Shown: positions 1 through 64,000 of the stretch, in pieces
Layout: each line of letters opens with the position of its first letter
Numbering within the stretch: the stretch's first letter is position 1
From: Kordia antarctica
GTDB lineage: Bacteria > Bacteroidota > Bacteroidia > Flavobacteriales > Flavobacteriaceae
Direction: 5' to 3'
DNA length: 64,000 nt
Assembly (NCBI RefSeq): GCF_009901525.1
Contig: NZ_CP019288.1
Coordinates: 4,059,501-4,123,500, forward strand
Position numbers and translations under genes: made by a program
Notes under the pieces: generated by a model
Told to the model about the DNA's origin: nothing
What the model saw: only the letters and a program-made list of their open reading frames with translations
Databases searched by the model: none

Positions 1-1
1 A

Positions 2-151
2 TTCACGAATGTGACACAATTAAATCCTTTAGAAACTTTTCAAGCAAACGACACAGAAAATTATCGTTTGTATTTTGCCAACGATCCACATATTAATGAT
101 AACGGAAATGTGGTGTTGCGTGATTTTTTGCAGACTGAGATTTCTTTTTAA
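2..151 (+). CDS. C-terminal fragment of an unidentified protein
   Basis: The frame is open from the left edge to a TAA at 149-151 and gives the last 49 residues of a protein that begins outside the window. The tail ends in LRDFLQTEISF and is acidic and polar, with several Asn/Asp pairs and no membrane segment. I do not recognise a family. The codon use is ordinary and the stop is followed directly by a dispersed palindromic repeat that may act as terminator. Without the N-terminal part nothing can be said about function. Confidence 0.6.
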   Translation, partial: FTNVTQLNPLETFQANDTENYRLYFANDPHINDNGNVVLRDFLQTEISF

Positions 152-157
152 TCAAAA

Positions 158-271
158 CGTCAATTCGAGTAATTTTTCGAAATGAAATAAAGAAAAATTG
201 TATCGAGAATCATTTACAACTTCAAAGTGGATCTCGATACAATTTCTTGTCAGAAATCACTCGATCTGACG
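158..271. repeat. Dispersed palindromic repeat, family A, copy 1
   Basis: Nested imperfect inverted repeat. The outer arms are CGTCAATTCGAGT and ACTCGATCTGACG; the inner arms are TTGTATCGAGA and TCTCGATACAA. Related copies lie at 16992-17107, 19993-20128 and 24017-24083. It sits between convergent gene ends, so it may also terminate transcription. Confidence 0.75.
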
Positions 272-294
272 AATTCTGTGTATGAAAACCATTC

Positions 295-1122
295 TTACAC
301 TTCTTCCTGTTTCTCAACAGTTTTTTCCAGCATTTCTTTCTTAGCTAATAAATTTTTCTGGTAACGACCTTGTACAATATCAATAATTACTAAGGTAATA
401 ATGACAAAGTAGAACGTTGCTTTGCTCATTGGCGTTACTTTGTTTCCAAAAAATTCTAAATGTGCAATATGTCCGCCTTCTGACAGCAACATGATTCCCA
501 CAATGAACAGAATAAATAATCCCAATACTTCGTACATTTTGTTCTTTTGTAAAAAGTTGGATACTTTATCCGCCATTACAATCATCAATAATCCACCTAA
601 AATAACGGCAATTGTCATTAAAATTATTTGTGGTGTTTGTTCCATGTCGCTTGTTAATGCCATTGCGCTCAAAATAGAATCAAACGAGAATACCAAGTTC
701 ATCACCACAATCCAAGTAATGACACTTTTTACAGATCTTTTACTTTTAGTGCCTTCATTCTGCGCATGTTCTTTCATCAACATCATATGCCAAATTTCTT
801 TTACGGCGGTGTAAATGATAAAAACGCCACCTGCCAATACAATAAGACTGTGTCCGTTAAATTTGAATCCAATAACTTCATTACTGACATTCCAAAATGA
901 CTCTTGGAAAAAAGAAATCAATTTTATCAATACAAATAATAATACAATTCGTAAAATTATAGCCAAACCAACTCCCATTTTTCGAACGAATGATTGTTTG
1001 TCTTTTGGTGCTTTTTGCGATTCTAACGAAATGTACAATAGGTTGTCAAATCCTAAAACAGCTTGCAATAAGACAAGCATAAATAAGGTAAAAAGACTAT
1101 CTAAGGTTAAAAGTTGTTCCAT
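295..1122 (-). CDS. TerC family integral membrane protein
   Basis: 275-residue membrane protein with about seven hydrophobic segments. The family signature is visible twice: an acidic residue buried in a membrane segment in GFDNLLYI (Asp26) and again in SFDSILSA (Asp148), the internal repeat typical of TerC/Alx-type proteins. Members of the family are linked to tellurite resistance or to manganese and calcium export; the substrate cannot be read here. A charged loop near residues 116-131 separates the halves and the C-terminus is a charged cytoplasmic tail. It lies 14 bp downstream of the SGNH hydrolase gene on the same strand and is probably the last gene of that transcript, although its function looks unrelated to the glycan genes. 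Confidence 0.88.
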   Translation of the reverse strand: MEQLLTLDSLFTLFMLVLLQAVLGFDNLLYISLESQKAPKDKQSFVRKMGVGLAIILRIVLLFVLIKLISFFQESFWNVSNEVIGFKFNGHSLIVLAGGVFIIYTAVKEIWHMMLMKEHAQNEGTKSKRSVKSVITWIVVMNLVFSFDSILSAMALTSDMEQTPQIILMTIAVILGGLLMIVMADKVSNFLQKNKMYEVLGLFILFIVGIMLLSEGGHIAHLEFFGNKVTPMSKATFYFVIITLVIIDIVQGRYQKNLLAKKEMLEKTVEKQEEV

Positions 1123-1136
1123 GTTTCTTTATATAA

Positions 1137-2330
1137 TTAGTTATTGATTTTTGTTAGTTGTTCAGTTTCTGGTACTATTACAGTTTCGGTTGTTTTTGGT
1201 GTTAATTCAGGTTTTAAATATTCAAACATTCTGGCAGCGACCAATTGATTTCCTAATTCGCCAGTATGGCAAAAATCACTAAAAATCGTTTTGTCAGAAG
1301 CATCAAACACATCGCTAATATCTATAAAAGTGCTATCATTTTTCATCAACGAATTTTTCCGAACCGTTTCATACGACAAGTCATATAGGTTTTCATAATA
1401 CTGCTGATCGCGAAAATAACCTTGTTCAGCTTCAGTTAGGTTCTCTTTTGAATAAATTACTGGCTGTAAAAAATTGAACACTTTAAAATTGTAATTGTCT
1501 TCTAAACTTTTTGAAATTTTTACGTAACCTACATACGTGTCAGCAATGTCTGTTGCCAACGCATCCGAACGTTCGCCGAGTTGTATATATGCCGAATTTG
1601 TAAAGAGTTTTCGTTGCAATGTTGTGATAAATCGGTATAAATTACTAGACGTAATCATCAATTTAATGCGTTTCTTGTAATTGTGTGCAAGTTTGAATTC
1701 TTTCTTCCGATTATACCCATTTGATGGCAATCCGGCTTCGTTGTTTTGATGTGCCGAAATGACTTCGTTTACGCCATCATAAAAAATGACAATATCAGGA
1801 ATATTGTTTTTAATCAATTCTCGCTGAAGCTGAATATTCTCTGTAGCACGCGTATATCCGTGACACCCAAAATTAGTAATTTCTACATTTTGATCGGGAA
1901 AATTTGTGTGAATCAATTTTGATAATTCAGACGGAATTGTATGTGCATCGCGTGCGCCAGCGCTGTACATGGTAGAACCGCCAAAACAAAATATTTTTAA
2001 GGCTGTCGCCGAATCTTTCAAGCTGAGATTTACTGTTTTTCGGCGCCCATTTTCGTAAATTGTATTGTGTTTTCCGTTCATCGGTTTAAAACGATAATGC
2101 AAATATGGTTCCCATTGCATGTCTTGTTGACGAAGTTCTCTAAAAATTTCTTTGACAGTTTCATCTTCCAAACCATCAAATGCGCCAGAAGCAATAATGC
2201 GTTCAGTATTTCCATCAATTCCACTTTCATCATGATAACTGTAAAAAATTCCCAATCCAATTTCTAACAAAAGAAAAATGATGAGCACATTTCTGAATAA
2301 TATATAGGCAAATTTGAGTTTACTTTTCAC
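1137..2330 (-). CDS. Membrane-anchored SGNH/GDSL hydrolase (1 of 5 in this locus)
   Basis: 397 residues. One N-terminal membrane segment (about 12-32) anchors a periplasmic domain. SGNH blocks can be seen: FGGST with nucleophile Ser119, the block II glycine in NFGCHGY, block III GVNE with Asn188, and a C-terminal Asp352/His355 pair in SDFCHTGE. Proteins of this form next to an acyltransferase-3 gene often add or remove O-acyl groups on exported glycans; that role is inferred from context (acyltransferase gene 12 bp upstream). The last 20 residues are Thr/Glu-rich. The low identity to the other four SGNH proteins in the window, apart from catalytic blocks, suggests different substrates rather than recent duplication. 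Confidence 0.85.
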   Translation of the reverse strand: MKSKLKFAYILFRNVLIIFLLLEIGLGIFYSYHDESGIDGNTERIIASGAFDGLEDETVKEIFRELRQQDMQWEPYLHYRFKPMNGKHNTIYENGRRKTVNLSLKDSATALKIFCFGGSTMYSAGARDAHTIPSELSKLIHTNFPDQNVEITNFGCHGYTRATENIQLQRELIKNNIPDIVIFYDGVNEVISAHQNNEAGLPSNGYNRKKEFKLAHNYKKRIKLMITSSNLYRFITTLQRKLFTNSAYIQLGERSDALATDIADTYVGYVKISKSLEDNYNFKVFNFLQPVIYSKENLTEAEQGYFRDQQYYENLYDLSYETVRKNSLMKNDSTFIDISDVFDASDKTIFSDFCHTGELGNQLVAARMFEYLKPELTPKTTETVIVPETEQLTKINN

Positions 2331-2342
2331 GAATAAAACAGT

Positions 2343-3308
2343 TTATAAAATATACTTCAATTTTTTGTTCAGTTGAATCAACAAATAACTTGCAATCACA
2401 GAAAGTACAATAGTTACAAATGTTCTCACTGTGGGCGACAAAGAAACTACATTATAAATTAAAAAAATAATTAACGGATGCACTAAGTAAATTGCAATTG
2501 AATATGACGATACTAATTTACTATTCAAATTGGAGGTAATTTTGAACGTAAACGCTGCAATCAATAATGCTGGAGCCAAGAATACATAAGAAATATAGGT
2601 GTTAAGAATTGCTTCGCCAGTTATATAATAATACGTAATCAAATTCTCTGCAATTAAAAGTGTTAAACTTATAATGAGTAAATTTTTGACAAATTGTTTG
2701 CTGAGTTTCGTATGAAAATTTGTGCGTCGTATCACATAACCAATACTTAAAAGTGGTAATGCGAATAGCAAAAAATTTCGATGTAACGGAGGATAATTAA
2801 TCAACTTATCTAATATTGGTTGTTGTGAAAATACATGAAGTTGTCCTAAATATTGAATGACGATTCCAATCAAAAATAGAATAAAAGCACTTATAATTAA
2901 TAGCGTGTTTGAAGCATTCCGAAGTTGATACAATACCAATCCGCCAAGGATGAGCGCAGCCAAATACCATAAATGATTAAAACCAAATAGGAATGTTGAA
3001 ATAATTTTTAACAAATTAAAGTCATTTAAATACACCCAAAAATAGCTGTAAATCAACATCCAAATGAGATATAAAATACCAACGCGTTTTGTCCAAGTTT
3101 GTATGCGATTATTTTTAAATACAGTAAATAAAAAGAAACCGTTCACACAGAAAAAAAACGGAACGGCAATTCTGAAAATTCCGTTTGTAACAATTTGAGA
3201 TGCTAATTCACTATATTCAAACAAAAAGCCGCAATGTGTGCCAATCACAAAAAGTGAAGCAATGACTTTTAAAATATCGAGCAATATATTCCGCGAAGTT
3301 TTTTGCAA
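2343..3308 (-). CDS. Acyltransferase family 3 membrane protein
   Basis: 321 residues with about ten hydrophobic segments. The N-terminus (residues 8-30) carries the family's DILKVIASLFVIGTH pattern, with His25 in the first membrane segment; this His is the conserved catalytic position of acyltransferase-3/OafA-type enzymes, which move acyl groups (usually acetyl) across the membrane to sugars. The FRIAVPFFF-NGFFLF stretch near residues 46-63 is also typical. It has no fused SGNH domain, but SGNH genes lie on both sides of the operon (12 bp downstream and two genes upstream), so a two-protein O-acylation system is a reasonable inference. The stop of the upstream methyltransferase is 5 bp away. 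Confidence 0.85.
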   Translation of the reverse strand: MQKTSRNILLDILKVIASLFVIGTHCGFLFEYSELASQIVTNGIFRIAVPFFFCVNGFFLFTVFKNNRIQTWTKRVGILYLIWMLIYSYFWVYLNDFNLLKIISTFLFGFNHLWYLAALILGGLVLYQLRNASNTLLIISAFILFLIGIVIQYLGQLHVFSQQPILDKLINYPPLHRNFLLFALPLLSIGYVIRRTNFHTKLSKQFVKNLLIISLTLLIAENLITYYYITGEAILNTYISYVFLAPALLIAAFTFKITSNLNSKLVSSYSIAIYLVHPLIIFLIYNVVSLSPTVRTFVTIVLSVIASYLLIQLNKKLKYIL

Positions 3309-3313
3309 ATCGG

Positions 3314-3970
3314 TTATAATTTTTGAATACTAAAGATATAGTTTTTCTCTTTGACAACACTTTTTTCTAAAATAAGTGCAAACGAAAGTCCGTTTTTAGA
3401 AGCGAGTTGTTTAATATGTTCTATTTCGCAATCTTCTGATAAAATCATCCACGTATTTGGAGCAATATGTTGTGGAAGTTGGGCAAATAATTTTTCAAAA
3501 TACTCGAAATTTTCTCCGCAAAACCAAGCACGTTCTTTATCATTTTTCGGTGCTTTTGGATAATATGGCGGATTTATAATAATATACTCAAATGTTTTAT
3601 CAACTAAATTTTCAAACAAATCAGAATAGACAATAGTTACATCAATTTCATTTTTGATAGCAGCGAGTTTTAACTCGCCAATTGCAATTTGATTAATATC
3701 AGAAGCAATCACTTTTGCACCTTTAGAAGCCGCAAACAAGGAAATAATTCCAGAGCCGCAACCGAGTTCTAAAAAGGTTTTATTGGTTAAATTTAATGGT
3801 TTTATAAAATCGAGCAGAATTTTTGTGCTTAACGTAAAATGTGGCGGAAATACTTCTGCGCTGATCTTGACTTCAATGCCTTCATATGTATAACTTCGTT
3901 GTTTCAAAGTATATTTGTCAAAGGCGAATTTCGCAACAGGAAATATGATTTTTTTAAGTTTCTTAAACAT
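3314..3970 (-). CDS. Class I SAM-dependent methyltransferase with NPPY motif
   Basis: 218 residues. The SAM-binding motif ELGCGSG is at residues 68-74, the acidic residue of motif II is in ASDIN, and motif IV is NPPY (133-136). NPPY is characteristic of enzymes that methylate a planar nitrogen (HemK/PrmC, RlmF, N6-adenine types), so an N-methylation is more likely than O-methylation; this is family knowledge and the substrate is unknown. The gene lies 11 bp downstream of a B12-type radical SAM gene. The same gene order (radical SAM, then methyltransferase) occurs twice more in this window. Confidence 0.85.
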   Translation of the reverse strand: MFKKLKKIIFPVAKFAFDKYTLKQRSYTYEGIEVKISAEVFPPHFTLSTKILLDFIKPLNLTNKTFLELGCGSGIISLFAASKGAKVIASDINQIAIGELKLAAIKNEIDVTIVYSDLFENLVDKTFEYIIINPPYYPKAPKNDKERAWFCGENFEYFEKLFAQLPQHIAPNTWMILSEDCEIEHIKQLASKNGLSFALILEKSVVKEKNYIFSIQKL

Positions 3971-3981
3971 ATTTCTGAGAA

Positions 3982-5502
3982 TTATTCTGAATAGAAACCT
4001 TCAATTTCTGGCTGACGATATTTCCAAATTTTATGTAAAACTTTAATCTCGTACGGAAATTTATACCAACCATATTTAAAACGATAACCAGAAACTAATT
4101 TCAGCAACCATTTTTTATAGCCTTTAATTCTGAAATCGGAAGCAGTTGGATAATAGCCATTTAGCACCGTTTCAAAATTCTGAATCGTATCAATCATATA
4201 CGGTTTTAACCAAGGCGTTAGCGGATTTCTTCGCAAATCGAATTTTTCCCAACTTGGTTCAATCCATTCTTCCAATTTCTCTGGAAATGAAAAACCTGCG
4301 TTTACAATTTGCTGATACAACTCCGAACCTTCTGTCGGCACCGGACTGTACAAATAAATAATAATTTCCGCATCTTCATTAATTGCTTTTATCTCACGAA
4401 TAAAATTAATATCCCATAAAATCTGTTCGTAGACTTTCTTTTCGTTTGGTCCAGGCAAACCTAACACAAACGATAATTCAGGAATAATATCGACATTTTT
4501 CATGCGTTTCACAAAATCTTTAATCATTTGACCAGATTGTGTTCCACCTTTATTCATCTGCTTCAACACTTCATCGTTTCCAGTTTCTGCACCCAAAAAC
4601 ATCATCCGACAACCTGCTTTTCGCATTAAGTGTAATTCCTCGTCGGAGTATTTATTAATCGTATCAATTCGTCCTTCGCCCCACCATTCTATATTGTCAT
4701 CTATGACGAGTTTGGAAAATTCCATCACACGTTTTTTGGACGTAAAAAAGTTATTATCGTGAAACTCTACGGCGTCAATATTGTACTCTTTTTTGAAATA
4801 TTCTATATCTTTATAAACTGTCGGTGCAGCTTTTGCTTTCCATTTTGCGTTGTAAATTGGCACAACCGCACAAAAAGAACAACTAAACGGACAACCCATA
4901 CTTGAGTGATACGCAAATGTTCTTCTTCCCATAAAAGTCTTTGCCAAATAATTTTCTAACGGATAAAACGTGTTGAAATATTCATACGGATACTGCGGTA
5001 ATGAATCTTGATCGAGCAATGCTTCTTTTACGGTTTGCACAATTTTGCCTTCCTCATTTTTAAAAATCAAGTTGCGAATCAACATGAGTTTTTCGTCACT
5101 TTTCCCTTCTAAAACATCTAATAATTGCGGAAACGTATTGTCGCCAGGGCCATTAATAATATAATCCACATACCCAGAATTCATACAAGGTTTATATTGG
5201 TTTGAAGCAAAATATCCGCCCCAAATATTGATTGCTTCTGGATACAATTCCTTAATCTTTCGAGCAAACGGAATTGCTTGTTTCAATTGTGGTCCAGGCA
5301 TCACTGTGAGACAGAAATACTTGTATTCGCCCGTAGCAAAATAATTAGAAATCTTTTCCCACGGATCCGTTTCCATGTTTCCATCAACAAAAACATATTC
5401 ATATTTTCCATGAATTGCGGCACCAACTTGAATAATAGTATTCGGCAATCGATGCTTTGCATTGGCACTTCTTGGATTGAATATGATGATTTTATTTCCC
5501 AT
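3982..5502 (-). CDS. B12-binding-type radical SAM protein (1 of 4)
   Basis: 506 residues. Residues 1-190 resemble the cobalamin-binding Rossmann domain of this superfamily, with VDGNMETDP near 39-47 and WGGYFAS near 94-100; the classical DxHxxG histidine for lower-axial B12 ligation is not visible. The radical SAM cluster motif is GCPFSCSFC (Cys204, Cys208, Cys211). A downstream FHDNNFF and GAETGNDEVL pattern is typical of the radical SAM barrel. Family members methylate or rearrange unactivated carbons in lipids, sugars and natural products. Its start codon overlaps the stop of the upstream SGNH gene by one base (TAATG), so the two are probably translationally coupled. Confidence 0.88.
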   Translation of the reverse strand: MGNKIIIFNPRSANAKHRLPNTIIQVGAAIHGKYEYVFVDGNMETDPWEKISNYFATGEYKYFCLTVMPGPQLKQAIPFARKIKELYPEAINIWGGYFASNQYKPCMNSGYVDYIINGPGDNTFPQLLDVLEGKSDEKLMLIRNLIFKNEEGKIVQTVKEALLDQDSLPQYPYEYFNTFYPLENYLAKTFMGRRTFAYHSSMGCPFSCSFCAVVPIYNAKWKAKAAPTVYKDIEYFKKEYNIDAVEFHDNNFFTSKKRVMEFSKLVIDDNIEWWGEGRIDTINKYSDEELHLMRKAGCRMMFLGAETGNDEVLKQMNKGGTQSGQMIKDFVKRMKNVDIIPELSFVLGLPGPNEKKVYEQILWDINFIREIKAINEDAEIIIYLYSPVPTEGSELYQQIVNAGFSFPEKLEEWIEPSWEKFDLRRNPLTPWLKPYMIDTIQNFETVLNGYYPTASDFRIKGYKKWLLKLVSGYRFKYGWYKFPYEIKVLHKIWKYRQPEIEGFYSE

Positions 5503-6485
5503 TAGTTGTTGAATATGTCATTTCTATTGGCTAAAATATAACTTGAAAGCTTCTCTGCAAAGATTTGGTTCGCTTTTCCGTTCGGATGCGGATCTAATTC
5601 GTTCACAATATAGTTGAATAGATTTTTATCTTGAAAAAACTCAGAAACATCTAAAAACAGTAAATTGTTTTTTTTAGCTAATGCTTGAATTTGTTGAACG
5701 CGAACTGAATCATACACCAAATCCATATAAAAAACGAGTCCTTTGCTATTATTTTTGGTTAAAATATCTTGAAATATTTGAAACTGTTCGTCCATATATT
5801 GCACATGTTCAGCTTCATATACAATTGGTTTCTGTTTTTGAGATTTTAGTTTGATGCTGAGTAGTTTCTTTAAATACGAATCCCAAAAAACATTTTTTCT
5901 TGGTTTAATGGTAAAATCGTCCATAGAAAAATCGGTGCCAATACGATAATGATCGTTAGAAGCACAAAACCCAATAACCACCAAATCTGGATTGTGTTTT
6001 AAGGCATTTCGTTCTAAAATCGTTATATAATTTGTCAACGCATAACCAGAAACGCCATAGTTGAATACTTTATAGTTGAATTCTGTAGCTGATTTATTCA
6101 ACATGTTTTCTGTTTGTGGAACATACATTTCTTCTTCATGCACGCCAGTTCCCATGGTGAATGAATCACCCAAAACAGCAATCTTTTTATCACTTAGATA
6201 TACTTCATCATACCGACCACGGAAACCTTCAGCATTGGTATGAAAATCGGCAAGTTTGTATTTGGTGTCTAAATTTGGAAGTAATTCATAAGTCAATTCA
6301 TCTGAATCGGAATATTTCAGCAAGCCTGAATTATCTAAAATTCCAAACGAATTTGTGCGTGAATATGAAAACGCCGCGCTACCAAAAAAATAGACTCTGG
6401 CAACAATTTCTCCCAAAAATAGACTGAGTAAAAGCCCAATTCCGATGGAAATAATTTTAAATTTTAGATTCTTCATTGAAGTCAT
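5502..6485 (-). CDS. Membrane-anchored SGNH/GDSL hydrolase (2 of 5)
   Basis: 327 residues with an N-terminal membrane segment (about 8-26) and an extracytoplasmic SGNH domain. Nucleophile Ser108 is in VLGDSFTMG, the block II glycine is in NYGVSGY, Asn178 is in GFCASNDH, and the C-terminal Asp298/His300 pair is in ELDPHPN. A second ATG at codon 4 (6474-6476) could also be the start. It heads the run of genes down to terC at 295 and is separated by 57 bp from the radical SAM/SPASM gene upstream. Confidence 0.85.
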   Translation of the reverse strand: MTSMKNLKFKIISIGIGLLLSLFLGEIVARVYFFGSAAFSYSRTNSFGILDNSGLLKYSDSDELTYELLPNLDTKYKLADFHTNAEGFRGRYDEVYLSDKKIAVLGDSFTMGTGVHEEEMYVPQTENMLNKSATEFNYKVFNYGVSGYALTNYITILERNALKHNPDLVVIGFCASNDHYRIGTDFSMDDFTIKPRKNVFWDSYLKKLLSIKLKSQKQKPIVYEAEHVQYMDEQFQIFQDILTKNNSKGLVFYMDLVYDSVRVQQIQALAKKNNLLFLDVSEFFQDKNLFNYIVNELDPHPNGKANQIFAEKLSSYILANRNDIFNN

Positions 6486-6542
6486 ATAAACTTTTTGAAA
6501 TGTAGCGAAAATTTAAGATTTTTTGCTTTAATAAAGCCTTTA

Positions 6543-7622
6543 CTAAAAAGCACTACAACATCTACTGCAGGCAGTCAATAAACCGCCATTTTCATGTAAT
6601 GTTGCTCTGAATTTTTTTAGCACACGACCATTCCAAATTTGCTTTAGATTTTCATCGTAAATATTTCCGAGTGTTAAATTATAACATCTTCCATGTGCAG
6701 GAATCACACTTCCGTCAGATTTTATCATGATATTGGTAAAAACGTCATTGCACATTTTTCCAATGATTTTTTCTGGTTTGTGATAAAACTCATGAAGCTT
6801 TTCTTTGGAAGCTATTTCTGGAGAAAAACTCACGGGAAACTTATAATTGGCTGCTTTAATTTCTGAAATTTCTTGCCAAAGTACGTCTAAATCAAAATTA
6901 TCAATATTAACTTCATCTACGTTAGAAGCTGTTGCAGGATAAGATTGTGCCCAAATTTCATTGTGCGTATCCGCAATATGTTGTTTCGTAAAATTTGAAT
7001 GCATAAACCCAATTTGACCTAACGGATATTCCTTGAAAAAATCTAAAAATTCCTTTAAATAGCCAATATTCCATTCAGTAATCACGCAAAATATAGAAAT
7101 CGAAGCTTTTGGTTGCAAACGCAATAATTCTTCGATGCCTTCCACAGCTTTTTGAAACGATTTTTTATGACCTCTAATTTCGTTGTGAATATCTTGTGGT
7201 CCATCTAAGGAAATGTATAAATCTGTAACATTATTCTCAGCTAAAATCTTTGCTTTCTGTTTTAACGTTAATGCATTTGTTGTAATCGACGTTTGTACAT
7301 TTTTCTTTTTGGCATATTCCAAAGAAGCTTTTAAATGCGGATATACCAAAGGTTCTGTAAATGCATATCCCAATTTTGATTTTGGATAATGCAATGCCAT
7401 TTCGTCAATAATTTTTTCAATCAAAGGCAAAGGCATATTAATTGGATGTGTTCCTACTAAATTTTGCGCAAAATTAGTATCTAAACTTTTTGTGCCAACA
7501 TCACACATTTTACAATGCAAATTACAAACATTATTCACGCCAAGAACAATCCATTCAGGAGAAAAAAGATAGTTTTGTGGTGCGTACTTTTTGTTAATAT
7601 TTTTAAGCAATGTAGAACTCAT
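6543..7622 (-). CDS. Radical SAM protein with SPASM-like C-terminus
   Basis: 359 residues. The [4Fe-4S] motif is VCNLHCKMC (Cys33, Cys37, Cys40). The C-terminal part has the cysteine arrangement of SPASM/twitch domains: MCNDVF, the phrase SDGSVIPAHGRCYNLTLGN, then a terminal ACSRCCSAF. SPASM enzymes bind extra iron-sulfur clusters and act on peptides, sugars (for example the 2-deoxystreptamine dehydrogenase BtrN) or protein side chains. There is no B12 domain, unlike the other four radical SAM proteins here. It is divergent from the SGNH gene at 7755, so a sugar substrate in the same glycan pathway is the working idea. The clustered cysteines in the last eight residues are unusual. Confidence 0.82.
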   Translation of the reverse strand: MSSTLLKNINKKYAPQNYLFSPEWIVLGVNNVCNLHCKMCDVGTKSLDTNFAQNLVGTHPINMPLPLIEKIIDEMALHYPKSKLGYAFTEPLVYPHLKASLEYAKKKNVQTSITTNALTLKQKAKILAENNVTDLYISLDGPQDIHNEIRGHKKSFQKAVEGIEELLRLQPKASISIFCVITEWNIGYLKEFLDFFKEYPLGQIGFMHSNFTKQHIADTHNEIWAQSYPATASNVDEVNIDNFDLDVLWQEISEIKAANYKFPVSFSPEIASKEKLHEFYHKPEKIIGKMCNDVFTNIMIKSDGSVIPAHGRCYNLTLGNIYDENLKQIWNGRVLKKFRATLHENGGLLTACSRCCSAF

Positions 7623-7714
7623 CGATGAATTGTAATTTTTGATAAAGATACATAAGTATCAAGGGATTTCTAATTTTTTTTTGGTGTGAATAAAGATTCT
7701 TCTCGCAGAGACTG

Positions 7715-7722
7715 TATATTTG
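7715..7722 (+). promoter_or_regulatory. Bacteroidota -7 promoter element
   Basis: TATATTTG matches the TAnnTTTG consensus and lies 32 bp before the proposed TTG start of the SGNH gene at 7755. No TTTG box is found at the usual spacing, so this is a partial match. Confidence 0.45.
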
Positions 7723-7754
7723 TTTGAACTGATCAAATTCCCAAAAGAACCATT

Positions 7755-8876
7755 TTGCTTAAAAAGTATATTTTCAAACCGCTCAAAAACCTGATTATCA
7801 TTTTCGGGATTACGTTTATTTTGCTCGAAATTGTACTCGCAATCTACATTCGCACAGCAGAAATAAAGATAGAATTGCCAACGTATACGTTTCAAAATAC
7901 ACAGAATTTTTGGTTTGATTTGAATGAAGATTTTGGCACAATTCATTTGCCAAATGATGTGTACAGACAGAAGAAATATTGTTTTGATGTTGTGTATGAA
8001 TCAAATTCAAAAGGCTTTCGCGATGCAGAACGAGAAGTAATTGCTGAAACCAAAAGAGTTGTAGCATTAGGCGATTCGTTCACGGAAGGAATTGGCGTGC
8101 AAGTGGAAGATCGCTTGACAAATTTACTTGAACAAGAAACAGCAATTCCACACCTCAATTACGGATTAGCAGGAAATTTTGGGCCTACACAATATTTTAT
8201 GTTATATAAAACGCTTGCGCGAGAATATACACATGAAGCAGTTTTAGTCGGAATTTTACCTTCCAATGATTTTATTGATGACGATTATGAAATTGGTTTG
8301 CGATTTGGAAGTGACAGATATCGTCCGTTTTTAAAAGGCAACTATCCAAACTTTGAAATGGTATATCATACGGATAGTATTCACAAATCTAAAGCGTTGC
8401 CACGAAAGCAAAACTTCATCAACAAGGTTTTAAAGAACTTTACAAACTCATATAATATGTATAATTATATGCGTGTCATGCGAAGAGTAAAAGCAATCCC
8501 GCAAGATAAACTGTTGGAAGCTTCCAAAGTGCCAAGTTATTTCAACTATTCTGAGAAGCAATTCAATCGGATGCGATATACAATTGAAGAAATTAAAAAA
8601 CTGGCAGGAAATCGTCCTGTAATGATCTATAGTATTCCGATTGAGAAAGAAATTAAGGCATATCGTGAACACGGAAAAAATCCGTTAGGAAAAGAACTCA
8701 AAGCAGTTTGTGACAGCATTAATGTTGAATATTTAGACTTGTTGCCAAAAACAGAAAACTTCACAGAAGAAGAATATAAAGCATTATTTTTATCTTGTGA
8801 CGGACATTGGAGCGAAGCAGGAAATGCATTCGCGAAAAAACATATTGAATCGTATTTTAGCTACTATAAAAAATGA
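7755..8876 (+). CDS. Membrane-anchored SGNH/GDSL hydrolase (3 of 5)
   Basis: 373 residues with a membrane segment at about 12-32. Nucleophile Ser108 is in ALGDSFTEG, the block II glycine is in NYGLAGN, Asn171 is in PSNDF, and Asp349/His351 are in CDGHWSEAGN. The frame is closed upstream by a TGA at 7725-7727 and contains no ATG before the membrane segment, so TTG at 7755 is the likely start; a -7 element at 7715-7722 fits it. The stop codon overlaps the next gene's start (ATGA), which couples it to a membrane glycosyltransferase. Confidence 0.83.
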   Translation: MLKKYIFKPLKNLIIIFGITFILLEIVLAIYIRTAEIKIELPTYTFQNTQNFWFDLNEDFGTIHLPNDVYRQKKYCFDVVYESNSKGFRDAEREVIAETKRVVALGDSFTEGIGVQVEDRLTNLLEQETAIPHLNYGLAGNFGPTQYFMLYKTLAREYTHEAVLVGILPSNDFIDDDYEIGLRFGSDRYRPFLKGNYPNFEMVYHTDSIHKSKALPRKQNFINKVLKNFTNSYNMYNYMRVMRRVKAIPQDKLLEASKVPSYFNYSEKQFNRMRYTIEEIKKLAGNRPVMIYSIPIEKEIKAYREHGKNPLGKELKAVCDSINVEYLDLLPKTENFTEEEYKALFLSCDGHWSEAGNAFAKKHIESYFSYYKK

Positions 8877-10483
8877 TCAAATTTCTTAAAAAACACCAAG
8901 ATCAATTTGGATTACTACTTTTGTGGTTGTTGGTGATTTTTATCATAAATCCAACAGGTGATTTCCCACTGAATGACGATTGGTGTTATGGGAAATCTGT
9001 CAAAACTTTAGTTGAAGATGGTTATTTAAAACTTTACAATTGGGGAGAAATGACCTTGGTCGGACATGTGTATTACGGCTATTTCTTTACCAAAATATTT
9101 GGGTTTTCATTTACCGTTTTGCGTTGGTCAACGTTGGTTATGGGATTTGCCACAATTCTTGGAATTTACGAACTTTGTAAACTCGCTAATATTTCTCGTT
9201 GGATTGCTTTATTCGGAACGGTTTTATGCATGATGAATCCGATATTTCTCTCGTTGTCGTTTTCGTTCATGACGGATATTCCTTTTTATTGCGTAACCAT
9301 TTGGGCATTTTACTTTTTCGCGAAAGCGATCAAAACTGACACTTGGCAACCTATTATTTGGGCAATTTTCTTTTGTTGTTGGGCATTTACAATTCGTCAA
9401 TTAGCGTGGGTTTTCCCGATTGTTTTTCTGCTAACTATTTTATTGACAAAGAAACGAACTGTGAAAAATCTCGCGAAAGCGATCGCTCCAGTATTCTTTT
9501 TAATTGTCTTTTCATTGATCTTTTCCTATTTCATGGAAACGAATGATTTGTTGCAGGAACGATACAATTCTAAGTTTGGTTTATTGATAGAAAACATCAA
9601 AAATGTAGATAAAAACATACTGATTCTCGTGTTTACATATTTCTTTAGATGTATGGCGTACATTGGATTTTTATTAGCGCCAATTCATCTATTTTACATA
9701 AATCGTTACAAATTTAAAGGTTATAAAATTTGGACAATCGTTTGGACAGTTCTCGTTACAGCTATTTTAATTAAAATCGGGCAAATATTGCCAAGTTTAG
9801 ATAATATTTGGATTGATTTCGGCGTTGGTCCAACCACATTAGCCGATCACGCAGGAAACTTTACGACAAGTCCATCGCCACGTGCGCCCGAATTGTTTTG
9901 GCAAATAGTGACAGCAATTGGTGTGTTTTCAAGTGTTGCGTTGATTTTCCATTGTAGAACATTAATTATTTCAGCATTTAAGAAAAAAGAAGTTTCGCCA
10001 ATCGTAGTCTTATCGTTTGTGTTTTATGTTGTGTATTTAACGCCATTTTTAATTGTTGGCGTATACGACAGATATTTATTGCCGTTGTTTCCAATTGCGA
10101 TTGTGTTTTTGGGTGCGAATTCACAAAAAGTTCCACAAAAAATGTATCAATATTTCGCTTTTGGCTTTTTAGGATTACTCACACTTTTTTCAGTTTGTGC
10201 CACACACGATTATTTATCTTGGAATCGCACACGTTGGAATGCACTAAATGAACTTACAGCTTCAGGAATTCCTGAAAATCAGATTCAAGGCGGCGTAGAA
10301 TATGTCACATGGAATTTCTTCTCAGAAGAAAAAGAAAAATGGTGGGAAGATGTAACTCCAGTTTATATGTTAGTTTTTAAACCTGCTAAAGACGATAAAG
10401 TTGTTAAGGAATATGAATATTCACGTTGGTTGCCTGGTGATGGAGTTATGTTTTTGGTTTTTAATGATGGGATTTTGGAGTAG
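8873..10483 (+). CDS. GT-C/GT39-like membrane glycosyltransferase
   Basis: 536 residues with about ten to twelve hydrophobic segments. After the first membrane segment there is an extracytoplasmic loop FPLNDDWCYG with paired acidic residues Asp35-Asp36, the placement of the catalytic acid in GT-C enzymes such as ArnT and protein mannosyltransferases. The C-terminal 100 residues are soluble and probably periplasmic. GT-C enzymes use polyprenyl-phosphate sugars and transfer outside the cytoplasm. It overlaps the SGNH gene by 4 bp, so the pair may glycosylate and deacylate (or acylate) the same exported glycan. The sugar and acceptor cannot be read. Confidence 0.78.
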   Translation: MIKFLKKHQDQFGLLLLWLLVIFIINPTGDFPLNDDWCYGKSVKTLVEDGYLKLYNWGEMTLVGHVYYGYFFTKIFGFSFTVLRWSTLVMGFATILGIYELCKLANISRWIALFGTVLCMMNPIFLSLSFSFMTDIPFYCVTIWAFYFFAKAIKTDTWQPIIWAIFFCCWAFTIRQLAWVFPIVFLLTILLTKKRTVKNLAKAIAPVFFLIVFSLIFSYFMETNDLLQERYNSKFGLLIENIKNVDKNILILVFTYFFRCMAYIGFLLAPIHLFYINRYKFKGYKIWTIVWTVLVTAILIKIGQILPSLDNIWIDFGVGPTTLADHAGNFTTSPSPRAPELFWQIVTAIGVFSSVALIFHCRTLIISAFKKKEVSPIVVLSFVFYVVYLTPFLIVGVYDRYLLPLFPIAIVFLGANSQKVPQKMYQYFAFGFLGLLTLFSVCATHDYLSWNRTRWNALNELTASGIPENQIQGGVEYVTWNFFSEEKEKWWEDVTPVYMLVFKPAKDDKVVKEYEYSRWLPGDGVMFLVFNDGILE

Positions 10484-10553
10484 TGGCTTTAGGACTTTTT
10501 TAATATTAATCCTATCTGCTTATGTACTTTAAAATTGATTTTAATTAATATAG

Positions 10554-10609
10554 ATACTGAACTTAGGGTAATTCTCAAATAAAGAAACCTTTATGTTCCT
10601 GTTCAGTAT
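10554..10609. repeat. 9-bp inverted repeat between glycosyltransferase and DUF1737 genes
   Basis: The arms ATACTGAAC (10554-10562) and GTTCAGTAT (10601-10609) match exactly around a 38-nt loop. It lies between convergent genes. It may be a weak terminator or a repeat remnant; there is no T-tract. Confidence 0.4.
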
Positions 10610-10683
10610 AGTTTCTAGTAATCATATGTAATTGCAGTAATGTTTTAATCATAAAACAAGTTTACTGATAACTTCTCCTCAAA

Positions 10684-10839
10684 TTATTTATACATAGCTT
10701 GGTAATAATTTGTTCCATGAAAATTAATTTTCCCATTCGCTTTAAACGAACCAACAGGTACAAACCCTATATCCATTAATTTGGTTACATTCTTTTCTAA
10801 ATCAGTAAGAGTCGTCGCATTTACTATTCTATATGCCAT
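10684..10839 (-). CDS. Small DUF1737-like protein, 51 aa
   Basis: A 51-codon gene running from ATG at 10837-10839 to TAA at 10684-10686. The protein begins MAYRIVNATTLTDLEKNV and ends NYYQAMYK. The layout (short strand, TxxxLExxV helix, MDIGFVPVGS turn, then YYQAM at the end) fits the DUF1737 family as I know it, which is about 50 residues long and has no known function. The element upstream at 10916-10939 is nearly identical to one before cbpA, which supports this being an expressed gene. Confidence 0.75.
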   Translation of the reverse strand: MAYRIVNATTLTDLEKNVTKLMDIGFVPVGSFKANGKINFHGTNYYQAMYK

Positions 10840-10915
10840 TTGTTTTAAATTTTAATTATTTTCCTTTTTAATGTTTTCCACAATGAATAAAAAATTGGTA
10901 TCATAGGAATCCCTA

Positions 10916-10939
10916 TTATTTCTCATAAAAGTAAAACAA
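10916..10939 (-). promoter_or_regulatory. 24-bp element upstream of DUF1737 gene, shared with cbpA
   Basis: On the plus strand it begins TTATTTCT and continues ATAAAAGTAAAACAA. Copy 2 at 12314-12337 differs at one base of 24. It lies 77 bp before the DUF1737 start. On the minus strand it reads TTGTTTTACTTTTAT, where TACTTTTA resembles a -7 box. A common promoter or binding site is inferred. Confidence 0.6.
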
Positions 10940-11038
10940 GAAAATAATTATATGTTACGGTTTTCCACAATTACATACAATTTCAATAATGAATCATAAT
11001 CCAAACACTTATTTCAAAACAACAACACAGAAATAACT

Positions 11039-11335
11039 TCAATCACTCTCATAAAGCCTCAACCTGTTTTTTAAGGTATTTAATTCATTTCGCAACTCCA
11101 TTTCCTTTTGTAGCAAATTAAACACAATATCAATGCCTTCTAAGTTGACATTTAGCTCGTTGTGAAGTCTTATGATTTTTTCTAAATCACTTATTTGATC
11201 TTGATGAATGCATTGAACTTGCTCCATAATTTCTATGTGAATAAGTCCCATTTTGTTCAAAGCATCTACAAATGAAATTTCAATGTTATAATGTGAACAA
11301 ATGGTTTGTGTCGGTATTAAATGTTGTGCTTTCAT
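11039..11335 (-). CDS. cbpM: CbpM-like chaperone modulator
   Basis: 98 residues, almost wholly helical, with a MerR-like N-terminal half ([26 protein letters not shown]) and a C-terminal coiled coil (about 45-95) ending [10 protein letters not shown]. This matches the CbpM family, which binds the J domain of CbpA and inhibits its co-chaperone and DNA-binding activity. Position supports the name: its start codon overlaps the stop of the cbpA gene by 4 bp. Confidence 0.85.
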
Positions 11336-12225
11336 TTGGCTTTTATTTTTTGAAGTTCTTTGAATAACTCTATTTCTCTTTCACTTAAATCTGTTGGTAT
11401 TTTTATATGATACGTAATAATTAAATCGCCAAATACGCCTTCTTTTTTATACTTAGGAAATCCTTTTCCTTTCAATTTTACTTTCGATTCATTTTTCGTT
11501 TCAGGCTTTATTTTAAGTTTAACCTTTCCGTTAAAAGTAGCTACGGTTAGTTCGCCACCCAAAATAGAAGTGTATAAATCCAGCTCAACATTCTGATATA
11601 AATTATTGCCTTCGCGTTTGAATTCTGTGTGATTTTCGATTATAAATTTGATAAACAAATCGCCATTTGGACCGCCATTAACTCCTAATCCGCCTTTTCC
11701 TTTAATCTTTATCACTTGTCCGTTTTCAACTCCTGCGGGAATTGTAAGCCTTATTTTTTTGTCGTTGACAGTCAAAACTTGTTTTTGAGACGTATAAACA
11801 TCTTTTAAATTCAGGTGTAATTCCGCATTATAATCTTGTCCTTTAAACTTTGTTCTATTGGCTTGACTGTAAGATGATCTTCCGCCTCCAAACATAGATT
11901 CAAAAAAATCTGAATATTCTTCATTCGAAAAATCTTGCGCACTTGATTGCTGTCGAGATTGCCGTTTGTGTTGCTGTTGGGCTTTTTCATATTCTTCGCC
12001 ATGTTTCCAATTTTCTCCGTATTTATCATATTTCTTACGGTTTTCAGCGTGACTTAACACTTCGTTTGCCTCGTTTATTTCTTTAAACTTTAGCTCAGAT
12101 TCCTTATTATCTGGATTCAAATCAGGATGATATTTTCGAGCAAGTTTGCGATAGGCAGTTTTAATTTCCTTTTCAGATGCGGTTTTTGAAATGCCCAGAA
12201 TTTTATAATAATCTATAAATGCCAT
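11332..12225 (-). CDS. cbpA: CbpA-type DnaJ co-chaperone
   Basis: 297 residues. Residues 4-70 form a J domain with the HPD motif at 33-35, which stimulates DnaK ATPase. A Gln/Ser-rich linker and a Gly/Phe segment ([12 protein letters not shown]) follow at about 85-125, then the two C-terminal beta-sandwich domains (about 128-295). The DnaJ zinc-finger repeats (CxxCxGxG) are absent, which separates CbpA from DnaJ. The expected partner cbpM follows with a 4-bp overlap. The shared element at 12314-12337 lies 89 bp upstream. Confidence 0.92.
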
Positions 12226-12313
12226 TATTTTTATGTTGTTTTAGTTCTTGATTGTCATACACAGAAAATTGAGATAGATAGTTTATATATGAAATTTTAA
12301 TCCCGAACGCTGG

Positions 12314-12337
12314 TTATTTCTTATAAAAGTAAAACAA
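12314..12337 (-). promoter_or_regulatory. 24-bp element upstream of cbpA, shared with DUF1737 gene
   Basis: Second copy of the element at 10916-10939 with a single base change (C to T). Similarity continues weakly for about 35 bp further upstream (GTTTCCGTAATTA here, GTTTTCCACAATTA there). Two genes on one strand with the same element at 77 and 89 bp from their starts suggest co-regulation. Confidence 0.6.
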
Positions 12338-12456
12338 AGATTACACGTATGCAATGAGAGTTTCCGTAATTATTACAAAAAACACACATAAGATTCTGAA
12401 TTGATACTGAATGAAGTTCAGCAGATGATTTAGAATGATAAAGAAAAAAGTAATAA

Positions 12457-13506
12457 TCAAAAAATCACCTTTTCATAAAGTAACTCACCAATAATACGAT
12501 GCGCATTTTCATTAATATGTAAATCTTGATCCCAATATACTTTTTCGGTTGCGTTTTGTAATGCAGGTTTCAAGTCGAAAAATTCAATATTTTCTTTACT
12601 AAGGAAGTCAGCCAATTTTTTTGATAACTCTTGGTTGATATTCATCGTTGCATCATCCAAATTGTGAAGTGTTTGTACTTCTTTTCGAAACGTTGGATTT
12701 ACATCTAATTTGGAAGGCAATAAAGTTACGATCAATCGAATGTTTTCCTGTTTGCATATTTCTTGAATCTTCAATAAATACTGTTGCGCCAATTGCATTG
12801 TGCGTTCTTTTTCTGCTGGAAACGATTCAAAAAACAGCGTTTGTTCCAATCCTTGATTATACGGAATTGCTTTTTGATCGCTTGACTGAAACTTTCTGCG
12901 GAAGCGCATCCAAACACTTTTATAAACATTGGAAACACTCGTGCGATCATCTTCAAAAATAGCCGCTTCTCGGAAATCATTTCCTGTAAACACATTGATT
13001 AAAAATACTTCGGGTTTCAAATCTGTATACTTTTTTAAAAAGCCATGATAATTTCGAAACGTGTAAAAACCACTGCCGCCATTCATACAATTGTACTGAA
13101 ATATACTATCGGAAGCATTCAGTTTTTCTTCCCAAATATTAATAAAAGATTCAGTATTGTGTTTCAAAACTCCATCGGTATGCGAATCGCCAGTAACCAA
13201 AATTCGATATTCGTTCGGTTGCTTTTCCACAATATCAACATCTTCCCGAAACCCTAAATTATTAGTGCGTCTTTCGGTGGAAATTTTCTCTTCTGGCGTT
13301 CCCCAATTATCCAAAAGATGAATATTAGGTTTGTGAATAAAAATTGCGATAGAATCTGGTTGAAAATACACTGCTTGTGCTGGCGCAGTAAAAGTGAAAA
13401 ATGTCTTAATCCGATTGGCTTCTATAAAATACGCAGCAATACTCAAAATCAATAAAAGTCCAAAAAAAACGGCTACATTGATCAAAACAAGACGTATATA
13501 TTTCAT
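12457..13506 (-). CDS. Membrane-anchored SGNH/GDSL hydrolase (4 of 5)
   Basis: 349 residues with a membrane segment at about 8-28. Nucleophile Ser108 sits in VTGDSHTDG, the block II glycine in MNGGSGF, Asn176 in FTGNDF and the Asp328/His330 pair in DLHINENAH. GDSH instead of GDSF and the longer insertion around residues 185-235 set it apart from copies 2 and 3. It is a single gene between the cbpA unit and a divergent oxygenase gene. Confidence 0.84.
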   Translation of the reverse strand: MKYIRLVLINVAVFFGLLLILSIAAYFIEANRIKTFFTFTAPAQAVYFQPDSIAIFIHKPNIHLLDNWGTPEEKISTERRTNNLGFREDVDIVEKQPNEYRILVTGDSHTDGVLKHNTESFINIWEEKLNASDSIFQYNCMNGGSGFYTFRNYHGFLKKYTDLKPEVFLINVFTGNDFREAAIFEDDRTSVSNVYKSVWMRFRRKFQSSDQKAIPYNQGLEQTLFFESFPAEKERTMQLAQQYLLKIQEICKQENIRLIVTLLPSKLDVNPTFRKEVQTLHNLDDATMNINQELSKKLADFLSKENIEFFDLKPALQNATEKVYWDQDLHINENAHRIIGELLYEKVIF

Positions 13507-13663
13507 AAGAATAAGTTTGAAACAAAGGAACTAAAAATATACTAGAAACAAAAAAACTGGTATTTGTAATTTTAATAAGTTAAATCGCGCCAAGCGGACA
13601 AATAAAAAAATGGCAAACATATATTTTTAGTACATTTACGCTCGCATTTTACGAACAAACTAT

Positions 13664-14497
13664 ATGATTTTTGATTATTCAAAGTGGAATACAACCTTAG
13701 CAACGGATACAGAAAAGTATCAAAAAGCTTCGCCGTATTCGCATATTATTTTTGATGATTTTTTAGAAACGGCTGCTGCCGAAAAAGCATTGAACGTATT
13801 TCCGAAAATCAAAGATAAAGGTTGGATTCATTATGTACATGTGAATGAAAAAAAACATGGACTGAATAAACTAGAGTTGATTCCCGAATTTATTCGTGAC
13901 GGAATTATCAAAGAATTAAATTCGCCCGAATTCATTCAATATCTTGAAAACCTTACGGGAATTTCTAATTTATTACCTGATACAACCATTGAAGGCGGCG
14001 GAATTCATCAAAGTGAAAATGGCGGATATTTGAATATTCATGCAGATTTTACCGTACATCCACACAAAAAAACGTGGCGACGTCGCGTAAATGTTTTAGT
14101 GTATCTCAACAAAGATTGGGAAACTTCTTTTGGTGGCGATTTGGAATTGTGGGAAAAAGACATGTCGAAATGTGCTGTAAAAATTGAACCGATTTTCAAC
14201 AGAATCGTCATTTTCAATACAGATGAAGATTCGTATCACGGTTTTCCTGATCCGATGCAATGTCCAGATAATGTGACGCGAAAATCGATTGCATTATATT
14301 ACTTTACGGAAGAAAAATCGGGTTCATTCAAACGAAGAGCTACCAATTATCGTGCGCGTCCAAATGATGGTTTCAAAGCTGTTTTTATTTGGCTTGATAA
14401 AAAAATGATCGCAATCTACACGTGGCTCAAAGGAACTTTAGGAATCAATGACGATTTTGTGAGTAAAGTGTTGAATTTTTTTCAAAAAAAGAAATAA
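13664..14497 (+). CDS. 2OG-Fe(II) oxygenase (prolyl-4-hydroxylase-like)
   Basis: 277 residues. The double-stranded beta-helix iron site is complete: His126 and Asp128 in NIHADF, His192 in SYHGF, and Arg206 (2-oxoglutarate carboxylate) in TRKSIALYYF. A conserved GGDLELW strand lies between. Enzymes of this type hydroxylate proteins, sugars or small molecules with oxygen and 2-oxoglutarate. The last 50 residues are basic with a hydrophobic stretch (FIWLDKKMIAIYTWLKG), possibly membrane-associated. The position among glycan genes suggests a modification role, but proline hydroxylation cannot be excluded. A weak -7 box (TACATTTA, 13630-13637) precedes it. Confidence 0.85.
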   Translation: MIFDYSKWNTTLATDTEKYQKASPYSHIIFDDFLETAAAEKALNVFPKIKDKGWIHYVHVNEKKHGLNKLELIPEFIRDGIIKELNSPEFIQYLENLTGISNLLPDTTIEGGGIHQSENGGYLNIHADFTVHPHKKTWRRRVNVLVYLNKDWETSFGGDLELWEKDMSKCAVKIEPIFNRIVIFNTDEDSYHGFPDPMQCPDNVTRKSIALYYFTEEKSGSFKRRATNYRARPNDGFKAVFIWLDKKMIAIYTWLKGTLGINDDFVSKVLNFFQKKK

Positions 14498-14502
14498 TTT
14501 TT

Positions 14503-14730
14503 TTGATTGAAAGATTAAAGAATTCAAAGATTTAAAAATCGCCTACGAATTCACAAATATTTTCTTTTCGTCATTACGAGGAGTTTGCGACGAAGTAATC
14601 TGTTTATCAATAAAAAGATAGCTTCATTTCATTCGCTATGACGTTTTTAACTTAGTTTTCAACACGTGCCAACAAACAAACTAAAAACTTTAAAACTTTA
14701 AATCTTTAAATTTTTTAATCTTTCAATCAA
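14503..14730. mobile_element. 228-bp element with 34-bp terminal inverted repeats (MITE-like)
   Basis: The left arm 14503-14536 starts TTGATTGAAAGATTAAAG and the right arm 14697-14730 is its reverse complement with two to three mismatches over 34 bp. A family B repeat (14569-14643) is nested inside. It carries no coding sequence and fills the gap between convergent genes (6 bp from the oxygenase stop, 3 bp from the flippase stop). It is either a miniature inverted-repeat element or a long bidirectional terminator; no target-site duplication is evident. Confidence 0.6.
14569..14643. repeat. Dispersed repeat, family B, copy 1
   Basis: Begins CGTCATTACGAGGAG, contains CGACGAAGTAATCTGTTT and ends CGCTATGACG, an imperfect palindrome. 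The second copy is at 23915-23988 in the same orientation. Confidence 0.7.
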
Positions 14731-14733
14731 TAT

Positions 14734-15873
14734 TTACGAAAACCTCCTATATACTTTATAAACCAACAACACAATCCATTGCGTAATGCAAACACTTACT
14801 AAAATACCTAAAATTTCGTAGGTTTCAATCAGGAGGAAAATCAAGCTAATATTTACAAAAAAGCCAAAGAAACTAATGTAAATAATGGTGCGTTCTTTAT
14901 GGTTTTTCATGAGTTCCATAATATTCAATGTGTAGAAATAACAAGGCAACGCAATCAATCCGCCAACTATATAATATTCATACGAAAAACCTAATTTTAC
15001 AAAATATTCCATGATGTACCAAATGGAAAATCCGCCAAAAATAGTCAACGGAATTGAAACTGCATACAATTTATATTTGATCTTTTGTACAACTTCTTCC
15101 GACACACGATACACATGTTTTGTAAACGGAATTGTAATATAAGCCGCCAATGCTTGTAACATTAAAAATGCTGTGATTAGTAATTGGTATTCTGCTAATT
15201 GCGATTTTTCTAAGTAAAAATCTACCACATAAATATCCGTTTTTGAAATCAGCCAACTGCTCAATCCGAGAATGAAAAAAGGCAATCCAGCTTTAAACTC
15301 TTGTATGGAAATCGTTGCAGAAAATCGTTCTTTCCAGAAATTTAGTTGCAAACTTAAGGTTACTAATTTAATAGAAATTGCAATGGTGTAGATTTTTAAA
15401 AACGTTTCTAAATTGAACGTTTCCACGTAAAAAATACTTCCAAAAATGATTGCAAATGCTATAATTTCTGCCAATAATTGCGCACTAAATTTTTGATGAT
15501 ATACAACTAATGTGCTTAATGACGAATATGTAAATGTTAATACTACGAGTAAAATCGCCCAAAAGGCAATTTCAAAAGGAAAAAACAACAATAATAAAAG
15601 TGCAAAAGGTAACAGTAAACTTCTTGACAAAAAGTTGCTAAAAAATGCATGATACATTTTTCCGGGTTCTTGACTGTATTTTCGGAGTAAGTAATCTCTA
15701 TTTCCCCAACCGAACATAAATGTTGCGAAGAAAACCCATAACATGACGTTGATTAAACTCGCCCAATCAGCTTTTCCAAAGATTTTTACACCGAAAACCA
15801 CAATCAGAAAATTAAATGCAGGACTAGCAAATCCGCGAATTGTGTTCATTCCGATAGTGATCAATCTACGCAT
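14734..15873 (-). CDS. Flippase-like oligosaccharide exporter (Wzx/MATE type)
   Basis: 379 residues with about eleven membrane segments and few charged residues, in the style of polysaccharide-biosynthesis flippases. The N-terminal LITIGMNTIRGFASPAFNFLIVVF and the mid segment PFFILGLSSWLISKTDIYVVD (a D in a membrane segment) resemble Wzx-type proteins. These move lipid-linked oligosaccharides to the periplasm. The length is short for Wzx (usually 400-500). It overlaps the GT4 gene upstream by 8 bp. Its presence indicates that the sugar chain made by the neighbouring enzymes is exported as a lipid-linked unit; I see no Wzy-type polymerase. Confidence 0.78.
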   Translation of the reverse strand: MRRLITIGMNTIRGFASPAFNFLIVVFGVKIFGKADWASLINVMLWVFFATFMFGWGNRDYLLRKYSQEPGKMYHAFFSNFLSRSLLLPFALLLLLFFPFEIAFWAILLVVLTFTYSSLSTLVVYHQKFSAQLLAEIIAFAIIFGSIFYVETFNLETFLKIYTIAISIKLVTLSLQLNFWKERFSATISIQEFKAGLPFFILGLSSWLISKTDIYVVDFYLEKSQLAEYQLLITAFLMLQALAAYITIPFTKHVYRVSEEVVQKIKYKLYAVSIPLTIFGGFSIWYIMEYFVKLGFSYEYYIVGGLIALPCYFYTLNIMELMKNHKERTIIYISFFGFFVNISLIFLLIETYEILGILVSVCITQWIVLLVYKVYRRFS

Positions 15874-16921
15874 AATACAAATTTAGATATGCGTTTATAG
15901 ATTGTTTTTCTGAACTCAATTCAATGCGATTTTTAGTTTTTATTTCTGTCGAAAGAAGTGTTTTGCAAGCTTCAATTAACTCGGTTTTACTGTTGCCAAC
16001 GTTCCAGTTTTCTGATGTTTTTGCGAGTCCAACATCATACGAAACAAGTTGCATTCCTGAATATAAACCTTCTAAAAACACAAACCCAAACGATTCGTAA
16101 AAGCTTGTGTGTAATAGTATATTTGCTTGCGCCATTTTTTCTAAAACTTCGGTTCTTGGTAGTTTTCCCAAAAGTGTAATAGTGTTTTGCAAACCTTCTT
16201 TTTCAATTTCAGTTTCAATTTCAGTTTTCAATGTGCCATCGCCAATAATGACAACGTTGAGGTTTTTATATGTTTTCGCTATGGCTGAAATAATTTCGAT
16301 AAAATCTGAATAATTTTTGATTGTATTCAATGAGCCAACTCCTAAAATATCAATTGTATTTTCTTGTAATTTTGGAAATTCAGCAACATCCAAATACCAC
16401 GGAATAATAGTTGAATCTAAATTATAAGTTTTTAATAATTCTGCTTGATGATTCTCAGAAAGCGTCACCATTTTTGCATTTGAATTGATCAAATTTTTCG
16501 CATACGAATTCTCAATCGAAGCATCTTGTCCCATAACAGTTACGACATGATTTATGTTATGTTTTTGTGAAAAACGTTCTCCAATTCGTGAACATTCGCC
16601 AATCCAAAAACTATGAATTGTATCAATATTTTTCTTTTTGTGTAATTTTTCAAGTGTTTTAGATGCTTTTTTCCAAGTCCACAATTTCTTTAACTTTTTG
16701 TTTTGTCCGTTTAGCGGAATGACTTCAATTCCGTGCCAATCGTATTTCTTTTTCGTAAATGGAAACTGAAATGTAAGCAACGTTAATTTCGCTTTTGGCA
16801 ACGCTTTTCGCAATGATTTTAAAAAAACTTGTAATGCAGGAATTGTGGTAGAATCACTTTCAGATTCCGCAAAACCTGGTGTTAAAAATACGATATGTTG
16901 ATTCGTTGTTTTCATCTTCAT
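15866..16921 (-). CDS. Glycosyltransferase family 4-type enzyme
   Basis: 351 residues with GT-B architecture. The acceptor domain is residues 1-180 and the donor domain starts at ILGVGSLNTIKNYSDF (193-208). The EX7E motif is Glu276 to Glu284 in YESFGFVFLE, and DVGLA follows near 296. These retaining enzymes move a sugar from a nucleotide sugar to a lipid-linked acceptor on the cytoplasmic face. The glycine-rich N-terminal loop (TPGFAESESDSTTIPAL) is typical for Bacteroidota members. An 8-bp overlap ties it to the flippase gene. Confidence 0.88.
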   Translation of the reverse strand: MKMKTTNQHIVFLTPGFAESESDSTTIPALQVFLKSLRKALPKAKLTLLTFQFPFTKKKYDWHGIEVIPLNGQNKKLKKLWTWKKASKTLEKLHKKKNIDTIHSFWIGECSRIGERFSQKHNINHVVTVMGQDASIENSYAKNLINSNAKMVTLSENHQAELLKTYNLDSTIIPWYLDVAEFPKLQENTIDILGVGSLNTIKNYSDFIEIISAIAKTYKNLNVVIIGDGTLKTEIETEIEKEGLQNTITLLGKLPRTEVLEKMAQANILLHTSFYESFGFVFLEGLYSGMQLVSYDVGLAKTSENWNVGNSKTELIEACKTLLSTEIKTKNRIELSSEKQSINAYLNLYYA

Positions 16922-16965
16922 TCCCGCCTTTCGACTCCGCTCAAGATAAACTCGTTGGGAATCTA
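16921..16965. repeat. Imperfect palindrome, CCCGC type
   Basis: The arms ATTCCCGC and GTTGGGAAT surround CTTTCGACTCCGCTCAAG. It resembles the short TTCCYGC palindromes at 38366-38383 and 43483-43500. Confidence 0.45.
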
Positions 16966-16991
16966 TCTCTTTGTTTTTAGTTATTCAAAAT

Positions 16992-17107
16992 ACGTCAGTT
17001 CGAGTGTTTTATCGTAATGAAATGGAGATAAAATGTATCGAGAACTGCTTTTTAGTTTCAAAATGTTCTCGATACAATTTTCTATCGAAAATCACTCGAA
17101 CTGAAGT
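16992..17107. repeat. Dispersed palindromic repeat, family A, copy 2
   Basis: Outer arms ACGTCAGTTCGAGTG and CACTCGAACTGAAG; inner arms TGTATCGAGAAC and GTTCTCGATACA. Lies between the FkbM methyltransferase stop and the GT4 gene, within a run of minus-strand genes. Confidence 0.75.
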
Positions 17108-17114
17108 TTCGTTA

Positions 17115-17978
17115 TTATTTTTCCGTTACACGGAGCGGAGCGGAAGTGTTCCACTCCACATTCGTAAACACCAAATCTGTTTCTTTAATCAATTCTGGTT
17201 TGCGCTGTAAATCTTCAAACGAAATCTGTGTGCCGTTGGTTTTATAAATGTATGTATATGCTTTTACATCGTCATACAAATTTGCGATTTCCTTTCGAAT
17301 TTTCTTTTTAAATAATGAAAACCCAAACGTGTTTTCGAGTCGTATCAAAAGCTTATTCAAAAATACAGATGGAATGTTTTTGTGATATAATTGTTCGTTT
17401 AAAAAACTATAATGAAACGATACAAATAAGGTTGGATATTTTAACTTTTCTAGCGCTTTTCCAATAGTTGGTAAAATTTTAAATTCGGCACCTTCAACGT
17501 CCATTTTAATGAAATCTACTTGTTTAATTTGCTCCTTTTCTAAAAAATCAAACAAAGAAATCGTTTCTAATTCCAACGAGTTTTCGGTGTCGCGTTTTCG
17601 TTCTAAAATACTACTTGAAGAAGCTCCATAAGCTTCACGTGCAGACAAACGAACAGTTTTTTTCGTATTTGAAATAGCGGTTTTGTACGTTTTTATTTTT
17701 TCGGCTATAGCCGGATTTAAAGAAATATTCGTTTCCAATTCACTAAAACACACAGGATCAGGATCGAGCGCATGCACTTCTTTGGCAGTTTTTGCAGCAT
17801 ACAAAGTTAAAACGCCACTCCAAGAGCCAATATCTAAAACGGTAGATTTTTCATTGATGAATTTGTCAAAAATTGCAAACGTATTTGGTTCCCAATCGCC
17901 AGAATTAATGTGCTTCCAATGCAATTTATTTTGACCAGGATCTATCTGAAATGTGTGATTTTTGAGTTGAATTTTCAT
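17115..17978 (-). CDS. FkbM family methyltransferase
   Basis: 287 residues. SAM motif I is VLDIGSWSG (about 47-55), followed by EVHALDPDP for ribose binding, and the FkbM signature DFIKMDVEGAEFKIL is near 165. FkbM-type enzymes O-methylate sugars and polyketides and are common in polysaccharide loci, which fits a role in capping or decorating the glycan. The C-terminus ends TNVEWNTSAPLRVTEK and overlaps the edge of a family A repeat. The gene starts 1 bp from the stop of the GNAT gene, so they are coupled. Confidence 0.88.
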   Translation of the reverse strand: MKIQLKNHTFQIDPGQNKLHWKHINSGDWEPNTFAIFDKFINEKSTVLDIGSWSGVLTLYAAKTAKEVHALDPDPVCFSELETNISLNPAIAEKIKTYKTAISNTKKTVRLSAREAYGASSSSILERKRDTENSLELETISLFDFLEKEQIKQVDFIKMDVEGAEFKILPTIGKALEKLKYPTLFVSFHYSFLNEQLYHKNIPSVFLNKLLIRLENTFGFSLFKKKIRKEIANLYDDVKAYTYIYKTNGTQISFEDLQRKPELIKETDLVFTNVEWNTSAPLRVTEK

Positions 17979-17979
17979 G

Positions 17980-18906
17980 TTAAAACGTATCTAAATCTGA
18001 ATAGGTAAATATAAAATCTTTTAAATCGATTTCAGGATCAAAGTCTAAAAATCCAACTAACCAAGATTCTTTTGGTTGTACAATTGTTTGTAATTGTTTT
18101 GCCATTGTGGAAGTCGCATCTACTTGAAAAAGAAATTCTGTAATGCCTAAGAAAAATGCTTTTCGTTGTAATTTTTTGATCGCTTTTTGTAACGCTTCCG
18201 CAGATGGCGCATAGAACAATCCAACATGAATGATTGCTTGAATTTTCACCCAAAATACGCAATCATCAATCTCAATACAGTAATGACTTTTGAAACTATT
18301 CTTATACGCTACAAAGTCGTTTGTAAATTTCATTCGGTACTTTTCTTTGTGTTCACTTGTTAATTTATCAATTGCATCTTGCGAGAATTTCTTTTTAAAA
18401 AATAGATCGTAGAAGTTATTCCAACGAAATTTATTCAGCACTTTTGCTAACGGAAACGTTGGGACTTTTACGTGAAATCGCTGCATCCGTTCGTGTTCTT
18501 TCCAACCCAATTTTTTAGTGCTTCGATATGAGTTTTCACTATGAAATCCGCATATACATTTAATGTCGTTTTCCTTCATGATTTCATATGCGAATTTTGC
18601 CAATGCATTTTGCAATCCTTTTCGCTGATGATTTGGCAATGTACTCGTGTCGCTCGAATGCGCTATATATATCTCACGCTCATTGTTCTTAAATTTTTGA
18701 GGAATCGCACCATAAAAAGCAACGGGAATTTTGTCGCAATACGCAATGCTACAAATGTAATTTATACCTAAATATGACGTATTGTATTTGTTCTGTAAAT
18801 ACTGTAATGAAACCTTTTTCTTGAAGACTTTCCAGAACAATTCTTTGATTGCTGGAAAATCATTGTTGTCAACTCGTTTGAGACGATATATTTCTTTGTA
18901 GATCAT
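17980..18906 (-). CDS. GNAT family N-acetyltransferase (large type)
   Basis: 308 residues. The N-terminal half is a GNAT fold: YRLKRVDNNDFPAIKELFWKVF, strand VAFYGAIPQ, then the acetyl-CoA loop PNHQRKGLQNALAKFAYE (about 94-111), which corresponds to the Q/RxxGxG/A motif. The C-terminal 150 residues resemble a second GNAT-like or FemX-type half seen in polysaccharide-locus acyltransferases. It may acylate an amino sugar after deacetylation; the polysaccharide deacetylase gene is 3 bp upstream, and FkbM is downstream. Substrate unknown. Confidence 0.78.
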   Translation of the reverse strand: MIYKEIYRLKRVDNNDFPAIKELFWKVFKKKVSLQYLQNKYNTSYLGINYICSIAYCDKIPVAFYGAIPQKFKNNEREIYIAHSSDTSTLPNHQRKGLQNALAKFAYEIMKENDIKCICGFHSENSYRSTKKLGWKEHERMQRFHVKVPTFPLAKVLNKFRWNNFYDLFFKKKFSQDAIDKLTSEHKEKYRMKFTNDFVAYKNSFKSHYCIEIDDCVFWVKIQAIIHVGLFYAPSAEALQKAIKKLQRKAFFLGITEFLFQVDATSTMAKQLQTIVQPKESWLVGFLDFDPEIDLKDFIFTYSDLDTF

Positions 18907-18909
18907 ATG

Positions 18910-19953
18910 TTAAAAATAAGAACCTTTTAGTAAACATGCCAATTGTTGTTCCAAAGAAATGTACGGATTCATTACAAAACGATTCTTCCACGCTTCGTTT
19001 TTGACATCTTCTTTTGTGTTGTAATCGACTAATAAAAGGCGTTCAAAACCTATTTCGGAACAATAATCAGCTAGTTCTTGATTGTAAAAACCAAACGGAA
19101 ACGCAAATTCTGTAATTGGCTGATTGCAAATAGTTTCCAATTGTTTTTTACTGTTTAAAATTTCTTGTTTTGCAGCTGCTAATGGAATATCAATTAGACT
19201 TGCATGTGTTTCGCCGTGTGCGCCAATTGTAAATAGCGGATTGTCTGCAATTTCTTTGATTTGTTTTGCGTTCATGAGTTTCCAATAATCTTTCAAATCT
19301 TCTGTTGGTAATGCTTTCCAATCATCTTCAAAAACTTGATAGATCATTTTCAAAACATCGTAAGGCAATGCTTTGGCAACATTTTTTATAGAAATTTTAT
19401 TCCAGATAAATTCTTTTTTTGCGCTTTTTTGATACAAATTCCGTTCAAAAACTACTGATGTTTTCTCTGTGTGATACGAAACTAAATCTAGAAAATCTGC
19501 CCATAAATACGGTGCTTTTTCGTGAATTGTTGTGATATAAAAACATGCAGGAATGTTGTATTTTTCTAGAATTGGAACTGCATATTTATAATTATTCAAA
19601 TAACCATCATCAAACGTAATGGCAATATTTAAGGTGCCTTTTTTGAATTTATTCTGATAGAAATCATCCAAAGAGATCACATTATAATGTGTCGTAATAT
19701 ATTTGATAAATTCCTCAAAAAACGCCTTTGAAATAAAACGACTATTGTATTTTGTTTCGCCAATTGCATCAATTCCATGAAACAGCAAAATACGTTCACC
19801 ATAGCGATTTTTCAATAGCAATTTCCCTAAACCAAGTTTGAACAAAATGGTTTTGTAAATTAATCCTAATCGATATTTGATACGCATCCAAAGCATACTT
19901 TTTGGTATTTTAGATTTTAATGTTATTCTGCAAACACATTGAGTTAATGTCAA
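18910..19953 (-). CDS. Polysaccharide deacetylase (NodB/CE4) family protein
   Basis: 347 residues from the longest start. The CE4 motifs are ITFDDGYLNNY (residues 112-122), HGETHASL as the HxxxH zinc pair, and FAFPFGFYN. Metal-dependent removal of acetyl groups from amino sugars is the known activity. There is no signal peptide, so it acts in the cytoplasm or at the inner face, as do many deacetylases of glycan loci. The first 19 residues are poorly convincing; ATG at codon 20 (MLWMRIKYR, 19894-19896) or codon 23 may be the true start. A family A repeat lies just upstream. Confidence 0.85.
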   Translation of the reverse strand: MTLTQCVCRITLKSKIPKSMLWMRIKYRLGLIYKTILFKLGLGKLLLKNRYGERILLFHGIDAIGETKYNSRFISKAFFEEFIKYITTHYNVISLDDFYQNKFKKGTLNIAITFDDGYLNNYKYAVPILEKYNIPACFYITTIHEKAPYLWADFLDLVSYHTEKTSVVFERNLYQKSAKKEFIWNKISIKNVAKALPYDVLKMIYQVFEDDWKALPTEDLKDYWKLMNAKQIKEIADNPLFTIGAHGETHASLIDIPLAAAKQEILNSKKQLETICNQPITEFAFPFGFYNQELADYCSEIGFERLLLVDYNTKEDVKNEAWKNRFVMNPYISLEQQLACLLKGSYF

Positions 19954-19992
19954 AATGTGATTTGAAATCTATTTATTATTATATTTTTCAAT

Positions 19993-20128
19993 ACGTCACT
20001 TCGAGTGATTTTTCAAAGAAAAATTGTATCGAGAAGTGCTTTTAAGTCAGAAAGTAAATTGATGTTCAAAAGCTGTTCTCGATACATTTTATCTTCATTT
20101 CATTCTAATAAAACACTCGAACTGACGT
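19993..20128. repeat. Dispersed palindromic repeat, family A, copy 3
   Basis: Outer arms ACGTCACTTCGAGTG and CACTCGAACTGACGT; inner arms TGTATCGAGAA and TTCTCGATACA. Longest copy, with an extra 20 bp in the centre. Confidence 0.75.
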
Positions 20129-20154
20129 CTTGTATTTATTTATAATATTTGATA

Positions 20155-21690
20155 TTATTTTTTAGTTTTAATCTGATATAACTTCCATCCTTCAGGATGT
20201 ATTTCTAAAATTTTCAACTTGTAATTTTTTTCAATAAATTCCCAGTTTAACATTGGATTTTTACCGTTCCATTGCACTTTATAACGTGACGGATCAAACA
20301 GAATTAAATCATTTTTAGAAAAATCTTGATAGCGTTCTAAATACATGTTTTTATAGTTAAAATCCAGTCCACGACCTTGCATTGCCAAATCTACATCAAA
20401 ACTGTATAAAGTTTCTCCTTGATACGGTTTTATTAGTGTCGCCAATTCTTTTTCTATAATTGTACGTTCGAAAATCAGTTTAAAAGTCATTGTAAAAAAG
20501 ATCAATTGTAATACGACACAGATAATTCCGACTGGAATAAAAAATCGTTTGATGAGCTTTATTTCCATCAATTTTGTAAAAGCGGGAAATAATAAAACTA
20601 ATATCAGCGGAAATACCAAACCGAGAATTCGTGGGTTTTGAAACGGAATTCCTGCCAAAAAGAAAATGTACAACGCACTACAAATGAGCAGCATTTTTTG
20701 ATGAAATGTAAAAAGTGTTTTATAATTTTTTAGTGAGATGAGACTCAGAATAAATCCTATAAAAATAAATCCAGGATGAAAGAAAACATATAATGTGTAG
20801 ATCAAATTTGGGAACATATAACTAGTTGTGCCGTCTTCTGTAGCAAAACTCGATTTAAAATAATTTGCAACCGACCAAACTTTTAAAAAGTAGTTAGAAG
20901 AAGCTTCAAATAATGCGCCCCATTGGAAAATGAGAAATGGAATTGCAGCAATTAAACTTAATAATGTTGCGATAATGAGTTGTTGAAATTTTCTTCTTTT
21001 TACTACTAAATACGAAGAATAAACGATGATCGGAAATGTTATGAAAAGTGAAGCATAACGCGTCATGAACGCACACATTGCAAAGATGAAAATAGGTGCA
21101 AGGTTTGTGTTTTTATAATATGATTTAAAAAAAAAATAGAATGCTAAGACTACAAAAACCAACGTTAATGCGTCTGACATGACAATCAAGCCCATTTTTA
21201 ATAGAAACGGGCAAAAAACTGCAAAAATCAACACGTAAAAAAAGTCAAATTTTGAATTTGGATAGAGTAATCGAATCGTTTTTAAAATGTAAACACACGA
21301 AATTGAAAAACTCACGCAACTTATCAATTGCAACGCCAATGCGCTTCCAAAGATAAAACCGAGCAAACTTCCTAATGTTGGATATAATACAGGCCAAAAA
21401 TAATTTCCAGGATGAATTCCGCCAGAAATATATTCTTGAATAGCATTTGTATAGCGCAAATATTCATAGGAATCTTGTCCATATAAGCCATCAAAACCAG
21501 CTATTCTCAAGATGAAAATAAATAGTATTGGAATGCTAAAAAGCGTCAAATTCCCGTAAAAAGTAGTGGTGAATTTATGTAATTTCAATGGTGGTTTTGT
21601 TTTGCGTATATAAATATAGTTGTTAAATTGTCGAACGTAAAAGAATAGGAATATTTTTTGCGTTTTAAGCGCAAATAAGCCAAAATTCAT
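20155..21690 (-). CDS. GT39-type membrane glycosyltransferase
   Basis: 511 residues from the longest start, with about ten to twelve hydrophobic segments. The catalytic loop after the first clear membrane segment is GFDGLYGQDSYEYLRY with Asp73 in the position of the GT-C catalytic acid, as in ArnT/PMT relatives. The last 90 residues form a periplasmic tail. The ATG at 21688-21690 overlaps the start of the divergent GT2 gene by 2 bp, which is hard to reconcile with two promoters. The first hydrophobic part up to residue 50 contains no other ATG, but TTG at codon 35 (PPLKLHKF) could be the real start. Confidence 0.8.
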   Translation of the reverse strand: MNFGLFALKTQKIFLFFYVRQFNNYIYIRKTKPPLKLHKFTTTFYGNLTLFSIPILFIFILRIAGFDGLYGQDSYEYLRYTNAIQEYISGGIHPGNYFWPVLYPTLGSLLGFIFGSALALQLISCVSFSISCVYILKTIRLLYPNSKFDFFYVLIFAVFCPFLLKMGLIVMSDALTLVFVVLAFYFFFKSYYKNTNLAPIFIFAMCAFMTRYASLFITFPIIVYSSYLVVKRRKFQQLIIATLLSLIAAIPFLIFQWGALFEASSNYFLKVWSVANYFKSSFATEDGTTSYMFPNLIYTLYVFFHPGFIFIGFILSLISLKNYKTLFTFHQKMLLICSALYIFFLAGIPFQNPRILGLVFPLILVLLFPAFTKLMEIKLIKRFFIPVGIICVVLQLIFFTMTFKLIFERTIIEKELATLIKPYQGETLYSFDVDLAMQGRGLDFNYKNMYLERYQDFSKNDLILFDPSRYKVQWNGKNPMLNWEFIEKNYKLKILEIHPEGWKLYQIKTKK

Positions 21691-22429
21691 GATTCAAACT
21701 AAAAAAGTAATCGTTGTACTTCCTGCGTATAATGCTTCGGAAACACTGCAAAAAACGTACGAAGAAATTCCGTTTGATATTGTTGATGAAGTCGTTTTGG
21801 TGGATGATAATAGTACTGACGAAACACTTCGAGTTGCGAAAGAATTAGGCATCATACATGTATTGAAACATGATGAAAATAAAGGGTATGGCGCAAACCA
21901 GAAAAGTTGTTATAGGAAGGCTTTATCGTTAGAAGGCGATATTATTATTATGTTGCATCCTGATTATCAATACACGCCAAAATTGATTCATTCCATGGCA
22001 TATTTGATTGCAAATGATGTGTATCCTGTAGTAATGGGATCGCGGATTTTAGGAAAAGGCGCATTGCGCGGCGGCATGCCAATGTATAAATATATTGCGA
22101 ATCGTTTTTTGACTTTATTTCAAAATATAGTAATTGGTCAAAAGTTATCCGAATATCATACAGGTTTCAGAGCTTTTTCTGCGGAAGTATTAAATTCATT
22201 GAACTTAGAACACAATTCAGATGATTTCATTTTTGATAATCAAATGTTGTGTCAAATCTTTCACAAAGGTTTTGAAATTGCCGAAATTACCTGTCCAACC
22301 ACATATTCCGAAGAAAGTTCATCTATTAATTTTCAACGAAGTATGACGTATGGTTTGGGCGTTTTGAAAGTTTCAGTTCAATATTTTTTACACAAAAAGA
22401 AACTCATGTCGTTTCAAATCTTCAAATAG
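21689..22429 (+). CDS. Glycosyltransferase family 2 (dolichol-phosphate-mannose synthase-like)
   Basis: 246 residues. GT-A fold with VVLPAYNASETL (9-20), the nucleotide-binding VDDNSTDET (38-46), and MLHPDYQY for the metal site, followed by RILGKGALRGGMP and TGFRAFS. This matches the polyprenyl-phosphate sugar synthase group. Such enzymes make the lipid-linked sugar donors used by GT39-type enzymes, and one of those is encoded divergently next to it. It lacks C-terminal membrane segments. The stop is 31 bp before the radical SAM gene, so they probably form one operon. Confidence 0.88.
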   Translation: MIQTKKVIVVLPAYNASETLQKTYEEIPFDIVDEVVLVDDNSTDETLRVAKELGIIHVLKHDENKGYGANQKSCYRKALSLEGDIIIMLHPDYQYTPKLIHSMAYLIANDVYPVVMGSRILGKGALRGGMPMYKYIANRFLTLFQNIVIGQKLSEYHTGFRAFSAEVLNSLNLEHNSDDFIFDNQMLCQIFHKGFEIAEITCPTTYSEESSSINFQRSMTYGLGVLKVSVQYFLHKKKLMSFQIFK

Positions 22430-22460
22430 TCAGTATCTTTAACAAAAACCAATACCTGCT

Positions 22461-23879
22461 TTGAAAAAACACAAAATCCTCCTATATAATCCACTAGCCG
22501 TATTTTTTGACATGCCTTTAGCCTTGTTGGCGATTGGTTCTGTGTTGGATCCTGAGAAATATGAAGTCATTATTGTAGATGGTCGTATTGATGAAAATCC
22601 TTTGGAAACCATTGGAAAACATATTGACGATGCGTTGTGTTTTGGAACTTCAGTTTTAACGGGAAAACCTATAAAAGATGCGTTGGCTGTGACGCAAGCC
22701 GTTAAAAAGATGCGTAAAGATATTCCTGTTATTTGGGGCGGATGGCATACATCATTGTTCCCAACGCAAACCTTGAAAGATGAAATTTGTATTGATGTTA
22801 CGGCGCAAGGACAAGGAGAAGACACATTTCAAGAATTGGTAGAAGTATATGCAACTAATGGCGATGTTTCTGATGTGAAAGGAATTTGTTACCGAACTGA
22901 TGAAGGCGAAATTATAAAAAATCCGCCGCGTGTTATTGTTGCAATGGACACGTTTGCAGACATCAATTATGAATTGATTGATGTTGAAAAATATTTTGAA
23001 AAGAAAGGAAGACGACAATTGGATTATATTTCTTCGACTGGTTGTTATTTTAGATGTACTTTTTGTGCTGATCCTTTTGTATATAACAGAAAATGGACAG
23101 CCATTTCACCAGAAATTATGGTGAATAAATTAGCAGAGTTACAAGCAAAATATAAATTTACAGATGTAAATCTTCAAGATGAAACCTATTTCACATACCG
23201 AGATCGCGTAATTGAGATTTCAGAACTTATGATTGAAAAAGGATTGAATTTTACGTGGGCAGCAACAATGCGCGCCGATCAAGGTTCAAGAATGTCTGTG
23301 GAAGATTTCAAAATTTGTGCAAAATCTGGATTGCGACGTTTACTTATTGGAGTCGAATCTGGTTCGCAAGAAATGATGGATTGGCTTAAAAAAGATATTA
23401 AACTGGAACAAGTATATATGTGTGCCGAACGTTGTAAAGACTTAGGTATTGCCGTACAATTTCCATTTATTGTTGGTTTCCCAGAAGAAACTGATGAAAG
23501 TATCCGAGAAACAGTAAAAGTTGCACTCGAATTGAATAGTATGCATCCAAATTTTCACACACCAATTTTCTACTTTAAACCATATCCTGGAACTACGATT
23601 ACACAAAACGTTGTGAAAGATGGCTACAAATTACCAGAAACGGTTCACGAATGGTCAGATTTTGACTTTGTAGGTTCGTCAGGACCTTGGGTAAGTGCTG
23701 AGAAATATGATTTTTTCGAGAAGTTTAAATTTTACTTAAAATTTGCATATTCTAACCAGAAAATGATTTACAAACCATTGCAATTAATAGCAAGATGGCG
23801 TTGTAAGCACAAATATTTTAACATTCCTGTGGAGAAGAAAATTGTAGATACTTTCTTTAAGAAACAGCAACTTGCATGA
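22461..23879 (+). CDS. B12-binding-type radical SAM protein (2 of 4)
   Basis: 472 residues starting at TTG (22461); no closer ATG precedes the conserved KILLYNPLA strand. Residues 1-180 are the B12-type Rossmann domain with FFDMPLALLAIGSVL and IPVIWGGWHTSLFP (88-101). The cluster motif is GCYFRCTFC (Cys195, Cys199, Cys202), with a QDETYF and GVESGSQEMM pattern in the barrel. Unlike the other three B12-type copies it is not followed by a methyltransferase gene, but by repeat DNA and the convergent SGNH gene. It shares the transcript with the GT2 gene. Confidence 0.85.
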   Translation: MKKHKILLYNPLAVFFDMPLALLAIGSVLDPEKYEVIIVDGRIDENPLETIGKHIDDALCFGTSVLTGKPIKDALAVTQAVKKMRKDIPVIWGGWHTSLFPTQTLKDEICIDVTAQGQGEDTFQELVEVYATNGDVSDVKGICYRTDEGEIIKNPPRVIVAMDTFADINYELIDVEKYFEKKGRRQLDYISSTGCYFRCTFCADPFVYNRKWTAISPEIMVNKLAELQAKYKFTDVNLQDETYFTYRDRVIEISELMIEKGLNFTWAATMRADQGSRMSVEDFKICAKSGLRRLLIGVESGSQEMMDWLKKDIKLEQVYMCAERCKDLGIAVQFPFIVGFPEETDESIRETVKVALELNSMHPNFHTPIFYFKPYPGTTITQNVVKDGYKLPETVHEWSDFDFVGSSGPWVSAEKYDFFEKFKFYLKFAYSNQKMIYKPLQLIARWRCKHKYFNIPVEKKIVDTFFKKQQLA

Positions 23880-23914
23880 TGTACGATTTTTGATTGCTGA
23901 TTTTTGATTTTTTT

Positions 23915-23988
23915 CGCCATTGCGAAGAGTTTTGACGAAGCAATCTGTTTCTCGATAAAAAGATAGCTTCATTCCATTGGCTATGACG
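23915..23988. repeat. Dispersed repeat, family B, copy 2
   Basis: CGCCATTGCGAAGAG at the left and TTGGCTATGACG at the right, with CGACGAAGTAATCTGTTT-like sequence between (ACGAAGCAATCTGTTT). Preceded by TTTTTGATTGCTGATTTTTG, a motif also seen in tandem before polA. Confidence 0.7.
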
Positions 23989-24016
23989 TTTCAATTCATA
24001 ATCTTAAAAGTCTAGT

Positions 24017-24083
24017 TCGTCAGATCGAGTGAATTTGTGAAACAAATTTGTATCGAGATCTTCTTTGAAACTCGAATTAACGG
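24017..24083. repeat. Dispersed palindromic repeat, family A, truncated copy 4
   Basis: CGTCAGATCGAGTGAATTTG, then TTGTATCGAGATC, then ACTCGAATTAACGG. Shorter than the other copies (67 bp), with one inner arm lost. Confidence 0.6.
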
Positions 24084-24140
24084 TATGAATTTATTAAGTT
24101 AAGTTGCGAAAACTCATAACCCAAAACTCACAACTTTCCT

Positions 24141-25250
24141 TCACTCTTTCAGCAACATTTTTAGCGATTGCGCAATCTGATCTGAAGTCAATTCCGCGCC
24201 AGATTCATTGAAGTGAAAATCGTCATAGAAAGATTCCGTAGTTTTCGGAAGTTTCAAATCTACATAGGAAATATTGTTTTGATCGCAGACTTTCATCAAT
24301 CGTTCATTAAAAACTTCCATGCCTTCATAAAATGCTTTCGTACTATAAAATGCTTCGTTGTTGGCAAATCCGCTTGTAACCATTAAATCTTCGTATTTTT
24401 TTTCTAAATCAGGTTTCCACATCGTGGCTTGCGTTACGAAAACTAACTTAATTTTCTTTTCGTTTGCTTGCTTTATGAGGTCTTTAATATTCTTTTCATA
24501 ATGAGCTAAACCAGCTGTTAAATCGGGTAATTCATCAATAATTTTAGATTTTTGTTTTAATAGTTTGATGTCTTCAACTGCTTTTGTCAAATGGTCACTA
24601 TGTTTAAAATAAAACAAAATATTTCTCTTTGCGCTAGAACCTAATTTGTACAAGGTAAATCGTTTGTAAAAAGGAAGATGATCGTCAGGAATATGCTGAA
24701 AAGCAAAACGTTTCAAGTCTTTATTTGGAGAGTTTAGATAGCTATCAGCTGAAATTAAATACGCAACAAAATCGTTCACGCCTTGCATAATGACAACTGT
24801 TTTTACATCACTCAATTCAGGTTTTTCTAATATATGTTTAAACTGCAATACATGATGATTGCTACTATTTCCGGGTCTTCCAAAATTTCCAACCCAATAT
24901 GAATCGCCTAATTTTTTCTCCAATAATGCGGGCCAATCTTTTGATTGTGTCAATGCAAAACAAGCTGTTGTACTTCCGCCAAAAACGACAATTTTATGTT
25001 CTTTATCTTGATACTTTGAAATTGATCTCGCGCCTAATTCATCAAAGGAAACTTCCGAATCTTGATAAATTCCTGTAATTTCTTCTGAATTTATTTTCCA
25101 AGTAAATCCAGAATTTGGAGTCATTGTATAATAATCAGCAGGGAAAAGTTGAAAAAATGACAATATAATTTCTACCAAAACCAATAGAATCAATGTGAAA
25201 ACACCTGAGAGTGCTAATTTTTTAAGGAATTGTTTCGAAAATAACTTCAT
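24141..25250 (-). CDS. Membrane-anchored SGNH/GDSL hydrolase (5 of 5)
   Basis: 369 residues with a membrane segment at about 12-35. Nucleophile Ser93 is in VVFGGSTTACFA, the block II glycine is in NFGRPGNSSNHH, Asn159 is in MQGVNDF and Asp344/His346 in DDFHFNESGAEL. GGST rather than GDS links it to copy 1 more than to copies 2-4. It is the last gene of a three-gene unit with a methyltransferase (33 bp upstream) and a B12-type radical SAM gene. Confidence 0.85.
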   Translation of the reverse strand: MKLFSKQFLKKLALSGVFTLILLVLVEIILSFFQLFPADYYTMTPNSGFTWKINSEEITGIYQDSEVSFDELGARSISKYQDKEHKIVVFGGSTTACFALTQSKDWPALLEKKLGDSYWVGNFGRPGNSSNHHVLQFKHILEKPELSDVKTVVIMQGVNDFVAYLISADSYLNSPNKDLKRFAFQHIPDDHLPFYKRFTLYKLGSSAKRNILFYFKHSDHLTKAVEDIKLLKQKSKIIDELPDLTAGLAHYEKNIKDLIKQANEKKIKLVFVTQATMWKPDLEKKYEDLMVTSGFANNEAFYSTKAFYEGMEVFNERLMKVCDQNNISYVDLKLPKTTESFYDDFHFNESGAELTSDQIAQSLKMLLKE

Positions 25251-25283
25251 GAAAATAATTTTTATAAGTATACTGAAAACTCT

Positions 25284-26027
25284 TTAATGTATTACGTACC
25301 ACGAAAATGGCGAATCTTTTTTGCCTAAAATCTTATGAATGATATTCCGTTTATATGAATACAAAACATCAAAATGTTGGACTAAATTTTTGTTGTGATG
25401 ATGATAATTCGCTGCCATTTCTGGAACACCTAGTTTGGTATAATATGCTTTTGTGCGTTCTTTTGCGGCAGGAATTTCAGAAGCTTCATAAAAAGGACTG
25501 TCTATAATATGAATTTCTCCTTTTGGCTTTAAAAACGATTTCAACAACGTTATTAATCCTTCAAAATCTTTAAAATATTGAACAGCACCATTTAATGTAA
25601 TGACATCAAATTTCGCTTCAAACTGTTCGGAAACTTTGAAAATATCTGCGTAGACAAAATGTAAATTCTCTTTACGAAAAATGCGCGCTGCTTGTTCTAA
25701 TTCTTCACGATTTACATCTAAACCAATCACTTGATTTTTTTCAGAAACTTCCGCAATTGTATTTGAAAACCAACCATTTCCACAACCAATATCCAAAATT
25801 TGCAAGTCATTATTTTTACAAGCAATATAATTCACAAAACGTTCTGTAGATTTTACTCGAAAAACCCATTCATTACGTTGTAAATAAGGTAATTGTCTAA
25901 CTTCTGCATCTGTCAAAATACGATTTTCTTTTTCGCGCACAGCGAGATAATGCTTTGAAAAATTAGCATTTTCAGGCGTCAAATAATAAACGTTCTCTTG
26001 TTGTATGATGTGACTAAAATCTAGCAT
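25284..26027 (-). CDS. Class I SAM-dependent methyltransferase
   Basis: 247 residues. Motif I LDIGCGNGWFS is at 78-88, the acidic residue is in GLDVNREEL, and motif IV is ITLNGAVQYF. An N-terminal 60-residue helical part precedes the Rossmann fold. The family includes O- and C-methyltransferases and the substrate is unknown. Its ATG overlaps the stop of the radical SAM gene by one base (TAATG), an arrangement that implies translational coupling and a joint pathway step. Confidence 0.85.
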   Translation of the reverse strand: MLDFSHIIQQENVYYLTPENANFSKHYLAVREKENRILTDAEVRQLPYLQRNEWVFRVKSTERFVNYIACKNNDLQILDIGCGNGWFSNTIAEVSEKNQVIGLDVNREELEQAARIFRKENLHFVYADIFKVSEQFEAKFDVITLNGAVQYFKDFEGLITLLKSFLKPKGEIHIIDSPFYEASEIPAAKERTKAYYTKLGVPEMAANYHHHNKNLVQHFDVLYSYKRNIIHKILGKKDSPFSWYVIH

Positions 26028-27412
26028 TATTTATATAATTTCATTGCAGTTTGCGCTAGAAGCGATTTCGTTTTCAGCTTTGCAGCAATAATCAAATTTC
26101 TATTTTTTCCTTTAAGAATTTCCTTGTTATAATTTACTTCATTGACAATTCGCCGAACGGCAAAATCATAAAATTTTCTTGAATACGTTCGGGTAAAATC
26201 AATGTCACGATCCGTTGAAGTATTCCATTCAGGTTGCACCGTAATTTTATCTTCAATTTCATTATACAACGAAGTTCCTTTAATTGGATACGCAATTGTA
26301 ATTGTAAAATGTGTCGGATTTGCCGCTTTTAAATACGCAATCGTTTCGTTGATATCTTGTTCGTCTTCGCCAGGATACCCAACCATAATAAACGTTCCTG
26401 TTTCAATACCAAGTTTGTTCGTTTTCTGAATCGCTTCTTTTACAACATTCACATCTACACGACGATCCATTGCGTCAATAATTTTCTGCGAACCGCTTTC
26501 TGCGCCAATCCAAATTCGGAAACAACCAGCTTCTTTCAGTAATTGTAAAATATGATCGTTCAAACGTTCGGCGCGCGTGATACATTCAAACGGAATTATG
26601 GCATCTTGTTTTATCACTTCTTCATGAAAACTTTCAATCCATTTAAAGCTTACGCTGAATACATCATCTACAAACCAAATTCCATCAGGATTGTACGTTT
26701 CTTTCAACATTTTTAATTCGGCAGCGACCATATTTGCAGGTCTTCTTCGGTAACTTTGCCCGTAAACTGCCGTGCTACACCATTTGCACGTATACGGACA
26801 ACCGCGTTGTGTACTTACCGTCATCGAACTTTGTCCGTGATGTGTTTTCCATGTTTCTAAATATTTTTGAACAGGAATTGCAGCTCTATTTGGCAATGGC
26901 AATTCTTGTAAACTTTTCATTTTTACGCGTGGCGGCGTTTTTTTGACTTCATCATTTTCTAAATACGCAATTCCTGTAATTTCATGTATATCGGAATCAT
27001 TTTCAATTGCTTGATACAATTCTAATGTTGTTTGTTCGCCTTCGCCAATAATCAAATAATCAACGCCTGTATTGAGGTAATTTTCACAATTATACGTAAT
27101 ATCTGGTCCGCCCAAAATAATTTTTGGAAAACCGTATTTCTTGTCTGTTTTTAGAATATTTACCAACTTGATTACGTTGATTTTTGTCATCAAATTAGCG
27201 TAAATCGCAATAGTTTTTGGTTGCTTTTCTTCAATAAAAAGGAGTTGATCTTTTTTAGAATAAAATGTAGAGTCATACACATGATTTTCTACTTTATGTT
27301 CATTCAAATACGAAGAAATATATAATAAACCCAACGGCGCATACGGACGCATGATGCTTTGTTCTTTCTCATCTTCAAAAAGATAATATGTGTGTGTGAG
27401 AATGATGCTCAT
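26027..27412 (-). CDS. B12-binding-type radical SAM protein (3 of 4)
   Basis: 461 residues. The N-terminal domain has YAPLGLLYISSYL (24-36), ILGGPDITYN (99-108) and the YLIIGEGEQT switch (119-128), the pattern of B12-type Rossmann domains. The cluster motif is GCPYTCKWC (Cys205, Cys209, Cys212), followed by WFVDDVF and GAESGSQKII. Closest in style to the copy at 28404. First gene of a three-gene unit; a 213-bp gap separates it from the next unit upstream. Confidence 0.88.
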   Translation of the reverse strand: MSIILTHTYYLFEDEKEQSIMRPYAPLGLLYISSYLNEHKVENHVYDSTFYSKKDQLLFIEEKQPKTIAIYANLMTKINVIKLVNILKTDKKYGFPKIILGGPDITYNCENYLNTGVDYLIIGEGEQTTLELYQAIENDSDIHEITGIAYLENDEVKKTPPRVKMKSLQELPLPNRAAIPVQKYLETWKTHHGQSSMTVSTQRGCPYTCKWCSTAVYGQSYRRRPANMVAAELKMLKETYNPDGIWFVDDVFSVSFKWIESFHEEVIKQDAIIPFECITRAERLNDHILQLLKEAGCFRIWIGAESGSQKIIDAMDRRVDVNVVKEAIQKTNKLGIETGTFIMVGYPGEDEQDINETIAYLKAANPTHFTITIAYPIKGTSLYNEIEDKITVQPEWNTSTDRDIDFTRTYSRKFYDFAVRRIVNEVNYNKEILKGKNRNLIIAAKLKTKSLLAQTAMKLYK

Positions 27413-27597
27413 TTTGTCGCTGTTCGCTCTTTTGTTAATTTGTTGATTCGTGGGTTTGTTTCAACATTGTAAATATAAAGATGTTTTGATGACTTCTAAA
27501 GTGTAATGTTGTGTATTTCCTTATTTATAATATAGTTATATACAATTCTGAAAAAGAGTTGAACAACAGTAATAATAACTAGATAAATGTTGAATTT

Positions 27598-27632
27598 CAA
27601 ATAAACAAATAAACAAATAAACAAATCAACAA
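27598..27632. repeat. 8-bp tandem repeat
   Basis: Four near-perfect units of AAATAAAC run into the 3' end of the methyltransferase gene at 27626. The tract probably varies in copy number by slippage. Confidence 0.55.
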
Positions 27633-28411
27633 CCCAGCTCAAGTTCAATCAAAAAATGATCTGCGTATTTTGCTAATGCAGAAGCTGTTAAAATGGAATC
27701 TAATCCTTTGAAAATGTTTAACATCGGAAATTTAGCTACAAATGACTGTTCTAAGTACGATGGCGGAATTGTGACACCAATCGGTTTTATCTTTTTTGTT
27801 GTGTAAAATTTGTTCGCTATGGCGGAAATATCTTGTGGGTTGTAATACCAAGTTTCTACGCCAACGCCATCAACATTGGCAACAACGCTTTTTGTGGTGT
27901 TTCTGCGATTTGCTTTCGTTTTGTCTCCTTTTAAGGTAAAATAGAAACGTTCCCAAAGGCAATTTTTAGGCATTAAAACCAAGACTAATTTTCCGTTTGG
28001 AAGTAGTAAATCGCTTGTTTTTTTTATGAAATCGTGTAGCTGTTCGTGCGATAAACAATTAATTCCACCAAAATCAGAGAAAATTAAATCGAATTTTTTG
28101 TCAAAAGTGTTCTCTGTAATTGTATTGATATCTTGAACTTTAAATTCTAAGTTTTTTGGATGATTTTTTGCTTTCGCGATTGCAATCATTCCTTCTGAAA
28201 TATCTGTTGCAATTACATCATGATTCATCGCTGCAAACGAAATTGCATCTGCGCCAGTTCCACAATTTAATTCTAAAATGGATAGTTTTTTCTCTTGTGA
28301 AATGATTGGATTTATATACTTAAATACCAACTTTCGTTGCGCTTTTCCAATGTTTGAATACGTGAAAATATCATCATATAATGGCGCGGCTACATCAAAA
28401 TCGCTATGCAT
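27626..28411 (-). CDS. Class I SAM-dependent methyltransferase
   Basis: 261 residues. Motif I is ILELNCGTGADAISFA (about 45-60), the ribose-binding acid is in VIATDISEGM, and a FSDFGGINCLSH segment stands at motif IV. An Asn replaces the usual Gly in ELGCGTG. It overlaps the upstream radical SAM gene by 8 bp. The protein is not a close copy of the methyltransferase at 25284, although both follow a B12-type radical SAM gene. Confidence 0.85.
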   Translation of the reverse strand: MHSDFDVAAPLYDDIFTYSNIGKAQRKLVFKYINPIISQEKKLSILELNCGTGADAISFAAMNHDVIATDISEGMIAIAKAKNHPKNLEFKVQDINTITENTFDKKFDLIFSDFGGINCLSHEQLHDFIKKTSDLLLPNGKLVLVLMPKNCLWERFYFTLKGDKTKANRRNTTKSVVANVDGVGVETWYYNPQDISAIANKFYTTKKIKPIGVTIPPSYLEQSFVAKFPMLNIFKGLDSILTASALAKYADHFLIELELGC

Positions 28412-29867
28412 TGGTAGGTTTCATGTTTTTAAGTTGAATTTTATCTAAAAATGCTGATGGAACATAATATCCAAAAAGCAACATTGATCGTACTTGTGTT
28501 TTTGTAACTGAAAATGGATTTTTGAAGAATTTCTTAAAGTTTTCTATCGCTTGACTTTTACGATATTCTTTATGAACATATCGTTGCAATTTTCTATAAA
28601 ACTCCGTACTGAATGTTCCGTTAAACATCATTGCTAAATCGTCAGAATCTGTCCAATTGGCTTTTAGTTGTAAATCGTCTTTTACTTTGTCGTAAAATTT
28701 AGTTCCTGGAAGCGGATACGAAACCGAAATTCCAATATTATCAGGAACCAATTCTTTTATCATATCAATTGTCTTCTGAATATCTTCTTTGGTTTCTTCC
28801 AAATATCCAAATTGAATGAAGAATGCCACACGCACATTTTTTGCTTTCAACAAACGTGTCGCTTCATAAATTTGCTCCACTTTGGTTTCTTTGTCCATTG
28901 CGTCCAAAATAGCTTGCGAACCACTTTCTGCACCAACCCAAACTTCTTCCAAACCACTTTCTGCCAACGCATCAATGGTATCTTCTTTCAATAATAAATC
29001 AACACGACTTTGTATGTAATACGAAATAGAAAGTTGTGCTTTTTTAAGTTCAATATTAAAATTTTGAACCCAATTCGGCTTTAAACCAAAAATATCATCA
29101 CACATCCAAAAACGGTTTACACCGTAGGTTTCACTCAAATATTTTATATGTTTTGTGATATATTCGGGAGAATGTGAGTTATACCGATTTCCATAAATTG
29201 GTTTTGCACACCAATTACATTTAAACGGACAACCACGTGTTGTTGCCATATTTAGCGTGAATTCATTTCCGCCGTTTTCCCAAATCTTTCGGTAGGATTC
29301 TACATCAATTAAATCCCAAGCTGGCATTGGTAATTCGTCCAAATCGCGCAAAACTGCATGTTTCGGATTCTTTATAATTTCTCCGTTTTTCTCGAAAACG
29401 AGTCCTTTTATGGAATCTGTATTTTCATTGTTTGATAATGCATCAACCAATTCCTTTAACGAAATTTCGCCTTCTCCTTGAATGACAAAATCTGCGCCAG
29501 CTTCTAAATATTTTTCATAATGATCTGTAGAATCTGAACTACAAACAATGATGTTACAATTGAGTTTTTTAGCAATTTTAATCATTTCAAAAGCGGCTTC
29601 ACGCATTGTGGTTAAGCACATTTTTGTCAAATAATTAAAGCCATCATCATACAAAACAAATGTTTTCGGTGTGTGTTTTTCTAAGTATGGTTGAATCGTT
29701 TTTGGATCGTCTAATAAATTCGCGTCAAACACACCAACTTTATAACCGTTTTCACGCAAATACGAAGCTGCATACAAAGTTCCCAATGGCGGATATGGTG
29801 TTTGATTTTTCCATTGTTTGGAATCAAACTTATAATAATACGAATGTGAAAAAACAACATCAAGCAT
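28404..29867 (-). CDS. B12-binding-type radical SAM protein (4 of 4)
   Basis: 487 residues. The N-terminal domain shows TPYPPLGTLYAASYLREN (23-40) and FVIQGEGEISL; the cluster motif is GCPFKCNWC (Cys213, Cys217, Cys220), followed by WMCDDIFG and GAESGSQAIL. The barrel sequence is close in pattern to that of the copy at 26027. It overlaps the methyltransferase gene by 8 bp downstream and the nucleotidyltransferase gene by 8 bp upstream, so all three are one tightly packed transcript. Confidence 0.88.
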   Translation of the reverse strand: MLDVVFSHSYYYKFDSKQWKNQTPYPPLGTLYAASYLRENGYKVGVFDANLLDDPKTIQPYLEKHTPKTFVLYDDGFNYLTKMCLTTMREAAFEMIKIAKKLNCNIIVCSSDSTDHYEKYLEAGADFVIQGEGEISLKELVDALSNNENTDSIKGLVFEKNGEIIKNPKHAVLRDLDELPMPAWDLIDVESYRKIWENGGNEFTLNMATTRGCPFKCNWCAKPIYGNRYNSHSPEYITKHIKYLSETYGVNRFWMCDDIFGLKPNWVQNFNIELKKAQLSISYYIQSRVDLLLKEDTIDALAESGLEEVWVGAESGSQAILDAMDKETKVEQIYEATRLLKAKNVRVAFFIQFGYLEETKEDIQKTIDMIKELVPDNIGISVSYPLPGTKFYDKVKDDLQLKANWTDSDDLAMMFNGTFSTEFYRKLQRYVHKEYRKSQAIENFKKFFKNPFSVTKTQVRSMLLFGYYVPSAFLDKIQLKNMKPTNA

Positions 29868-30765
29868 GTTTTTCGGGATATTTCAAATTATATTGTTTGA
29901 TAACTTCATTGTAACGTTCTTCAAGACGCGTCGTTACTTTATTTTGATAATTTTGTGGATGATGTTTAGAAACATGTCTCGTAGATTTCATAGCAATATC
30001 AAAATCTTCTTTTTCCAAATGTTTGAACTTCTTAATCCACTTTTTTAGTGTTATTTTTTGTAAAAACTTGTCTAATTTCAATCCTAAAGAACCATTGAAA
30101 ATTTTTTGAATCAACTTAGATAAAGCACTTTTTTCCGTATCTCGTATTGTACTTGTCTTTGTAGTTGGTTTATTAGGAAAATAAGGTAATGCCCAAGTAT
30201 TTTCTTTTAAGAAAGCTTCAAAAGTAGCTGTGCCATATAGCGGAATTAGTGTTGCAATTTCGGTTGCTGTAAATAAATTTTGTTCAGCAATTTCTAACTT
30301 ATCAGTACTAATAAAATAATTTACGCAAAAATACTTCTTTGAGTTTAATAAGAATACTTTTTTGTAGAGTACTAATAATGTTCTGGCAATCCACAAACGA
30401 TTTGGTTTTGTGATAATAAAAAAGTCAAAATCACCATCGTCATCATAAAAACCTTTTGATAATGCGCCAGATAAACACACACCTTTTACATACGGAAATT
30501 TCGCTATTCTTTTGGAAACTTTTATCGCTTTTGGCATAATGTTTCGCGCCATTTCATTTCCTTTCAATCTACGTTCTATACGATCAGAATCGTTTACATC
30601 AATATAAAAACCATCAAAATTAAAAATCACACCTTTGTCCAATAGTAAATCAATTTCACTATCAATTTCTTTTTGATTCGTATTGTTAGAGAATTGAAAA
30701 ATCTCAGTTCTCGTTAACGGATACTTGAAAAGGGAAAAATATAATATGGTTTTTAGGGCACTCAC
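29860..30765 (-). CDS. Nucleotidyltransferase-domain protein
   Basis: 301 residues. After an N-terminal helical part that resembles a winged helix (LFKYPLTRTEIFQFSNN), the nucleotidyltransferase signature stands at 99-115: SGALSKGFYDDDGDFDFFI, with the GS-type glycine pair and Asp112/Asp114 as metal ligands. The rest is helical and basic. Proteins with this arrangement occur next to radical SAM genes in Bacteroidota glycan loci; the transferred nucleotide and target are unknown. First gene of a three-gene unit. Confidence 0.8.
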   Translation of the reverse strand: MSALKTILYFSLFKYPLTRTEIFQFSNNTNQKEIDSEIDLLLDKGVIFNFDGFYIDVNDSDRIERRLKGNEMARNIMPKAIKVSKRIAKFPYVKGVCLSGALSKGFYDDDGDFDFFIITKPNRLWIARTLLVLYKKVFLLNSKKYFCVNYFISTDKLEIAEQNLFTATEIATLIPLYGTATFEAFLKENTWALPYFPNKPTTKTSTIRDTEKSALSKLIQKIFNGSLGLKLDKFLQKITLKKWIKKFKHLEKEDFDIAMKSTRHVSKHHPQNYQNKVTTRLEERYNEVIKQYNLKYPEKHA

Positions 30766-30946
30766 GTAGTATAGGTTTTGCTACCAAAAGTACTTAAAAT
30801 TCTAGTTTTTTGAAGTGCTATTTCTAATTAAAAACGACTGAAACCACAATTAATTCTACAAATAAGTGTTAATGTTTACGTAAAAGTAAATTAGATTTTG
30901 TCAACTTTCTTACATTTATAACAATCAATCAACCAAAAAACGACTC

Positions 30947-33574
30947 ATGAAACCTTTCCTGTTTTTATGTATAGGATTTTTGTGTTTTCCCCTTTCGGGA
31001 ATTTCGCAAGAAGCAACCAACACCATTCCCAAAAGAATTTACACCACAAATACCGTTAAAGGCGAATCGCCAAAAATTGATGGAATCCTAGATGATACTA
31101 GTTGGAATTCTGTTGAATGGGCAACCGATTTTATAGAAAATAGACCTGACGAAAATACGCCGCCAACTGAGCAGACAAAGTTTAAAATTATGTACGACGC
31201 AAAGTTTCTATATGTTGCGATTCGTGCTATTGATTCAAATCCTGATAAGATTGTAAAACGCTTGTCGCGTCGTGATGGTTTTGATGGCGATTGGGTCGAA
31301 ATTAATATAGATAGTTACCACGATTTACGTACAGGTTTTTCGTTTACCGTAACTGCGGCTGGCGTAAAAGGAGACGAATTTATTTCGAATAACGGTAATA
31401 ATTGGGACGGAAGTTGGAACCCGATTTGGTATACAAAAACTAATGTTGATAGCGAAGGTTGGACAGCCGAAATGAAGATTCCGTTGAGTCAATTGCGTTT
31501 TGGAAAAAGTGCAGCACAAGTTTGGGGATTGCAAGTGCAACGCCGATTTTTTAGAAAAGAAGAACGTTCTACATGGCAACGAATTCCGCTTGATGCGCCA
31601 GGTTGGGTAAGCGAATTTGGAGAATTGCACGGTTTAAAAAATATAAAGCCACAGAAACAAGTAGAAATTCAACCGTATATAGTGACAAAATATGATACAT
31701 ATCCTGAAGAAGCTGGAAATCCGTTTCGTGATGGAAATGATTTTAAATTAAATGGCGGAATAGATGGAAAAATTGGAGTAACGAATGATTTGACATTAGA
31801 TTTTACCATAAATCCAGATTTTGGACAAGTAGAAGCCGATCCGGCAGCAATTGCGTTGGATGGTTTTCAGATTTTCTTTCAAGAACAACGACCGTTTTTT
31901 GTGGAGAATAAAAACATCTTCGATTACCAATTTGCTAACGGACAAGATAATGTGTTTTATTCCAGACGAATTGGACGAAGTCCGCAAGGTTTTCCAAATA
32001 CAACAAGCGGCGAATTTGTAGATCAACCAAAAAATTCAACCATTTTAGGCGCAGCAAAATTTAGCGGGAAAACTAAAAATGGTTGGTCTATTGGAGTTTT
32101 GGAAAGTGTGACAGGAAAAGAATTTGCCGAAATTGATAACAACGGAACCCGAAGAGAAGAATTGGTTGAACCATTTACAAATTACTTTGTCGGGCGTTTG
32201 CAAAAAGATTTTAATGAGCGAAATACATATGTTGGTGGAATTTTTACCGCGACAAATAGACGTTTGGAAGACAATCTTAATTTTCTCCACAAATCTGCAT
32301 ATACAGGCGGATTAGATTTTAAACATAATTGGAAAGATAGAACGTTTTACGCAGAAGGAAACCTCGTTTTAAGTCATGTGCAAGGAAGTAAAGAAGCGAT
32401 TGCAGGCACGCAACAATCATTGACACATTTGTTTCAACGTATTGATGCTGGACATGTTGATGTTGATTTGAATAGAACTTCGCTGACAGGAACTGGCGGA
32501 AAGTTTGAAGCCGGAAAAGCTGGTGGCGGAAATTGGCGTTATAACGCAGGAATTATTTGGCGTTCGCCAGAATTGGATTTGAATGATGTTGGTTTTCTGC
32601 GGCAAGCAGATGAAATACGTCAATATGCAATTGTTCGGTATCAAACGACAAAATCGGTTGGAAAATTTAGAAGGATTTCTGCAGGGTTTTCACAATTTAC
32701 AACCTATGATTTTGAAGGAAACTACAATAGAATTCAATATGAATTTAGCGGAAATATGCAGTTTCAAAATAATTGGTGGATTGATTTTGGCGGCGCGCAC
32801 AAACCACGAATTTTTATCAATACATTTTTACGCGGCGGTCCACGTTGGCGTTTTTCAGAAGAAAATTTTGGATATTTTGCATTTGGAACCGACGAACGAA
32901 AAAAGTTGCGTACAAGCTGGAACGTTGTGTATTCGCAAGCAAAAGAGAATAATTTTAGCTTTTTTGAAATCGGCGCTGATGTGACATATCAACCAACTGA
33001 TGCAATGCGAATTTCTATCAATCCGTCGTATAATAGAAACCCGAATAAAACACAATATGTAACTCAAGCAGATAGTAACGGAACAACGCGTTATATTTTG
33101 GGGAGTATTGATAATCAGACGTTGAGTGCGTCAATTCGGTTCAATTATACGATCAATCCAAATTTATCAATTCAGTATTACGGACAACCTTTTGTATCTA
33201 TCGGAAGATATAAAGATTTTAAATATGTGACCAATTCGATTGCAGATAATTTGAACGATCGTTTTTATCAATATCAACCGAATGAAATTACGTTTGATGC
33301 AGCTTCAGATTCTTATTTGGTTGATGAAGATACAAACGGAAACGTAAATTATTCTATTGGAAATCCAGATTTTGCTTTTGTGCAATTTCGCTCGAATTTA
33401 GTGTTGCGTTGGGAATATATTCCCGGTTCCGAATTATTCTTAGTTTGGTCGCAAGGAACCACGGGTTTTGGAAATGTGAAAGATCATTTGCTGCGAAGTT
33501 TGGATACTCAAATTTTAGGACAACAGCCTGAGAATATCTTTTTGATGAAGTTTACGTATCGATTTGTGTTGTAG
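30947..33574 (+). CDS. DUF5916 outer-membrane protein with CBM9-like domain
   Basis: 875 residues. A signal peptide (1-20, cleavage after GISQ) precedes a CBM9/DOMON-like carbohydrate-binding domain (about 40-225) with the phrases PKIDGILDDTSWNSVEWATDF and EMKIPLSQLRFG. The remainder (about 245-875) is rich in alternating aromatic and polar strands, holds FFVENKNIFDYQF and ends in RFVL, as expected of a beta-barrel inserted by BAM. DUF5916 proteins are widespread in Bacteroidota and linked to glycan or peptide metabolism without a proven activity. It stands alone, convergent by 1 bp with the next gene. Confidence 0.88.
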   Translation: MKPFLFLCIGFLCFPLSGISQEATNTIPKRIYTTNTVKGESPKIDGILDDTSWNSVEWATDFIENRPDENTPPTEQTKFKIMYDAKFLYVAIRAIDSNPDKIVKRLSRRDGFDGDWVEINIDSYHDLRTGFSFTVTAAGVKGDEFISNNGNNWDGSWNPIWYTKTNVDSEGWTAEMKIPLSQLRFGKSAAQVWGLQVQRRFFRKEERSTWQRIPLDAPGWVSEFGELHGLKNIKPQKQVEIQPYIVTKYDTYPEEAGNPFRDGNDFKLNGGIDGKIGVTNDLTLDFTINPDFGQVEADPAAIALDGFQIFFQEQRPFFVENKNIFDYQFANGQDNVFYSRRIGRSPQGFPNTTSGEFVDQPKNSTILGAAKFSGKTKNGWSIGVLESVTGKEFAEIDNNGTRREELVEPFTNYFVGRLQKDFNERNTYVGGIFTATNRRLEDNLNFLHKSAYTGGLDFKHNWKDRTFYAEGNLVLSHVQGSKEAIAGTQQSLTHLFQRIDAGHVDVDLNRTSLTGTGGKFEAGKAGGGNWRYNAGIIWRSPELDLNDVGFLRQADEIRQYAIVRYQTTKSVGKFRRISAGFSQFTTYDFEGNYNRIQYEFSGNMQFQNNWWIDFGGAHKPRIFINTFLRGGPRWRFSEENFGYFAFGTDERKKLRTSWNVVYSQAKENNFSFFEIGADVTYQPTDAMRISINPSYNRNPNKTQYVTQADSNGTTRYILGSIDNQTLSASIRFNYTINPNLSIQYYGQPFVSIGRYKDFKYVTNSIADNLNDRFYQYQPNEITFDAASDSYLVDEDTNGNVNYSIGNPDFAFVQFRSNLVLRWEYIPGSELFLVWSQGTTGFGNVKDHLLRSLDTQILGQQPENIFLMKFTYRFVL

Positions 33575-33575
33575 T

Positions 33576-34268
33576 TTATTTTAATCGTGCCTGCAACTCA
33601 GGAATAATGTTTGTGTATGAACGCAACACACGATCCCATTCTTTAAATAATTCATCGCGTTTTACGCTAGTAATTGGCATTCTAGATTGCTCACTAACTA
33701 GCTTGACTTTAAAAACTAATGGATCGTCAGAAGATTGTTTTATAATAATTCGAGTTCTAACAGTATTTTGCTTAAATGTTTTAGCCGACCAAGCTGTTCG
33801 TAAATAACCAGTTTCTTTATCGGTCATTTCAATAACATCTATATAAGAGAGTACAATTTGGTTGATGAGACGCCAAGCTTTGGTTTTAGTTATTTTTTCG
33901 CATTTGAGTTCAATGTCTAAGTTTGCAATATCTGTTTGTTCTGAAGCATCGAAAGAATCATCTCTTTTAAGTTCTAAATAGTATGATTTAGGCGGTTTAG
34001 GGAAATTTCTTTTATTACAAAACTCGATTTTCTCTGTTAAGAAACCAATTTTTTTTACAATTACCACAATACAGTCTTTTCTTGGAATTACTAGTTCCAT
34101 ATTGCCTTTTCCTAATAATTTTCCATTGACAAAAATTTCCGCATCATTTTCAGAACAACCAAACTCGATTTTTCGTTTCCCTAAAGTTTCTGCATATTGT
34201 TCAGTTGCATATTGCGGAAGCGTAAATAATATTAAAAAGAAACTCAGTACTAGACTTTTTTTTGACAT
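33576..34268 (-). CDS. Secreted protein with PEGA-like N-terminal domain
   Basis: About 230 residues when started at the ATG at 34266-34268, which gives a clean signal peptide (MSKKSLVLSFFLILFTLPQYA); a longer frame reaches 34307. Residues after the signal contain a PEGA-like repeat (AEIFVNGKLLGKGNMELVIPRKDC), a beta-sandwich found in surface proteins. The C-terminal 130 residues have an alpha/beta pattern I do not recognise. It follows a TACCTA-N4-TAGGTA palindrome that lies about 220 bp upstream. Confidence 0.7.
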   Translation of the reverse strand: MSKKSLVLSFFLILFTLPQYATEQYAETLGKRKIEFGCSENDAEIFVNGKLLGKGNMELVIPRKDCIVVIVKKIGFLTEKIEFCNKRNFPKPPKSYYLELKRDDSFDASEQTDIANLDIELKCEKITKTKAWRLINQIVLSYIDVIEMTDKETGYLRTAWSAKTFKQNTVRTRIIIKQSSDDPLVFKVKLVSEQSRMPITSVKRDELFKEWDRVLRSYTNIIPELQARLK

Positions 34269-34484
34269 GACAAGTAGTTTTAGTAGTTTGTACCAAATAA
34301 ACTTCAAAATGACCGACTAAATTCGTTTCTATTTCCTTTATATTTTAATATAAAATAGAACCGTAACTAAGGCTATGCTTACATTTTCTATTTCATCTAA
34401 AAAAAATATAATTCAAATTTTGTATCAATTATTTTAAAATTCAATTGGTATTACTAATGTAGTATCAAATTAAAATAAAAAAAA

Positions 34485-34500
34485 TACCTAGTATTAGGTA
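34485..34500. promoter_or_regulatory. TACCTA-N4-TAGGTA palindrome, copy 1 (possible NarL-type operator)
   Basis: TACCTAGTATTAGGTA, followed directly by two more TATTAGG units (7-bp tandem, 34492-34512). It lies between the response regulator stop and the PEGA-like gene. It matches copy 2 at 37713-37728 in both half-sites, the 4-bp spacer length and the following TAGGT. TAC...GTA palindromes are typical binding sites of NarL/LuxR-type regulators. Confidence 0.5.
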
Positions 34501-34535
34501 TTAGGTATTAGGTGTTCGCCGGAAAAATGTTGGTT

Positions 34536-35165
34536 TTAAGATAATTTTTTCAACGCATAGTTTACCAAACCTGTATTGCTTTTGATTCCGAGTTTTTTGT
34601 GAATATTTTTTCGATGTGTATCAATCGTGAATTTGCTAATTTTGAGTTGTTGCGCCATTTCTATGGTTGTGCGTCCTTTGGCGAGCAATCTTAGAATTTC
34701 TTTTTCTCTTCTAGTAAGCGTTCCTTCAATAGTGACGCTCTTTTTTTTGAACCAATGTTGAATTTCTTTGGGAAGATTTTCACTGATATAATATTCACCT
34801 TTTGTTACGGTATGAATGGCTTGAATTAGTGTTGCTTTTTCAACATTTTTGGTCACATAACCTTTTGCGCCAGCTTCTAACATTTCAATGACATCAACAC
34901 TTTGATCAAACATACTTAAGGCGAGTACTTTTATTTTCGGAAAGTTTTTGTAGAGCATTTTAGTTACAGAAACGCCATCTAAAATAGGCATTCTGATATC
35001 TGTTAAGACAACATCTGGAATTAATCCATCTTCAATAAGTTTGTATAAAACCAAGCCGTTATTGGCTTCTCCAATGATTGAAATTCCTATTTCGTTGACT
35101 AAAATAGATTTGATTCCGTCGATGAATAATTGATGATCGTCTGCTATAATGATGTTTACGTTCAT
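34536..35165 (-). CDS. NarL/LuxR-type response regulator
   Basis: 209 residues. Receiver domain (1-120) with acidic pocket Asp9-Asp10, phosphoacceptor Asp56 in VVLTDIRMP, and Lys106. LuxR-type helix-turn-helix at about 145-207 (LTRREKEILRLLAKGRTTIEMAQQLKISKFTIDTHRKNIHKKLG). Its ATG overlaps the stop of the histidine kinase gene by 4 bp, so they form a two-component pair. Palindromes at 34485 and 37713 around the locus are candidate targets. Confidence 0.93.
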   Translation of the reverse strand: MNVNIIIADDHQLFIDGIKSILVNEIGISIIGEANNGLVLYKLIEDGLIPDVVLTDIRMPILDGVSVTKMLYKNFPKIKVLALSMFDQSVDVIEMLEAGAKGYVTKNVEKATLIQAIHTVTKGEYYISENLPKEIQHWFKKKSVTIEGTLTRREKEILRLLAKGRTTIEMAQQLKISKFTIDTHRKNIHKKLGIKSNTGLVNYALKKLS

Positions 35166-37084
35166 AGCGGAATGTTTAAAATGATAGTCGTTCCATTTCC
35201 TTCTGATGCATCTATAAATAAGTCTCCTTTTAACTTTTCGATGCGTTTTTCAATATTAATCAACCCAATGCCTGAAACTTTTTTTGTGATGTTGAATCCT
35301 TTTCCATTATCTTCTACAACAATATTTAGCATGTTATTTTCTTCCGAAAACTGTATCGTTGCTTCTGTAGCATTTGCATGTTTTATAATGTTGGTAAGCA
35401 ATTCTTGTATGATTCTAAAAAGTTGTATTTCTAAGGTGTTTTCGAGACGTTTTTTTACATCAATATTAATGACATCAATGTGTAGTTTTTTCGTTTCCGA
35501 GATTTGTTTGGCAATCGCTTTTGTAGATGGAATCAATCCTTTATCTATGCGAGCACCGAAGTTTTTATTTTTAGAAATGTTTCTAATTTCGACATATGTA
35601 GTATCTAAAAGCTTTTTGATTTTATCATAATATGCCGTAAAATCTTCTTTATCATCATAACTTTCCATGTATAGTTTTAACGTCGCGACTTTGCTTCCTA
35701 AATTATCATGCAAATCGGCAGCCATATCCATGCGTTCTTTTTCTTGTGCGTCCAAAATGGCGTCAATTCCTTCTAATTCTTTTGTTTTTAATAATTGATT
35801 GAATTCTTGTTCTTTAATCGTTAAACTTTGTGCTGTGATGATACGTTTCTTCTTTGCATTTTTAAGCAGAATATATATAATAAATAAGGAAATTAGTAGA
35901 ATACCTAAAGCTGCAAAGAGTAGATTTCTATTCTGTTTTCTTTTATGATTTGCCTCTGAATTGTCAGATTGTAATTGAATAATTTCCTTCTCACTTTTCG
36001 CTGTTTCATATTTAGTTTGAATCTCTAGAATTGTCTTTTGATTTTCCACACTCAGCAAACTATCATTCAATATTCTAGCTTTTTCAGAAAAATACAATGC
36101 TTTTTTTGTGTCGTTTAACCCTTCATAAGCACTTTTTAAATACGTATAAACGAGTGTTAATTGTTTTCCTTTTATGACAGGTTTTGCTCGTTCTAAATAG
36201 GAAATCGCTTTTTGGTATTCTTTATTCTTGAGATAAATAAATCCTAGATTACTCTCTGTAATTTCAATTCCTGATTTAAGGTTGAGTTCATTTTTTAATT
36301 GATATGCTTTTTCAAGATATTCCTTAGCTCTTTGCGATTCACTTTCCAGATAAATGTTTCCTAAGTTGTTGTAAATTAATGATAAAGAACGTTTGTCATT
36401 TAAGTTCTTAGCGAGCGTTTCTGCTTTTGTGTAATATCCGATCGCTTTTATAGTATCGCCTTTTTTAAAGTATTGTGTTGCTAAATTTGGGAGTGTAATC
36501 AATTGAAATTGCACAAAATCATTGTCATTGAAAATCTGAAGTGCTTTTTCGCTGTATTCAATGGCTTTGTCATAATTCTCTAATTCTGCAAATGCGCTGG
36601 CAATATTGCTATAACATTTGGCGGCATTTAATTCATCTTTATTTTTCTCAAAAAAAGAAGCACTTTCTGTGAGAATTTTTATAGTTTTCTCATAATTCCC
36701 TTGTCGTAATGAAATCGCACCTAAGCTAATATTGATAATTGCAACACGATTGCTATCGTTCAATTTCGACAATAATCCTTTTGAGTTTTCAAAGTAGATA
36801 GTTGCAGAATCCAAATTTCCTGTAAAAAAATGTAAACGTCCAATTTCGTTATTGGTTTCCGCATGTAATGAATCATTCGTAGAAAAAAGAAATGCTTCAA
36901 AAGCGTATGATTTTGCTTTTGATAAATCGACACGTTCATATAATTTTGCTAATTGAAGCTTTATTTTAGCACTTTCATAACGATCTGTTGCTGCATGTAA
37001 GGATTGTTTTAAGGAATCTATTTTTGGAGTTTGTCCGAGTAGTACGAATGGAAACAGCAATACGAATACAAGCAGACTTCTCAT
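35162..37084 (-). CDS. TPR-containing sensor histidine kinase (HisKA_3)
   Basis: 640 residues. Signal peptide (1-17) and a periplasmic TPR region of about six to eight repeats (30-345), one membrane segment (388-408), a linker coiled coil, then a HisKA_3 dimerization domain with the phosphoacceptor His459 in ADLHDNLGSKVATLK and an HATPase_c domain (about 545-640) with IIQELLTNIIKHA and EDNGKGF. It phosphorylates the partner response regulator encoded downstream. The TPR periplasmic sensor is common in Bacteroidota; the signal is unknown. Confidence 0.93.
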   Translation of the reverse strand: MRSLLVFVLLFPFVLLGQTPKIDSLKQSLHAATDRYESAKIKLQLAKLYERVDLSKAKSYAFEAFLFSTNDSLHAETNNEIGRLHFFTGNLDSATIYFENSKGLLSKLNDSNRVAIINISLGAISLRQGNYEKTIKILTESASFFEKNKDELNAAKCYSNIASAFAELENYDKAIEYSEKALQIFNDNDFVQFQLITLPNLATQYFKKGDTIKAIGYYTKAETLAKNLNDKRSLSLIYNNLGNIYLESESQRAKEYLEKAYQLKNELNLKSGIEITESNLGFIYLKNKEYQKAISYLERAKPVIKGKQLTLVYTYLKSAYEGLNDTKKALYFSEKARILNDSLLSVENQKTILEIQTKYETAKSEKEIIQLQSDNSEANHKRKQNRNLLFAALGILLISLFIIYILLKNAKKKRIITAQSLTIKEQEFNQLLKTKELEGIDAILDAQEKERMDMAADLHDNLGSKVATLKLYMESYDDKEDFTAYYDKIKKLLDTTYVEIRNISKNKNFGARIDKGLIPSTKAIAKQISETKKLHIDVINIDVKKRLENTLEIQLFRIIQELLTNIIKHANATEATIQFSEENNMLNIVVEDNGKGFNITKKVSGIGLINIEKRIEKLKGDLFIDASEGNGTTIILNIPL

Positions 37085-37171
37085 AAAAATGGCGGTTGGT
37101 TACTTCAATATACGGATTGTTTAGAAGTTATTCGGTTGTTTTTCAGTGTGTTTTGCGTTTTGAGAAATATA

Positions 37172-37210
37172 TCTAGCGCAAGCACATAAGAATTTTACGC
37201 TTGCGCTAGA
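37172..37210. terminator. 12-bp perfect hairpin between kinase and secreted protein genes
   Basis: Arms TCTAGCGCAAGC (37172-37183) and GCTTGCGCTAGA (37199-37210) match exactly around 15 nt. It follows the stop of the secreted protein (37231) on the minus strand and precedes the kinase gene. It lacks a strong T-tract, so it could be a terminator, an mRNA stabiliser or an operator. Confidence 0.6.
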
Positions 37211-37230
37211 AGAGATAATTGAGTAATATC

Positions 37231-37653
37231 TTATTTACAATAATATCCAAAATCAGAAACAAATACGACTCTTGGATAGCGTTTTGCCATTCTTGCTCTA
37301 ACGCTCGGCAAATCTTGTGCTGTTCCAAAACGCCAATATCCGCCAGCATCTTTTGCGCGTTTAGAATATACGCCTAATTTACTTTTGTAATACGCTTCTA
37401 CATGTTCTCTAAATTGACTTCCTATGCCAGATTGCCAGCCATAACGTCCGTTTTCAGAACAATTGGTGCTTTTTATTGAGCCAATAAACATGACTTGTAC
37501 AGAATTCAAATGATTTTGTTTCTTAGCGTCATAATTTACCCAATACATTGCATACGGATAATAGCTAATTGTCTTTTTTTGTGCAAAACTATTCGTGATA
37601 AATAGAAAGCACCCAAGCAACAATGCGATTTTTACAATACGTCTACTTTTCAT
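37231..37653 (-). CDS. Small secreted protein of unknown function
   Basis: 140 residues with a signal peptide ending at SFA-QKK (about residue 25). The mature part is rich in Tyr, Gly and Arg and has two cysteines (one in STNCSEN, one three residues before the end) that may form a disulfide. I do not recognise the family. A TACCTA-N4-TAGGTA palindrome sits 60 bp before the start, which suggests control by the neighbouring two-component system. Confidence 0.7.
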   Translation of the reverse strand: MKSRRIVKIALLLGCFLFITNSFAQKKTISYYPYAMYWVNYDAKKQNHLNSVQVMFIGSIKSTNCSENGRYGWQSGIGSQFREHVEAYYKSKLGVYSKRAKDAGGYWRFGTAQDLPSVRARMAKRYPRVVFVSDFGYYCK

Positions 37654-37712
37654 AATATGGTGATTTATAAGTTTGATAGTATAAAAGTAAGCAGCGTTTT
37701 GCCTTTTGGATA

Positions 37713-37728
37713 TACCTAATGCTAGGTA
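37713..37728. promoter_or_regulatory. TACCTA-N4-TAGGTA palindrome, copy 2 (possible NarL-type operator)
   Basis: TACCTAATGCTAGGTA, 60 bp before the start of the secreted protein gene and followed by TCAGGT. It reads as a 7-2-7 palindrome (TACCTAA-TG-CTAGGTA), the spacing of NarL heptamer pairs. See copy 1 at 34485. Confidence 0.5.
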
Positions 37729-37885
37729 TCAGGTTTTTGGAATTAGTGTAGTGTGTTTTTGATGGAAAAGGATATTTGTACTTGGATAGACTCAGTAGGA
37801 TTAATTGGGAAACTATAATTGTCGTTACTAAAAGCACAGATTTGATCAAAGAGAATTATCCCTTGAGGAGATTTTGGAGATGAAA

Positions 37886-38254
37886 TTACGCATTGGTTAA
37901 CGCTTCCACTTTTTCCTCCAAAGCTAACAAAACACTAAATAGATGTTGCTTTATTTCATCATTCGTAAAGCGAATGAATTGTACGCCGTGTTTTTCAAGT
38001 TCTCCTTGTCGTTTTGCGTCGTACAATTGCTTATTATCATGACTGCTTCCGTCAATTTCTATTGCCAAAAAGATTTCATGACAATAAAAATCTACAATAT
38101 AATGCAGCATTGGAACTTGTCTATGAAACTGAACTCCTAATGCTCTTTTTCTAATTTTTTGCCATACTATAACTTCGCAAAGTGTACTGTTTTTTCGAAG
38201 TTCGCGTGCGTAGAATTTTAATTCAGGATTGTATGGGATTATTTTGTTTCTCAT
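37886..38254 (-). CDS. DUF559 (Vsr-like endonuclease-fold) protein
   Basis: 122 residues. The core shows the DUF559 pattern: ELRKNSTLCEVIVWQKIRKRALGVQFHRQVPMLHYIVDFYC, then the acidic strand LAIEIDGSSHD with Glu and Asp and the KRQGELEKHGVQFIRF ending. The fold is shared with Vsr and type II nucleases. In Bacteroidota such small genes sit in repeat-rich intergenic spots and are often duplicated; the activity is not established. It is flanked by short palindromic repeats on the polA side. Confidence 0.85.
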   Translation of the reverse strand: MRNKIIPYNPELKFYARELRKNSTLCEVIVWQKIRKRALGVQFHRQVPMLHYIVDFYCHEIFLAIEIDGSSHDNKQLYDAKRQGELEKHGVQFIRFTNDEIKQHLFSVLLALEEKVEALTNA

Positions 38255-38365
38255 GGATTGTTTTGGGAGTCGTTATGAATGAAACACTCCTGTTAATCCA
38301 ATCAAGGGGATAATTGTTGGTGTGAAAATAGGTGCAAATAATTCGTGTATTCGTGGCAAAATAGA

Positions 38366-38383
38366 TTCCTGCCTACGCAGGAA
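38366..38383. repeat. Short TTCCTGC palindrome
   Basis: TTCCTGC, CTAC loop, GCAGGAA: a 7-bp hairpin of the same form as the TTCCCGC-CTGC-GCGGGAA element at 43483-43500. Confidence 0.6.
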
Positions 38384-38464
38384 TGACAAATTGAAACAAT
38401 CAATAATCTGAATTATAATGAGATACTGTATTTCAACAAGTTCAGCAATCACGCATGAGTGAAA

Positions 38465-38506
38465 AATCAAAAATCAACAATCAAAAATCGTCAATCAAAA
38501 ATCGGC
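38465..38506. repeat. 14-bp tandem repeat downstream of polA
   Basis: Three copies of AATCAAAAATCNNC, ending at the polA stop codon. The unit also appears in the DNA next to family B repeats. Confidence 0.6.
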
Positions 38507-41338
38507 TTAATGCGCTTCCAACCAATTCTGTCCAACTCCAATCTCAACATCTAATGGAACGTCCATTATAAAGGCGTTTTCCATTTCTTCTTTAATGATT
38601 GATTTAATGGTTTCTAACTCGTCTTTATGTGCATCAAAAACCAATTCATCATGAACTTGCAATAACATTTTCGATTTGAAATTTTCTTTCTCAAAACGAT
38701 TATAAATATTAATCATGGCAAGTTTTATAATATCTGCCGCGCTTCCTTGAATTGGTGCATTTACAGCATTTCGCTCAGCCGCGCCACGAACAATCGCGTT
38801 TCTCGAATTGATATCTTTTAAATATCGACGTCTTCCTAAAACAGTTTCTACATAACCGTGATCGCGCGCAAAATCTACCTGACTCGCCATATACGCTCTC
38901 AATTTCGGATACGTTTCATAGTAGGTGTCAATCAATTCTTTGGCTTCACTTCGTGATAAATCTGTTTGGTTACTCAATCCAAAAGCAGAAACTCCATAAA
39001 TGATTCCAAAGTTCACCGTTTTTGCATTGCTACGTTGTTCACGCGTCACTTCTTCCACAGGAACATTAAATACTTTTGAAGCTGTTGAGGTATGAATATC
39101 TACGCCATCTTTAAACGCTTGCATCATGGTGTCTTCTTTACTTAATGCGGCAATAATTCTGAGTTCAATCTGAGAATAATCGGCAGCGAGTAACACATAA
39201 TTTTCATCTCTTGGTATAAACGCTTTTCGCACTTGTCGTCCGCGTTCGGTACGAATTGGAATGTTTTGTAAGTTTGGATTATTAGAACTCAGTCTTCCCG
39301 TTGCAGCAACTGCTTGCGCATAAACGGTATGAATTCGATGTGTTTTCGGATTAATTTCATTCGGCAACGCATCAACATACGTGCTTTTCAATTTATTATA
39401 CTGACGCCATTCTAAAATATCACGGATAATTTGATGATCTTTTGCTAAATAGGATAACACATCTTCTGCGGTAGAATATTGTCCAGTTTTTGTCTTCTTC
39501 GGTTTGTCAACTAACTTTAAATTATCAAACAAAACCAATCCTAATTGTTTCGGAGAAGCCAAGTTAAATTCTTCGCCAGCTTGTTCAAAAATAGCTTTCT
39601 CTAAACGATCAACATCGGTTGTTAAATCAACGGACAATTCGTTTAAAAAATTAGGATCTAAATTAATTCCTTCTATTTCCATCGCCGAAAGTACACTTAC
39701 CAACGGAATTTCAACATCTGTAAATAATTTTGTCAACTGACCACTTTCCAATTCTTTGATAAAATGTTCTTTCAATTGATACGTAATATCTGCATCTTCC
39801 ACAGCATATTCCGTTTGTTGTTCCAATGGAACTTGTCGCATAGACAATTGATTTTTCCCTTTTTTCCCAATCAATTCTACAATAGAAACTGGTTGGTAAT
39901 TCAAATAGGTCTCCGACAATATGTCCATATTATGACGCATATCTGGATTTATCAAATAATGTGCAATCATCGTGTCAAACAACAAACCTTTTACTGGCAT
40001 ATTGTAGTTTGACAATACTTTGATATCATATTTTAAATTCTGTCCCACTTTTTCAATCGTCATACTTTCAAAAAACGGACGGAATTCTTCTAAAATTTCT
40101 TTGGTTTCTGCCTGATCTTCTGGGAAAGCTACATAATATCCTTTTCCTTTTTCCCATGAAAATGCAACGCCAACGAGTTCAACTTCCAATGCTTTCAAAC
40201 CTGTTGTTTCAGTATCAAAACACACACTTTGTTGTTTCAGCATTTTTTGAAGCAACATTTTTCGTGACATTGGTGTATTTGCCAATTGATAAAAATGATC
40301 GGTTGTTTTGATAGTTTCATATCCTGAAACGGTGACTTCTTCATCCACATTTCCACTTCCTGGAACGGCAAATAAATCAAATTGTCCAACTGGAGCGGCT
40401 TTTTTAGTAGTTTTTGAAGTTGTTTTGGTTTCCGCTTTCGCTGAATTTGCCTCAGAAGGACTAAATGTTTTAATCAAATTATCGTGCAATCGACGGAATT
40501 CTAATTCTGTAAAAATTTCTTTTACCGCATCTAAATCGGGTTGAGAAAGCTCAAAGTTTTCTTCATGAAATTCCACAGGAACATCTAACATGATTGTTGC
40601 CAATTGTTTTGAAAGAATCCCTAATTCTTTACTTGCTTCTACTTTCTCTTTCATCTTTCCTTTCAGCTCATGTGTATTTGCTAAAAGGTTTTCCATACTT
40701 CCGTATTGTGCCAAAAACTTCTTAGCGGTTTTTTCTCCAACACCTGGCAATCCAGGAATATTATCTGATGCATCGCCCATCATTCCTAAGAAATCAATTA
40801 CTTGCTCCGGACGTTCTACACCAAATTTTTCTTGTATTTCAGGAATTCCCCAAGTTTCGTATCCGCCTCCAAACTTTGGACGATACATAAATATATTTTC
40901 AGACACCAACTGCGCAAAATCCTTATCTGGCGTGACCATAAAAGTTTTATAACCTTCTTTTTCCGCCATTTTTGCAAGCGTTCCAATAATATCATCGGCT
41001 TCATACCCATTTTTCACAATGATAGGAATGTGCATGGCTTTCAAAATAGTTTCAATATATGGAATGGCTAGTTTGATAGCTTCTGGCGTTTCTTGTCGGT
41101 TTGCTTTATACGCAGGAAATGCTTCCACGCGATCTACACTTCCGCCTCTATCAAAACATACGGCTAAATGATCTGGCCTTTCACGTTTGATAACATCTAA
41201 CAAAGAATTTGTAAATCCTAAAATTGCCGAAGTATCTAAACCTTTTGAGTTGATTCGGGGGTTTTTAATAAACGCATAATATCCTCTGAAAATAAGCGCA
41301 AATGCATCTAATAAAAATAGTCGTTTCTGATCTGCCAT
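38507..41338 (-). CDS. polA: DNA polymerase I
   Basis: 943 residues with all three domains. The 5'-3' exonuclease (about 1-290) contains LLDAFALIFRGYYAF and the helix-hairpin-helix phrase LPGVGEKTAKKFL. The 3'-5' exonuclease (about 350-540) retains CFDTETTGL (near 372), so proofreading is probably intact. The polymerase domain has motif A AADYSQIELRI (near 714), motif B RSNAKTVNFGIIYG and motif C QVHDELVFD (near 896). It fills gaps in repair and removes RNA primers. Length is ordinary for Bacteroidota. Confidence 0.97.
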   Translation of the reverse strand: MADQKRLFLLDAFALIFRGYYAFIKNPRINSKGLDTSAILGFTNSLLDVIKRERPDHLAVCFDRGGSVDRVEAFPAYKANRQETPEAIKLAIPYIETILKAMHIPIIVKNGYEADDIIGTLAKMAEKEGYKTFMVTPDKDFAQLVSENIFMYRPKFGGGYETWGIPEIQEKFGVERPEQVIDFLGMMGDASDNIPGLPGVGEKTAKKFLAQYGSMENLLANTHELKGKMKEKVEASKELGILSKQLATIMLDVPVEFHEENFELSQPDLDAVKEIFTELEFRRLHDNLIKTFSPSEANSAKAETKTTSKTTKKAAPVGQFDLFAVPGSGNVDEEVTVSGYETIKTTDHFYQLANTPMSRKMLLQKMLKQQSVCFDTETTGLKALEVELVGVAFSWEKGKGYYVAFPEDQAETKEILEEFRPFFESMTIEKVGQNLKYDIKVLSNYNMPVKGLLFDTMIAHYLINPDMRHNMDILSETYLNYQPVSIVELIGKKGKNQLSMRQVPLEQQTEYAVEDADITYQLKEHFIKELESGQLTKLFTDVEIPLVSVLSAMEIEGINLDPNFLNELSVDLTTDVDRLEKAIFEQAGEEFNLASPKQLGLVLFDNLKLVDKPKKTKTGQYSTAEDVLSYLAKDHQIIRDILEWRQYNKLKSTYVDALPNEINPKTHRIHTVYAQAVAATGRLSSNNPNLQNIPIRTERGRQVRKAFIPRDENYVLLAADYSQIELRIIAALSKEDTMMQAFKDGVDIHTSTASKVFNVPVEEVTREQRSNAKTVNFGIIYGVSAFGLSNQTDLSRSEAKELIDTYYETYPKLRAYMASQVDFARDHGYVETVLGRRRYLKDINSRNAIVRGAAERNAVNAPIQGSAADIIKLAMINIYNRFEKENFKSKMLLQVHDELVFDAHKDELETIKSIIKEEMENAFIMDVPLDVEIGVGQNWLEAH

Positions 41339-41703
41339 GTATCGTAAATTTGATGGAAATTCAAATTTAAGAATATTAGCTAGATTCTCGGATAAAAAAG
41401 AAATTATTCACGTGTTGTTATAATTTTACAACTATATGTGTTATTCAAATAGGTTTCGGTTACAAAGTAATTCGTCTAATTTATCTTCATGAAGTATTAA
41501 GTAATCACAATACGCACCAAAATCTAAATTCTTGTATTATGGTAATCCTTTGTTAATCTTCTATTTAGAGCTTTTACCCTCATTTTTATGTTACTGGCTT
41601 TTTATAATTTTTACAGTTTAAGCGTTAATTACGGTAAAACCATAATTAGTTAATATTTTATTTTAGTAAGTTTATTCTTTAATAATTTTAAAACCATTAA
41701 ATC
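41339..41703. other. 365-bp gene-free stretch between polA and the peptide gene
   Basis: AT-rich (low-complexity runs of T and A) with no open frame of note, no repeat copy and no clear promoter pair. It must hold the start signals for polA on one side and for the small peptide on the other. I could not fix either. Confidence 0.5.
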
Positions 41704-41859
41704 ATGAAAAAAGAATCTTTAAAAACGAATGAACTTAAAAAAGTTACGATCTCTAAATTCAACCAAGAAAAAATAAATGGAGGCCTCGCTAATGCAGGTG
41801 GTAAAATGGTTTGTGTTCAAGGCTCTATGAAGTATATATTTGTTAAAGATAATGAGTAG
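41704..41859 (+). CDS. GG-leader peptide, lanthipeptide/bacteriocin-like precursor
   Basis: A 51-residue peptide from ATG at 41704 to TAG at 41857. It starts MKKESLKTNELKKVTISKFN, followed by QEKINGG, a double-glycine leader of the type seen in Bacteroidota RiPP and bacteriocin precursors. The core (24 residues) has one Cys and one Ser and no Thr, so few lanthionine rings are possible. No modification or peptidase gene is next to it. A strong UUCG-loop terminator follows at 41910, which supports expression as a short single-gene transcript. Confidence 0.65.
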   Translation: MKKESLKTNELKKVTISKFNQEKINGGLANAGGKMVCVQGSMKYIFVKDNE

Positions 41860-41909
41860 AATAAGCACGTTTAATATATTACATTTATTCATGCATATAA
41901 ATTTCTTTT

Positions 41910-41935
41910 AGCGACTTTCGAGTCGCTTTTTTTTT
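41910..41935 (+). terminator. Rho-independent terminator with TTCG loop
   Basis: AGCGACT, TTCG, AGTCGCT, then nine T: a 7-bp stem with an extra-stable tetraloop, 50 bp after the peptide stop. Confidence 0.9.
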
Positions 41936-42147
41936 CATTTTTACTACAGGTTTAAGAATTCAGTTTGTCAAGAATCATATCTGTTAGTTCTTGGGTTTGC
42001 TTTTCGAATTCTTATTTGCCAAATTAAAATTTTATATTCTAGTATAAATCAGTATCGTTACTTCTACTATTTTATCTTTATTAATCTTAAATTTTATATT
42101 AAAAAATGTGGAATAGAATTAAAATATGTTGATATAGTTTCTTGAGT

Positions 42148-42181
42148 TTTGTTTTTTAATGACAACAAATTTGTAATTTTG
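42148..42181 (+). promoter_or_regulatory. Bacteroidota promoter for iaaA
   Basis: TTTG at 42148-42151 and TAATTTTG at 42174-42181 with a 22-bp spacer, 22 bp before the iaaA start. Both boxes match the phylum consensus exactly. Confidence 0.75.
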
Positions 42182-42203
42182 TGCCACTAAATTATAAGAG
42201 AAA

Positions 42204-43133
42204 ATGCAAACCATTTCAATTGCCATTCACGGTGGCGCAGGAACCTTAGTAAAAGGGATGATGACACCGCAACTCGAAGCGGAATATAGAGCTGCGTTGC
42301 AAAAAGCATTAGATGCAGGTTATAAATTGTTGGAAGAAGGGAAATCGGCAGTAGAAGCCGTTGAAAAAGCAGTCATACTTTTAGAAGATTCACACTTGTT
42401 CAACGCAGGAAAAGGAAGTGTATTTACAGCAGATGAAACTCATGAAATGGACGCTTCTATTATGGAAGGAAAAACCTTGAATGCTGGAGCAGTTTCTTTA
42501 ATTACAGGAATTAAAAATCCTGTTTCGTTAGCGCGCGATGTCATGGACAAAAGTGAACATGTGTTTTTAGCTGGAGAAGGCGCCATGCAGTTTGCAAAAT
42601 TACAAAATCATACTATTGAAGATGAAGCGTATTTTTATGATGAATTACGACATAATCAATGGTTAGAAATAAAAGATACGGATAGTTTTCAATTAGATCA
42701 TTCTGTAAAAAAAGATTCTAAATTCGGAACTGTTGGTGCCGTAGCTTGTGATATAAATGGAAATATTGCTGCGGCAACTTCTACAGGCGGAATGACAAAC
42801 AAACGTTTTGGTAGAGTTGGCGATTCACCAATGATTGGCGCAGGAAATTATGCAAATAACGAAACCTGTGCAGTTTCATGTACAGGAAGCGGCGAATATT
42901 TTATTCGTGGTGTTGTAGCCTATGATGTTTCATGTTTAATGGAACACAAAGAATATTCACTCGAAAAAGCATCAGATATTGTCATCAACGAACGCATCTT
43001 AAAGCTCGGTGGCGACGGCGGATTAATCGCAGTTGACGCAAAAGGAAATATCGCAATGCCATTTAATACTGAAGGAATGTATAGAGCAAGTAAATCTTCA
43101 AACGGAGTGGAAGAGGTTTCTATTTATAAATAA
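42204..43133 (+). CDS. iaaA: Isoaspartyl peptidase/L-asparaginase (Ntn hydrolase)
   Basis: 309 residues. Begins with the family's ISIAIHGGAGT; autocleavage and nucleophile residue is Thr176 in SKFGTVGAVACD, with GNIAAATSTGGMTNKRFGRVGDSP lining the pocket. The precursor self-processes to two chains. It removes N-terminal beta-aspartyl residues. Next to cphB and cphA its likely role is splitting beta-Asp-Arg dipeptides released from cyanophycin, giving Asp and Arg. No signal peptide. Confidence 0.93.
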   Translation: MQTISIAIHGGAGTLVKGMMTPQLEAEYRAALQKALDAGYKLLEEGKSAVEAVEKAVILLEDSHLFNAGKGSVFTADETHEMDASIMEGKTLNAGAVSLITGIKNPVSLARDVMDKSEHVFLAGEGAMQFAKLQNHTIEDEAYFYDELRHNQWLEIKDTDSFQLDHSVKKDSKFGTVGAVACDINGNIAAATSTGGMTNKRFGRVGDSPMIGAGNYANNETCAVSCTGSGEYFIRGVVAYDVSCLMEHKEYSLEKASDIVINERILKLGGDGGLIAVDAKGNIAMPFNTEGMYRASKSSNGVEEVSIYK

Positions 43134-43522
43134 CATTTCGACTTCGCTCAATGTGCCTTGTTTGGTGCACATCCTTTTTATTTGGAATATGATTTCTTCA
43201 AACTGAACTAAACTGTTCTTGCGTATAACAGAATGCAGTTTTACAAAAAAAAAGTTTGTATGTCATCACGTGCAGAAGAGAAAATTCTGCGGAAACGAAA
43301 AAATCTATTCCTGCCACGAATGCACGAATATTTTTTAGTTTAAGAGTTGAAAGGTTTATAAGTTTACCTAATGCGCAAATAATTCACAGATTAAAATACG
43401 AAAAGCACTTGCATTGAGCGAAGCCGAAGTGAAACAATACTAAAGGCAAAGCCGTTTCCAAGAGCGAAGCGAGTCCAAGAGATTCCCGCCTGCGCGGGAA
43501 CGAGTCTAACAGCGCAGCGAGT
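43134..43522. other. 389-bp intergenic stretch with repeat remnants
   Basis: Between convergent iaaA and cphB. It holds short repeat-like words (TTTCGACTTCGCTCAATGTG, GAGCGAAGCCGAAGTG, AGCGAAGCGAGTC twice) and the TTCCCGC palindrome at 43483-43500. No coding sequence is supported. Confidence 0.6.
43483..43500. repeat. Short TTCCCGC palindrome
   Basis: TTCCCGC, CTGC loop, GCGGGAA; same form as the element at 38366-38383. Confidence 0.65.
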
Positions 43523-44386
43523 CTAAATAAAAGGTGCCTCAATCGGTAAAACAGAAACTTTACGGTTCTTAATATCAAACTGATCTCCGTTTGATAAAAC
43601 GTGTACTCGCAAGTTTGCCATTGTCATTGGCGTTCCTACTTTCAATACTTTTTCGTTGTTATGTGTCAATGTAGAACCATCAAACACAATTGCCATTCCA
43701 GAGCCAATTACAGTACAATCATTACCATTTTTGATAATCATTCCTGTATCTTCTGCGAGTCCAATTCCGATCAAATTTGGAAATTTTGCCACAGCTTCTG
43801 ATTGTCTTCCAAAACGTCCTCTACGGATAAAATGCGTGTCGATAATCACTTCTGGAATCAGGCTTAAGCCTTTATACATCGTAACTGCACCTTTAATAAA
43901 TGCTTCTGTAGCACTTCCGCCAGCAATCATTTCCTTTGTCATTGCCATTGCGCCAGCACTTGTTCCTGCAATTACAAAACCTTCTTCATTTTGATACCGA
44001 TTTACTAAAATATCATGAATTTCTGTATCGCCAATTCTATCTGTTATTTTAGATTGATCTCCGCCAGAAAACATAATACATTGTGCATTTTTAATTAAAT
44101 CAATAGCTGATTGTTTTCTTGAATCTTTTTTGCTTCTAATATCTAAAACGGTTACATCTGTACAACCTAATATTTGAAAAGCTTCCAAATAATTTTCGCC
44201 AACTTCTACAGGAATGGAAGAAGCCGTAGGAATTACTACAATTTTAGCATCAATACCACCAGCTTCATTGACAACGTGAGATAAAATTCCCTCATCAATA
44301 AAATCTTGTGTGTCCATTTCGTCATCGCTCAATCCTTTGTCTTCGTTTCCACCAATAGGAATCAAAGTGCCTTTCATCTGCTGCAT
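43523..44386 (-). CDS. cphB: Cyanophycinase
   Basis: 287 residues (ATG at codon 4, MKGTLIPIGG, is an alternative start). Peptidase family S51: SGGDQSKIT near 107-115, nucleophile Ser143 in GTSAGAMAM, and EAFIKGAVTMYKGLSLIP with the DTHFIRRGRFGR segment that binds substrate. It cuts cyanophycin to beta-Asp-Arg dipeptides inside the cell; there is no signal peptide, which points to mobilising an internal store rather than feeding on external polymer. Divergent from cphA with 185 bp between starts. Confidence 0.93.
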   Translation of the reverse strand: MQQMKGTLIPIGGNEDKGLSDDEMDTQDFIDEGILSHVVNEAGGIDAKIVVIPTASSIPVEVGENYLEAFQILGCTDVTVLDIRSKKDSRKQSAIDLIKNAQCIMFSGGDQSKITDRIGDTEIHDILVNRYQNEEGFVIAGTSAGAMAMTKEMIAGGSATEAFIKGAVTMYKGLSLIPEVIIDTHFIRRGRFGRQSEAVAKFPNLIGIGLAEDTGMIIKNGNDCTVIGSGMAIVFDGSTLTHNNEKVLKVGTPMTMANLRVHVLSNGDQFDIKNRKVSVLPIEAPFI

Positions 44387-44571
44387 ATTCTTGTAAATTT
44401 TGTGATTGCAAAAGTAAAATAAATTTTTACGTGTCAGTCTTTTTTTAAGGTAATCTTAATCTAAGTGCATAGAATCCTGAAAAGAACTATGAAATCTGTG
44501 AAATTTTTCTATATTTAGGACTGAACTTGTTATAAAACAATTCTGACTAATCAAGCAAACCAAAATAGCAC

Positions 44572-47223
44572 ATGGAAATAAGAAGTATAAATGCAATGAG
44601 AGGACCAAATTATTGGTCAGTGAGAAGACATAAATTGATTGTAATGGTTTTAGACTTGCAAGAGATGGAACAATCTCCAACCAATAAAGTTGATGGTTTT
44701 GGAGATCGATTAAAAGCGATGTTTCCATCCATGTATTCGCACAGATGTTCTGAAGGTTGTGAAGGTGGGTTTTTTATGCGTGTCGATGAAGGAACTTGGA
44801 TGGGACACGTAATTGAGCATATTGCACTAGAAATTCAGACCTTGGCGGGAATGGACACAGGTTTCGGAAGAACTCGTGGATACGGAGAAGAAGGTGTGTA
44901 CAATGTAGTTTTCTCCTATATGGAAGAAAAAGTTGGACGTTTTGCGGCAAAAGCATCAGTTCGTGTCTGTGAAGCTTTAATTTCTGGAGAAACCTACGAT
45001 CTATCGGAAGATATTCAAGAAATGCGCGAAATTCGTGAAGAAGAACGTTTAGGGCCAAGTACAGGTTCTATTGTTGAAGAAGCAGTAGCGAGAGGAATTC
45101 CTTGGATTCGACTGAATAAATATTCGTTATGTCAATTAGGATATGGCGCTAACCAAAAGCGAATTCAGGCAACTGTAACAAGTGAAACCAGTAATATAGG
45201 TGTTGAAATTGCATGCGATAAAGAAGATACCAAATATTTATTGGAGCAAGCAGAAGTAGCGGTGCCAAGAGGTGAAATTATTCGCAGAGAAAGTGGTTTG
45301 GAAGAAGCATGTCGTTATGTAGGTTTTCCTTTAGTGGTAAAACCTGTGAGTGGAAATCACGGAAGAGGAATTACAGTTGATGTCAATACACTTGAAGAAG
45401 CAATCGTAGCTTTTAAAGCTGCGCAAGAAGTTTCTCGATCTGTCATTATAGAAAAATTTGTCACTGGAGATGATTATCGTTTGTTAGTGATTAATAATGT
45501 ATTAGTCGCTGCAGCTAAAAGAACGCCAGCGCATGTTGTGGGAGACGGAAAATCTACAATTCAACAATTAGTTGACAAAGTAAATGAAGATCCGCGTCGT
45601 GGTTATGGACACGAAGAAGTGTTAACCATGATTAAAATCAATGATCTTACCGAAACCTTAATTGCTGATAAAGGATATACCTTAGAAACAGTTTTAGAAA
45701 AAGATGAGGTTATGATTTTGAAAGACACGGCAAACCTAAGTACAGGTGGAACTGCCGAAGATGTAACTGATATTGTGCATCCTGCAAATGTATTTATGGC
45801 AGAACGAATTTCTAAAATTATTGACTTAGATATTTGCGGAATTGACGTCATGACATCTGACATTAGTAAACCATTAGAAGATACAGGCGGCGCAGTTTTA
45901 GAAGTAAATGCTGGTCCAGGATTCAGAATGCACTTAGCGCCAACTGAAGGATTACCGAGAAATGTTGCAGCGCCCGTAATTGATAAATTATTTCCTCCAG
46001 GATCAACATCAAGAATTCCTATTGTTGCCATTTCTGGAACGAATGGAAAAACAACTACGACACGTTTGATTGCTCATATGGCAAAAATGAAAGGTTATAA
46101 AGTTGGATATACTACAAGTGATGGTGTGTACATTCAAAACCGATTGTTGATGAAAGGAGATTGTACTGGACCATCAAGTGCAGAATTTGTATTGAAAGAT
46201 CCAACGGTAAATTTTGCAGTGTTAGAGTCCGCTCGTGGCGGATTGTTGCGCGCAGGTTTAGGATTCAAAAATTGTGATATTGGTATTGTAACCAACGTTG
46301 CAGCCGATCATTTAGGATTGAAAGGAATTCATACCATAGAACAATTAGCAAAAGTAAAAGGAGTAATTCCTGAAACTGTGTTGCCAGAAGGAACAGCAAT
46401 TTTAAATGCAGATGACGATTTAGTCTATGCAATGCGTAAAAGCGTAGAATGTAACGTAGCATTATTCTCTTTGGATGAAAATAATCCAAGAATAAAAGCG
46501 ATGCAAAAACGTGGCGGAATTTCTGCAATTTACGAAAATGGATACATTACAATATGTAGAGGCGAATGGAAAATGCGTGTTATAAAAGCCGTAAATGTTC
46601 CGTTGACTTTTGGTGGAAAAGCAACCTTTATGATTCAAAATGTATTGCCAGCAGTTATTACAGCTTATATAAAAGGATTTACGCTAGACGATATGCGAGT
46701 TGCATTGGAAACTTTTATTCCTTCCGCATCGCAAACACCAGGACGTTTGAATTTATTCAAGTTTAAGAATTTTCAAATTTTATTGGATTATGCACACAAC
46801 GCAGCCGGAATGCGTGCTTTGAAACAGTTTACCGATAATTTAGACGCAACTGTGAAAGTTGGAATTATTGCAGGAATTGGTGATAGAAGAGAAGAAGATA
46901 ATAAAGAAATGGGCGGAATTGCCGCTGAAATGTTCGATGAAATAATTATTCGTCAAGACAAAAATTTGCGTGGAAAAACGGAAGAGGAATTGATTAAAAT
47001 GTTGAATGATGGAATTAAAATACACGATCCAAATAAGAAGATAACGATCATTCCTTCGGAAAAAGAAGCGATTTTGTTCGCTGTCAAAAATGCAAAAAAA
47101 GGCGCGCTTATTGTATTGTGTAGTGATGTGGTTCCTGATGCTTTAGATTTAGTCAAGAAACTCAAAGAAGAGGAAGCCAATGATTTGTATGACTTTACAC
47201 CAGACGATATTCCAAATTTATAA
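44572..47223 (+). CDS. cphA: Cyanophycin synthetase
   Basis: 883 residues, the usual CphA length. N-terminal domain (1-160) starts MEIRSINAMRGPNYWS; ATP-grasp domain (about 215-475) with PLVVKPVSGNHGRGI and EVNAGPGFRMHLAP; Mur-ligase-like domain with P-loop SGTNGKTTTTRL near 488-499 and DYAHNAAGMRALK. The two ATP sites add Asp to the backbone and Arg to its side chains. A TATATTTA box at 44510-44517 may be the -7 element. Terminated by the hairpin at 47242. Confidence 0.96.
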   Translation: MEIRSINAMRGPNYWSVRRHKLIVMVLDLQEMEQSPTNKVDGFGDRLKAMFPSMYSHRCSEGCEGGFFMRVDEGTWMGHVIEHIALEIQTLAGMDTGFGRTRGYGEEGVYNVVFSYMEEKVGRFAAKASVRVCEALISGETYDLSEDIQEMREIREEERLGPSTGSIVEEAVARGIPWIRLNKYSLCQLGYGANQKRIQATVTSETSNIGVEIACDKEDTKYLLEQAEVAVPRGEIIRRESGLEEACRYVGFPLVVKPVSGNHGRGITVDVNTLEEAIVAFKAAQEVSRSVIIEKFVTGDDYRLLVINNVLVAAAKRTPAHVVGDGKSTIQQLVDKVNEDPRRGYGHEEVLTMIKINDLTETLIADKGYTLETVLEKDEVMILKDTANLSTGGTAEDVTDIVHPANVFMAERISKIIDLDICGIDVMTSDISKPLEDTGGAVLEVNAGPGFRMHLAPTEGLPRNVAAPVIDKLFPPGSTSRIPIVAISGTNGKTTTTRLIAHMAKMKGYKVGYTTSDGVYIQNRLLMKGDCTGPSSAEFVLKDPTVNFAVLESARGGLLRAGLGFKNCDIGIVTNVAADHLGLKGIHTIEQLAKVKGVIPETVLPEGTAILNADDDLVYAMRKSVECNVALFSLDENNPRIKAMQKRGGISAIYENGYITICRGEWKMRVIKAVNVPLTFGGKATFMIQNVLPAVITAYIKGFTLDDMRVALETFIPSASQTPGRLNLFKFKNFQILLDYAHNAAGMRALKQFTDNLDATVKVGIIAGIGDRREEDNKEMGGIAAEMFDEIIIRQDKNLRGKTEEELIKMLNDGIKIHDPNKKITIIPSEKEAILFAVKNAKKGALIVLCSDVVPDALDLVKKLKEEEANDLYDFTPDDIPNL

Positions 47224-47241
47224 TAAAAACACACTTAAAAG

Positions 47242-47267
47242 CTCTCGAAACTATTCGGGAGTTTTTT
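47242..47267 (+). terminator. Rho-independent terminator after cphA
   Basis: CTCTCGAA and TTCGGGAG pair over 8 bp (one G-T) with a 4-nt loop, then six T. It lies 19 bp after the cphA stop. Confidence 0.85.
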
Positions 47268-47339
47268 GTGAATGTTAAAGTTCCTGTAAAACGTAAAACC
47301 AATTTATGGATTAAAGTTAAATTTGTTAAAATTTTATCA

Positions 47340-48638
47340 ATGTTAAGATTCTTAGTCCCAATCATTTTAATTCTAATTCTAGAACTATATACGTTTTTCT
47401 CTATACGCGCATTAACTAGCAATAAATTCATTCTCATAGGATATTGGATTGTTACATTTGTTATTTACGGAATCATTTTTTATCAAATGAATGTAGCGGA
47501 GCGTGAAGGGCGATTTAGTATTTCTTTAGGATATACCATTGCAATGGCGCTGACTTTTTTGATTCCGAAACTCTTCATTTTAGCCATTTTATTTGTGGAA
47601 GATATTTTCCGCTTTTTCACGTCGTTGTTTAATTATTTTCAACACAACGGAATGACCGTGAGTGAAGCAATTCCTTCACGAAGAAAATTTTTGAGTCAAT
47701 TAGCATTAGGAATTGCCGCAATACCTTTTGCAGGATTTATTTATGGAGTTTTTCAAGGTAGATATAATTACAAAGTCATTAAGCATACGATGTTTTTTGA
47801 TGATTTGCCAGAAGCGTTTGATGGTTATAAACTGACACAAATTTCAGATATTCACTCTGGAAGCTTTGATAATAGAGAAAAAATAGAATATGCTGTTGAT
47901 TTAATTAATGAGCAAAAAAGCGATCTGATTCTGTTTACGGGCGATATTGTAAATGCAGTTGCCGAAGAAATGAATCCTTGGATTGATACGTTTAAACGCT
48001 TAGAAGCAACAGACGGATTGTTTTCTATTTTAGGAAATCATGATTATGGATATTACGCATATGAAGATCAAAAGGATATTGAAGAAAATCATAAAAAAAT
48101 AGAAAAAGTTCATGAAGCAATTGGTTTTGATTTATTGTTGAATGATAAAAGAACGATTGAAAAAAATGGTCAAAAACTAAATATTTTAGGTGTTGAAAAT
48201 TGGGGCGCATCACGCCATTTTCCTAAAAAGGGAAGTTTGCGAGAAGCTTCAAAAGATGTTGCTGATGGCGAATTTAATATATTGATGTCGCATGATCCTT
48301 CTCACTTTGATTATAAAGAAATGGAGGTTCGAACTAAAGAAAGAGAAGATCCAGCAGTTATTACAGACGAACCAAATATTATCAACTTTGAGAAAAAAAT
48401 ACAACTTACGTTAGCAGGACATACACACGGAATGCAGTTTGGAATTGAAATTCCGTTCTTAAATTTAAAATGGAGTCCTGCAAAATATAGATATCCACGT
48501 TGGGCAGGATTGTATGAAGAAGCGGGAAAATACTTGTATGTAAACCGCGGTTTTGGCGTATTGGCGTTTCCAGGACGCGTCGGAATTTGGCCAGAAATTA
48601 CGGTGATAGAGTTGAAAAAACGTAATAAAATAGCATAA
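47340..48638 (+). CDS. Membrane metallophosphoesterase
   Basis: About 432 residues from ATG at 47340 (MLRFLVPIILILILELY); the frame extends upstream to a GTG inside the cphA terminator, which is unlikely. Three to four membrane segments come first, then SRRKFLSQLALGIAAIPFAGF, a Tat-like or anchor motif, and a calcineurin-type catalytic domain with ISDIHSG, FTGDIV, LGNHDYG and GHTHG, which bind two metals. YkuE-type relatives are periplasm-facing and hydrolyse phospho-esters such as lipid phosphates. Substrate unknown. Confidence 0.88.
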   Translation: MLRFLVPIILILILELYTFFSIRALTSNKFILIGYWIVTFVIYGIIFYQMNVAEREGRFSISLGYTIAMALTFLIPKLFILAILFVEDIFRFFTSLFNYFQHNGMTVSEAIPSRRKFLSQLALGIAAIPFAGFIYGVFQGRYNYKVIKHTMFFDDLPEAFDGYKLTQISDIHSGSFDNREKIEYAVDLINEQKSDLILFTGDIVNAVAEEMNPWIDTFKRLEATDGLFSILGNHDYGYYAYEDQKDIEENHKKIEKVHEAIGFDLLLNDKRTIEKNGQKLNILGVENWGASRHFPKKGSLREASKDVADGEFNILMSHDPSHFDYKEMEVRTKEREDPAVITDEPNIINFEKKIQLTLAGHTHGMQFGIEIPFLNLKWSPAKYRYPRWAGLYEEAGKYLYVNRGFGVLAFPGRVGIWPEITVIELKKRNKIA

Positions 48639-48652
48639 TCGCAATAAAATAG

Positions 48653-48660
48653 TACATTTG
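48653..48660 (+). promoter_or_regulatory. Bacteroidota -7 element before thioredoxin-like gene
   Basis: TACATTTG, an exact TAnnTTTG match, 66 bp before the start at 48727. No TTTG box is found at about 20 bp upstream. Confidence 0.45.
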
Positions 48661-48726
48661 TAGCAGCGGTTGCATGTTTTTTTAGTTAAAAATATAGCAA
48701 TTCAATATAAATTTAAACATTCGCTT

Positions 48727-49023
48727 ATGTCAAAATTTGGTGAATTAATTAGTGCAAATATTCCAGTTCTGTTAGATTTTTATACAGAGTGGAATGAGCA
48801 ATCTAAAGAAATGCATGCTGTGTTACGTGATGTAGCGGCTGCAGTTGGTGATCGTGCCAAAGTTATTAAAATAGACGTTGATAAAAATAAAGAATTAGCA
48901 GAAGCTTTACGCGTTAAAGGACTTCCAACACTGATGATTTACAAAGGTGGAGAAATGGTTTGGAGACAAAGCGGTGAACAAGATGCTAATACACTTATTG
49001 GACTGATTACCGAACATGTTTAA
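48727..49023 (+). CDS. Thioredoxin-fold protein without CXXC cysteines
   Basis: 98 residues from ATG at 48727 (MSKFGELIS); the frame opens earlier at 48670 but that extension has no family resemblance. The thioredoxin core is clear: PVLLDFYTEWNEQSKEMH, KVIKIDVDKNKELAEALRVKGLPTLMIYKGGEMVWRQSG, with the cis-Pro in GLPTL. The active-site WCGPC becomes WNEQS, so both redox cysteines are missing. A redox reductase role is ruled out; a binding or chaperone role is possible. Confidence 0.88.
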   Translation: MSKFGELISANIPVLLDFYTEWNEQSKEMHAVLRDVAAAVGDRAKVIKIDVDKNKELAEALRVKGLPTLMIYKGGEMVWRQSGEQDANTLIGLITEHV

Positions 49024-49673
49024 AGCGTTATACGTTCAAATGTATAGCCTAAATTACTAAAATGCTTCAAAACTTTTGGAAGCACAAACTGTAGTTTGTC
49101 ATACGCTTTCAAACTATCATGAAACACCACAATACTTCCTGCTTCTGTAGCGTTGATTACATTTTTGAGACATTTTTCAGGAGTTAATTTTGTGTCAAAG
49201 TCGCCACTTAACACATTCCACATTATAATTTTATAGCCTAAATTCTGAAGCTTCTTTGCGAGTTGAGGTTTCATTTTGCCGTACGGCGGACGAAATAAGT
49301 TTGTAGTTGTCTTTTGTGACGATTTTGAGGCGTTTTCAAGCGTTTCTCTACAAAGTATGCTGTCTGAAATATAAGTTGCCTTAGAAACTTTCCAGGCGTT
49401 TACATGATGTTGTGTATGATTTCCGATGGAATGTCCTTTCGAAATAATGGCATTATAAATTTTTGGATGCTTCCGAACATTATCGCCAATACAAAAAAAA
49501 GTAGCTTTTGCATTATAGATGGCAAGTTGTTCCAAAACCCACGGAGTTACTATTGGAATTGGTCCGTCATCAAAAGTAAGATAGATTTTTTTCTCGGTAA
49601 CTGAAAACTCCCATACTAGCGATGGAAAGATCCATTTAGCCAGTTTGGGAGTTTTTACAGTATAAAATTTCAT
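49020..49673 (-). CDS. Polysaccharide deacetylase (NodB homology) family protein
   Basis: 217 residues. CE4 motifs are complete: KIYLTFDDGP (residues 28-37), HSIGNHTQHH (zinc HxxxH pair), RPPYGK, and IVVFHDS for the C-terminal histidine. The likely substrate is an N-acetylated glycan such as peptidoglycan or chitooligosaccharide. A classical signal peptide is not visible. It converges on and overlaps the thioredoxin-like gene by 4 bp and lies 12 bp downstream of the DUF2723 gene. Confidence 0.9.
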   Translation of the reverse strand: MKFYTVKTPKLAKWIFPSLVWEFSVTEKKIYLTFDDGPIPIVTPWVLEQLAIYNAKATFFCIGDNVRKHPKIYNAIISKGHSIGNHTQHHVNAWKVSKATYISDSILCRETLENASKSSQKTTTNLFRPPYGKMKPQLAKKLQNLGYKIIMWNVLSGDFDTKLTPEKCLKNVINATEAGSIVVFHDSLKAYDKLQFVLPKVLKHFSNLGYTFERITL

Positions 49674-49685
49674 GAGAAAAAGTGA

Positions 49686-52600
49686 TTACTCTTCTAGATC
49701 GTCAAAAAGATCCTTAAATTCATTAACATAGCTTTGAAAAATCATGCTTTCTTTCTCTAACAGTTCTTTTTGATCATTTGCATCAAGCAATCCGATTAAG
49801 CTTTTATATTTTTCTAAATACCCGTAAATTTCTTCAATGTCATCGTATTTTTGACTCAGTTTTACGCTTTTATAATAGTCTAAATATTCAAGGTATTTGG
49901 TTTTCACCTGATTGTAAACAGCAATTGCTTTTTCAGTTTTTCCAATTTTGAAATATCCATCAATGAATGGTTCTGTGAAAATGTAATATCCAAAATATTT
50001 AATCGGCATTTTCTCAAGTGCCAAATCAATAATAGTTTCGGCTTTATCGTTTTTACCTTCTTTCACTAATTGCTCTACCAATTTCGCCAAATTTGTTCTG
50101 TACGAAATACTTTGTCTACGTGTTTGTGGATCGTGGTAAATGTCGTCACTATCAGAATTTCCCCAATCCCAAGTCATTACGTTATCATACATTAAATCTG
50201 TATTCACGCGTCCCATATCGTAATTGCTAGGTAGTTTTGTTTCAATCGGAATCAATTTGTAGACTAAACCATCTAACTGAAGAAAATCTTTCATCCAAAT
50301 ATATTCTGCTTTGTCAAAACTTCCACCTGTAAAGTAAATTGGGCGTTTCCAATCGTTTTGGTTCAAGATGTCAAGCATCATTAAATTGTTTTTATAAATC
50401 GCTGTTTTAGGCAATTCAATATCAATATGATCAACCATTAAATGACGATCTTCAGGACTCACATATTTTGCAGCATTTTCCTTGTTTACAGGAACTCTAA
50501 TTTTTGTTACTGGATAATAGGTGAGATTTCGTTGACTCGCTGGCATATCAGGATCTTCTACATCGTAAACTTCATCGATTAAGTATCCGTATTTTGTTTC
50601 TTTCTTGTCGCTTAAAACCCATTTCATAAATCGATCTAATTCCCAAACCGTACTATCTGGAACTGATGGATGACGTTCATAACGAATATAATTCCGTGTT
50701 CCGTGTTTATATTTATCATGCGTCATTTCAGAAGGAACTGCTTCGCTTGTGTAAACTTTTCGTTTCATTTGGTCAATGTACCAATCGGTGCCTAGCAAAC
50801 TTGTGTTAATGGTTCGTACATCTGTTCTAAAACCTTCAACATCTTGTGCATACCAAAGTGCAAAAGAATCATTGTCTCCAATGGTAAAAATCATGGAGCC
50901 AGCATCTTCTTCAATAGAATTTAAGTATGCTTTTGCGGTAGATTGCGCTGTATATCGATTAGATCTGTCATGATCGTCCCAGTTTTGAGCCACCATGAGT
51001 AATGGAACTGCTAACAATGCAACAATTGTAACGGCGCTTGCTGCAATTTTTCCATCGAGATATGTTCGTAATGAATCGAATAGTGCATAAACACCATATC
51101 CAATCCAAATGGCAAATACGTAAAATGAACCTACCAAGGCGTAATCACGTTCTCTTGGTTCAAAAGGACGTTCACTCAGAAATATTTTTAGGGCTAATCC
51201 TGTGAACAGGAAAAATACAAGTAACACCCAAAATTGTTTTGGCGCGCGCATTAATAAAAATATAAAACCTATAATTCCTAAAATTAATGGCAAGAAATAA
51301 TACGTATTGCGAGCCTTATTGTTGGAAACGTCAGATGGTAAATTATCTTGTGAAGCACCTAAATGGATTTCATCAATAAAATTAATTCCGCTAATCCAAT
51401 TTCCGTGATTGTCTAATTTTCCTTGAATATCATCTTGTCTTCCAACAAAATTCCACATGAAATAACGCCAATACATATGTCCCATTTGGTAGTTAAGCAT
51501 GTAGTGTAAGTTAGTTCCAAAAGACGGCGGAATCACATTCACATATTCTCTAATTTTCCTCAAATAACTTTCGTAATCTTCTGCGTAAATTTCTCCGTTA
51601 GCAGCTCGTTTTTGGAAATCTCTGATAATTTCAGAAATTTCTTTATTATTTCGATATTCAGGTTTTAGCTCAATTTCTAACAAACCACTGTATTCCATAT
51701 AATTTACCGCATTGTCTGAACTCCACATACGTGGTAAAAAACCTCTGTGGCTACTATCAGAATTCTGCTTGGCACCTTTCCATAGGTTTACAATCTTATA
51801 TTTCCCTAATACTTCATCTTTTTCATATTTCGGTTTGTCGTCTACATATGGTTCCTCTGCATCGAGTCCTCCATAAACATCTGTATACATTGGTCCATAC
51901 AAGACATGTGTTTCTGGATATTGTTCTAAATTGTAATATGCTATCAACGAACGTGCATCTGAAGGATCATTTTCATTAATCACTGTATTTGCATTGGCAC
52001 GAATCGGAATCATTAACCAAGTAGAAAAACCTACTAAAATAAATGCCAAACAGAGCGTAATTGTATTTAATAAACGATAATTTTTCTTCTTTGTATAATT
52101 TAAGGCAAAATAGAATATTGCTATAAAAAATAATCCTGCCATAATATATCCGGTGTTAAAAGGCATTCCGAACGTATTCACAAAAAATATTTCCATTCCC
52201 CAAAAAAAGCTCAATGTTGTTGGTGGAATAATTTTAAACACAAAAAATAATACGGCAACCGAAATCACGTTTGCAATTATAAATCCTTCTATGGTAACAG
52301 TTTTGTAATTTTTAAAATAATAAATCATTCCAAGCGCAGGAATCGTTAATAATCCCATTAAGTGAACTCCGAAAGCGAGTCCAATGATCAAAGACATCAA
52401 TACTAACCATCTGTCTCCTCGCGGCTTGTGCATTTCATCTGCCCAACGCAATGCCATCCAAAATAGAATAGACATTAAGCAGATTGCCATTGCATATACT
52501 TCAGCTTCTACGGCGCTAAACCAAAAACTATCTGAAAATGAAAATGTTAGCGAGCCAACCAATCCACTTCCTAGTATAGCAATTTTTTTTCCAAGTGTAA

Positions 52601-52973
52601 ATTCTGGTTCTATTTCTGCTTCTCCATATTTCGGATTTGGCAATTTCTTTAAAGCAACTTTTTTAACTAAATTCGTAATTGACCAAAACATAAACAGAAT
52701 TGTAAAAGCACTTGAAAGTACAGATACGAAATTTACCGTAATGGCAATATTTTCAGCACTTGTAGCAAACGTAGCAAAAACTGCACCCATCATTTGGAAA
52801 AATGGCGCTCCTGGCGGATGTCCTACTTGAAGTTTTGCTGATGTGGCTATATATTCTGCACAATCCCAATAACTAGCGGTCGGTTCAACCGTTAAGCTAA
52901 AAGTAATTAATGCTATAAAAAAAACTGTCCATCCTAGGATGGTGTTCCATTTTTTAAAATTTAAAGAAGTCAT
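49686..52973 (-). CDS. DUF2723 membrane protein, GT117/TMEM260-like glycosyltransferase
   Basis: 1095 residues. The first half has about twelve membrane segments; the catalytic GT-C loop after segment one is ASYWDCAEYIATSAKLQVGHPPGAP with Asp37 and Glu40. A large soluble part follows (about 650-1095), with YKHGTRNYIRYER and a helical TPR-like C-terminus (about 960-1090). TMEM260 relatives O-mannosylate protein domains outside the cytosol. In Bacteroidota this points to protein O-glycosylation in the periplasm. Upstream is a tRNA gene, so it probably has its own promoter. Confidence 0.85.
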   Translation of the reverse strand: MTSLNFKKWNTILGWTVFFIALITFSLTVEPTASYWDCAEYIATSAKLQVGHPPGAPFFQMMGAVFATFATSAENIAITVNFVSVLSSAFTILFMFWSITNLVKKVALKKLPNPKYGEAEIEPEFTLGKKIAILGSGLVGSLTFSFSDSFWFSAVEAEVYAMAICLMSILFWMALRWADEMHKPRGDRWLVLMSLIIGLAFGVHLMGLLTIPALGMIYYFKNYKTVTIEGFIIANVISVAVLFFVFKIIPPTTLSFFWGMEIFFVNTFGMPFNTGYIMAGLFFIAIFYFALNYTKKKNYRLLNTITLCLAFILVGFSTWLMIPIRANANTVINENDPSDARSLIAYYNLEQYPETHVLYGPMYTDVYGGLDAEEPYVDDKPKYEKDEVLGKYKIVNLWKGAKQNSDSSHRGFLPRMWSSDNAVNYMEYSGLLEIELKPEYRNNKEISEIIRDFQKRAANGEIYAEDYESYLRKIREYVNVIPPSFGTNLHYMLNYQMGHMYWRYFMWNFVGRQDDIQGKLDNHGNWISGINFIDEIHLGASQDNLPSDVSNNKARNTYYFLPLILGIIGFIFLLMRAPKQFWVLLVFFLFTGLALKIFLSERPFEPRERDYALVGSFYVFAIWIGYGVYALFDSLRTYLDGKIAASAVTIVALLAVPLLMVAQNWDDHDRSNRYTAQSTAKAYLNSIEEDAGSMIFTIGDNDSFALWYAQDVEGFRTDVRTINTSLLGTDWYIDQMKRKVYTSEAVPSEMTHDKYKHGTRNYIRYERHPSVPDSTVWELDRFMKWVLSDKKETKYGYLIDEVYDVEDPDMPASQRNLTYYPVTKIRVPVNKENAAKYVSPEDRHLMVDHIDIELPKTAIYKNNLMMLDILNQNDWKRPIYFTGGSFDKAEYIWMKDFLQLDGLVYKLIPIETKLPSNYDMGRVNTDLMYDNVMTWDWGNSDSDDIYHDPQTRRQSISYRTNLAKLVEQLVKEGKNDKAETIIDLALEKMPIKYFGYYIFTEPFIDGYFKIGKTEKAIAVYNQVKTKYLEYLDYYKSVKLSQKYDDIEEIYGYLEKYKSLIGLLDANDQKELLEKESMIFQSYVNEFKDLFDDLEE

Positions 52974-53084
52974 GTATATGCTTTTAAATAGGACTAACGG
53001 CGAATTTAAGAATTTATAATATATGAAGTGTATTTTTTTAGAAAACGTTAAGAATCATTTTATTTAAAAAAATCAAAAAAAATG

Positions 53085-53115
53085 TTTGCTCAATTCAAAC
53101 TTTGTTTTAAATTTG
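53085..53115 (+). promoter_or_regulatory. Bacteroidota promoter for tRNA-Gln
   Basis: TTTG at 53085-53088, 19-bp spacer, TAAATTTG at 53108-53115, 17 bp before the tRNA. It fits the consensus exactly. Confidence 0.75.
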
Positions 53116-53132
53116 CAACCGCATTAAAGCAT

Positions 53133-53205
53133 TGGCCCATGGTGTAACTGGCAACACGTCTGTTTTTGGTACAGAAGAGTCTAGGTTCGAGCCCTAGTGG
53201 GCCAA
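53133..53205 (+). tRNA. tRNA-Gln(TTG)
   Basis: 73 nt. Acceptor stem TGGCCCA/TGGGCCA pairs over 7 bp; D-stem GTGT/ACAC; anticodon stem TCTGT/ACAGA around loop TTTTGGT with anticodon TTG (codon CAA); T-arm CTAGG-TTCGAGC-CCTAG; discriminator A. The 3' CCA is not encoded. Confidence 0.95.
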
Positions 53206-53208
53206 CGG

Positions 53209-53240
53209 AAAGCTCCTTTCAACACGAAAGGAGCTTTTTT
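53209..53240 (+). terminator. Rho-independent terminator after tRNA-Gln
   Basis: AAAGCTCCTTTC and GAAAGGAGCTTT pair over 12 bp with a 5-nt loop, followed by T residues. Confidence 0.93.
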
Positions 53241-53653
53241 ATTTTCATAATACTTTCCTTAAACATCTTCAAATTATACAAAAAAAGCCGCGCAATTCAT
53301 TCAAAATGAGCTTCAATGAATTTCTGCGTAAAAAAAACTTTCTTTCTTCAAAAGGATTTTCAGCTGATAAATAAACATTCTTAAACAAATTTCAACGAAA
53401 GTAATTTGGATAAATAATATTGCTTTTTGATACTTTTAAACATATAATTTGTTAAAAGTGAATCTATTTTTTATACATAACAATTTTAAAATGAGTTATT
53501 TAATGTGTTAGCGTGTTAATATTAATACATTTATTTTCAAAATTAATAGTAATACTATTATATTTGCGGTCATAAATATTAAAAAGGTGAACTGTTGACA
53601 ATTTCATCGTATATTCACCAACCAAAAAAGTGAACGCTTTTAATGTAAAAAAC
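53241..53653. other. 413-bp intergenic stretch with probable promoter of the transporter operon
   Basis: AT-rich and without coding sequence. TATATTTG at 53559-53566 is an exact -7 element, 87 bp before the preferred ATG of the ABC gene; a TTTG box at the right distance is not present (TTTTC near 53535). Nothing else is recognised. Confidence 0.5.
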
Positions 53654-55324
53654 ATGGCAAAAACTCAATTATCACCTTGGCAAAGGTTTGTTGGCTTACT
53701 TCGGTTAGAGAAGAAAGATATTTTACAAATTCTGTATTATGCCATCTTTGCAGGAATCGTGACGTTGTCATTACCACTTGGAATTCAGTCAATTATCAAC
53801 TTAATACAAGGTGCGCAAATGTCTACTTCTTGGGTTGTACTTGTAGTATTAGTGACACTTGGAGTTGTGTTTTCGGGCGCATTACAATTGATGCAACTTC
53901 GAATTATAGAAACCATTCAGCAACGTATTTTTATGCGAGCTTCTTTTGAATTAAGCTATCGTTTTCCAAAAATTAGAATGGATGAGTTGCGAAATTATTA
54001 TCCGCCAGAATTGGCAAATCGATTTTTTGATACAATAACCATTCAAAAAGGATTATCAAAAATATTGATTGATGTGCCCTCTGCAATATTGCAAATACTA
54101 TTTGCGCTCATTCTATTATCATTTTATCATCCGTTTTTTATCATTTTCGGAATCTTATTGCTTGTATTGATATATTTCGTATTCAAATTCACAGCACAAA
54201 GAGGTTTGCAAACTAGCTTGGACGAATCTAAACATAAATATAAAGTTGCGCATTGGATTCAAGAAGTAGCAAGAACAATGGTAAGTTTCAAGCTTTCAGG
54301 AAATACGAGTTTAGCACTTAAAAAAAATGATGCTTTGGTGGAAGAATACTTAAAAGCGCGTGAAAGCCACTTTCGGGTTTTGGTATTGCAATTCATTCAA
54401 ATGATATCATTCAAAGTATTGGTAACCGCTTCTTTATTATTAATTGGTGGCGCGTTGGTATTAAATCAAGAAATGAACATTGGACAATTTGTCGCTGCAG
54501 AAATCATCATCTTATTAGTCATTAATTCGGTTGAAAAACTAATTGTTGGTTTGGAATCTTTCTACGATGTATTAACATCAATTGAAAAACTAGGACAAGT
54601 TGTAGACAAAGGTTTAGAAGCGCAAGAAGGCGAAACACCAAATTTTACATCTAGTATGACAATTGAATTGGATAAGGTTTCATACAAAGTAGAAGATAGA
54701 GAAAAACCAATATTAAAAGATATCTCTTTAGCAATCACGCCAAGAAGTAGGATTCTAATTCAAGGGGAAAGTGGTTCTGGAAAATCAAGCTTATTACGAT
54801 TAATTGCGGCTGTTGTTGCGCCAACCGCGGGAAATATCTATGTCAATGAATTTTCAATAGAAAGTTTACACTTAAATCATTACAGATCGCACTTAGGATT
54901 ATCACTTTCAGAAGAAACTCCTTTTGAAGGAACAATCCGCGAAAATCTAGCTTTTGGGAATGAAGAAGTTTCCGATGAAACGATATTTTGGGCACTTGAA
55001 AAAGTTGGGTTGACACAATTTATAAAAGAACAACCAAAAGGTTTAAAAACCATACTAAACCCAGAAGGAAAACAAATTTCGTATAACATTTCTAAAAAAA
55101 TAGTGTTGGCTAGAGCGATTATTAAAAAGCCAAAAGTGTTGATTCTAGAAGATCCACTCGATCAATTTAACGCAGATGAAAGTAATGACATTATTGAATT
55201 CTTAACAGATGCATCAAATCCGTGGGCGCTAATTGTAGTGAGTAGCAACGAACGTTGGAAAACGAGCTGCAAAGGATTGATTATATTAGATAAAGGAGAA
55301 ATTAAAAGTCGAAAAGCATGTTAA
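53654..55324 (+). CDS. Type-I-secretion-like ABC transporter with degenerate ATPase domain
   Basis: About 556 residues from ATG at 53654 (MAKTQLSPWQRF); GTG at 53630 adds eight residues. Numbers here follow the GTG start. Six membrane segments span about 30-310. The nucleotide-binding domain (about 345-560) keeps Walker A GESGSGKSS (379-387), but the Q-loop Gln is Ser (LGLSLSEE), the LSGGQ signature reads ISYNI (483-487), Walker B ends LED instead of LDE (505-508), and the H-loop His is replaced (VVSSNERW). There is no C39 peptidase domain at the N-terminus. It overlaps the HlyD gene by 7 bp. The family exports peptides or proteins; the altered ATPase is discussed as a finding. Confidence 0.85.
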   Translation: MAKTQLSPWQRFVGLLRLEKKDILQILYYAIFAGIVTLSLPLGIQSIINLIQGAQMSTSWVVLVVLVTLGVVFSGALQLMQLRIIETIQQRIFMRASFELSYRFPKIRMDELRNYYPPELANRFFDTITIQKGLSKILIDVPSAILQILFALILLSFYHPFFIIFGILLLVLIYFVFKFTAQRGLQTSLDESKHKYKVAHWIQEVARTMVSFKLSGNTSLALKKNDALVEEYLKARESHFRVLVLQFIQMISFKVLVTASLLLIGGALVLNQEMNIGQFVAAEIIILLVINSVEKLIVGLESFYDVLTSIEKLGQVVDKGLEAQEGETPNFTSSMTIELDKVSYKVEDREKPILKDISLAITPRSRILIQGESGSGKSSLLRLIAAVVAPTAGNIYVNEFSIESLHLNHYRSHLGLSLSEETPFEGTIRENLAFGNEEVSDETIFWALEKVGLTQFIKEQPKGLKTILNPEGKQISYNISKKIVLARAIIKKPKVLILEDPLDQFNADESNDIIEFLTDASNPWALIVVSSNERWKTSCKGLIILDKGEIKSRKAC

Positions 55325-56679
55325 ACATTTCAAATAATCAACTCAACAAAAAGGTCGATCTTACCAAATTCAAATCTGGTAAAAACATCTTTGATAAACA
55401 TTATTACAAACAGTTCAATAAGTTCTTGTTGGCATTTGCTTTTATTGGAATTATTGTATTATTTCTTCCGTGGACACAGAATATTTCTGGACAAGGACTT
55501 GTAACTACATTGCGACCAGATCAACGTCCGCAAACGATTCAATCACAAATTCCAGGACGCATAGAACAATGGTTTGTGCGTGAAGGCGATTCGGTACGAA
55601 AAGGAGATACGATTTTGAAAATATCAGAAGTAAAAAGTGATTATTTTGATGACAGATTGGTGGAAAGAACTGGCGATCAAATCAAAGCAAAAGCATCTTC
55701 TGTAACAGCGTATAAAGGAAAAGTTGGTGCGTTGGAACGACAAATTTCAGCACTATTGAATGAAAGAGATTTAAAATTAGAGCAAACTCGAAACAAACTA
55801 TTGCAAGCAAAATTAAAAATAAAAGGCGATAGTATTGATGTAGAAGCGGCTCGAATCAACGAAAGTATTGCACAACGTCAATATGATCGGACGGAAACGT
55901 TGCAAAAAGAAGGTTTGAAAGCAGTAAAAGATGTGGAAGAAAAACGCTTAAAATTGCAAGAAACACAAGCGAAATTAATCTCAATAGAAAATAAATACTT
56001 AGCAAATAAAAACGAATTGCTCAACGCTAAAATAGAATTATCTCGAACGCAAGCTTCGTATACAGATAAAATTTCAAAAGCACAAGGAGATGTTTTTACA
56101 GCACAATCGAGTCAGTTTGACACAGAAGCGCAAGTTACCAAACTCGAAAATGCGTATACAAATTACAAAGTCAGAAATGGCTTATTATACATTACTGCGC
56201 CGCAAGATGGTTTTATAAACAAAGCGATAAAAGGCGGAATTGGCGAAACATTCAAAGAAGGCGAAAAATTGGTAGGAATCATGCCAGCAGGTTACGAATT
56301 GGCAGTAGAAAGTTACGTGCGTCCAATAGATTTGCCATTAATTCACATTGGCGAAAAAGTACGTGTGCAATTTGATGGTTGGCCAGCAATCATATTCAGC
56401 GGTTGGCCAAATGTTTCGTACGGAACCTATGGCGCAAAAGTAGTAGCAATTGAAAATTTTATCAGCGACAACGGAAAATACAGAATTTTGCTTGCGCCAG
56501 ATGAAAACGATCATGAATGGCCAAAAGCGATTCGAGTTGGTTCAGGTGCAAAAACAATTGCGTTGCTGAATGATGTACCAATTTGGTTTGAACTTTGGCG
56601 ACAAGTAAATAGTTTTCCACCAAATTACTATCAGCCTGACGGAAAAAATAAAAATGAAAAATCAGCTAAGGAAAATTAA
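55318..56679 (+). CDS. HlyD-type membrane fusion protein
   Basis: 453 residues. One membrane segment (about 36-52), a lipoyl-like half (QTIQSQIPGRIEQWFVREGDSVRKGDTILKISE), a long coiled coil of about 100-270 residues, the second lipoyl half (LYITAPQDGFINKAIKGGIGETFKEGEKLV) and a beta-barrel with GEKVRVQFDGWPAIIFSGWP. It bridges the ABC transporter and the outer-membrane channel. It overlaps the ABC gene by 7 bp and the TolC gene by 1 bp (TAATG). Confidence 0.92.
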   Translation: MLNISNNQLNKKVDLTKFKSGKNIFDKHYYKQFNKFLLAFAFIGIIVLFLPWTQNISGQGLVTTLRPDQRPQTIQSQIPGRIEQWFVREGDSVRKGDTILKISEVKSDYFDDRLVERTGDQIKAKASSVTAYKGKVGALERQISALLNERDLKLEQTRNKLLQAKLKIKGDSIDVEAARINESIAQRQYDRTETLQKEGLKAVKDVEEKRLKLQETQAKLISIENKYLANKNELLNAKIELSRTQASYTDKISKAQGDVFTAQSSQFDTEAQVTKLENAYTNYKVRNGLLYITAPQDGFINKAIKGGIGETFKEGEKLVGIMPAGYELAVESYVRPIDLPLIHIGEKVRVQFDGWPAIIFSGWPNVSYGTYGAKVVAIENFISDNGKYRILLAPDENDHEWPKAIRVGSGAKTIALLNDVPIWFELWRQVNSFPPNYYQPDGKNKNEKSAKEN

Positions 56680-58082
56680 TGATGAGATACATTTTTCTTC
56701 TACTTATAGTTCTTTTCAGCGGAAACGGAATTGCGCAAACTGAAAATTCATCAGATAGTATTCTATCGTTAAATGAATATCTTGGCTATGTAAAAACGTA
56801 TCATCCAATTGTAAAACAAGCCAATTTAATTATCAACGAAAGTGAAGCGAAATTGTTGAAAGCGCGTGGAGCATTTGATCCTAAATTTGAAGTTGATTAT
56901 GATCGAAAAAAATTCAAAAAGACAGAATATTACGATAAACTCAACGCAACATTCAAAATTCCAACGTGGTACGGAATTGAGCTAAAAGCTAATTTTGAAG
57001 AAAATACAGGCGAATTTTTAAATCCTGAATTTACAGTTCCAACAGACGGATTATACAGCGCAGGAATTTCGATTTCATTAGCAAGAGGTTTTCTAATTAA
57101 TGAACGAATGACAATGTTAAAACAAGCCAAATTGTTTACACAACAAGCGCAAGTAGATCAGCAATTATTGGTCAATCAAATACTATATGAAGCTTCAATT
57201 ACATATTTTAAATGGTTAAAATCGTATCGAAATAAAGAAGTATATCATTCATTTTTATCGAATGCGGAATTGCGTTTTGATGGAATTAAAAGAAGCTTTC
57301 GCGAAGGAGAAAAAGCTGCCATTGATACGCTTGAAGCACGATTAACGCTAAACACACGAAAGTTAGATTTGGAAAAAGCGCGGATTACGTATGTGAAATC
57401 GTCATTGGAATTGTCTAATTATTTATGGTTAAATGATAACACGCCAGTTGAACTGAAAGAAACCATCAATCCAGATACAACAACATTTGAACGGATTGAT
57501 GAAGTATTGAATGTAACGGCTTTTAATACGGAAGATTTTGATGTAGAAACGCATCCAAAAATACAATCGCTGAATTTTAAATATGAAAGTTTACAACTGA
57601 ATAAACGTTTAAAACAAAACCTATTATTGCCTCAAATAGATTTGCAATACAATTTTTTGTCGCAAACTCCAGACGAAACAGGAACGTTCAATACACAAAA
57701 CTATAAAAGTGGCGTACACATTAGTTTTCCGTTATTTCTACGAAAAGAACGCGGAGATTTACGCTTGGCAAAATTAAAACTACAAGACTTAGAATTTGAA
57801 CGCACCACAACGCGTGTGACGCTGAAAAACAAAATAAGCGCGATTACTCAAGAAATAATATCGTACGAATTGCAAAACAGACTTACGCAAGAATTGGTCA
57901 ACGATTACCAAGTATTATTGCAAGCAGAAGAACGTAAATTTTTTCTGGGAGAAAGTTCGTTGTTCTTAGTCAATTCGCGCGAAGCGAAACTTATAGAAAA
58001 CAAAATAAAGGCAATTGAGTTAGAGAATAAATACTTTGCTACAAAAGCAAACTTGTTTAATATAATGGCGAATTTGTTGTAG
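56679..58082 (+). CDS. TolC-family outer membrane efflux protein
   Basis: 467 residues with a signal peptide (1-20, ending GIAQ). Two outer-membrane-efflux repeats with long helices are present: KQANLIINESEAKLLKARGAFDPKFEVDYD and NKISAITQEIISYELQNRLTQELVNDYQVLLQAEERKFFLGESSLFLVNSREAKLIENK. It forms the outer channel with the HlyD and ABC proteins. A second ATG follows immediately; either could be used. A terminator-like repeat (family C) begins 27 bp after the stop. Confidence 0.93.
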   Translation: MMRYIFLLLIVLFSGNGIAQTENSSDSILSLNEYLGYVKTYHPIVKQANLIINESEAKLLKARGAFDPKFEVDYDRKKFKKTEYYDKLNATFKIPTWYGIELKANFEENTGEFLNPEFTVPTDGLYSAGISISLARGFLINERMTMLKQAKLFTQQAQVDQQLLVNQILYEASITYFKWLKSYRNKEVYHSFLSNAELRFDGIKRSFREGEKAAIDTLEARLTLNTRKLDLEKARITYVKSSLELSNYLWLNDNTPVELKETINPDTTTFERIDEVLNVTAFNTEDFDVETHPKIQSLNFKYESLQLNKRLKQNLLLPQIDLQYNFLSQTPDETGTFNTQNYKSGVHISFPLFLRKERGDLRLAKLKLQDLEFERTTTRVTLKNKISAITQEIISYELQNRLTQELVNDYQVLLQAEERKFFLGESSLFLVNSREAKLIENKIKAIELENKYFATKANLFNIMANLL

Positions 58083-58108
58083 GTTTAGACTTCTGGATTG
58101 TAGTAAAT

Positions 58109-58252
58109 AAAAAAGAGGCTGTCTGGAAAGTTAAACTTTCGTCAAGCCGAACTTGATTCGGTTTCCCATAATCATTGAAAATCAAAATAATGAGATTCTG
58201 AATCAAGTTCAGAATGAAGCCTATTAAAGTTTTTCAGATAGCCTCTTTTTTT
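58109..58252. repeat. 140-bp inverted-repeat element, family C, copy 1 (doubles as terminator)
   Basis: Starts AAAAAGAGGCTGTCTGG and ends with its approximate complement, CAGATAGCCTCTTTTTTT. The centre holds CGTCAAGCCGAACTTGATTC and GAATCAAGTTCAGAATGA. Copy 2 at 62546-62685 is the same element in the same orientation with a few changes. It closes the transporter operon. Confidence 0.85.
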
Positions 58253-58272
58253 ATAAATGAACTCGTCAAGTT

Positions 58273-58437
58273 TTATTCACAAGTATAATGACCAGAATGA
58301 CAAATTCGGTTGTACGGATATGTTTTAGGTCCACCAGAGCTATCACGTAAGCCACCTTTTAAGATTTCAGTAGCATTTAGTTGTGCAACTTTTGATTTTT
58401 GTAAGTGTAAATTGAGAATTGTTTTTTTTACTTTCAT
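58273..58437 (-). CDS. GG-leader lanthipeptide-like precursor, 54 aa
   Basis: A 54-residue peptide from ATG at 58435-58437 to TAA at 58273. The leader is MKVKKTILNLHLQKSKVAQL, NATEILKGG, then a 25-residue core with Ser, Thr and two Cys (RICHSGHYTCE at the end). Leader pattern L-x-L-x-K-x-x-V-A-x-L matches the peptides at 60587 and 61001 and Bacteroidota class I lanthipeptides. It lies directly after the transporter operon but on the other strand. A 24-bp perfect palindrome is 76 bp upstream. No LanB/LanC gene is in the window. Confidence 0.72.
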   Translation of the reverse strand: MKVKKTILNLHLQKSKVAQLNATEILKGGLRDSSGGPKTYPYNRICHSGHYTCE

Positions 58438-58512
58438 TGTCGATTAAATTTTAGATTTACTTCTAAAGCTACCATAACTTTGACAAAATAAGCTGCTGTT
58501 TTTGAATGTGTT

Positions 58513-58536
58513 AGTTGCAATTTATAAATTGCAACT
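58513..58536. promoter_or_regulatory. 24-bp perfect palindrome, candidate operator of the AraC regulator
   Basis: AGTTGCAATTTATAAATTG followed by CAACT; identical to its reverse complement over 24 bp. The core GCAATTTATAAATTG occurs again at 60428-60442. It lies 76 bp before the precursor start at 58437, between it and the end of the araC-type gene. Confidence 0.6.
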
Positions 58537-58563
58537 CCTATTTTAAAGCTAATTATTTGATTA

Positions 58564-60318
58564 TTAAATAGTTATATTTTTAACTTGTTTAATAAAATCA
58601 GAAGGTTGCATTTTGGTTTTTCGTTTAAAAGCTCTTGCAAAAGACTGCGAATTGTTAAAACCAACTTCCAAAGCGATGGCTTTTATGGTGTATAATAAAA
58701 AATGTTTGTCGTTCTGAATCTTATCAATTGCATAATCTACGCGCAAATCATTTAAGTATTCTGCAAAATTCTTATCCTTGAAAGTGTTGATGACTTTTGA
58801 TAAATAGGCAGAATTTGTTTTAAACTTTTTTGCTAAATCTGTCAATGTAATATCCGCATGAATGTAAGCAGTCTCTTTTTCAAAAGTTGCCAATTGTTTT
58901 AGCAAGTGATCAACAATTTCTTGTGGAATTCCAATAGTTTCTTCCGTTGCTTGAACAGTTTGTGTCGGAATCAAAGTACTTTTTTGCGTATGTTGTGTTA
59001 CAAACTCTTGAAAACGTCTTTTTAGTCGTTGTTGTTTGTAATAGAATAGTGCTAATAAAAATATAAATAAACAAAATACGGCACCTGCAATTTTCAAAAA
59101 AACGTTAAATTTCCGATCTTTCTTTTTCAATGCTGCGTTCAGTTTTTCTTGTTCGGACAATAACGAACGTCTATCAAATTTTTTAGAAATCGTCGCGCTC
59201 AAATACCTATAATTATTATAAAAAATACTATCGGCAAATAACTTTCTATTTGTGTAATGCAGTTGTTTCTGAATATCATTTTGCGATTTATAATACTGAT
59301 ACAACGCATCATAATTCTCCATAACTTTAGTCGAAATAAAATTGGTGTGTTCAGAAAAAACAGAATCTACTTTTTTATAATACACAATAGCAGTTTCCTT
59401 TTGTTGTAATGAATCATGCGCCTTTCCTAAATGAAAATAAGCATCAATAATACACGATTTGTCACGATCACTCATTAGTACAGGAATCGTTTTCTGAATA
59501 CTATCAATCGCGGTTAAATACTGCTTTTTGTAAAATAAGCGCATGCCTTCATTCAGCACAAAGAGATTATAAATTCGTGGATTTTTGGTAAAAGCAGCTA
59601 TTCGTATTCCTTTGTCAATATAAAAAGCCGCCGAATCCAATTGTTTGGTTTCAATATACAAATTTGCCAACGCCAAATGCGAAAGCATAAAATCTAACGT
59701 GTCTCTTTTTGGGTTGTTTTTTTCAAACGCATAACATTCTTTATAAATATCGAGTGCTTCTTGGTATTGTTCCAATCGCCATTTAACCGTTCCGATGTTG
59801 TATTTATTTACATAATACAACTCTAAATTTCCACTTTTATCTGCGGCATCCATCGCTTCCAAATAATTATCTAGCGATTCTTTATATTTTCCTTTGTATT
59901 GTAAAACAGCTCCTTTATACGTGTAAAAAATTGCAGGATAACGTTCATTGCTAAAATCTTTGCTAACAGCAATACCTTTATCAAAATAGCTAAAACTTTT
60001 GCGGTAATCAGTTCTAAAAGATTTGCCTAAAAACTCATATCCGATCATCTGATTGAGTTTATCTTTCTCTTTTATGGCTTTCGCCAGATAGGACTTTGCG
60101 TAAAATATTTTCTGAAGCGAATCCTTTTCAACGTTTTCAAATGCGGTACGTAATTCGTTGAATGTTTTCTGTTGAAGCGAATCTGGTATTACAAAGTCTG
60201 AATCTTCTTGTGCATATGTCAAATTCAAAAAAAGAAAGAAAAAAGTAAAGAAGAAATAACTATTCACAAAATAAGTGAACAAAATATGTAGTGTAGTGGG
60301 AAAATATTTTCTAAGCAT
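58564..60318 (-). CDS. Membrane TPR-AraC hybrid transcriptional regulator
   Basis: 584 residues. Signal or anchor segment (about 15-36) and periplasmic TPR repeats (about 50-370), a coiled coil, one membrane segment (405-427), then an AraC-type DNA-binding domain at 488-580 (TLTDLAKKFKTNSAYLSKVINTFKDKNFAEYLNDLRVDYAIDKI, and ALEVGFNNSQSFARAFKRKTKMQPSDF). It senses something in the periplasm and binds DNA from the membrane. Its neighbours on both sides are GG-leader peptide genes and both flanks carry the same palindrome core, so it is the likely controller of peptide production. Confidence 0.9.
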   Translation of the reverse strand: MLRKYFPTTLHILFTYFVNSYFFFTFFFLFLNLTYAQEDSDFVIPDSLQQKTFNELRTAFENVEKDSLQKIFYAKSYLAKAIKEKDKLNQMIGYEFLGKSFRTDYRKSFSYFDKGIAVSKDFSNERYPAIFYTYKGAVLQYKGKYKESLDNYLEAMDAADKSGNLELYYVNKYNIGTVKWRLEQYQEALDIYKECYAFEKNNPKRDTLDFMLSHLALANLYIETKQLDSAAFYIDKGIRIAAFTKNPRIYNLFVLNEGMRLFYKKQYLTAIDSIQKTIPVLMSDRDKSCIIDAYFHLGKAHDSLQQKETAIVYYKKVDSVFSEHTNFISTKVMENYDALYQYYKSQNDIQKQLHYTNRKLFADSIFYNNYRYLSATISKKFDRRSLLSEQEKLNAALKKKDRKFNVFLKIAGAVFCLFIFLLALFYYKQQRLKRRFQEFVTQHTQKSTLIPTQTVQATEETIGIPQEIVDHLLKQLATFEKETAYIHADITLTDLAKKFKTNSAYLSKVINTFKDKNFAEYLNDLRVDYAIDKIQNDKHFLLYTIKAIALEVGFNNSQSFARAFKRKTKMQPSDFIKQVKNITI

Positions 60319-60427
60319 ACATACAAAATTGGAGATTAAAAAGCTGTTTGCAGTTAGGTAAATATACCTTTTTTAAGATGAAAACTTCGAAAGTGCTTCT
60401 AATACGGAATCTTATAAGAGACATCCT

Positions 60428-60460
60428 GCAATTTATAAATTGAAAGATGCAATTCATAAA
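60428..60460. promoter_or_regulatory. GCAATTTATAAATTG palindrome plus half copy, candidate operator
   Basis: GCAATTTATAAATTG at 60428-60442 is the core of the palindrome at 58513; GCAATTCATAAA follows at 60449-60460 as a second half-site. It lies 110 bp before the araC-type start and 127 bp before the precursor at 60587, so it could serve both divergent genes. Confidence 0.6.
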
Positions 60461-60586
60461 AGGTGACAAACATTGTTTTTTCTCGGTACAAAATCATGCT
60501 ACATTTGAGTTGTTGCAACACTTCAGAAACTTGTTTTGACTTCGATCAAAATTATAGCATTCATCTAACATCTAACATCTAAAAAC

Positions 60587-60718
60587 ATGAAAAAGCAAAA
60601 AGTAAAATTGAACACACTAAAATTCAAAAAATCAAACATCGCGAACCTTTTTGTTTTTGGCGGAATTCACAGCGGGTCGAGGAATACAGGAAAAACCAAC
60701 ATTTTAATTTTTCCGTAG
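60587..60718 (+). CDS. GG-leader peptide, RiPP-like precursor, 43 aa
   Basis: A 43-residue peptide from ATG at 60587 to TAG at 60716. The leader MKKQKVKLNTLKFKKSNIAN, LFVFGG is a near match to that of the peptide at 61001 (K-L-N-L-x-K-x-N-I-A-N-x-x-x-x-G-G). The core after GG (IHSGSRNTGKTNILIFP) has two Ser and two Thr but no Cys, so it cannot form lanthionine rings alone. It may be a decayed or differently modified member. Divergent from the araC-type gene. Confidence 0.6.
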   Translation: MKKQKVKLNTLKFKKSNIANLFVFGGIHSGSRNTGKTNILIFP

Positions 60719-61000
60719 TGTAGTAGTGATTTTTCGTTAAGAATTTTTGAAGCCTTGGAAAAAATTTAGAAAAATGAATACGGTTTTAGCTTTTTCAGCT
60801 AAAAACACCTCTGGAAAAACGCACTTTCTTTTTTTGAAGCCTGTGCTGAACTTGATTCAGTATTCTTTGTGCGAGCAAAGAAAAAGAAAATAAGAATCTA
60901 AAAATGAGGTTGTTATTAGTAATTTTTTTTTAAAAATACATTCAGCTCCGGTTATGTCAAAGTAAAAATTGAGTATATAATAATTTATAAAACAAACACA

Positions 61001-61204
61001 ATGAAAAAAAAGAAAATCAACTTAGAAAAATTAAACCTAAACAAAACAAACATTGCTAATTTCCACATCAAAGGCGGAATGATGGAAGCATCCGTTTTTG
61101 TAGCATGTCCAGAGCCAGAACCTACGGGAATAGCTTGTAAGCCTTCAAAGTGGTGTAATTCGTGGCGTCCTACGGAATGCGATCATGGTGCTTGTGGTTC
61201 GTAA
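61001..61204 (+). CDS. Cysteine-rich GG-leader lanthipeptide-like precursor, 67 aa
   Basis: 67 residues. Leader MKKKKINLEKLNLNKTNIAN, FHIKGG (cleavage after residue 26), then a 41-residue core with five Cys, four Ser and two Thr and a proline-rich start (VACPEPEPTGIACKP). The spacing (KWCNSW, TECDHGACGS) would permit several thioether or disulfide links. The leader matches Bacteroidota class I lanthipeptide leaders. It is followed after 82 bp by a lipoprotein gene on the same strand. Export by the ABC-HlyD-TolC set upstream is an inference. Confidence 0.72.
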   Translation: MKKKKINLEKLNLNKTNIANFHIKGGMMEASVFVACPEPEPTGIACKPSKWCNSWRPTECDHGACGS

Positions 61205-61286
61205 ATATTCAATTGCTAAGGGAGAAACCTGAAAATCCTGATGTTTCTAAATCAAAAGAGTACGGAAAACCAAAACTATAAAAAGT

Positions 61287-62540
61287 ATGAAAACATCAAT
61301 TCATAAAATATTCTTACTGTCCATATTAATTACATTTTTCTATTCCTGTTCCGAAAATGAAACGTTTGTAGAAGAAGAAGCAATTGTTTCAAAACAAGTT
61401 ATGATTGAAGTGGAAAAGCAATCTCCAGAACAACAAACATTATTTGAATATGCGCGTTTGCTGTCAGTAGCTATTGATACTCACGAAAACATGAATGAAG
61501 TGCTTCAAGAAAAAGCATTAAAATTACAACGTCTTGGATATTATGAACAAGAGTTTTATGTTGGAATGGAAGAGCAAAATAGCATGAAAGCATTTGGAAA
61601 TAATTCGTTACGCAACATATTAGAAAAAGTCGGAAATGCAGAAACGCCATCGTTATTAAAAGAATTTACAAGAATAAATCCTGCAATGACAGTTTTATTA
61701 CTTGGCGATGCGGAAGTGCAAGAATTTTCAAATCGAGTATATGTCGATAATGGATTTGATGATAGTAATTTGGCAGAAACGATTTATTTTTACGAAAATG
61801 GTATGTTGAAATCACAGCAATTAGGCGACAAACCATTGCTAAAATCATTCATTGTTAGAAATAGCGAAGTTGTGACGAGGTCAAATATACTATCTACTGA
61901 AAAGTCTAAAAACGAAAATATGCATACACTTTTTACGTATGATGATGGAAGATCGGTTAAAATCAACGCTGGAGCAATTATTGACACGCCAACCAATGCT
62001 GAATCAGTTTCGCCTGATGATATTGACGGCGGCGGTTCGGGCGGAACACCACCATCTAATTGCAACGCTCCTTGCGAACGTGATTGTGAAAGCGGAACAG
62101 AAAATATTTTACGATTTAGAACACATGATGATCGCGATAGCTTTTTCAGAGGAAAAGGAGAATGGTTTTTTATTGAAGCTTATATATCTTCATCAGGCGC
62201 ATTCTTAAATATCAAACGAACACCGAAAATGAATAGTGTTCGTGGCGATTTTTCTTGGCATTATCCAAACTTTCTAATTGAAAACATAGACAGAAAAATT
62301 GTAAATACTATAAAAATATATTGTTACGAATCTGATGGCGGAAATGATACAAACATTTTATTCAATTTTGCTCCGCCATATCAAGGAACTACTGCTTATT
62401 ACAATAGTTTAAGTACTGGAATTTATTCGGATGATGATTTTATAGGTTCTTACATTGTAGATTATTGCGACGGAATAGGTACAAATGGCGTCATGTATGC
62501 TCCGGCAAGTGATGTAGATGTACAACACAGCGAACGGTAA
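61287..62540 (+). CDS. Lipoprotein linked to the peptide genes
   Basis: 417 residues. A lipoprotein signal peptide ends at the lipobox FFYSC (Cys21), followed by SENETFVEEE. The N-terminal domain (about 35-240) is helical and acidic. A glycine/proline linker at about 247-258 (DGGGSGGTPPSN) leads to a Cys-containing segment (CNAPCERDCESG) and a C-terminal domain of beta character (about 275-417) that I do not recognise. It is co-oriented with the Cys-rich precursor at 61001, so a role in its immunity, capture or processing is possible, not shown. Family C copy 2 closes the gene. Confidence 0.8.
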   Translation: MKTSIHKIFLLSILITFFYSCSENETFVEEEAIVSKQVMIEVEKQSPEQQTLFEYARLLSVAIDTHENMNEVLQEKALKLQRLGYYEQEFYVGMEEQNSMKAFGNNSLRNILEKVGNAETPSLLKEFTRINPAMTVLLLGDAEVQEFSNRVYVDNGFDDSNLAETIYFYENGMLKSQQLGDKPLLKSFIVRNSEVVTRSNILSTEKSKNENMHTLFTYDDGRSVKINAGAIIDTPTNAESVSPDDIDGGGSGGTPPSNCNAPCERDCESGTENILRFRTHDDRDSFFRGKGEWFFIEAYISSSGAFLNIKRTPKMNSVRGDFSWHYPNFLIENIDRKIVNTIKIYCYESDGGNDTNILFNFAPPYQGTTAYYNSLSTGIYSDDDFIGSYIVDYCDGIGTNGVMYAPASDVDVQHSER

Positions 62541-62545
62541 AAACT

Positions 62546-62685
62546 AAAAGAGGCTATTTAGAAAGTTAAAGTTTCGTCAAGCCGAACTTGATTCGGTTTC
62601 TCACAATCATTGAAAATCAGTGTAATGAGATTCTGAATCAAGTTCAGAATGACGGCTTTTAAAACTTTTTAGACAGTCTCTTTTT
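62546..62685. repeat. 140-bp inverted-repeat element, family C, copy 2 (doubles as terminator)
   Basis: Starts AAAAGAGGCTATTTAG and ends GACAGTCTCTTTTT; the centre is almost the same as copy 1 at 58109. It begins 6 bp after the lipoprotein stop. Direct orientation relative to copy 1 encloses the 4.3-kb peptide and regulator segment. Confidence 0.85.
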
Positions 62686-62709
62686 AAGTATTTCAATCTA
62701 AAAAAAACT

Positions 62710-63534
62710 TTAAATCCTAAAAGTAATCACAGGTCGCAATGCATGATTTACTAAATCTTCGCTAATACTTCCATTAAAAAAATGTGCCAAACCTTGTCTT
62801 CCGTGTGTGCTCATTCCGATCAAATCGGCATCAATAGTTCGTGAAAAATTCAAAATTCCGCGTTCAATCGTATCATCATTATAAACATGTAGTTCATATT
62901 TTGTAAGCTCATCAAAATCGGCAATAAAATCTTTCATCTTCTTTTCTGCGGCTGCGGTAGTCACAAAACGATTAGGTGTATTCACAAACAGTAAATGAAG
63001 TGTTGCATTAAAACTATTTGCAAAATCTAGGGCTTGCTCAAAAACAAGTTTCTGATCGTTTGTAAAATCGGATGCAAAAACGAAATTTTCAATATTAAAA
63101 TTTTCAATATCATTCTTAATTACCAAAACGGGTACGTCAGAAGTCCGAACAACTTTCTCTGTATTAGAGCCAATAAACATTTCTTTCAAGCCAGAAGCAC
63201 CACTTGAGCCCATGACGACCAAATCAATATCATATTGGCGAATTGCTTCTGTAATACCGTCAAAAGCTTTGTGTGTCTCCACGTTAACTTCTATTTTTAT
63301 GTCTTTCAGAAAATCTTGTTCTAGCGTTTTTTCAAAGCGCTCATGTGCAATTTTCATAAATAATAACTGTTCTGGAACATCTAAATTTGTGTCTCCAGAC
63401 AAAAAATGCGTAGGAAGTTCAAGCATGTGCATCAAATAAATAGTAGCATCATTTTGTTTCGCTAACGAAGCTGCAACCTTTAATGCGTACGTTGCTTGAT
63501 CTGAAAAATCGGTTGGAAGTAGTATTTTTTTCAT
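62710..63534 (-). CDS. Tandem universal stress protein
   Basis: 274 residues made of two Usp domains. Domain 1 (1-142) starts KKILLPTDFSDQATYALKVAA and carries the ATP-binding GSSGASGLKEMFIGSNTE; domain 2 (about 148-274) has GMSTHGRQGLAHFFNGSISE. Both nucleotide-binding loops look intact. Such proteins bind ATP and accumulate under stress. Single gene, divergent from rimP. Confidence 0.93.
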   Translation of the reverse strand: MKKILLPTDFSDQATYALKVAASLAKQNDATIYLMHMLELPTHFLSGDTNLDVPEQLLFMKIAHERFEKTLEQDFLKDIKIEVNVETHKAFDGITEAIRQYDIDLVVMGSSGASGLKEMFIGSNTEKVVRTSDVPVLVIKNDIENFNIENFVFASDFTNDQKLVFEQALDFANSFNATLHLLFVNTPNRFVTTAAAEKKMKDFIADFDELTKYELHVYNDDTIERGILNFSRTIDADLIGMSTHGRQGLAHFFNGSISEDLVNHALRPVITFRI

Positions 63535-63618
63535 CTAACTATTGAGTTTTTAGAATAATAACTAAAGTTACAAATAAAATCCTTTGGTTGAATAGTTTTT
63601 AAGATTAGAAAAAATGTG

Positions 63619-63626
63619 TATATTTG
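63619..63626 (+). promoter_or_regulatory. -7 promoter element for rimP
   Basis: TATATTTG, exact match to TAnnTTTG, 65 bp before the rimP start. The upstream TTTG box is not clear. Confidence 0.6.
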
Positions 63627-63655
63627 CACCGTTATAAGAAGAAAAAACTAAAAAT

Positions 63656-63680
63656 GAGGGGACATAAAGTCCCCTCTTTT
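63656..63680 (+). promoter_or_regulatory. Leader hairpin before rimP
   Basis: GAGGGGAC and GTCCCCTC pair over 8 bp around ATAAA and are followed by TTTT, 11 bp before the rimP start. It resembles an intrinsic terminator placed in the 5' leader, so an attenuator is possible. Confidence 0.65.
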
Positions 63681-63691
63681 CATACTAAAGA

Positions 63692-64000
63692 ATGTTAAAA
63701 GAGAAGGTTAATAGTTTGTTACAAGAAGTGCTTGATGAAGATCAATCGCTATTTCTTATCTCTAAGGAAATTACCGCGGGAAACAAGATTGTGATTGTGA
63801 TTGATGGTGATAATGGAGTTACATTAAGTGACTGCATGAAGGTAAGTCGTAACATAGAACACAACCTAGACAGAGAGGAAGAAGATTTTTCTTTAGAAGT
63901 ATATTCTTCTGGAGTTTCAGAAGGAATTACCCATATTCGTCAATACAAGAAAAATATGGAAAGAAAATTGGAAGTAACTACAACAGGCGACAAAAAAGTA
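63692..64000 (+). CDS. rimP: Ribosome maturation factor RimP (5' part)
   Basis: The first 103 codons are in the window. They read LKEKVNSLLQEVLDEDQSLFLISKEI, then IVIVIDGDNGVTLSDCMKVSRNIEHNLDREEEDFSLEVYSSGVSEGITHIRQYKKNMERKLEV, which holds the RimP pattern of VSR-x-IE-x-x-LD and LEV-S-G. It helps assemble the 30S subunit. nusA and infB usually follow; here the gene runs off the edge. Confidence 0.93.
   Translation, partial: MLKEKVNSLLQEVLDEDQSLFLISKEITAGNKIVIVIDGDNGVTLSDCMKVSRNIEHNLDREEEDFSLEVYSSGVSEGITHIRQYKKNMERKLEVTTTGDKKV

Follow-up and report, generated by a model that had tools for sequence, protein, structure and literature searches.

The part of this Kordia antarctica locus that is kept among its relatives is its head, in which the genes NT, RS4, MT4 and RS3 follow one another in this order, with alternative glycan cassettes behind it across loci. 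We tentatively read the locus, at slightly less than an even chance, as a modular one for a lipid-linked exported glycan, whose constant head would make a C- and O/N-methylated unit that is activated or tagged by NT. This reading builds on the gene families and their motifs, the conserved order, a fusion of RS4 with MT4, the co-variation of MT4 type with RS3 and the alternative cassettes. The window, i.e. the whole stretch of 64,000 nucleotides analysed, carries the following features.

29860..30765, minus strand: NT, putative Pol-beta-type nucleotidyltransferase with a winged-helix-like N-terminus; opens the head module
28404..29867, minus strand: RS4, B12-type radical SAM (PF04055 1.1e-20, PF02310 8.1e-8); core of the head module
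27626..28411, minus strand: MT4 (clade b), class-I methyltransferase, Pfam above cut-off
26027..27412, minus strand: RS3, second B12-type radical SAM (Pfam), ancient paralogue of RS4
25284..26027, minus strand: MT3, class-I methyltransferase, Pfam above cut-off; optional partner of RS3
24141..25250, minus strand: SGNH5, SGNH/GDSL (PF13472 2.2e-13), in the MT3 cassette; N-terminus hydrophobic by eye
22461..23879, plus strand: RS2, B12-type radical SAM (Pfam), unpaired with any methyltransferase
21689..22429, plus strand: GT2 glycosyltransferase (PF00535 1.5e-21)
20155..21690, minus strand: GT-C type glycosyltransferase, PMT_2 (PF13231 4.1e-6)
18910..19953, minus strand: polysaccharide deacetylase-like (PF01522 1.2e-19)
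17980..18906, minus strand: GNAT acyltransferase (PF13527 6.3e-9)
17115..17978, minus strand: FkbM-type methyltransferase (PF05050 2.8e-15)
15866..16921, minus strand: GT4 glycosyltransferase (PF00534 1e-21)
14734..15873, minus strand: multi-span membrane protein, flippase-like by appearance alone; no Pfam match up to E 0.1
12457..13506, minus strand: SGNH4 (PF13472 1.2e-6 and PF16822, AlgX, 1.6e-4, both below cut-off)
8873..10483, plus strand: GT-C type glycosyltransferase, PMT_2 (PF13231 3.3e-14)
7755..8876, plus strand: SGNH3 (PF13472 4.9e-5, below cut-off)
6543..7622, minus strand: radical SAM/SPASM protein (PF04055 and PF13186), B12-binding match absent
5502..6485, minus strand: SGNH2 (PF13472 1.4e-10), TAATG junction with RS1
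3982..5502, minus strand: RS1, B12-type radical SAM (PF04055 1.3e-13; PF02310 1.4e-5, below cut-off)
3314..3970, minus strand: MT1, methyltransferase (PF05175 1.9e-14), NPPY motif in the translation
2343..3308, minus strand: membrane acyltransferase, Acyl_transf_3 (PF01757 3e-26)
1137..2330, minus strand: SGNH1 (PF13472 3e-4, below cut-off), adjoining the acyltransferase

An earlier note on this DNA had described three pairs of a radical SAM gene followed by a methyltransferase gene, all on the minus strand, and coordinates and Pfam domains bear this out. An 11-base gap separates RS1 from MT1, RS3 and MT3 have one base in common (TAATG), and RS4 overlaps MT4 by 8 bases, as NT does RS4. SGNH genes do stand beside the first pair (5502-6485) and the second (24141-25250); SGNH-like genes number five in the window, three of them under the Pfam cut-off. 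Where the note counted four radical SAM and three methyltransferase proteins, there are five radical SAM genes, four of the B12 type and one of the SPASM type, and a fourth methyltransferase gene (FkbM). By Pfam over the whole genome, the 26-kb stretch within the window contains 5 of the 24 Radical_SAM places. Among Pfam-detectable domains, Radical_SAM and B12-binding coincide at four places in the genome, all four within this stretch, out of seven B12-binding places genome-wide.

In the proteins longer than 400 residues from the window and its relatives, the CxxxCxxC motif is universal (RS1 23/23, RS2 14/14, RS3 72/72, RS4 98/98), and no DxHxxG motif occurs within the first 200 residues of any of them. 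Such a missing B12 histidine is usual for B12-type radical-SAM enzymes. PF02310 scores above its cut-off in RS2, RS3 and RS4 and below it in RS1 (25.4 vs 32.1 bits), which makes RS1 the weak case for a B12-binding domain. Judged by sequence, RS1-RS4 may bind and use cobalamin. None of the NCBIfam models listed for them is reached at its cut-off, and membership in the HpnJ, BchE or PhpK families was rejected (best scores of 115-166 bits vs cut-offs of 481-600).

Recent duplication of the pairs, which the earlier note had doubted, was rejected: RS3 and RS4 are 31% identical and both occur outside the class, the other RS pairs are 23-26% identical, and MT1, MT3 and MT4 are only distantly alike. 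RS3 is the sister of RS4 in a four-family tree rooted in the context of nine outgroup proteins with long branches. In a plasmid collection, RS3 had matches in 175 records, all below 60% identity (at most 26.9% among the 10 matches listed), RS4 had matches in 29 records (at most 28.2% among the 12 listed), and NT had none.

Two sets of loci were compared with the window: the best 80 of 462 confirmed RS4 hits, nearly all of them from Flavobacteriaceae, and 20 distant loci from outside this family, chosen by NT match. Of the 25 other genomes that matched NT, 20 were used; G279 and G477 were omitted as members of the own family, G366 because it shares its genus code with G277, and G315 and G216 as partial, weak matches. 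Related loci share ancestry, and neighbour counts across them are not independent.

In the best 80 of 462, NT is immediately upstream of RS4 in all 80 loci. A methyltransferase-like gene comes after RS4 in 79; in four of these it belongs to family c61, whose Pfam match is below cut-off. The gene immediately downstream of RS4 is MT4 itself in 73, and RS3, fragments included, is present in 72; its absence from the short contigs L098 and L106 holds only for the slot behind MT4. The gene order is thus kept in relatives, as the earlier note would have it. In a sample of 199 genomes of the family, 16 carry RS4, K. antarctica among them, and NT adjoins it in every one. Among the distant loci, NT has RS4 nearby in 19 of 20, and NT, RS4 and MT4 are in order on a single strand in 11. 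The order is broken in the other nine: RS4-MT4 is on the strand opposite to NT in L139, L140 and L144, other genes separate RS4 from MT4 in L136, L141, L151, L152 and L154, and no RS4 was found in L142. In L150, RS4 and MT4 are fused in one 727-aa frame. The distant MT4-like matches are 22-36% identical, and the weakest could be any class-I methyltransferase.

Could the pairs be chance neighbours, functionally unrelated, in an island rich in tailoring genes? Biosynthetic loci commonly contain both radical-SAM and methyltransferase genes. The 98 related loci that have an RS4 row contain 230 B12 radical-SAM genes: for 185 the next gene downstream is on the same strand, for 26 it is on the opposite strand, and 19 are at an edge. 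Within these loci of shared ancestry, the same-strand neighbour is a methyltransferase gene for 133 of the 185, vs 24 of 588 other genes, and for 129 of 185 vs 15 of 588 when families c61 and c40, whose support is weak, are removed. With RS4, by which most loci were picked, excluded, the figure is 43 of 90. RS1 is followed by MT1 in all 24 RS1-bearing loci of the best 80 of 462. These counts, together with the RS4-MT4 fusion and the co-exchange of MT4b and RS3 described below, strongly disfavour chance adjacency, which we consider very improbable.

The claim that a radical SAM gene followed by a methyltransferase gene forms one repeated unit is not supported. MT3 stands behind RS3 in only 27 of 78 RS3 frames, and the RS3-MT3 pairing is optional. 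RS2 is never followed by a same-strand methyltransferase gene (0/17, one at an edge); in 12 of 16 relatives it comes after the GT2 gene. Outside Flavobacteriaceae, MT1 follows RS1 in only 3 of 10 non-edge cases; as a second fixed pair, RS1-MT1 is confined to the family. A radical SAM/SPASM gene is immediately upstream of RS1 in 5 of 24 relatives. In co-occurrence tables for 14 family pairs, which were picked after inspection of the maps and ignore ancestry, family c9 is present in none of 25 loci with MT3 and in 23 of 45 without it, and SGNH5 is restricted to MT3-bearing loci (15/15). MT3-like and MT4-like parts share one frame in L054 and L055.

The type of MT4 also speaks against one repeated unit: it co-varies with RS3 and not with the RS4 that precedes it. 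MT4 has two main clades, of which MT4b occurs with RS3 in 73 of 74 rows and MT4a in 0 of 18. In the two trees, both quick builds, the presence of RS3 switches 10 times on that of RS4 vs twice on that of MT4. As the main clades of MT4 track the presence of RS3, MT4b-RS3 looks like one exchangeable block. An independent-pairs test offered five informative pairs only (p 0.0625). L030 (Kordia algicida) runs counter to the rule with MT4b and no RS3, and in L141, L151 and L152 RS3 is present and MT4 falls outside both main clades on long branches. The MT4 tree is without L054, L055, L143, L150 and L153, which have no MT4 row, and without L148, because its MT4 is fused; L142 and L152 have no row in the RS4 tree, the RS4 of L152 being a 38% tblastn match.

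The NT-headed constant element had been overlooked by the earlier note. NT has no match in Pfam, NCBIfam or PDB sequences. Its AF2 model (pLDDT 90) has a helical, winged-helix-like N-terminus and a predicted Pol-beta-type core like that of MntA, AadA and ANT(9), the best Foldseek matches, all weak (E 6e-3 or worse, none at E 0.001; TM-scores by query length 0.21-0.27). It differs from these three in having no PDB or Pfam sequence match. Asp112 and Asp114 are invariant in 31 of 31 rows. The N-terminus, the position of NT at the opening of the module and the MntA antitoxins as top matches would suit a regulatory role in which NT adenylylates a protein in the manner of MNT antitoxins, with the RS and MT genes being independent tailoring genes. 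However, RS4 stays near NT in the distant loci, and AadA and ANT(9), enzymes with small-molecule substrates, score little worse than MntA. NT is flanked in the window by RS4 and DUF5916, neither of them a HEPN gene. We regard a regulatory NT as improbable.

The glycan setting that had been proposed is widespread. One or more of eight glycosyltransferase clusters with Pfam support are present in 66 of 70 long loci of the best 80 of 462 (67/70 if family c26, which has no Pfam support, is counted) and in 13 of 20 distant loci. That the glycan is exported we infer, with the eight clusters absent from the examined stretch of seven distant loci: L143, L147 (a short contig), L148, with a weak GT29 match only, and L150-L153. 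In the window, a GT2, a GT4 and two GT-C genes would suit the assembly of a lipid-linked glycan; the GT2 gene presumably resembles polyprenyl-phosphate-sugar synthases. No priming transferase was identified in the window, and the flippase-like proteins tested have no Pfam match above cut-off. Across the 70 long loci from the best 80 of 462, 44 have one of three transporter- or flippase-like clusters, and 21 have the Pfam-backed one; family c10 presumably resembles PglK.

The seven cluster-free loci would fit a head that makes a non-glycan small molecule, a lipid head group or a cofactor, with the glycan cassettes as frequent neighbours or users, and so would a mean column identity that is higher in RS4 (77%, 28 rows) than in NT (60%, 31 rows) while the glycan genes of the loci change. 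Against this stand the glycosyltransferase clusters in most loci of both sets, and in the seven cluster-free loci the Pfam scan was limited to labelled frames. A non-glycan product is, in our estimate, quite possible, though not the likelier case.

In the modular glycan reading, NT-RS4-MT4 and the add-on RS3 would together make a single unusual building block. First RS4 and next RS3 would act on an unreactive carbon through B12/radical-SAM chemistry, with C-methylation as the most likely change. MT4 would methylate a hydroxyl or amine on the same block, and NT may transfer a nucleotide either to the block or to a protein partner. Elsewhere on the molecule, RS1-MT1 could perform a second carbon and heteroatom modification. 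The GT2, GT4 and GT-C proteins would assemble the variable remainder of the glycan, which the SGNH proteins and the membrane acyltransferase may O-acylate in the periplasm. SGNH proteins are known to pair with membrane acyltransferases.

The RS4 model resembles OxsB, MgmA, TsrM, TokK, CysS and AprD4, the nearest being cobalamin radical-SAM enzymes and AprD4. These proteins have CxxxCxxC in common with RS1-RS4 and the overall fold in common with the RS4 model; they are 14-21% identical to RS4 in the listed structural alignments and differ in substrates. The likeness to cobalamin radical-SAM enzymes and to AprD4, which acts on aminoglycosides, favours the modular glycan reading. That AprD4 catalyses a dehydration counts against it, as does the lack of an NCBIfam model at its cut-off.

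HpnH and MqnE attach a 5'-deoxyadenosyl group, and RS4 or RS3 might do the same, with the group later trimmed by optional deaminases and nucleoside phosphorylases; or the accessory genes might clear the by-products SAH and 5'-deoxyadenosine. The families of these accessory genes do act on nucleosides. Family c24 (phosphorylase family; best PDB match 5'-methylthioadenosine phosphorylase) is found in 12 of the best 80 of 462 loci. Of the 20 distant loci, 7 have an amidohydrolase nearest to the aminofutalosine-deaminase model and 3 have a TadA-like deaminase (one member of each scanned). However, all three are optional and none was found among the window genes, the NCBIfam scores of the accessory genes are all far under cut-off, and c24 may be part of the next operon together with c25, the GT2 gene beside it. 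We assign only a small probability to adenosyl chemistry.

Two known systems bear a likeness to the locus. For gentamicin, the available part of PMC4340712 describes N-methylation by GenN and C-methylation by the cobalamin radical-SAM enzyme GenD1 of the same aminoglycoside. It is a precedent for enzymes of the B12-type radical SAM and SAM methyltransferase kinds acting on one scaffold. The likeness is one of described function; gentamicin is a soluble antibiotic, and that part of the paper mentions neither an NT-RS4-MT4 module nor polymorphic glycan cassettes. The LFG locus of Bacteroidota protein O-glycosylation, according to the accessible text of PMC12871550, opens with metG and wzx and closes with a pair of shared glycosyltransferases. 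There too, constant genes frame a species-specific glycosyltransferase set, and the glycan carries methyl and acetyl groups. Here, by contrast, the constant genes are NT-RS4-MT4, with polA in the upstream flank of 34 of the best 80 of 462 loci. An LFG-type locus, as defined in that text, was rejected: metG is not among the scanned window ORFs, and the remaining ORFs are at most 140 aa long or overlap scanned genes. "Radical SAM" appears 0 times in the accessible main text of the LFG review (PMC12871550), and "c-methyl" 0 times in that of a review of marine LPS (PMC3210612). The system had been thought undescribed, and no description of it was among the openly available papers listed by full-text search.

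B12-type radical-SAM enzymes have been described mainly in antibiotic, hopanoid, pigment and peptide pathways. The gene set recurs in distant relatives within the phylum and may therefore make an unusual chemical group common to many bacteria. A bolder proposal, which we hold to be doubtful, is that NT-RS4-MT4 is an ancient, undescribed core of Bacteroidota, in which radical C-alkylation, methylation and nucleotidyl transfer, possibly via an adenosyl-derived intermediate that the accessory deaminases and phosphorylases trim, would yield a new cell-envelope unit that serves as a constant anchor for strain-specific glycans. The RS4-MT4 fusion, the tracking of RS3 by MT4 type and the alternative cassettes provide a short list of testable enzyme pairs. 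With a conserved set of B12-type radical-SAM genes heading a polymorphic glycan locus inside and outside Flavobacteriaceae, the envelope molecules of many environmental bacteria would bear radical-made modifications that have perhaps never been looked for.

The earlier note described three pairs, each a B12-type radical-SAM gene (RS) followed by a methyltransferase gene (MT), and all three are present on the minus strand exactly as it described them, with their domains confirmed by Pfam. They are listed here with a gene for a Pol-beta-type nucleotidyltransferase-like protein (NT), which heads the row and was absent from that note.

5502-3314, minus strand, RS1-MT1 pair
27412-25284, minus strand, RS3-MT3 pair, one base shared
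29867-27626, minus strand, RS4-MT4 pair, 8-base overlap
30765-29860, minus strand, NT, overlapping RS4 by 8 bases

There are five radical-SAM genes in the window, and four of them have a B12-binding match, that of RS1 being below the Pfam cut-off. In the entire host genome (5.5 Mb, one contig), Pfam finds Radical_SAM in 24 places and B12-binding in seven, and the only four that coincide are RS1 to RS4 of the window. In a tree with nine outgroup proteins, the branches of which are long, RS3 and RS4 are sister groups, and RS1 and RS2 stand apart.

We scanned named genomes and took the loci of the best 80 of 462 confirmed RS4 hits (RS4 66-90% identical). The best-matching ones come from Kordia, with RS4 identity of up to 90%. 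In a wider count of 98 loci with an RS4 row, 185 of 230 B12 radical-SAM genes had a downstream neighbour on the same strand. This neighbour was a methyltransferase in 133 of the 185 cases vs 24 of 588 for other genes, or 129/185 vs 15/588 if c61 and c40, two families with weak support, are left out. Without RS4, a methyltransferase lay downstream of 43 of 90 B12 radical-SAM genes. The claim that the pair is a recurring unit is half right. Within the family, RS1 is followed by MT1 in all 24 RS1-holding loci of the 80 (9 inside the loci, 15 after extension), and RS4 and MT4 keep their order. However, RS3-MT3 is optional (27 of 78 RS3 frames, fragments counted), the type of MT4 follows RS3, and RS2 has no methyltransferase after it on the same strand (0 of 17, of which one is at an edge), itself standing behind the GT2 gene in 12 of 16 cases. 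The NT-RS4-MT4 head is a more interesting object than the pair.

In every one of the 80 loci from these best hits, NT lies immediately upstream of RS4 on the same strand. The next same-strand gene after RS4 is MT4 in 73 loci, c61 (a methyltransferase-like family with a Pfam match below cut-off) in four, an MT3-MT4 fusion in two and another short frame in one; L054 and L055 carry MT3-like and MT4-like parts within one frame. RS3 is present in 72 loci. The titles of 78 loci name Flavobacteriaceae, Flavobacteriales or genera that we take to be Flavobacteriaceae, and the other two are MAGs, one from Bacteroidia and one bearing the label Bifidobacterium breve. The gene content of the latter (L093) is flavobacterial and its label is probably wrong. 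Of 199 genomes sampled evenly across the family, 16, our own included, have RS4, and NT adjoins it in 16 of 16. Hence, the locus is patchy across the family and the head is not.

The NT profile matches 26 of 296 Bacteroidota genomes: our own, two of the family, five of the class and 18 outside the class, which carry ten family codes. From the 25 others we took 20 distant loci (5 of the same class, 15 outside it). RS4 (38-60% identical) is near NT in 19, L142 being without it, and an MT4-like match (22-36%) is found in all 20. NT, RS4 and MT4 stand in order on one strand with no intervening matches in 11 of the 20. In L139, L140 and L144, RS4 and MT4 are adjacent on the strand opposite to NT, and in L136, L141, L151, L152 and L154 they are separated by other genes. 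RS4 and MT4 are fused into a single 727-aa frame in L150, and the MT4 of L148 carries a fused segment that matches GT29 weakly (20.5 bits vs a cut-off of 23). RS1 occurs in 11 and RS3 in three of the 20, and MT1 follows only 3 of the 10 distant RS1 genes that are not at an edge. The NT-RS4-MT4 head thus occurs both inside the class and beyond it and, to judge by the open papers searched, is undescribed.

The MT4 tree has two main clades. MT4b contains 74 rows, 73 of them with RS3, and MT4a contains 18 rows (five from the 80-locus set and 13 distant genomes), none with RS3. Three distant RS3-bearing rows fall outside both clades on long branches, and L030, with MT4b and no RS3, is the exception to the match. 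The presence of RS3 changes 10 times on the RS4 tree (at least seven forced by supported branches) and twice on the MT4 tree. In independent pairs, MT4 type and RS3 change together in five of six and in opposite directions in none (p 0.0625). These findings suggest that an MT4b-RS3 block comes and goes behind an unchanging RS4, and that NT-RS4-MT4a is probably the older state.

Further downstream, the cassettes alternate. We compared 14 family pairs in the 70 loci that extend 9 kb or more downstream, in counts that ignore shared ancestry. Family c9 is found in 0 of 25 loci with MT3 and in 23 of 45 without it, and accompanies a GT87 family (20/23 vs 0/47). SGNH5, an SGNH/GDSL protein, is confined to MT3 loci (15/15). 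Of eight glycosyltransferase clusters, one or more are present in 66 of the 70, and 44 hold one of three transporter/flippase-like clusters. Pfam backs only one of these three, the ABC transporter c10 (21/70). The Pfam name of family c35 is putative capsular polysaccharide synthesis protein. The c9 protein is c-type cytochrome-like, an odd presence in a glycan cassette: all 26 copies have a CxxCH c-heme motif, and the gene (L083:12935-14050 and 25 other loci) lies directly behind RS3 (17) or c26 (9).

The polA gene, at 38507-41338 in the window, is in the upstream flank of 34 of the 80 loci (its next gene being NT in 15), which means that the chromosomal site of the locus is often the same. 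A DUF5916/CBM9 protein gene (30947-33574) is divergent from NT in the window, and 11 of the 80 loci have a gene of this family next to NT and divergent from it. Beyond polA, Asparaginase_2, peptidase S51 (cyanophycinase-like) and cyanophycin-synthase-like genes stand in a row at 42204-47223, perhaps a cyanophycin turnover set. At 49020-58082, genes for a polysaccharide deacetylase and a TMEM260-like O-mannosyltransferase are followed by a tRNA-Gln gene surrounded by ABC transporter, HlyD-like and OEP genes.

The predicted fold of RS4 (AF2, pLDDT 82, dropping below 50 at the cluster loop) is nearest to OxsB, MgmA, TsrM and AprD4. The best matches of the NT model (pLDDT 90) are MntA antitoxins and aminoglycoside adenylyltransferases, all weak. 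No listed NCBIfam model reaches its cut-off. Alternatively, the head may carry out nucleoside or adenosyl chemistry, which has some support, since three nucleoside-acting families are found repeatedly among the accessory genes of the loci, although clearance of by-products would also account for these genes. A nucleoside-phosphorylase family gene, c24 (L060:14567-15310 and 11 other loci), lies beside the GT2 gene c25, and the best PDB match of its L060 copy is 5'-methylthioadenosine phosphorylase. A TadA/cytidine-deaminase-like protein is encoded near NT-RS4-MT4 in three distant genomes (L147:6063-6641, L143 and L149); it has, by eye, a hydrophobic N-terminal segment, the L147 copy alone having been scanned. 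An amidohydrolase is found in L135:7151-8317 and six other distant loci, all seven with an RS1 match, and the nearest model to the L135 copy is aminofutalosine-deaminase, far below cut-off.

We consider the locus to be probably a modular lipid-linked-glycan factory. The weakest steps of this model are the role of NT and the glycan nature of the head product, the latter because none of the eight glycosyltransferase clusters is found in 7 of the 20 distant loci (one on a short contig, and the Pfam scan excluded unlabelled frames). There is precedent for two such reactions on one molecule: in PMC4340712, a single aminoglycoside is N-methylated by GenN and C-methylated by GenD1, a cobalamin radical-SAM enzyme. 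In the proposed factory, the constant head would make one unusual unit, with NT performing a nucleotidyl transfer step, RS4 (and RS3) a radical modification of carbon and MT4 a methylation step. RS1-MT1 would add a second modification, the glycosyltransferases would build the variable remainder of the glycan, and the SGNH proteins and a membrane acyltransferase may decorate it outside.
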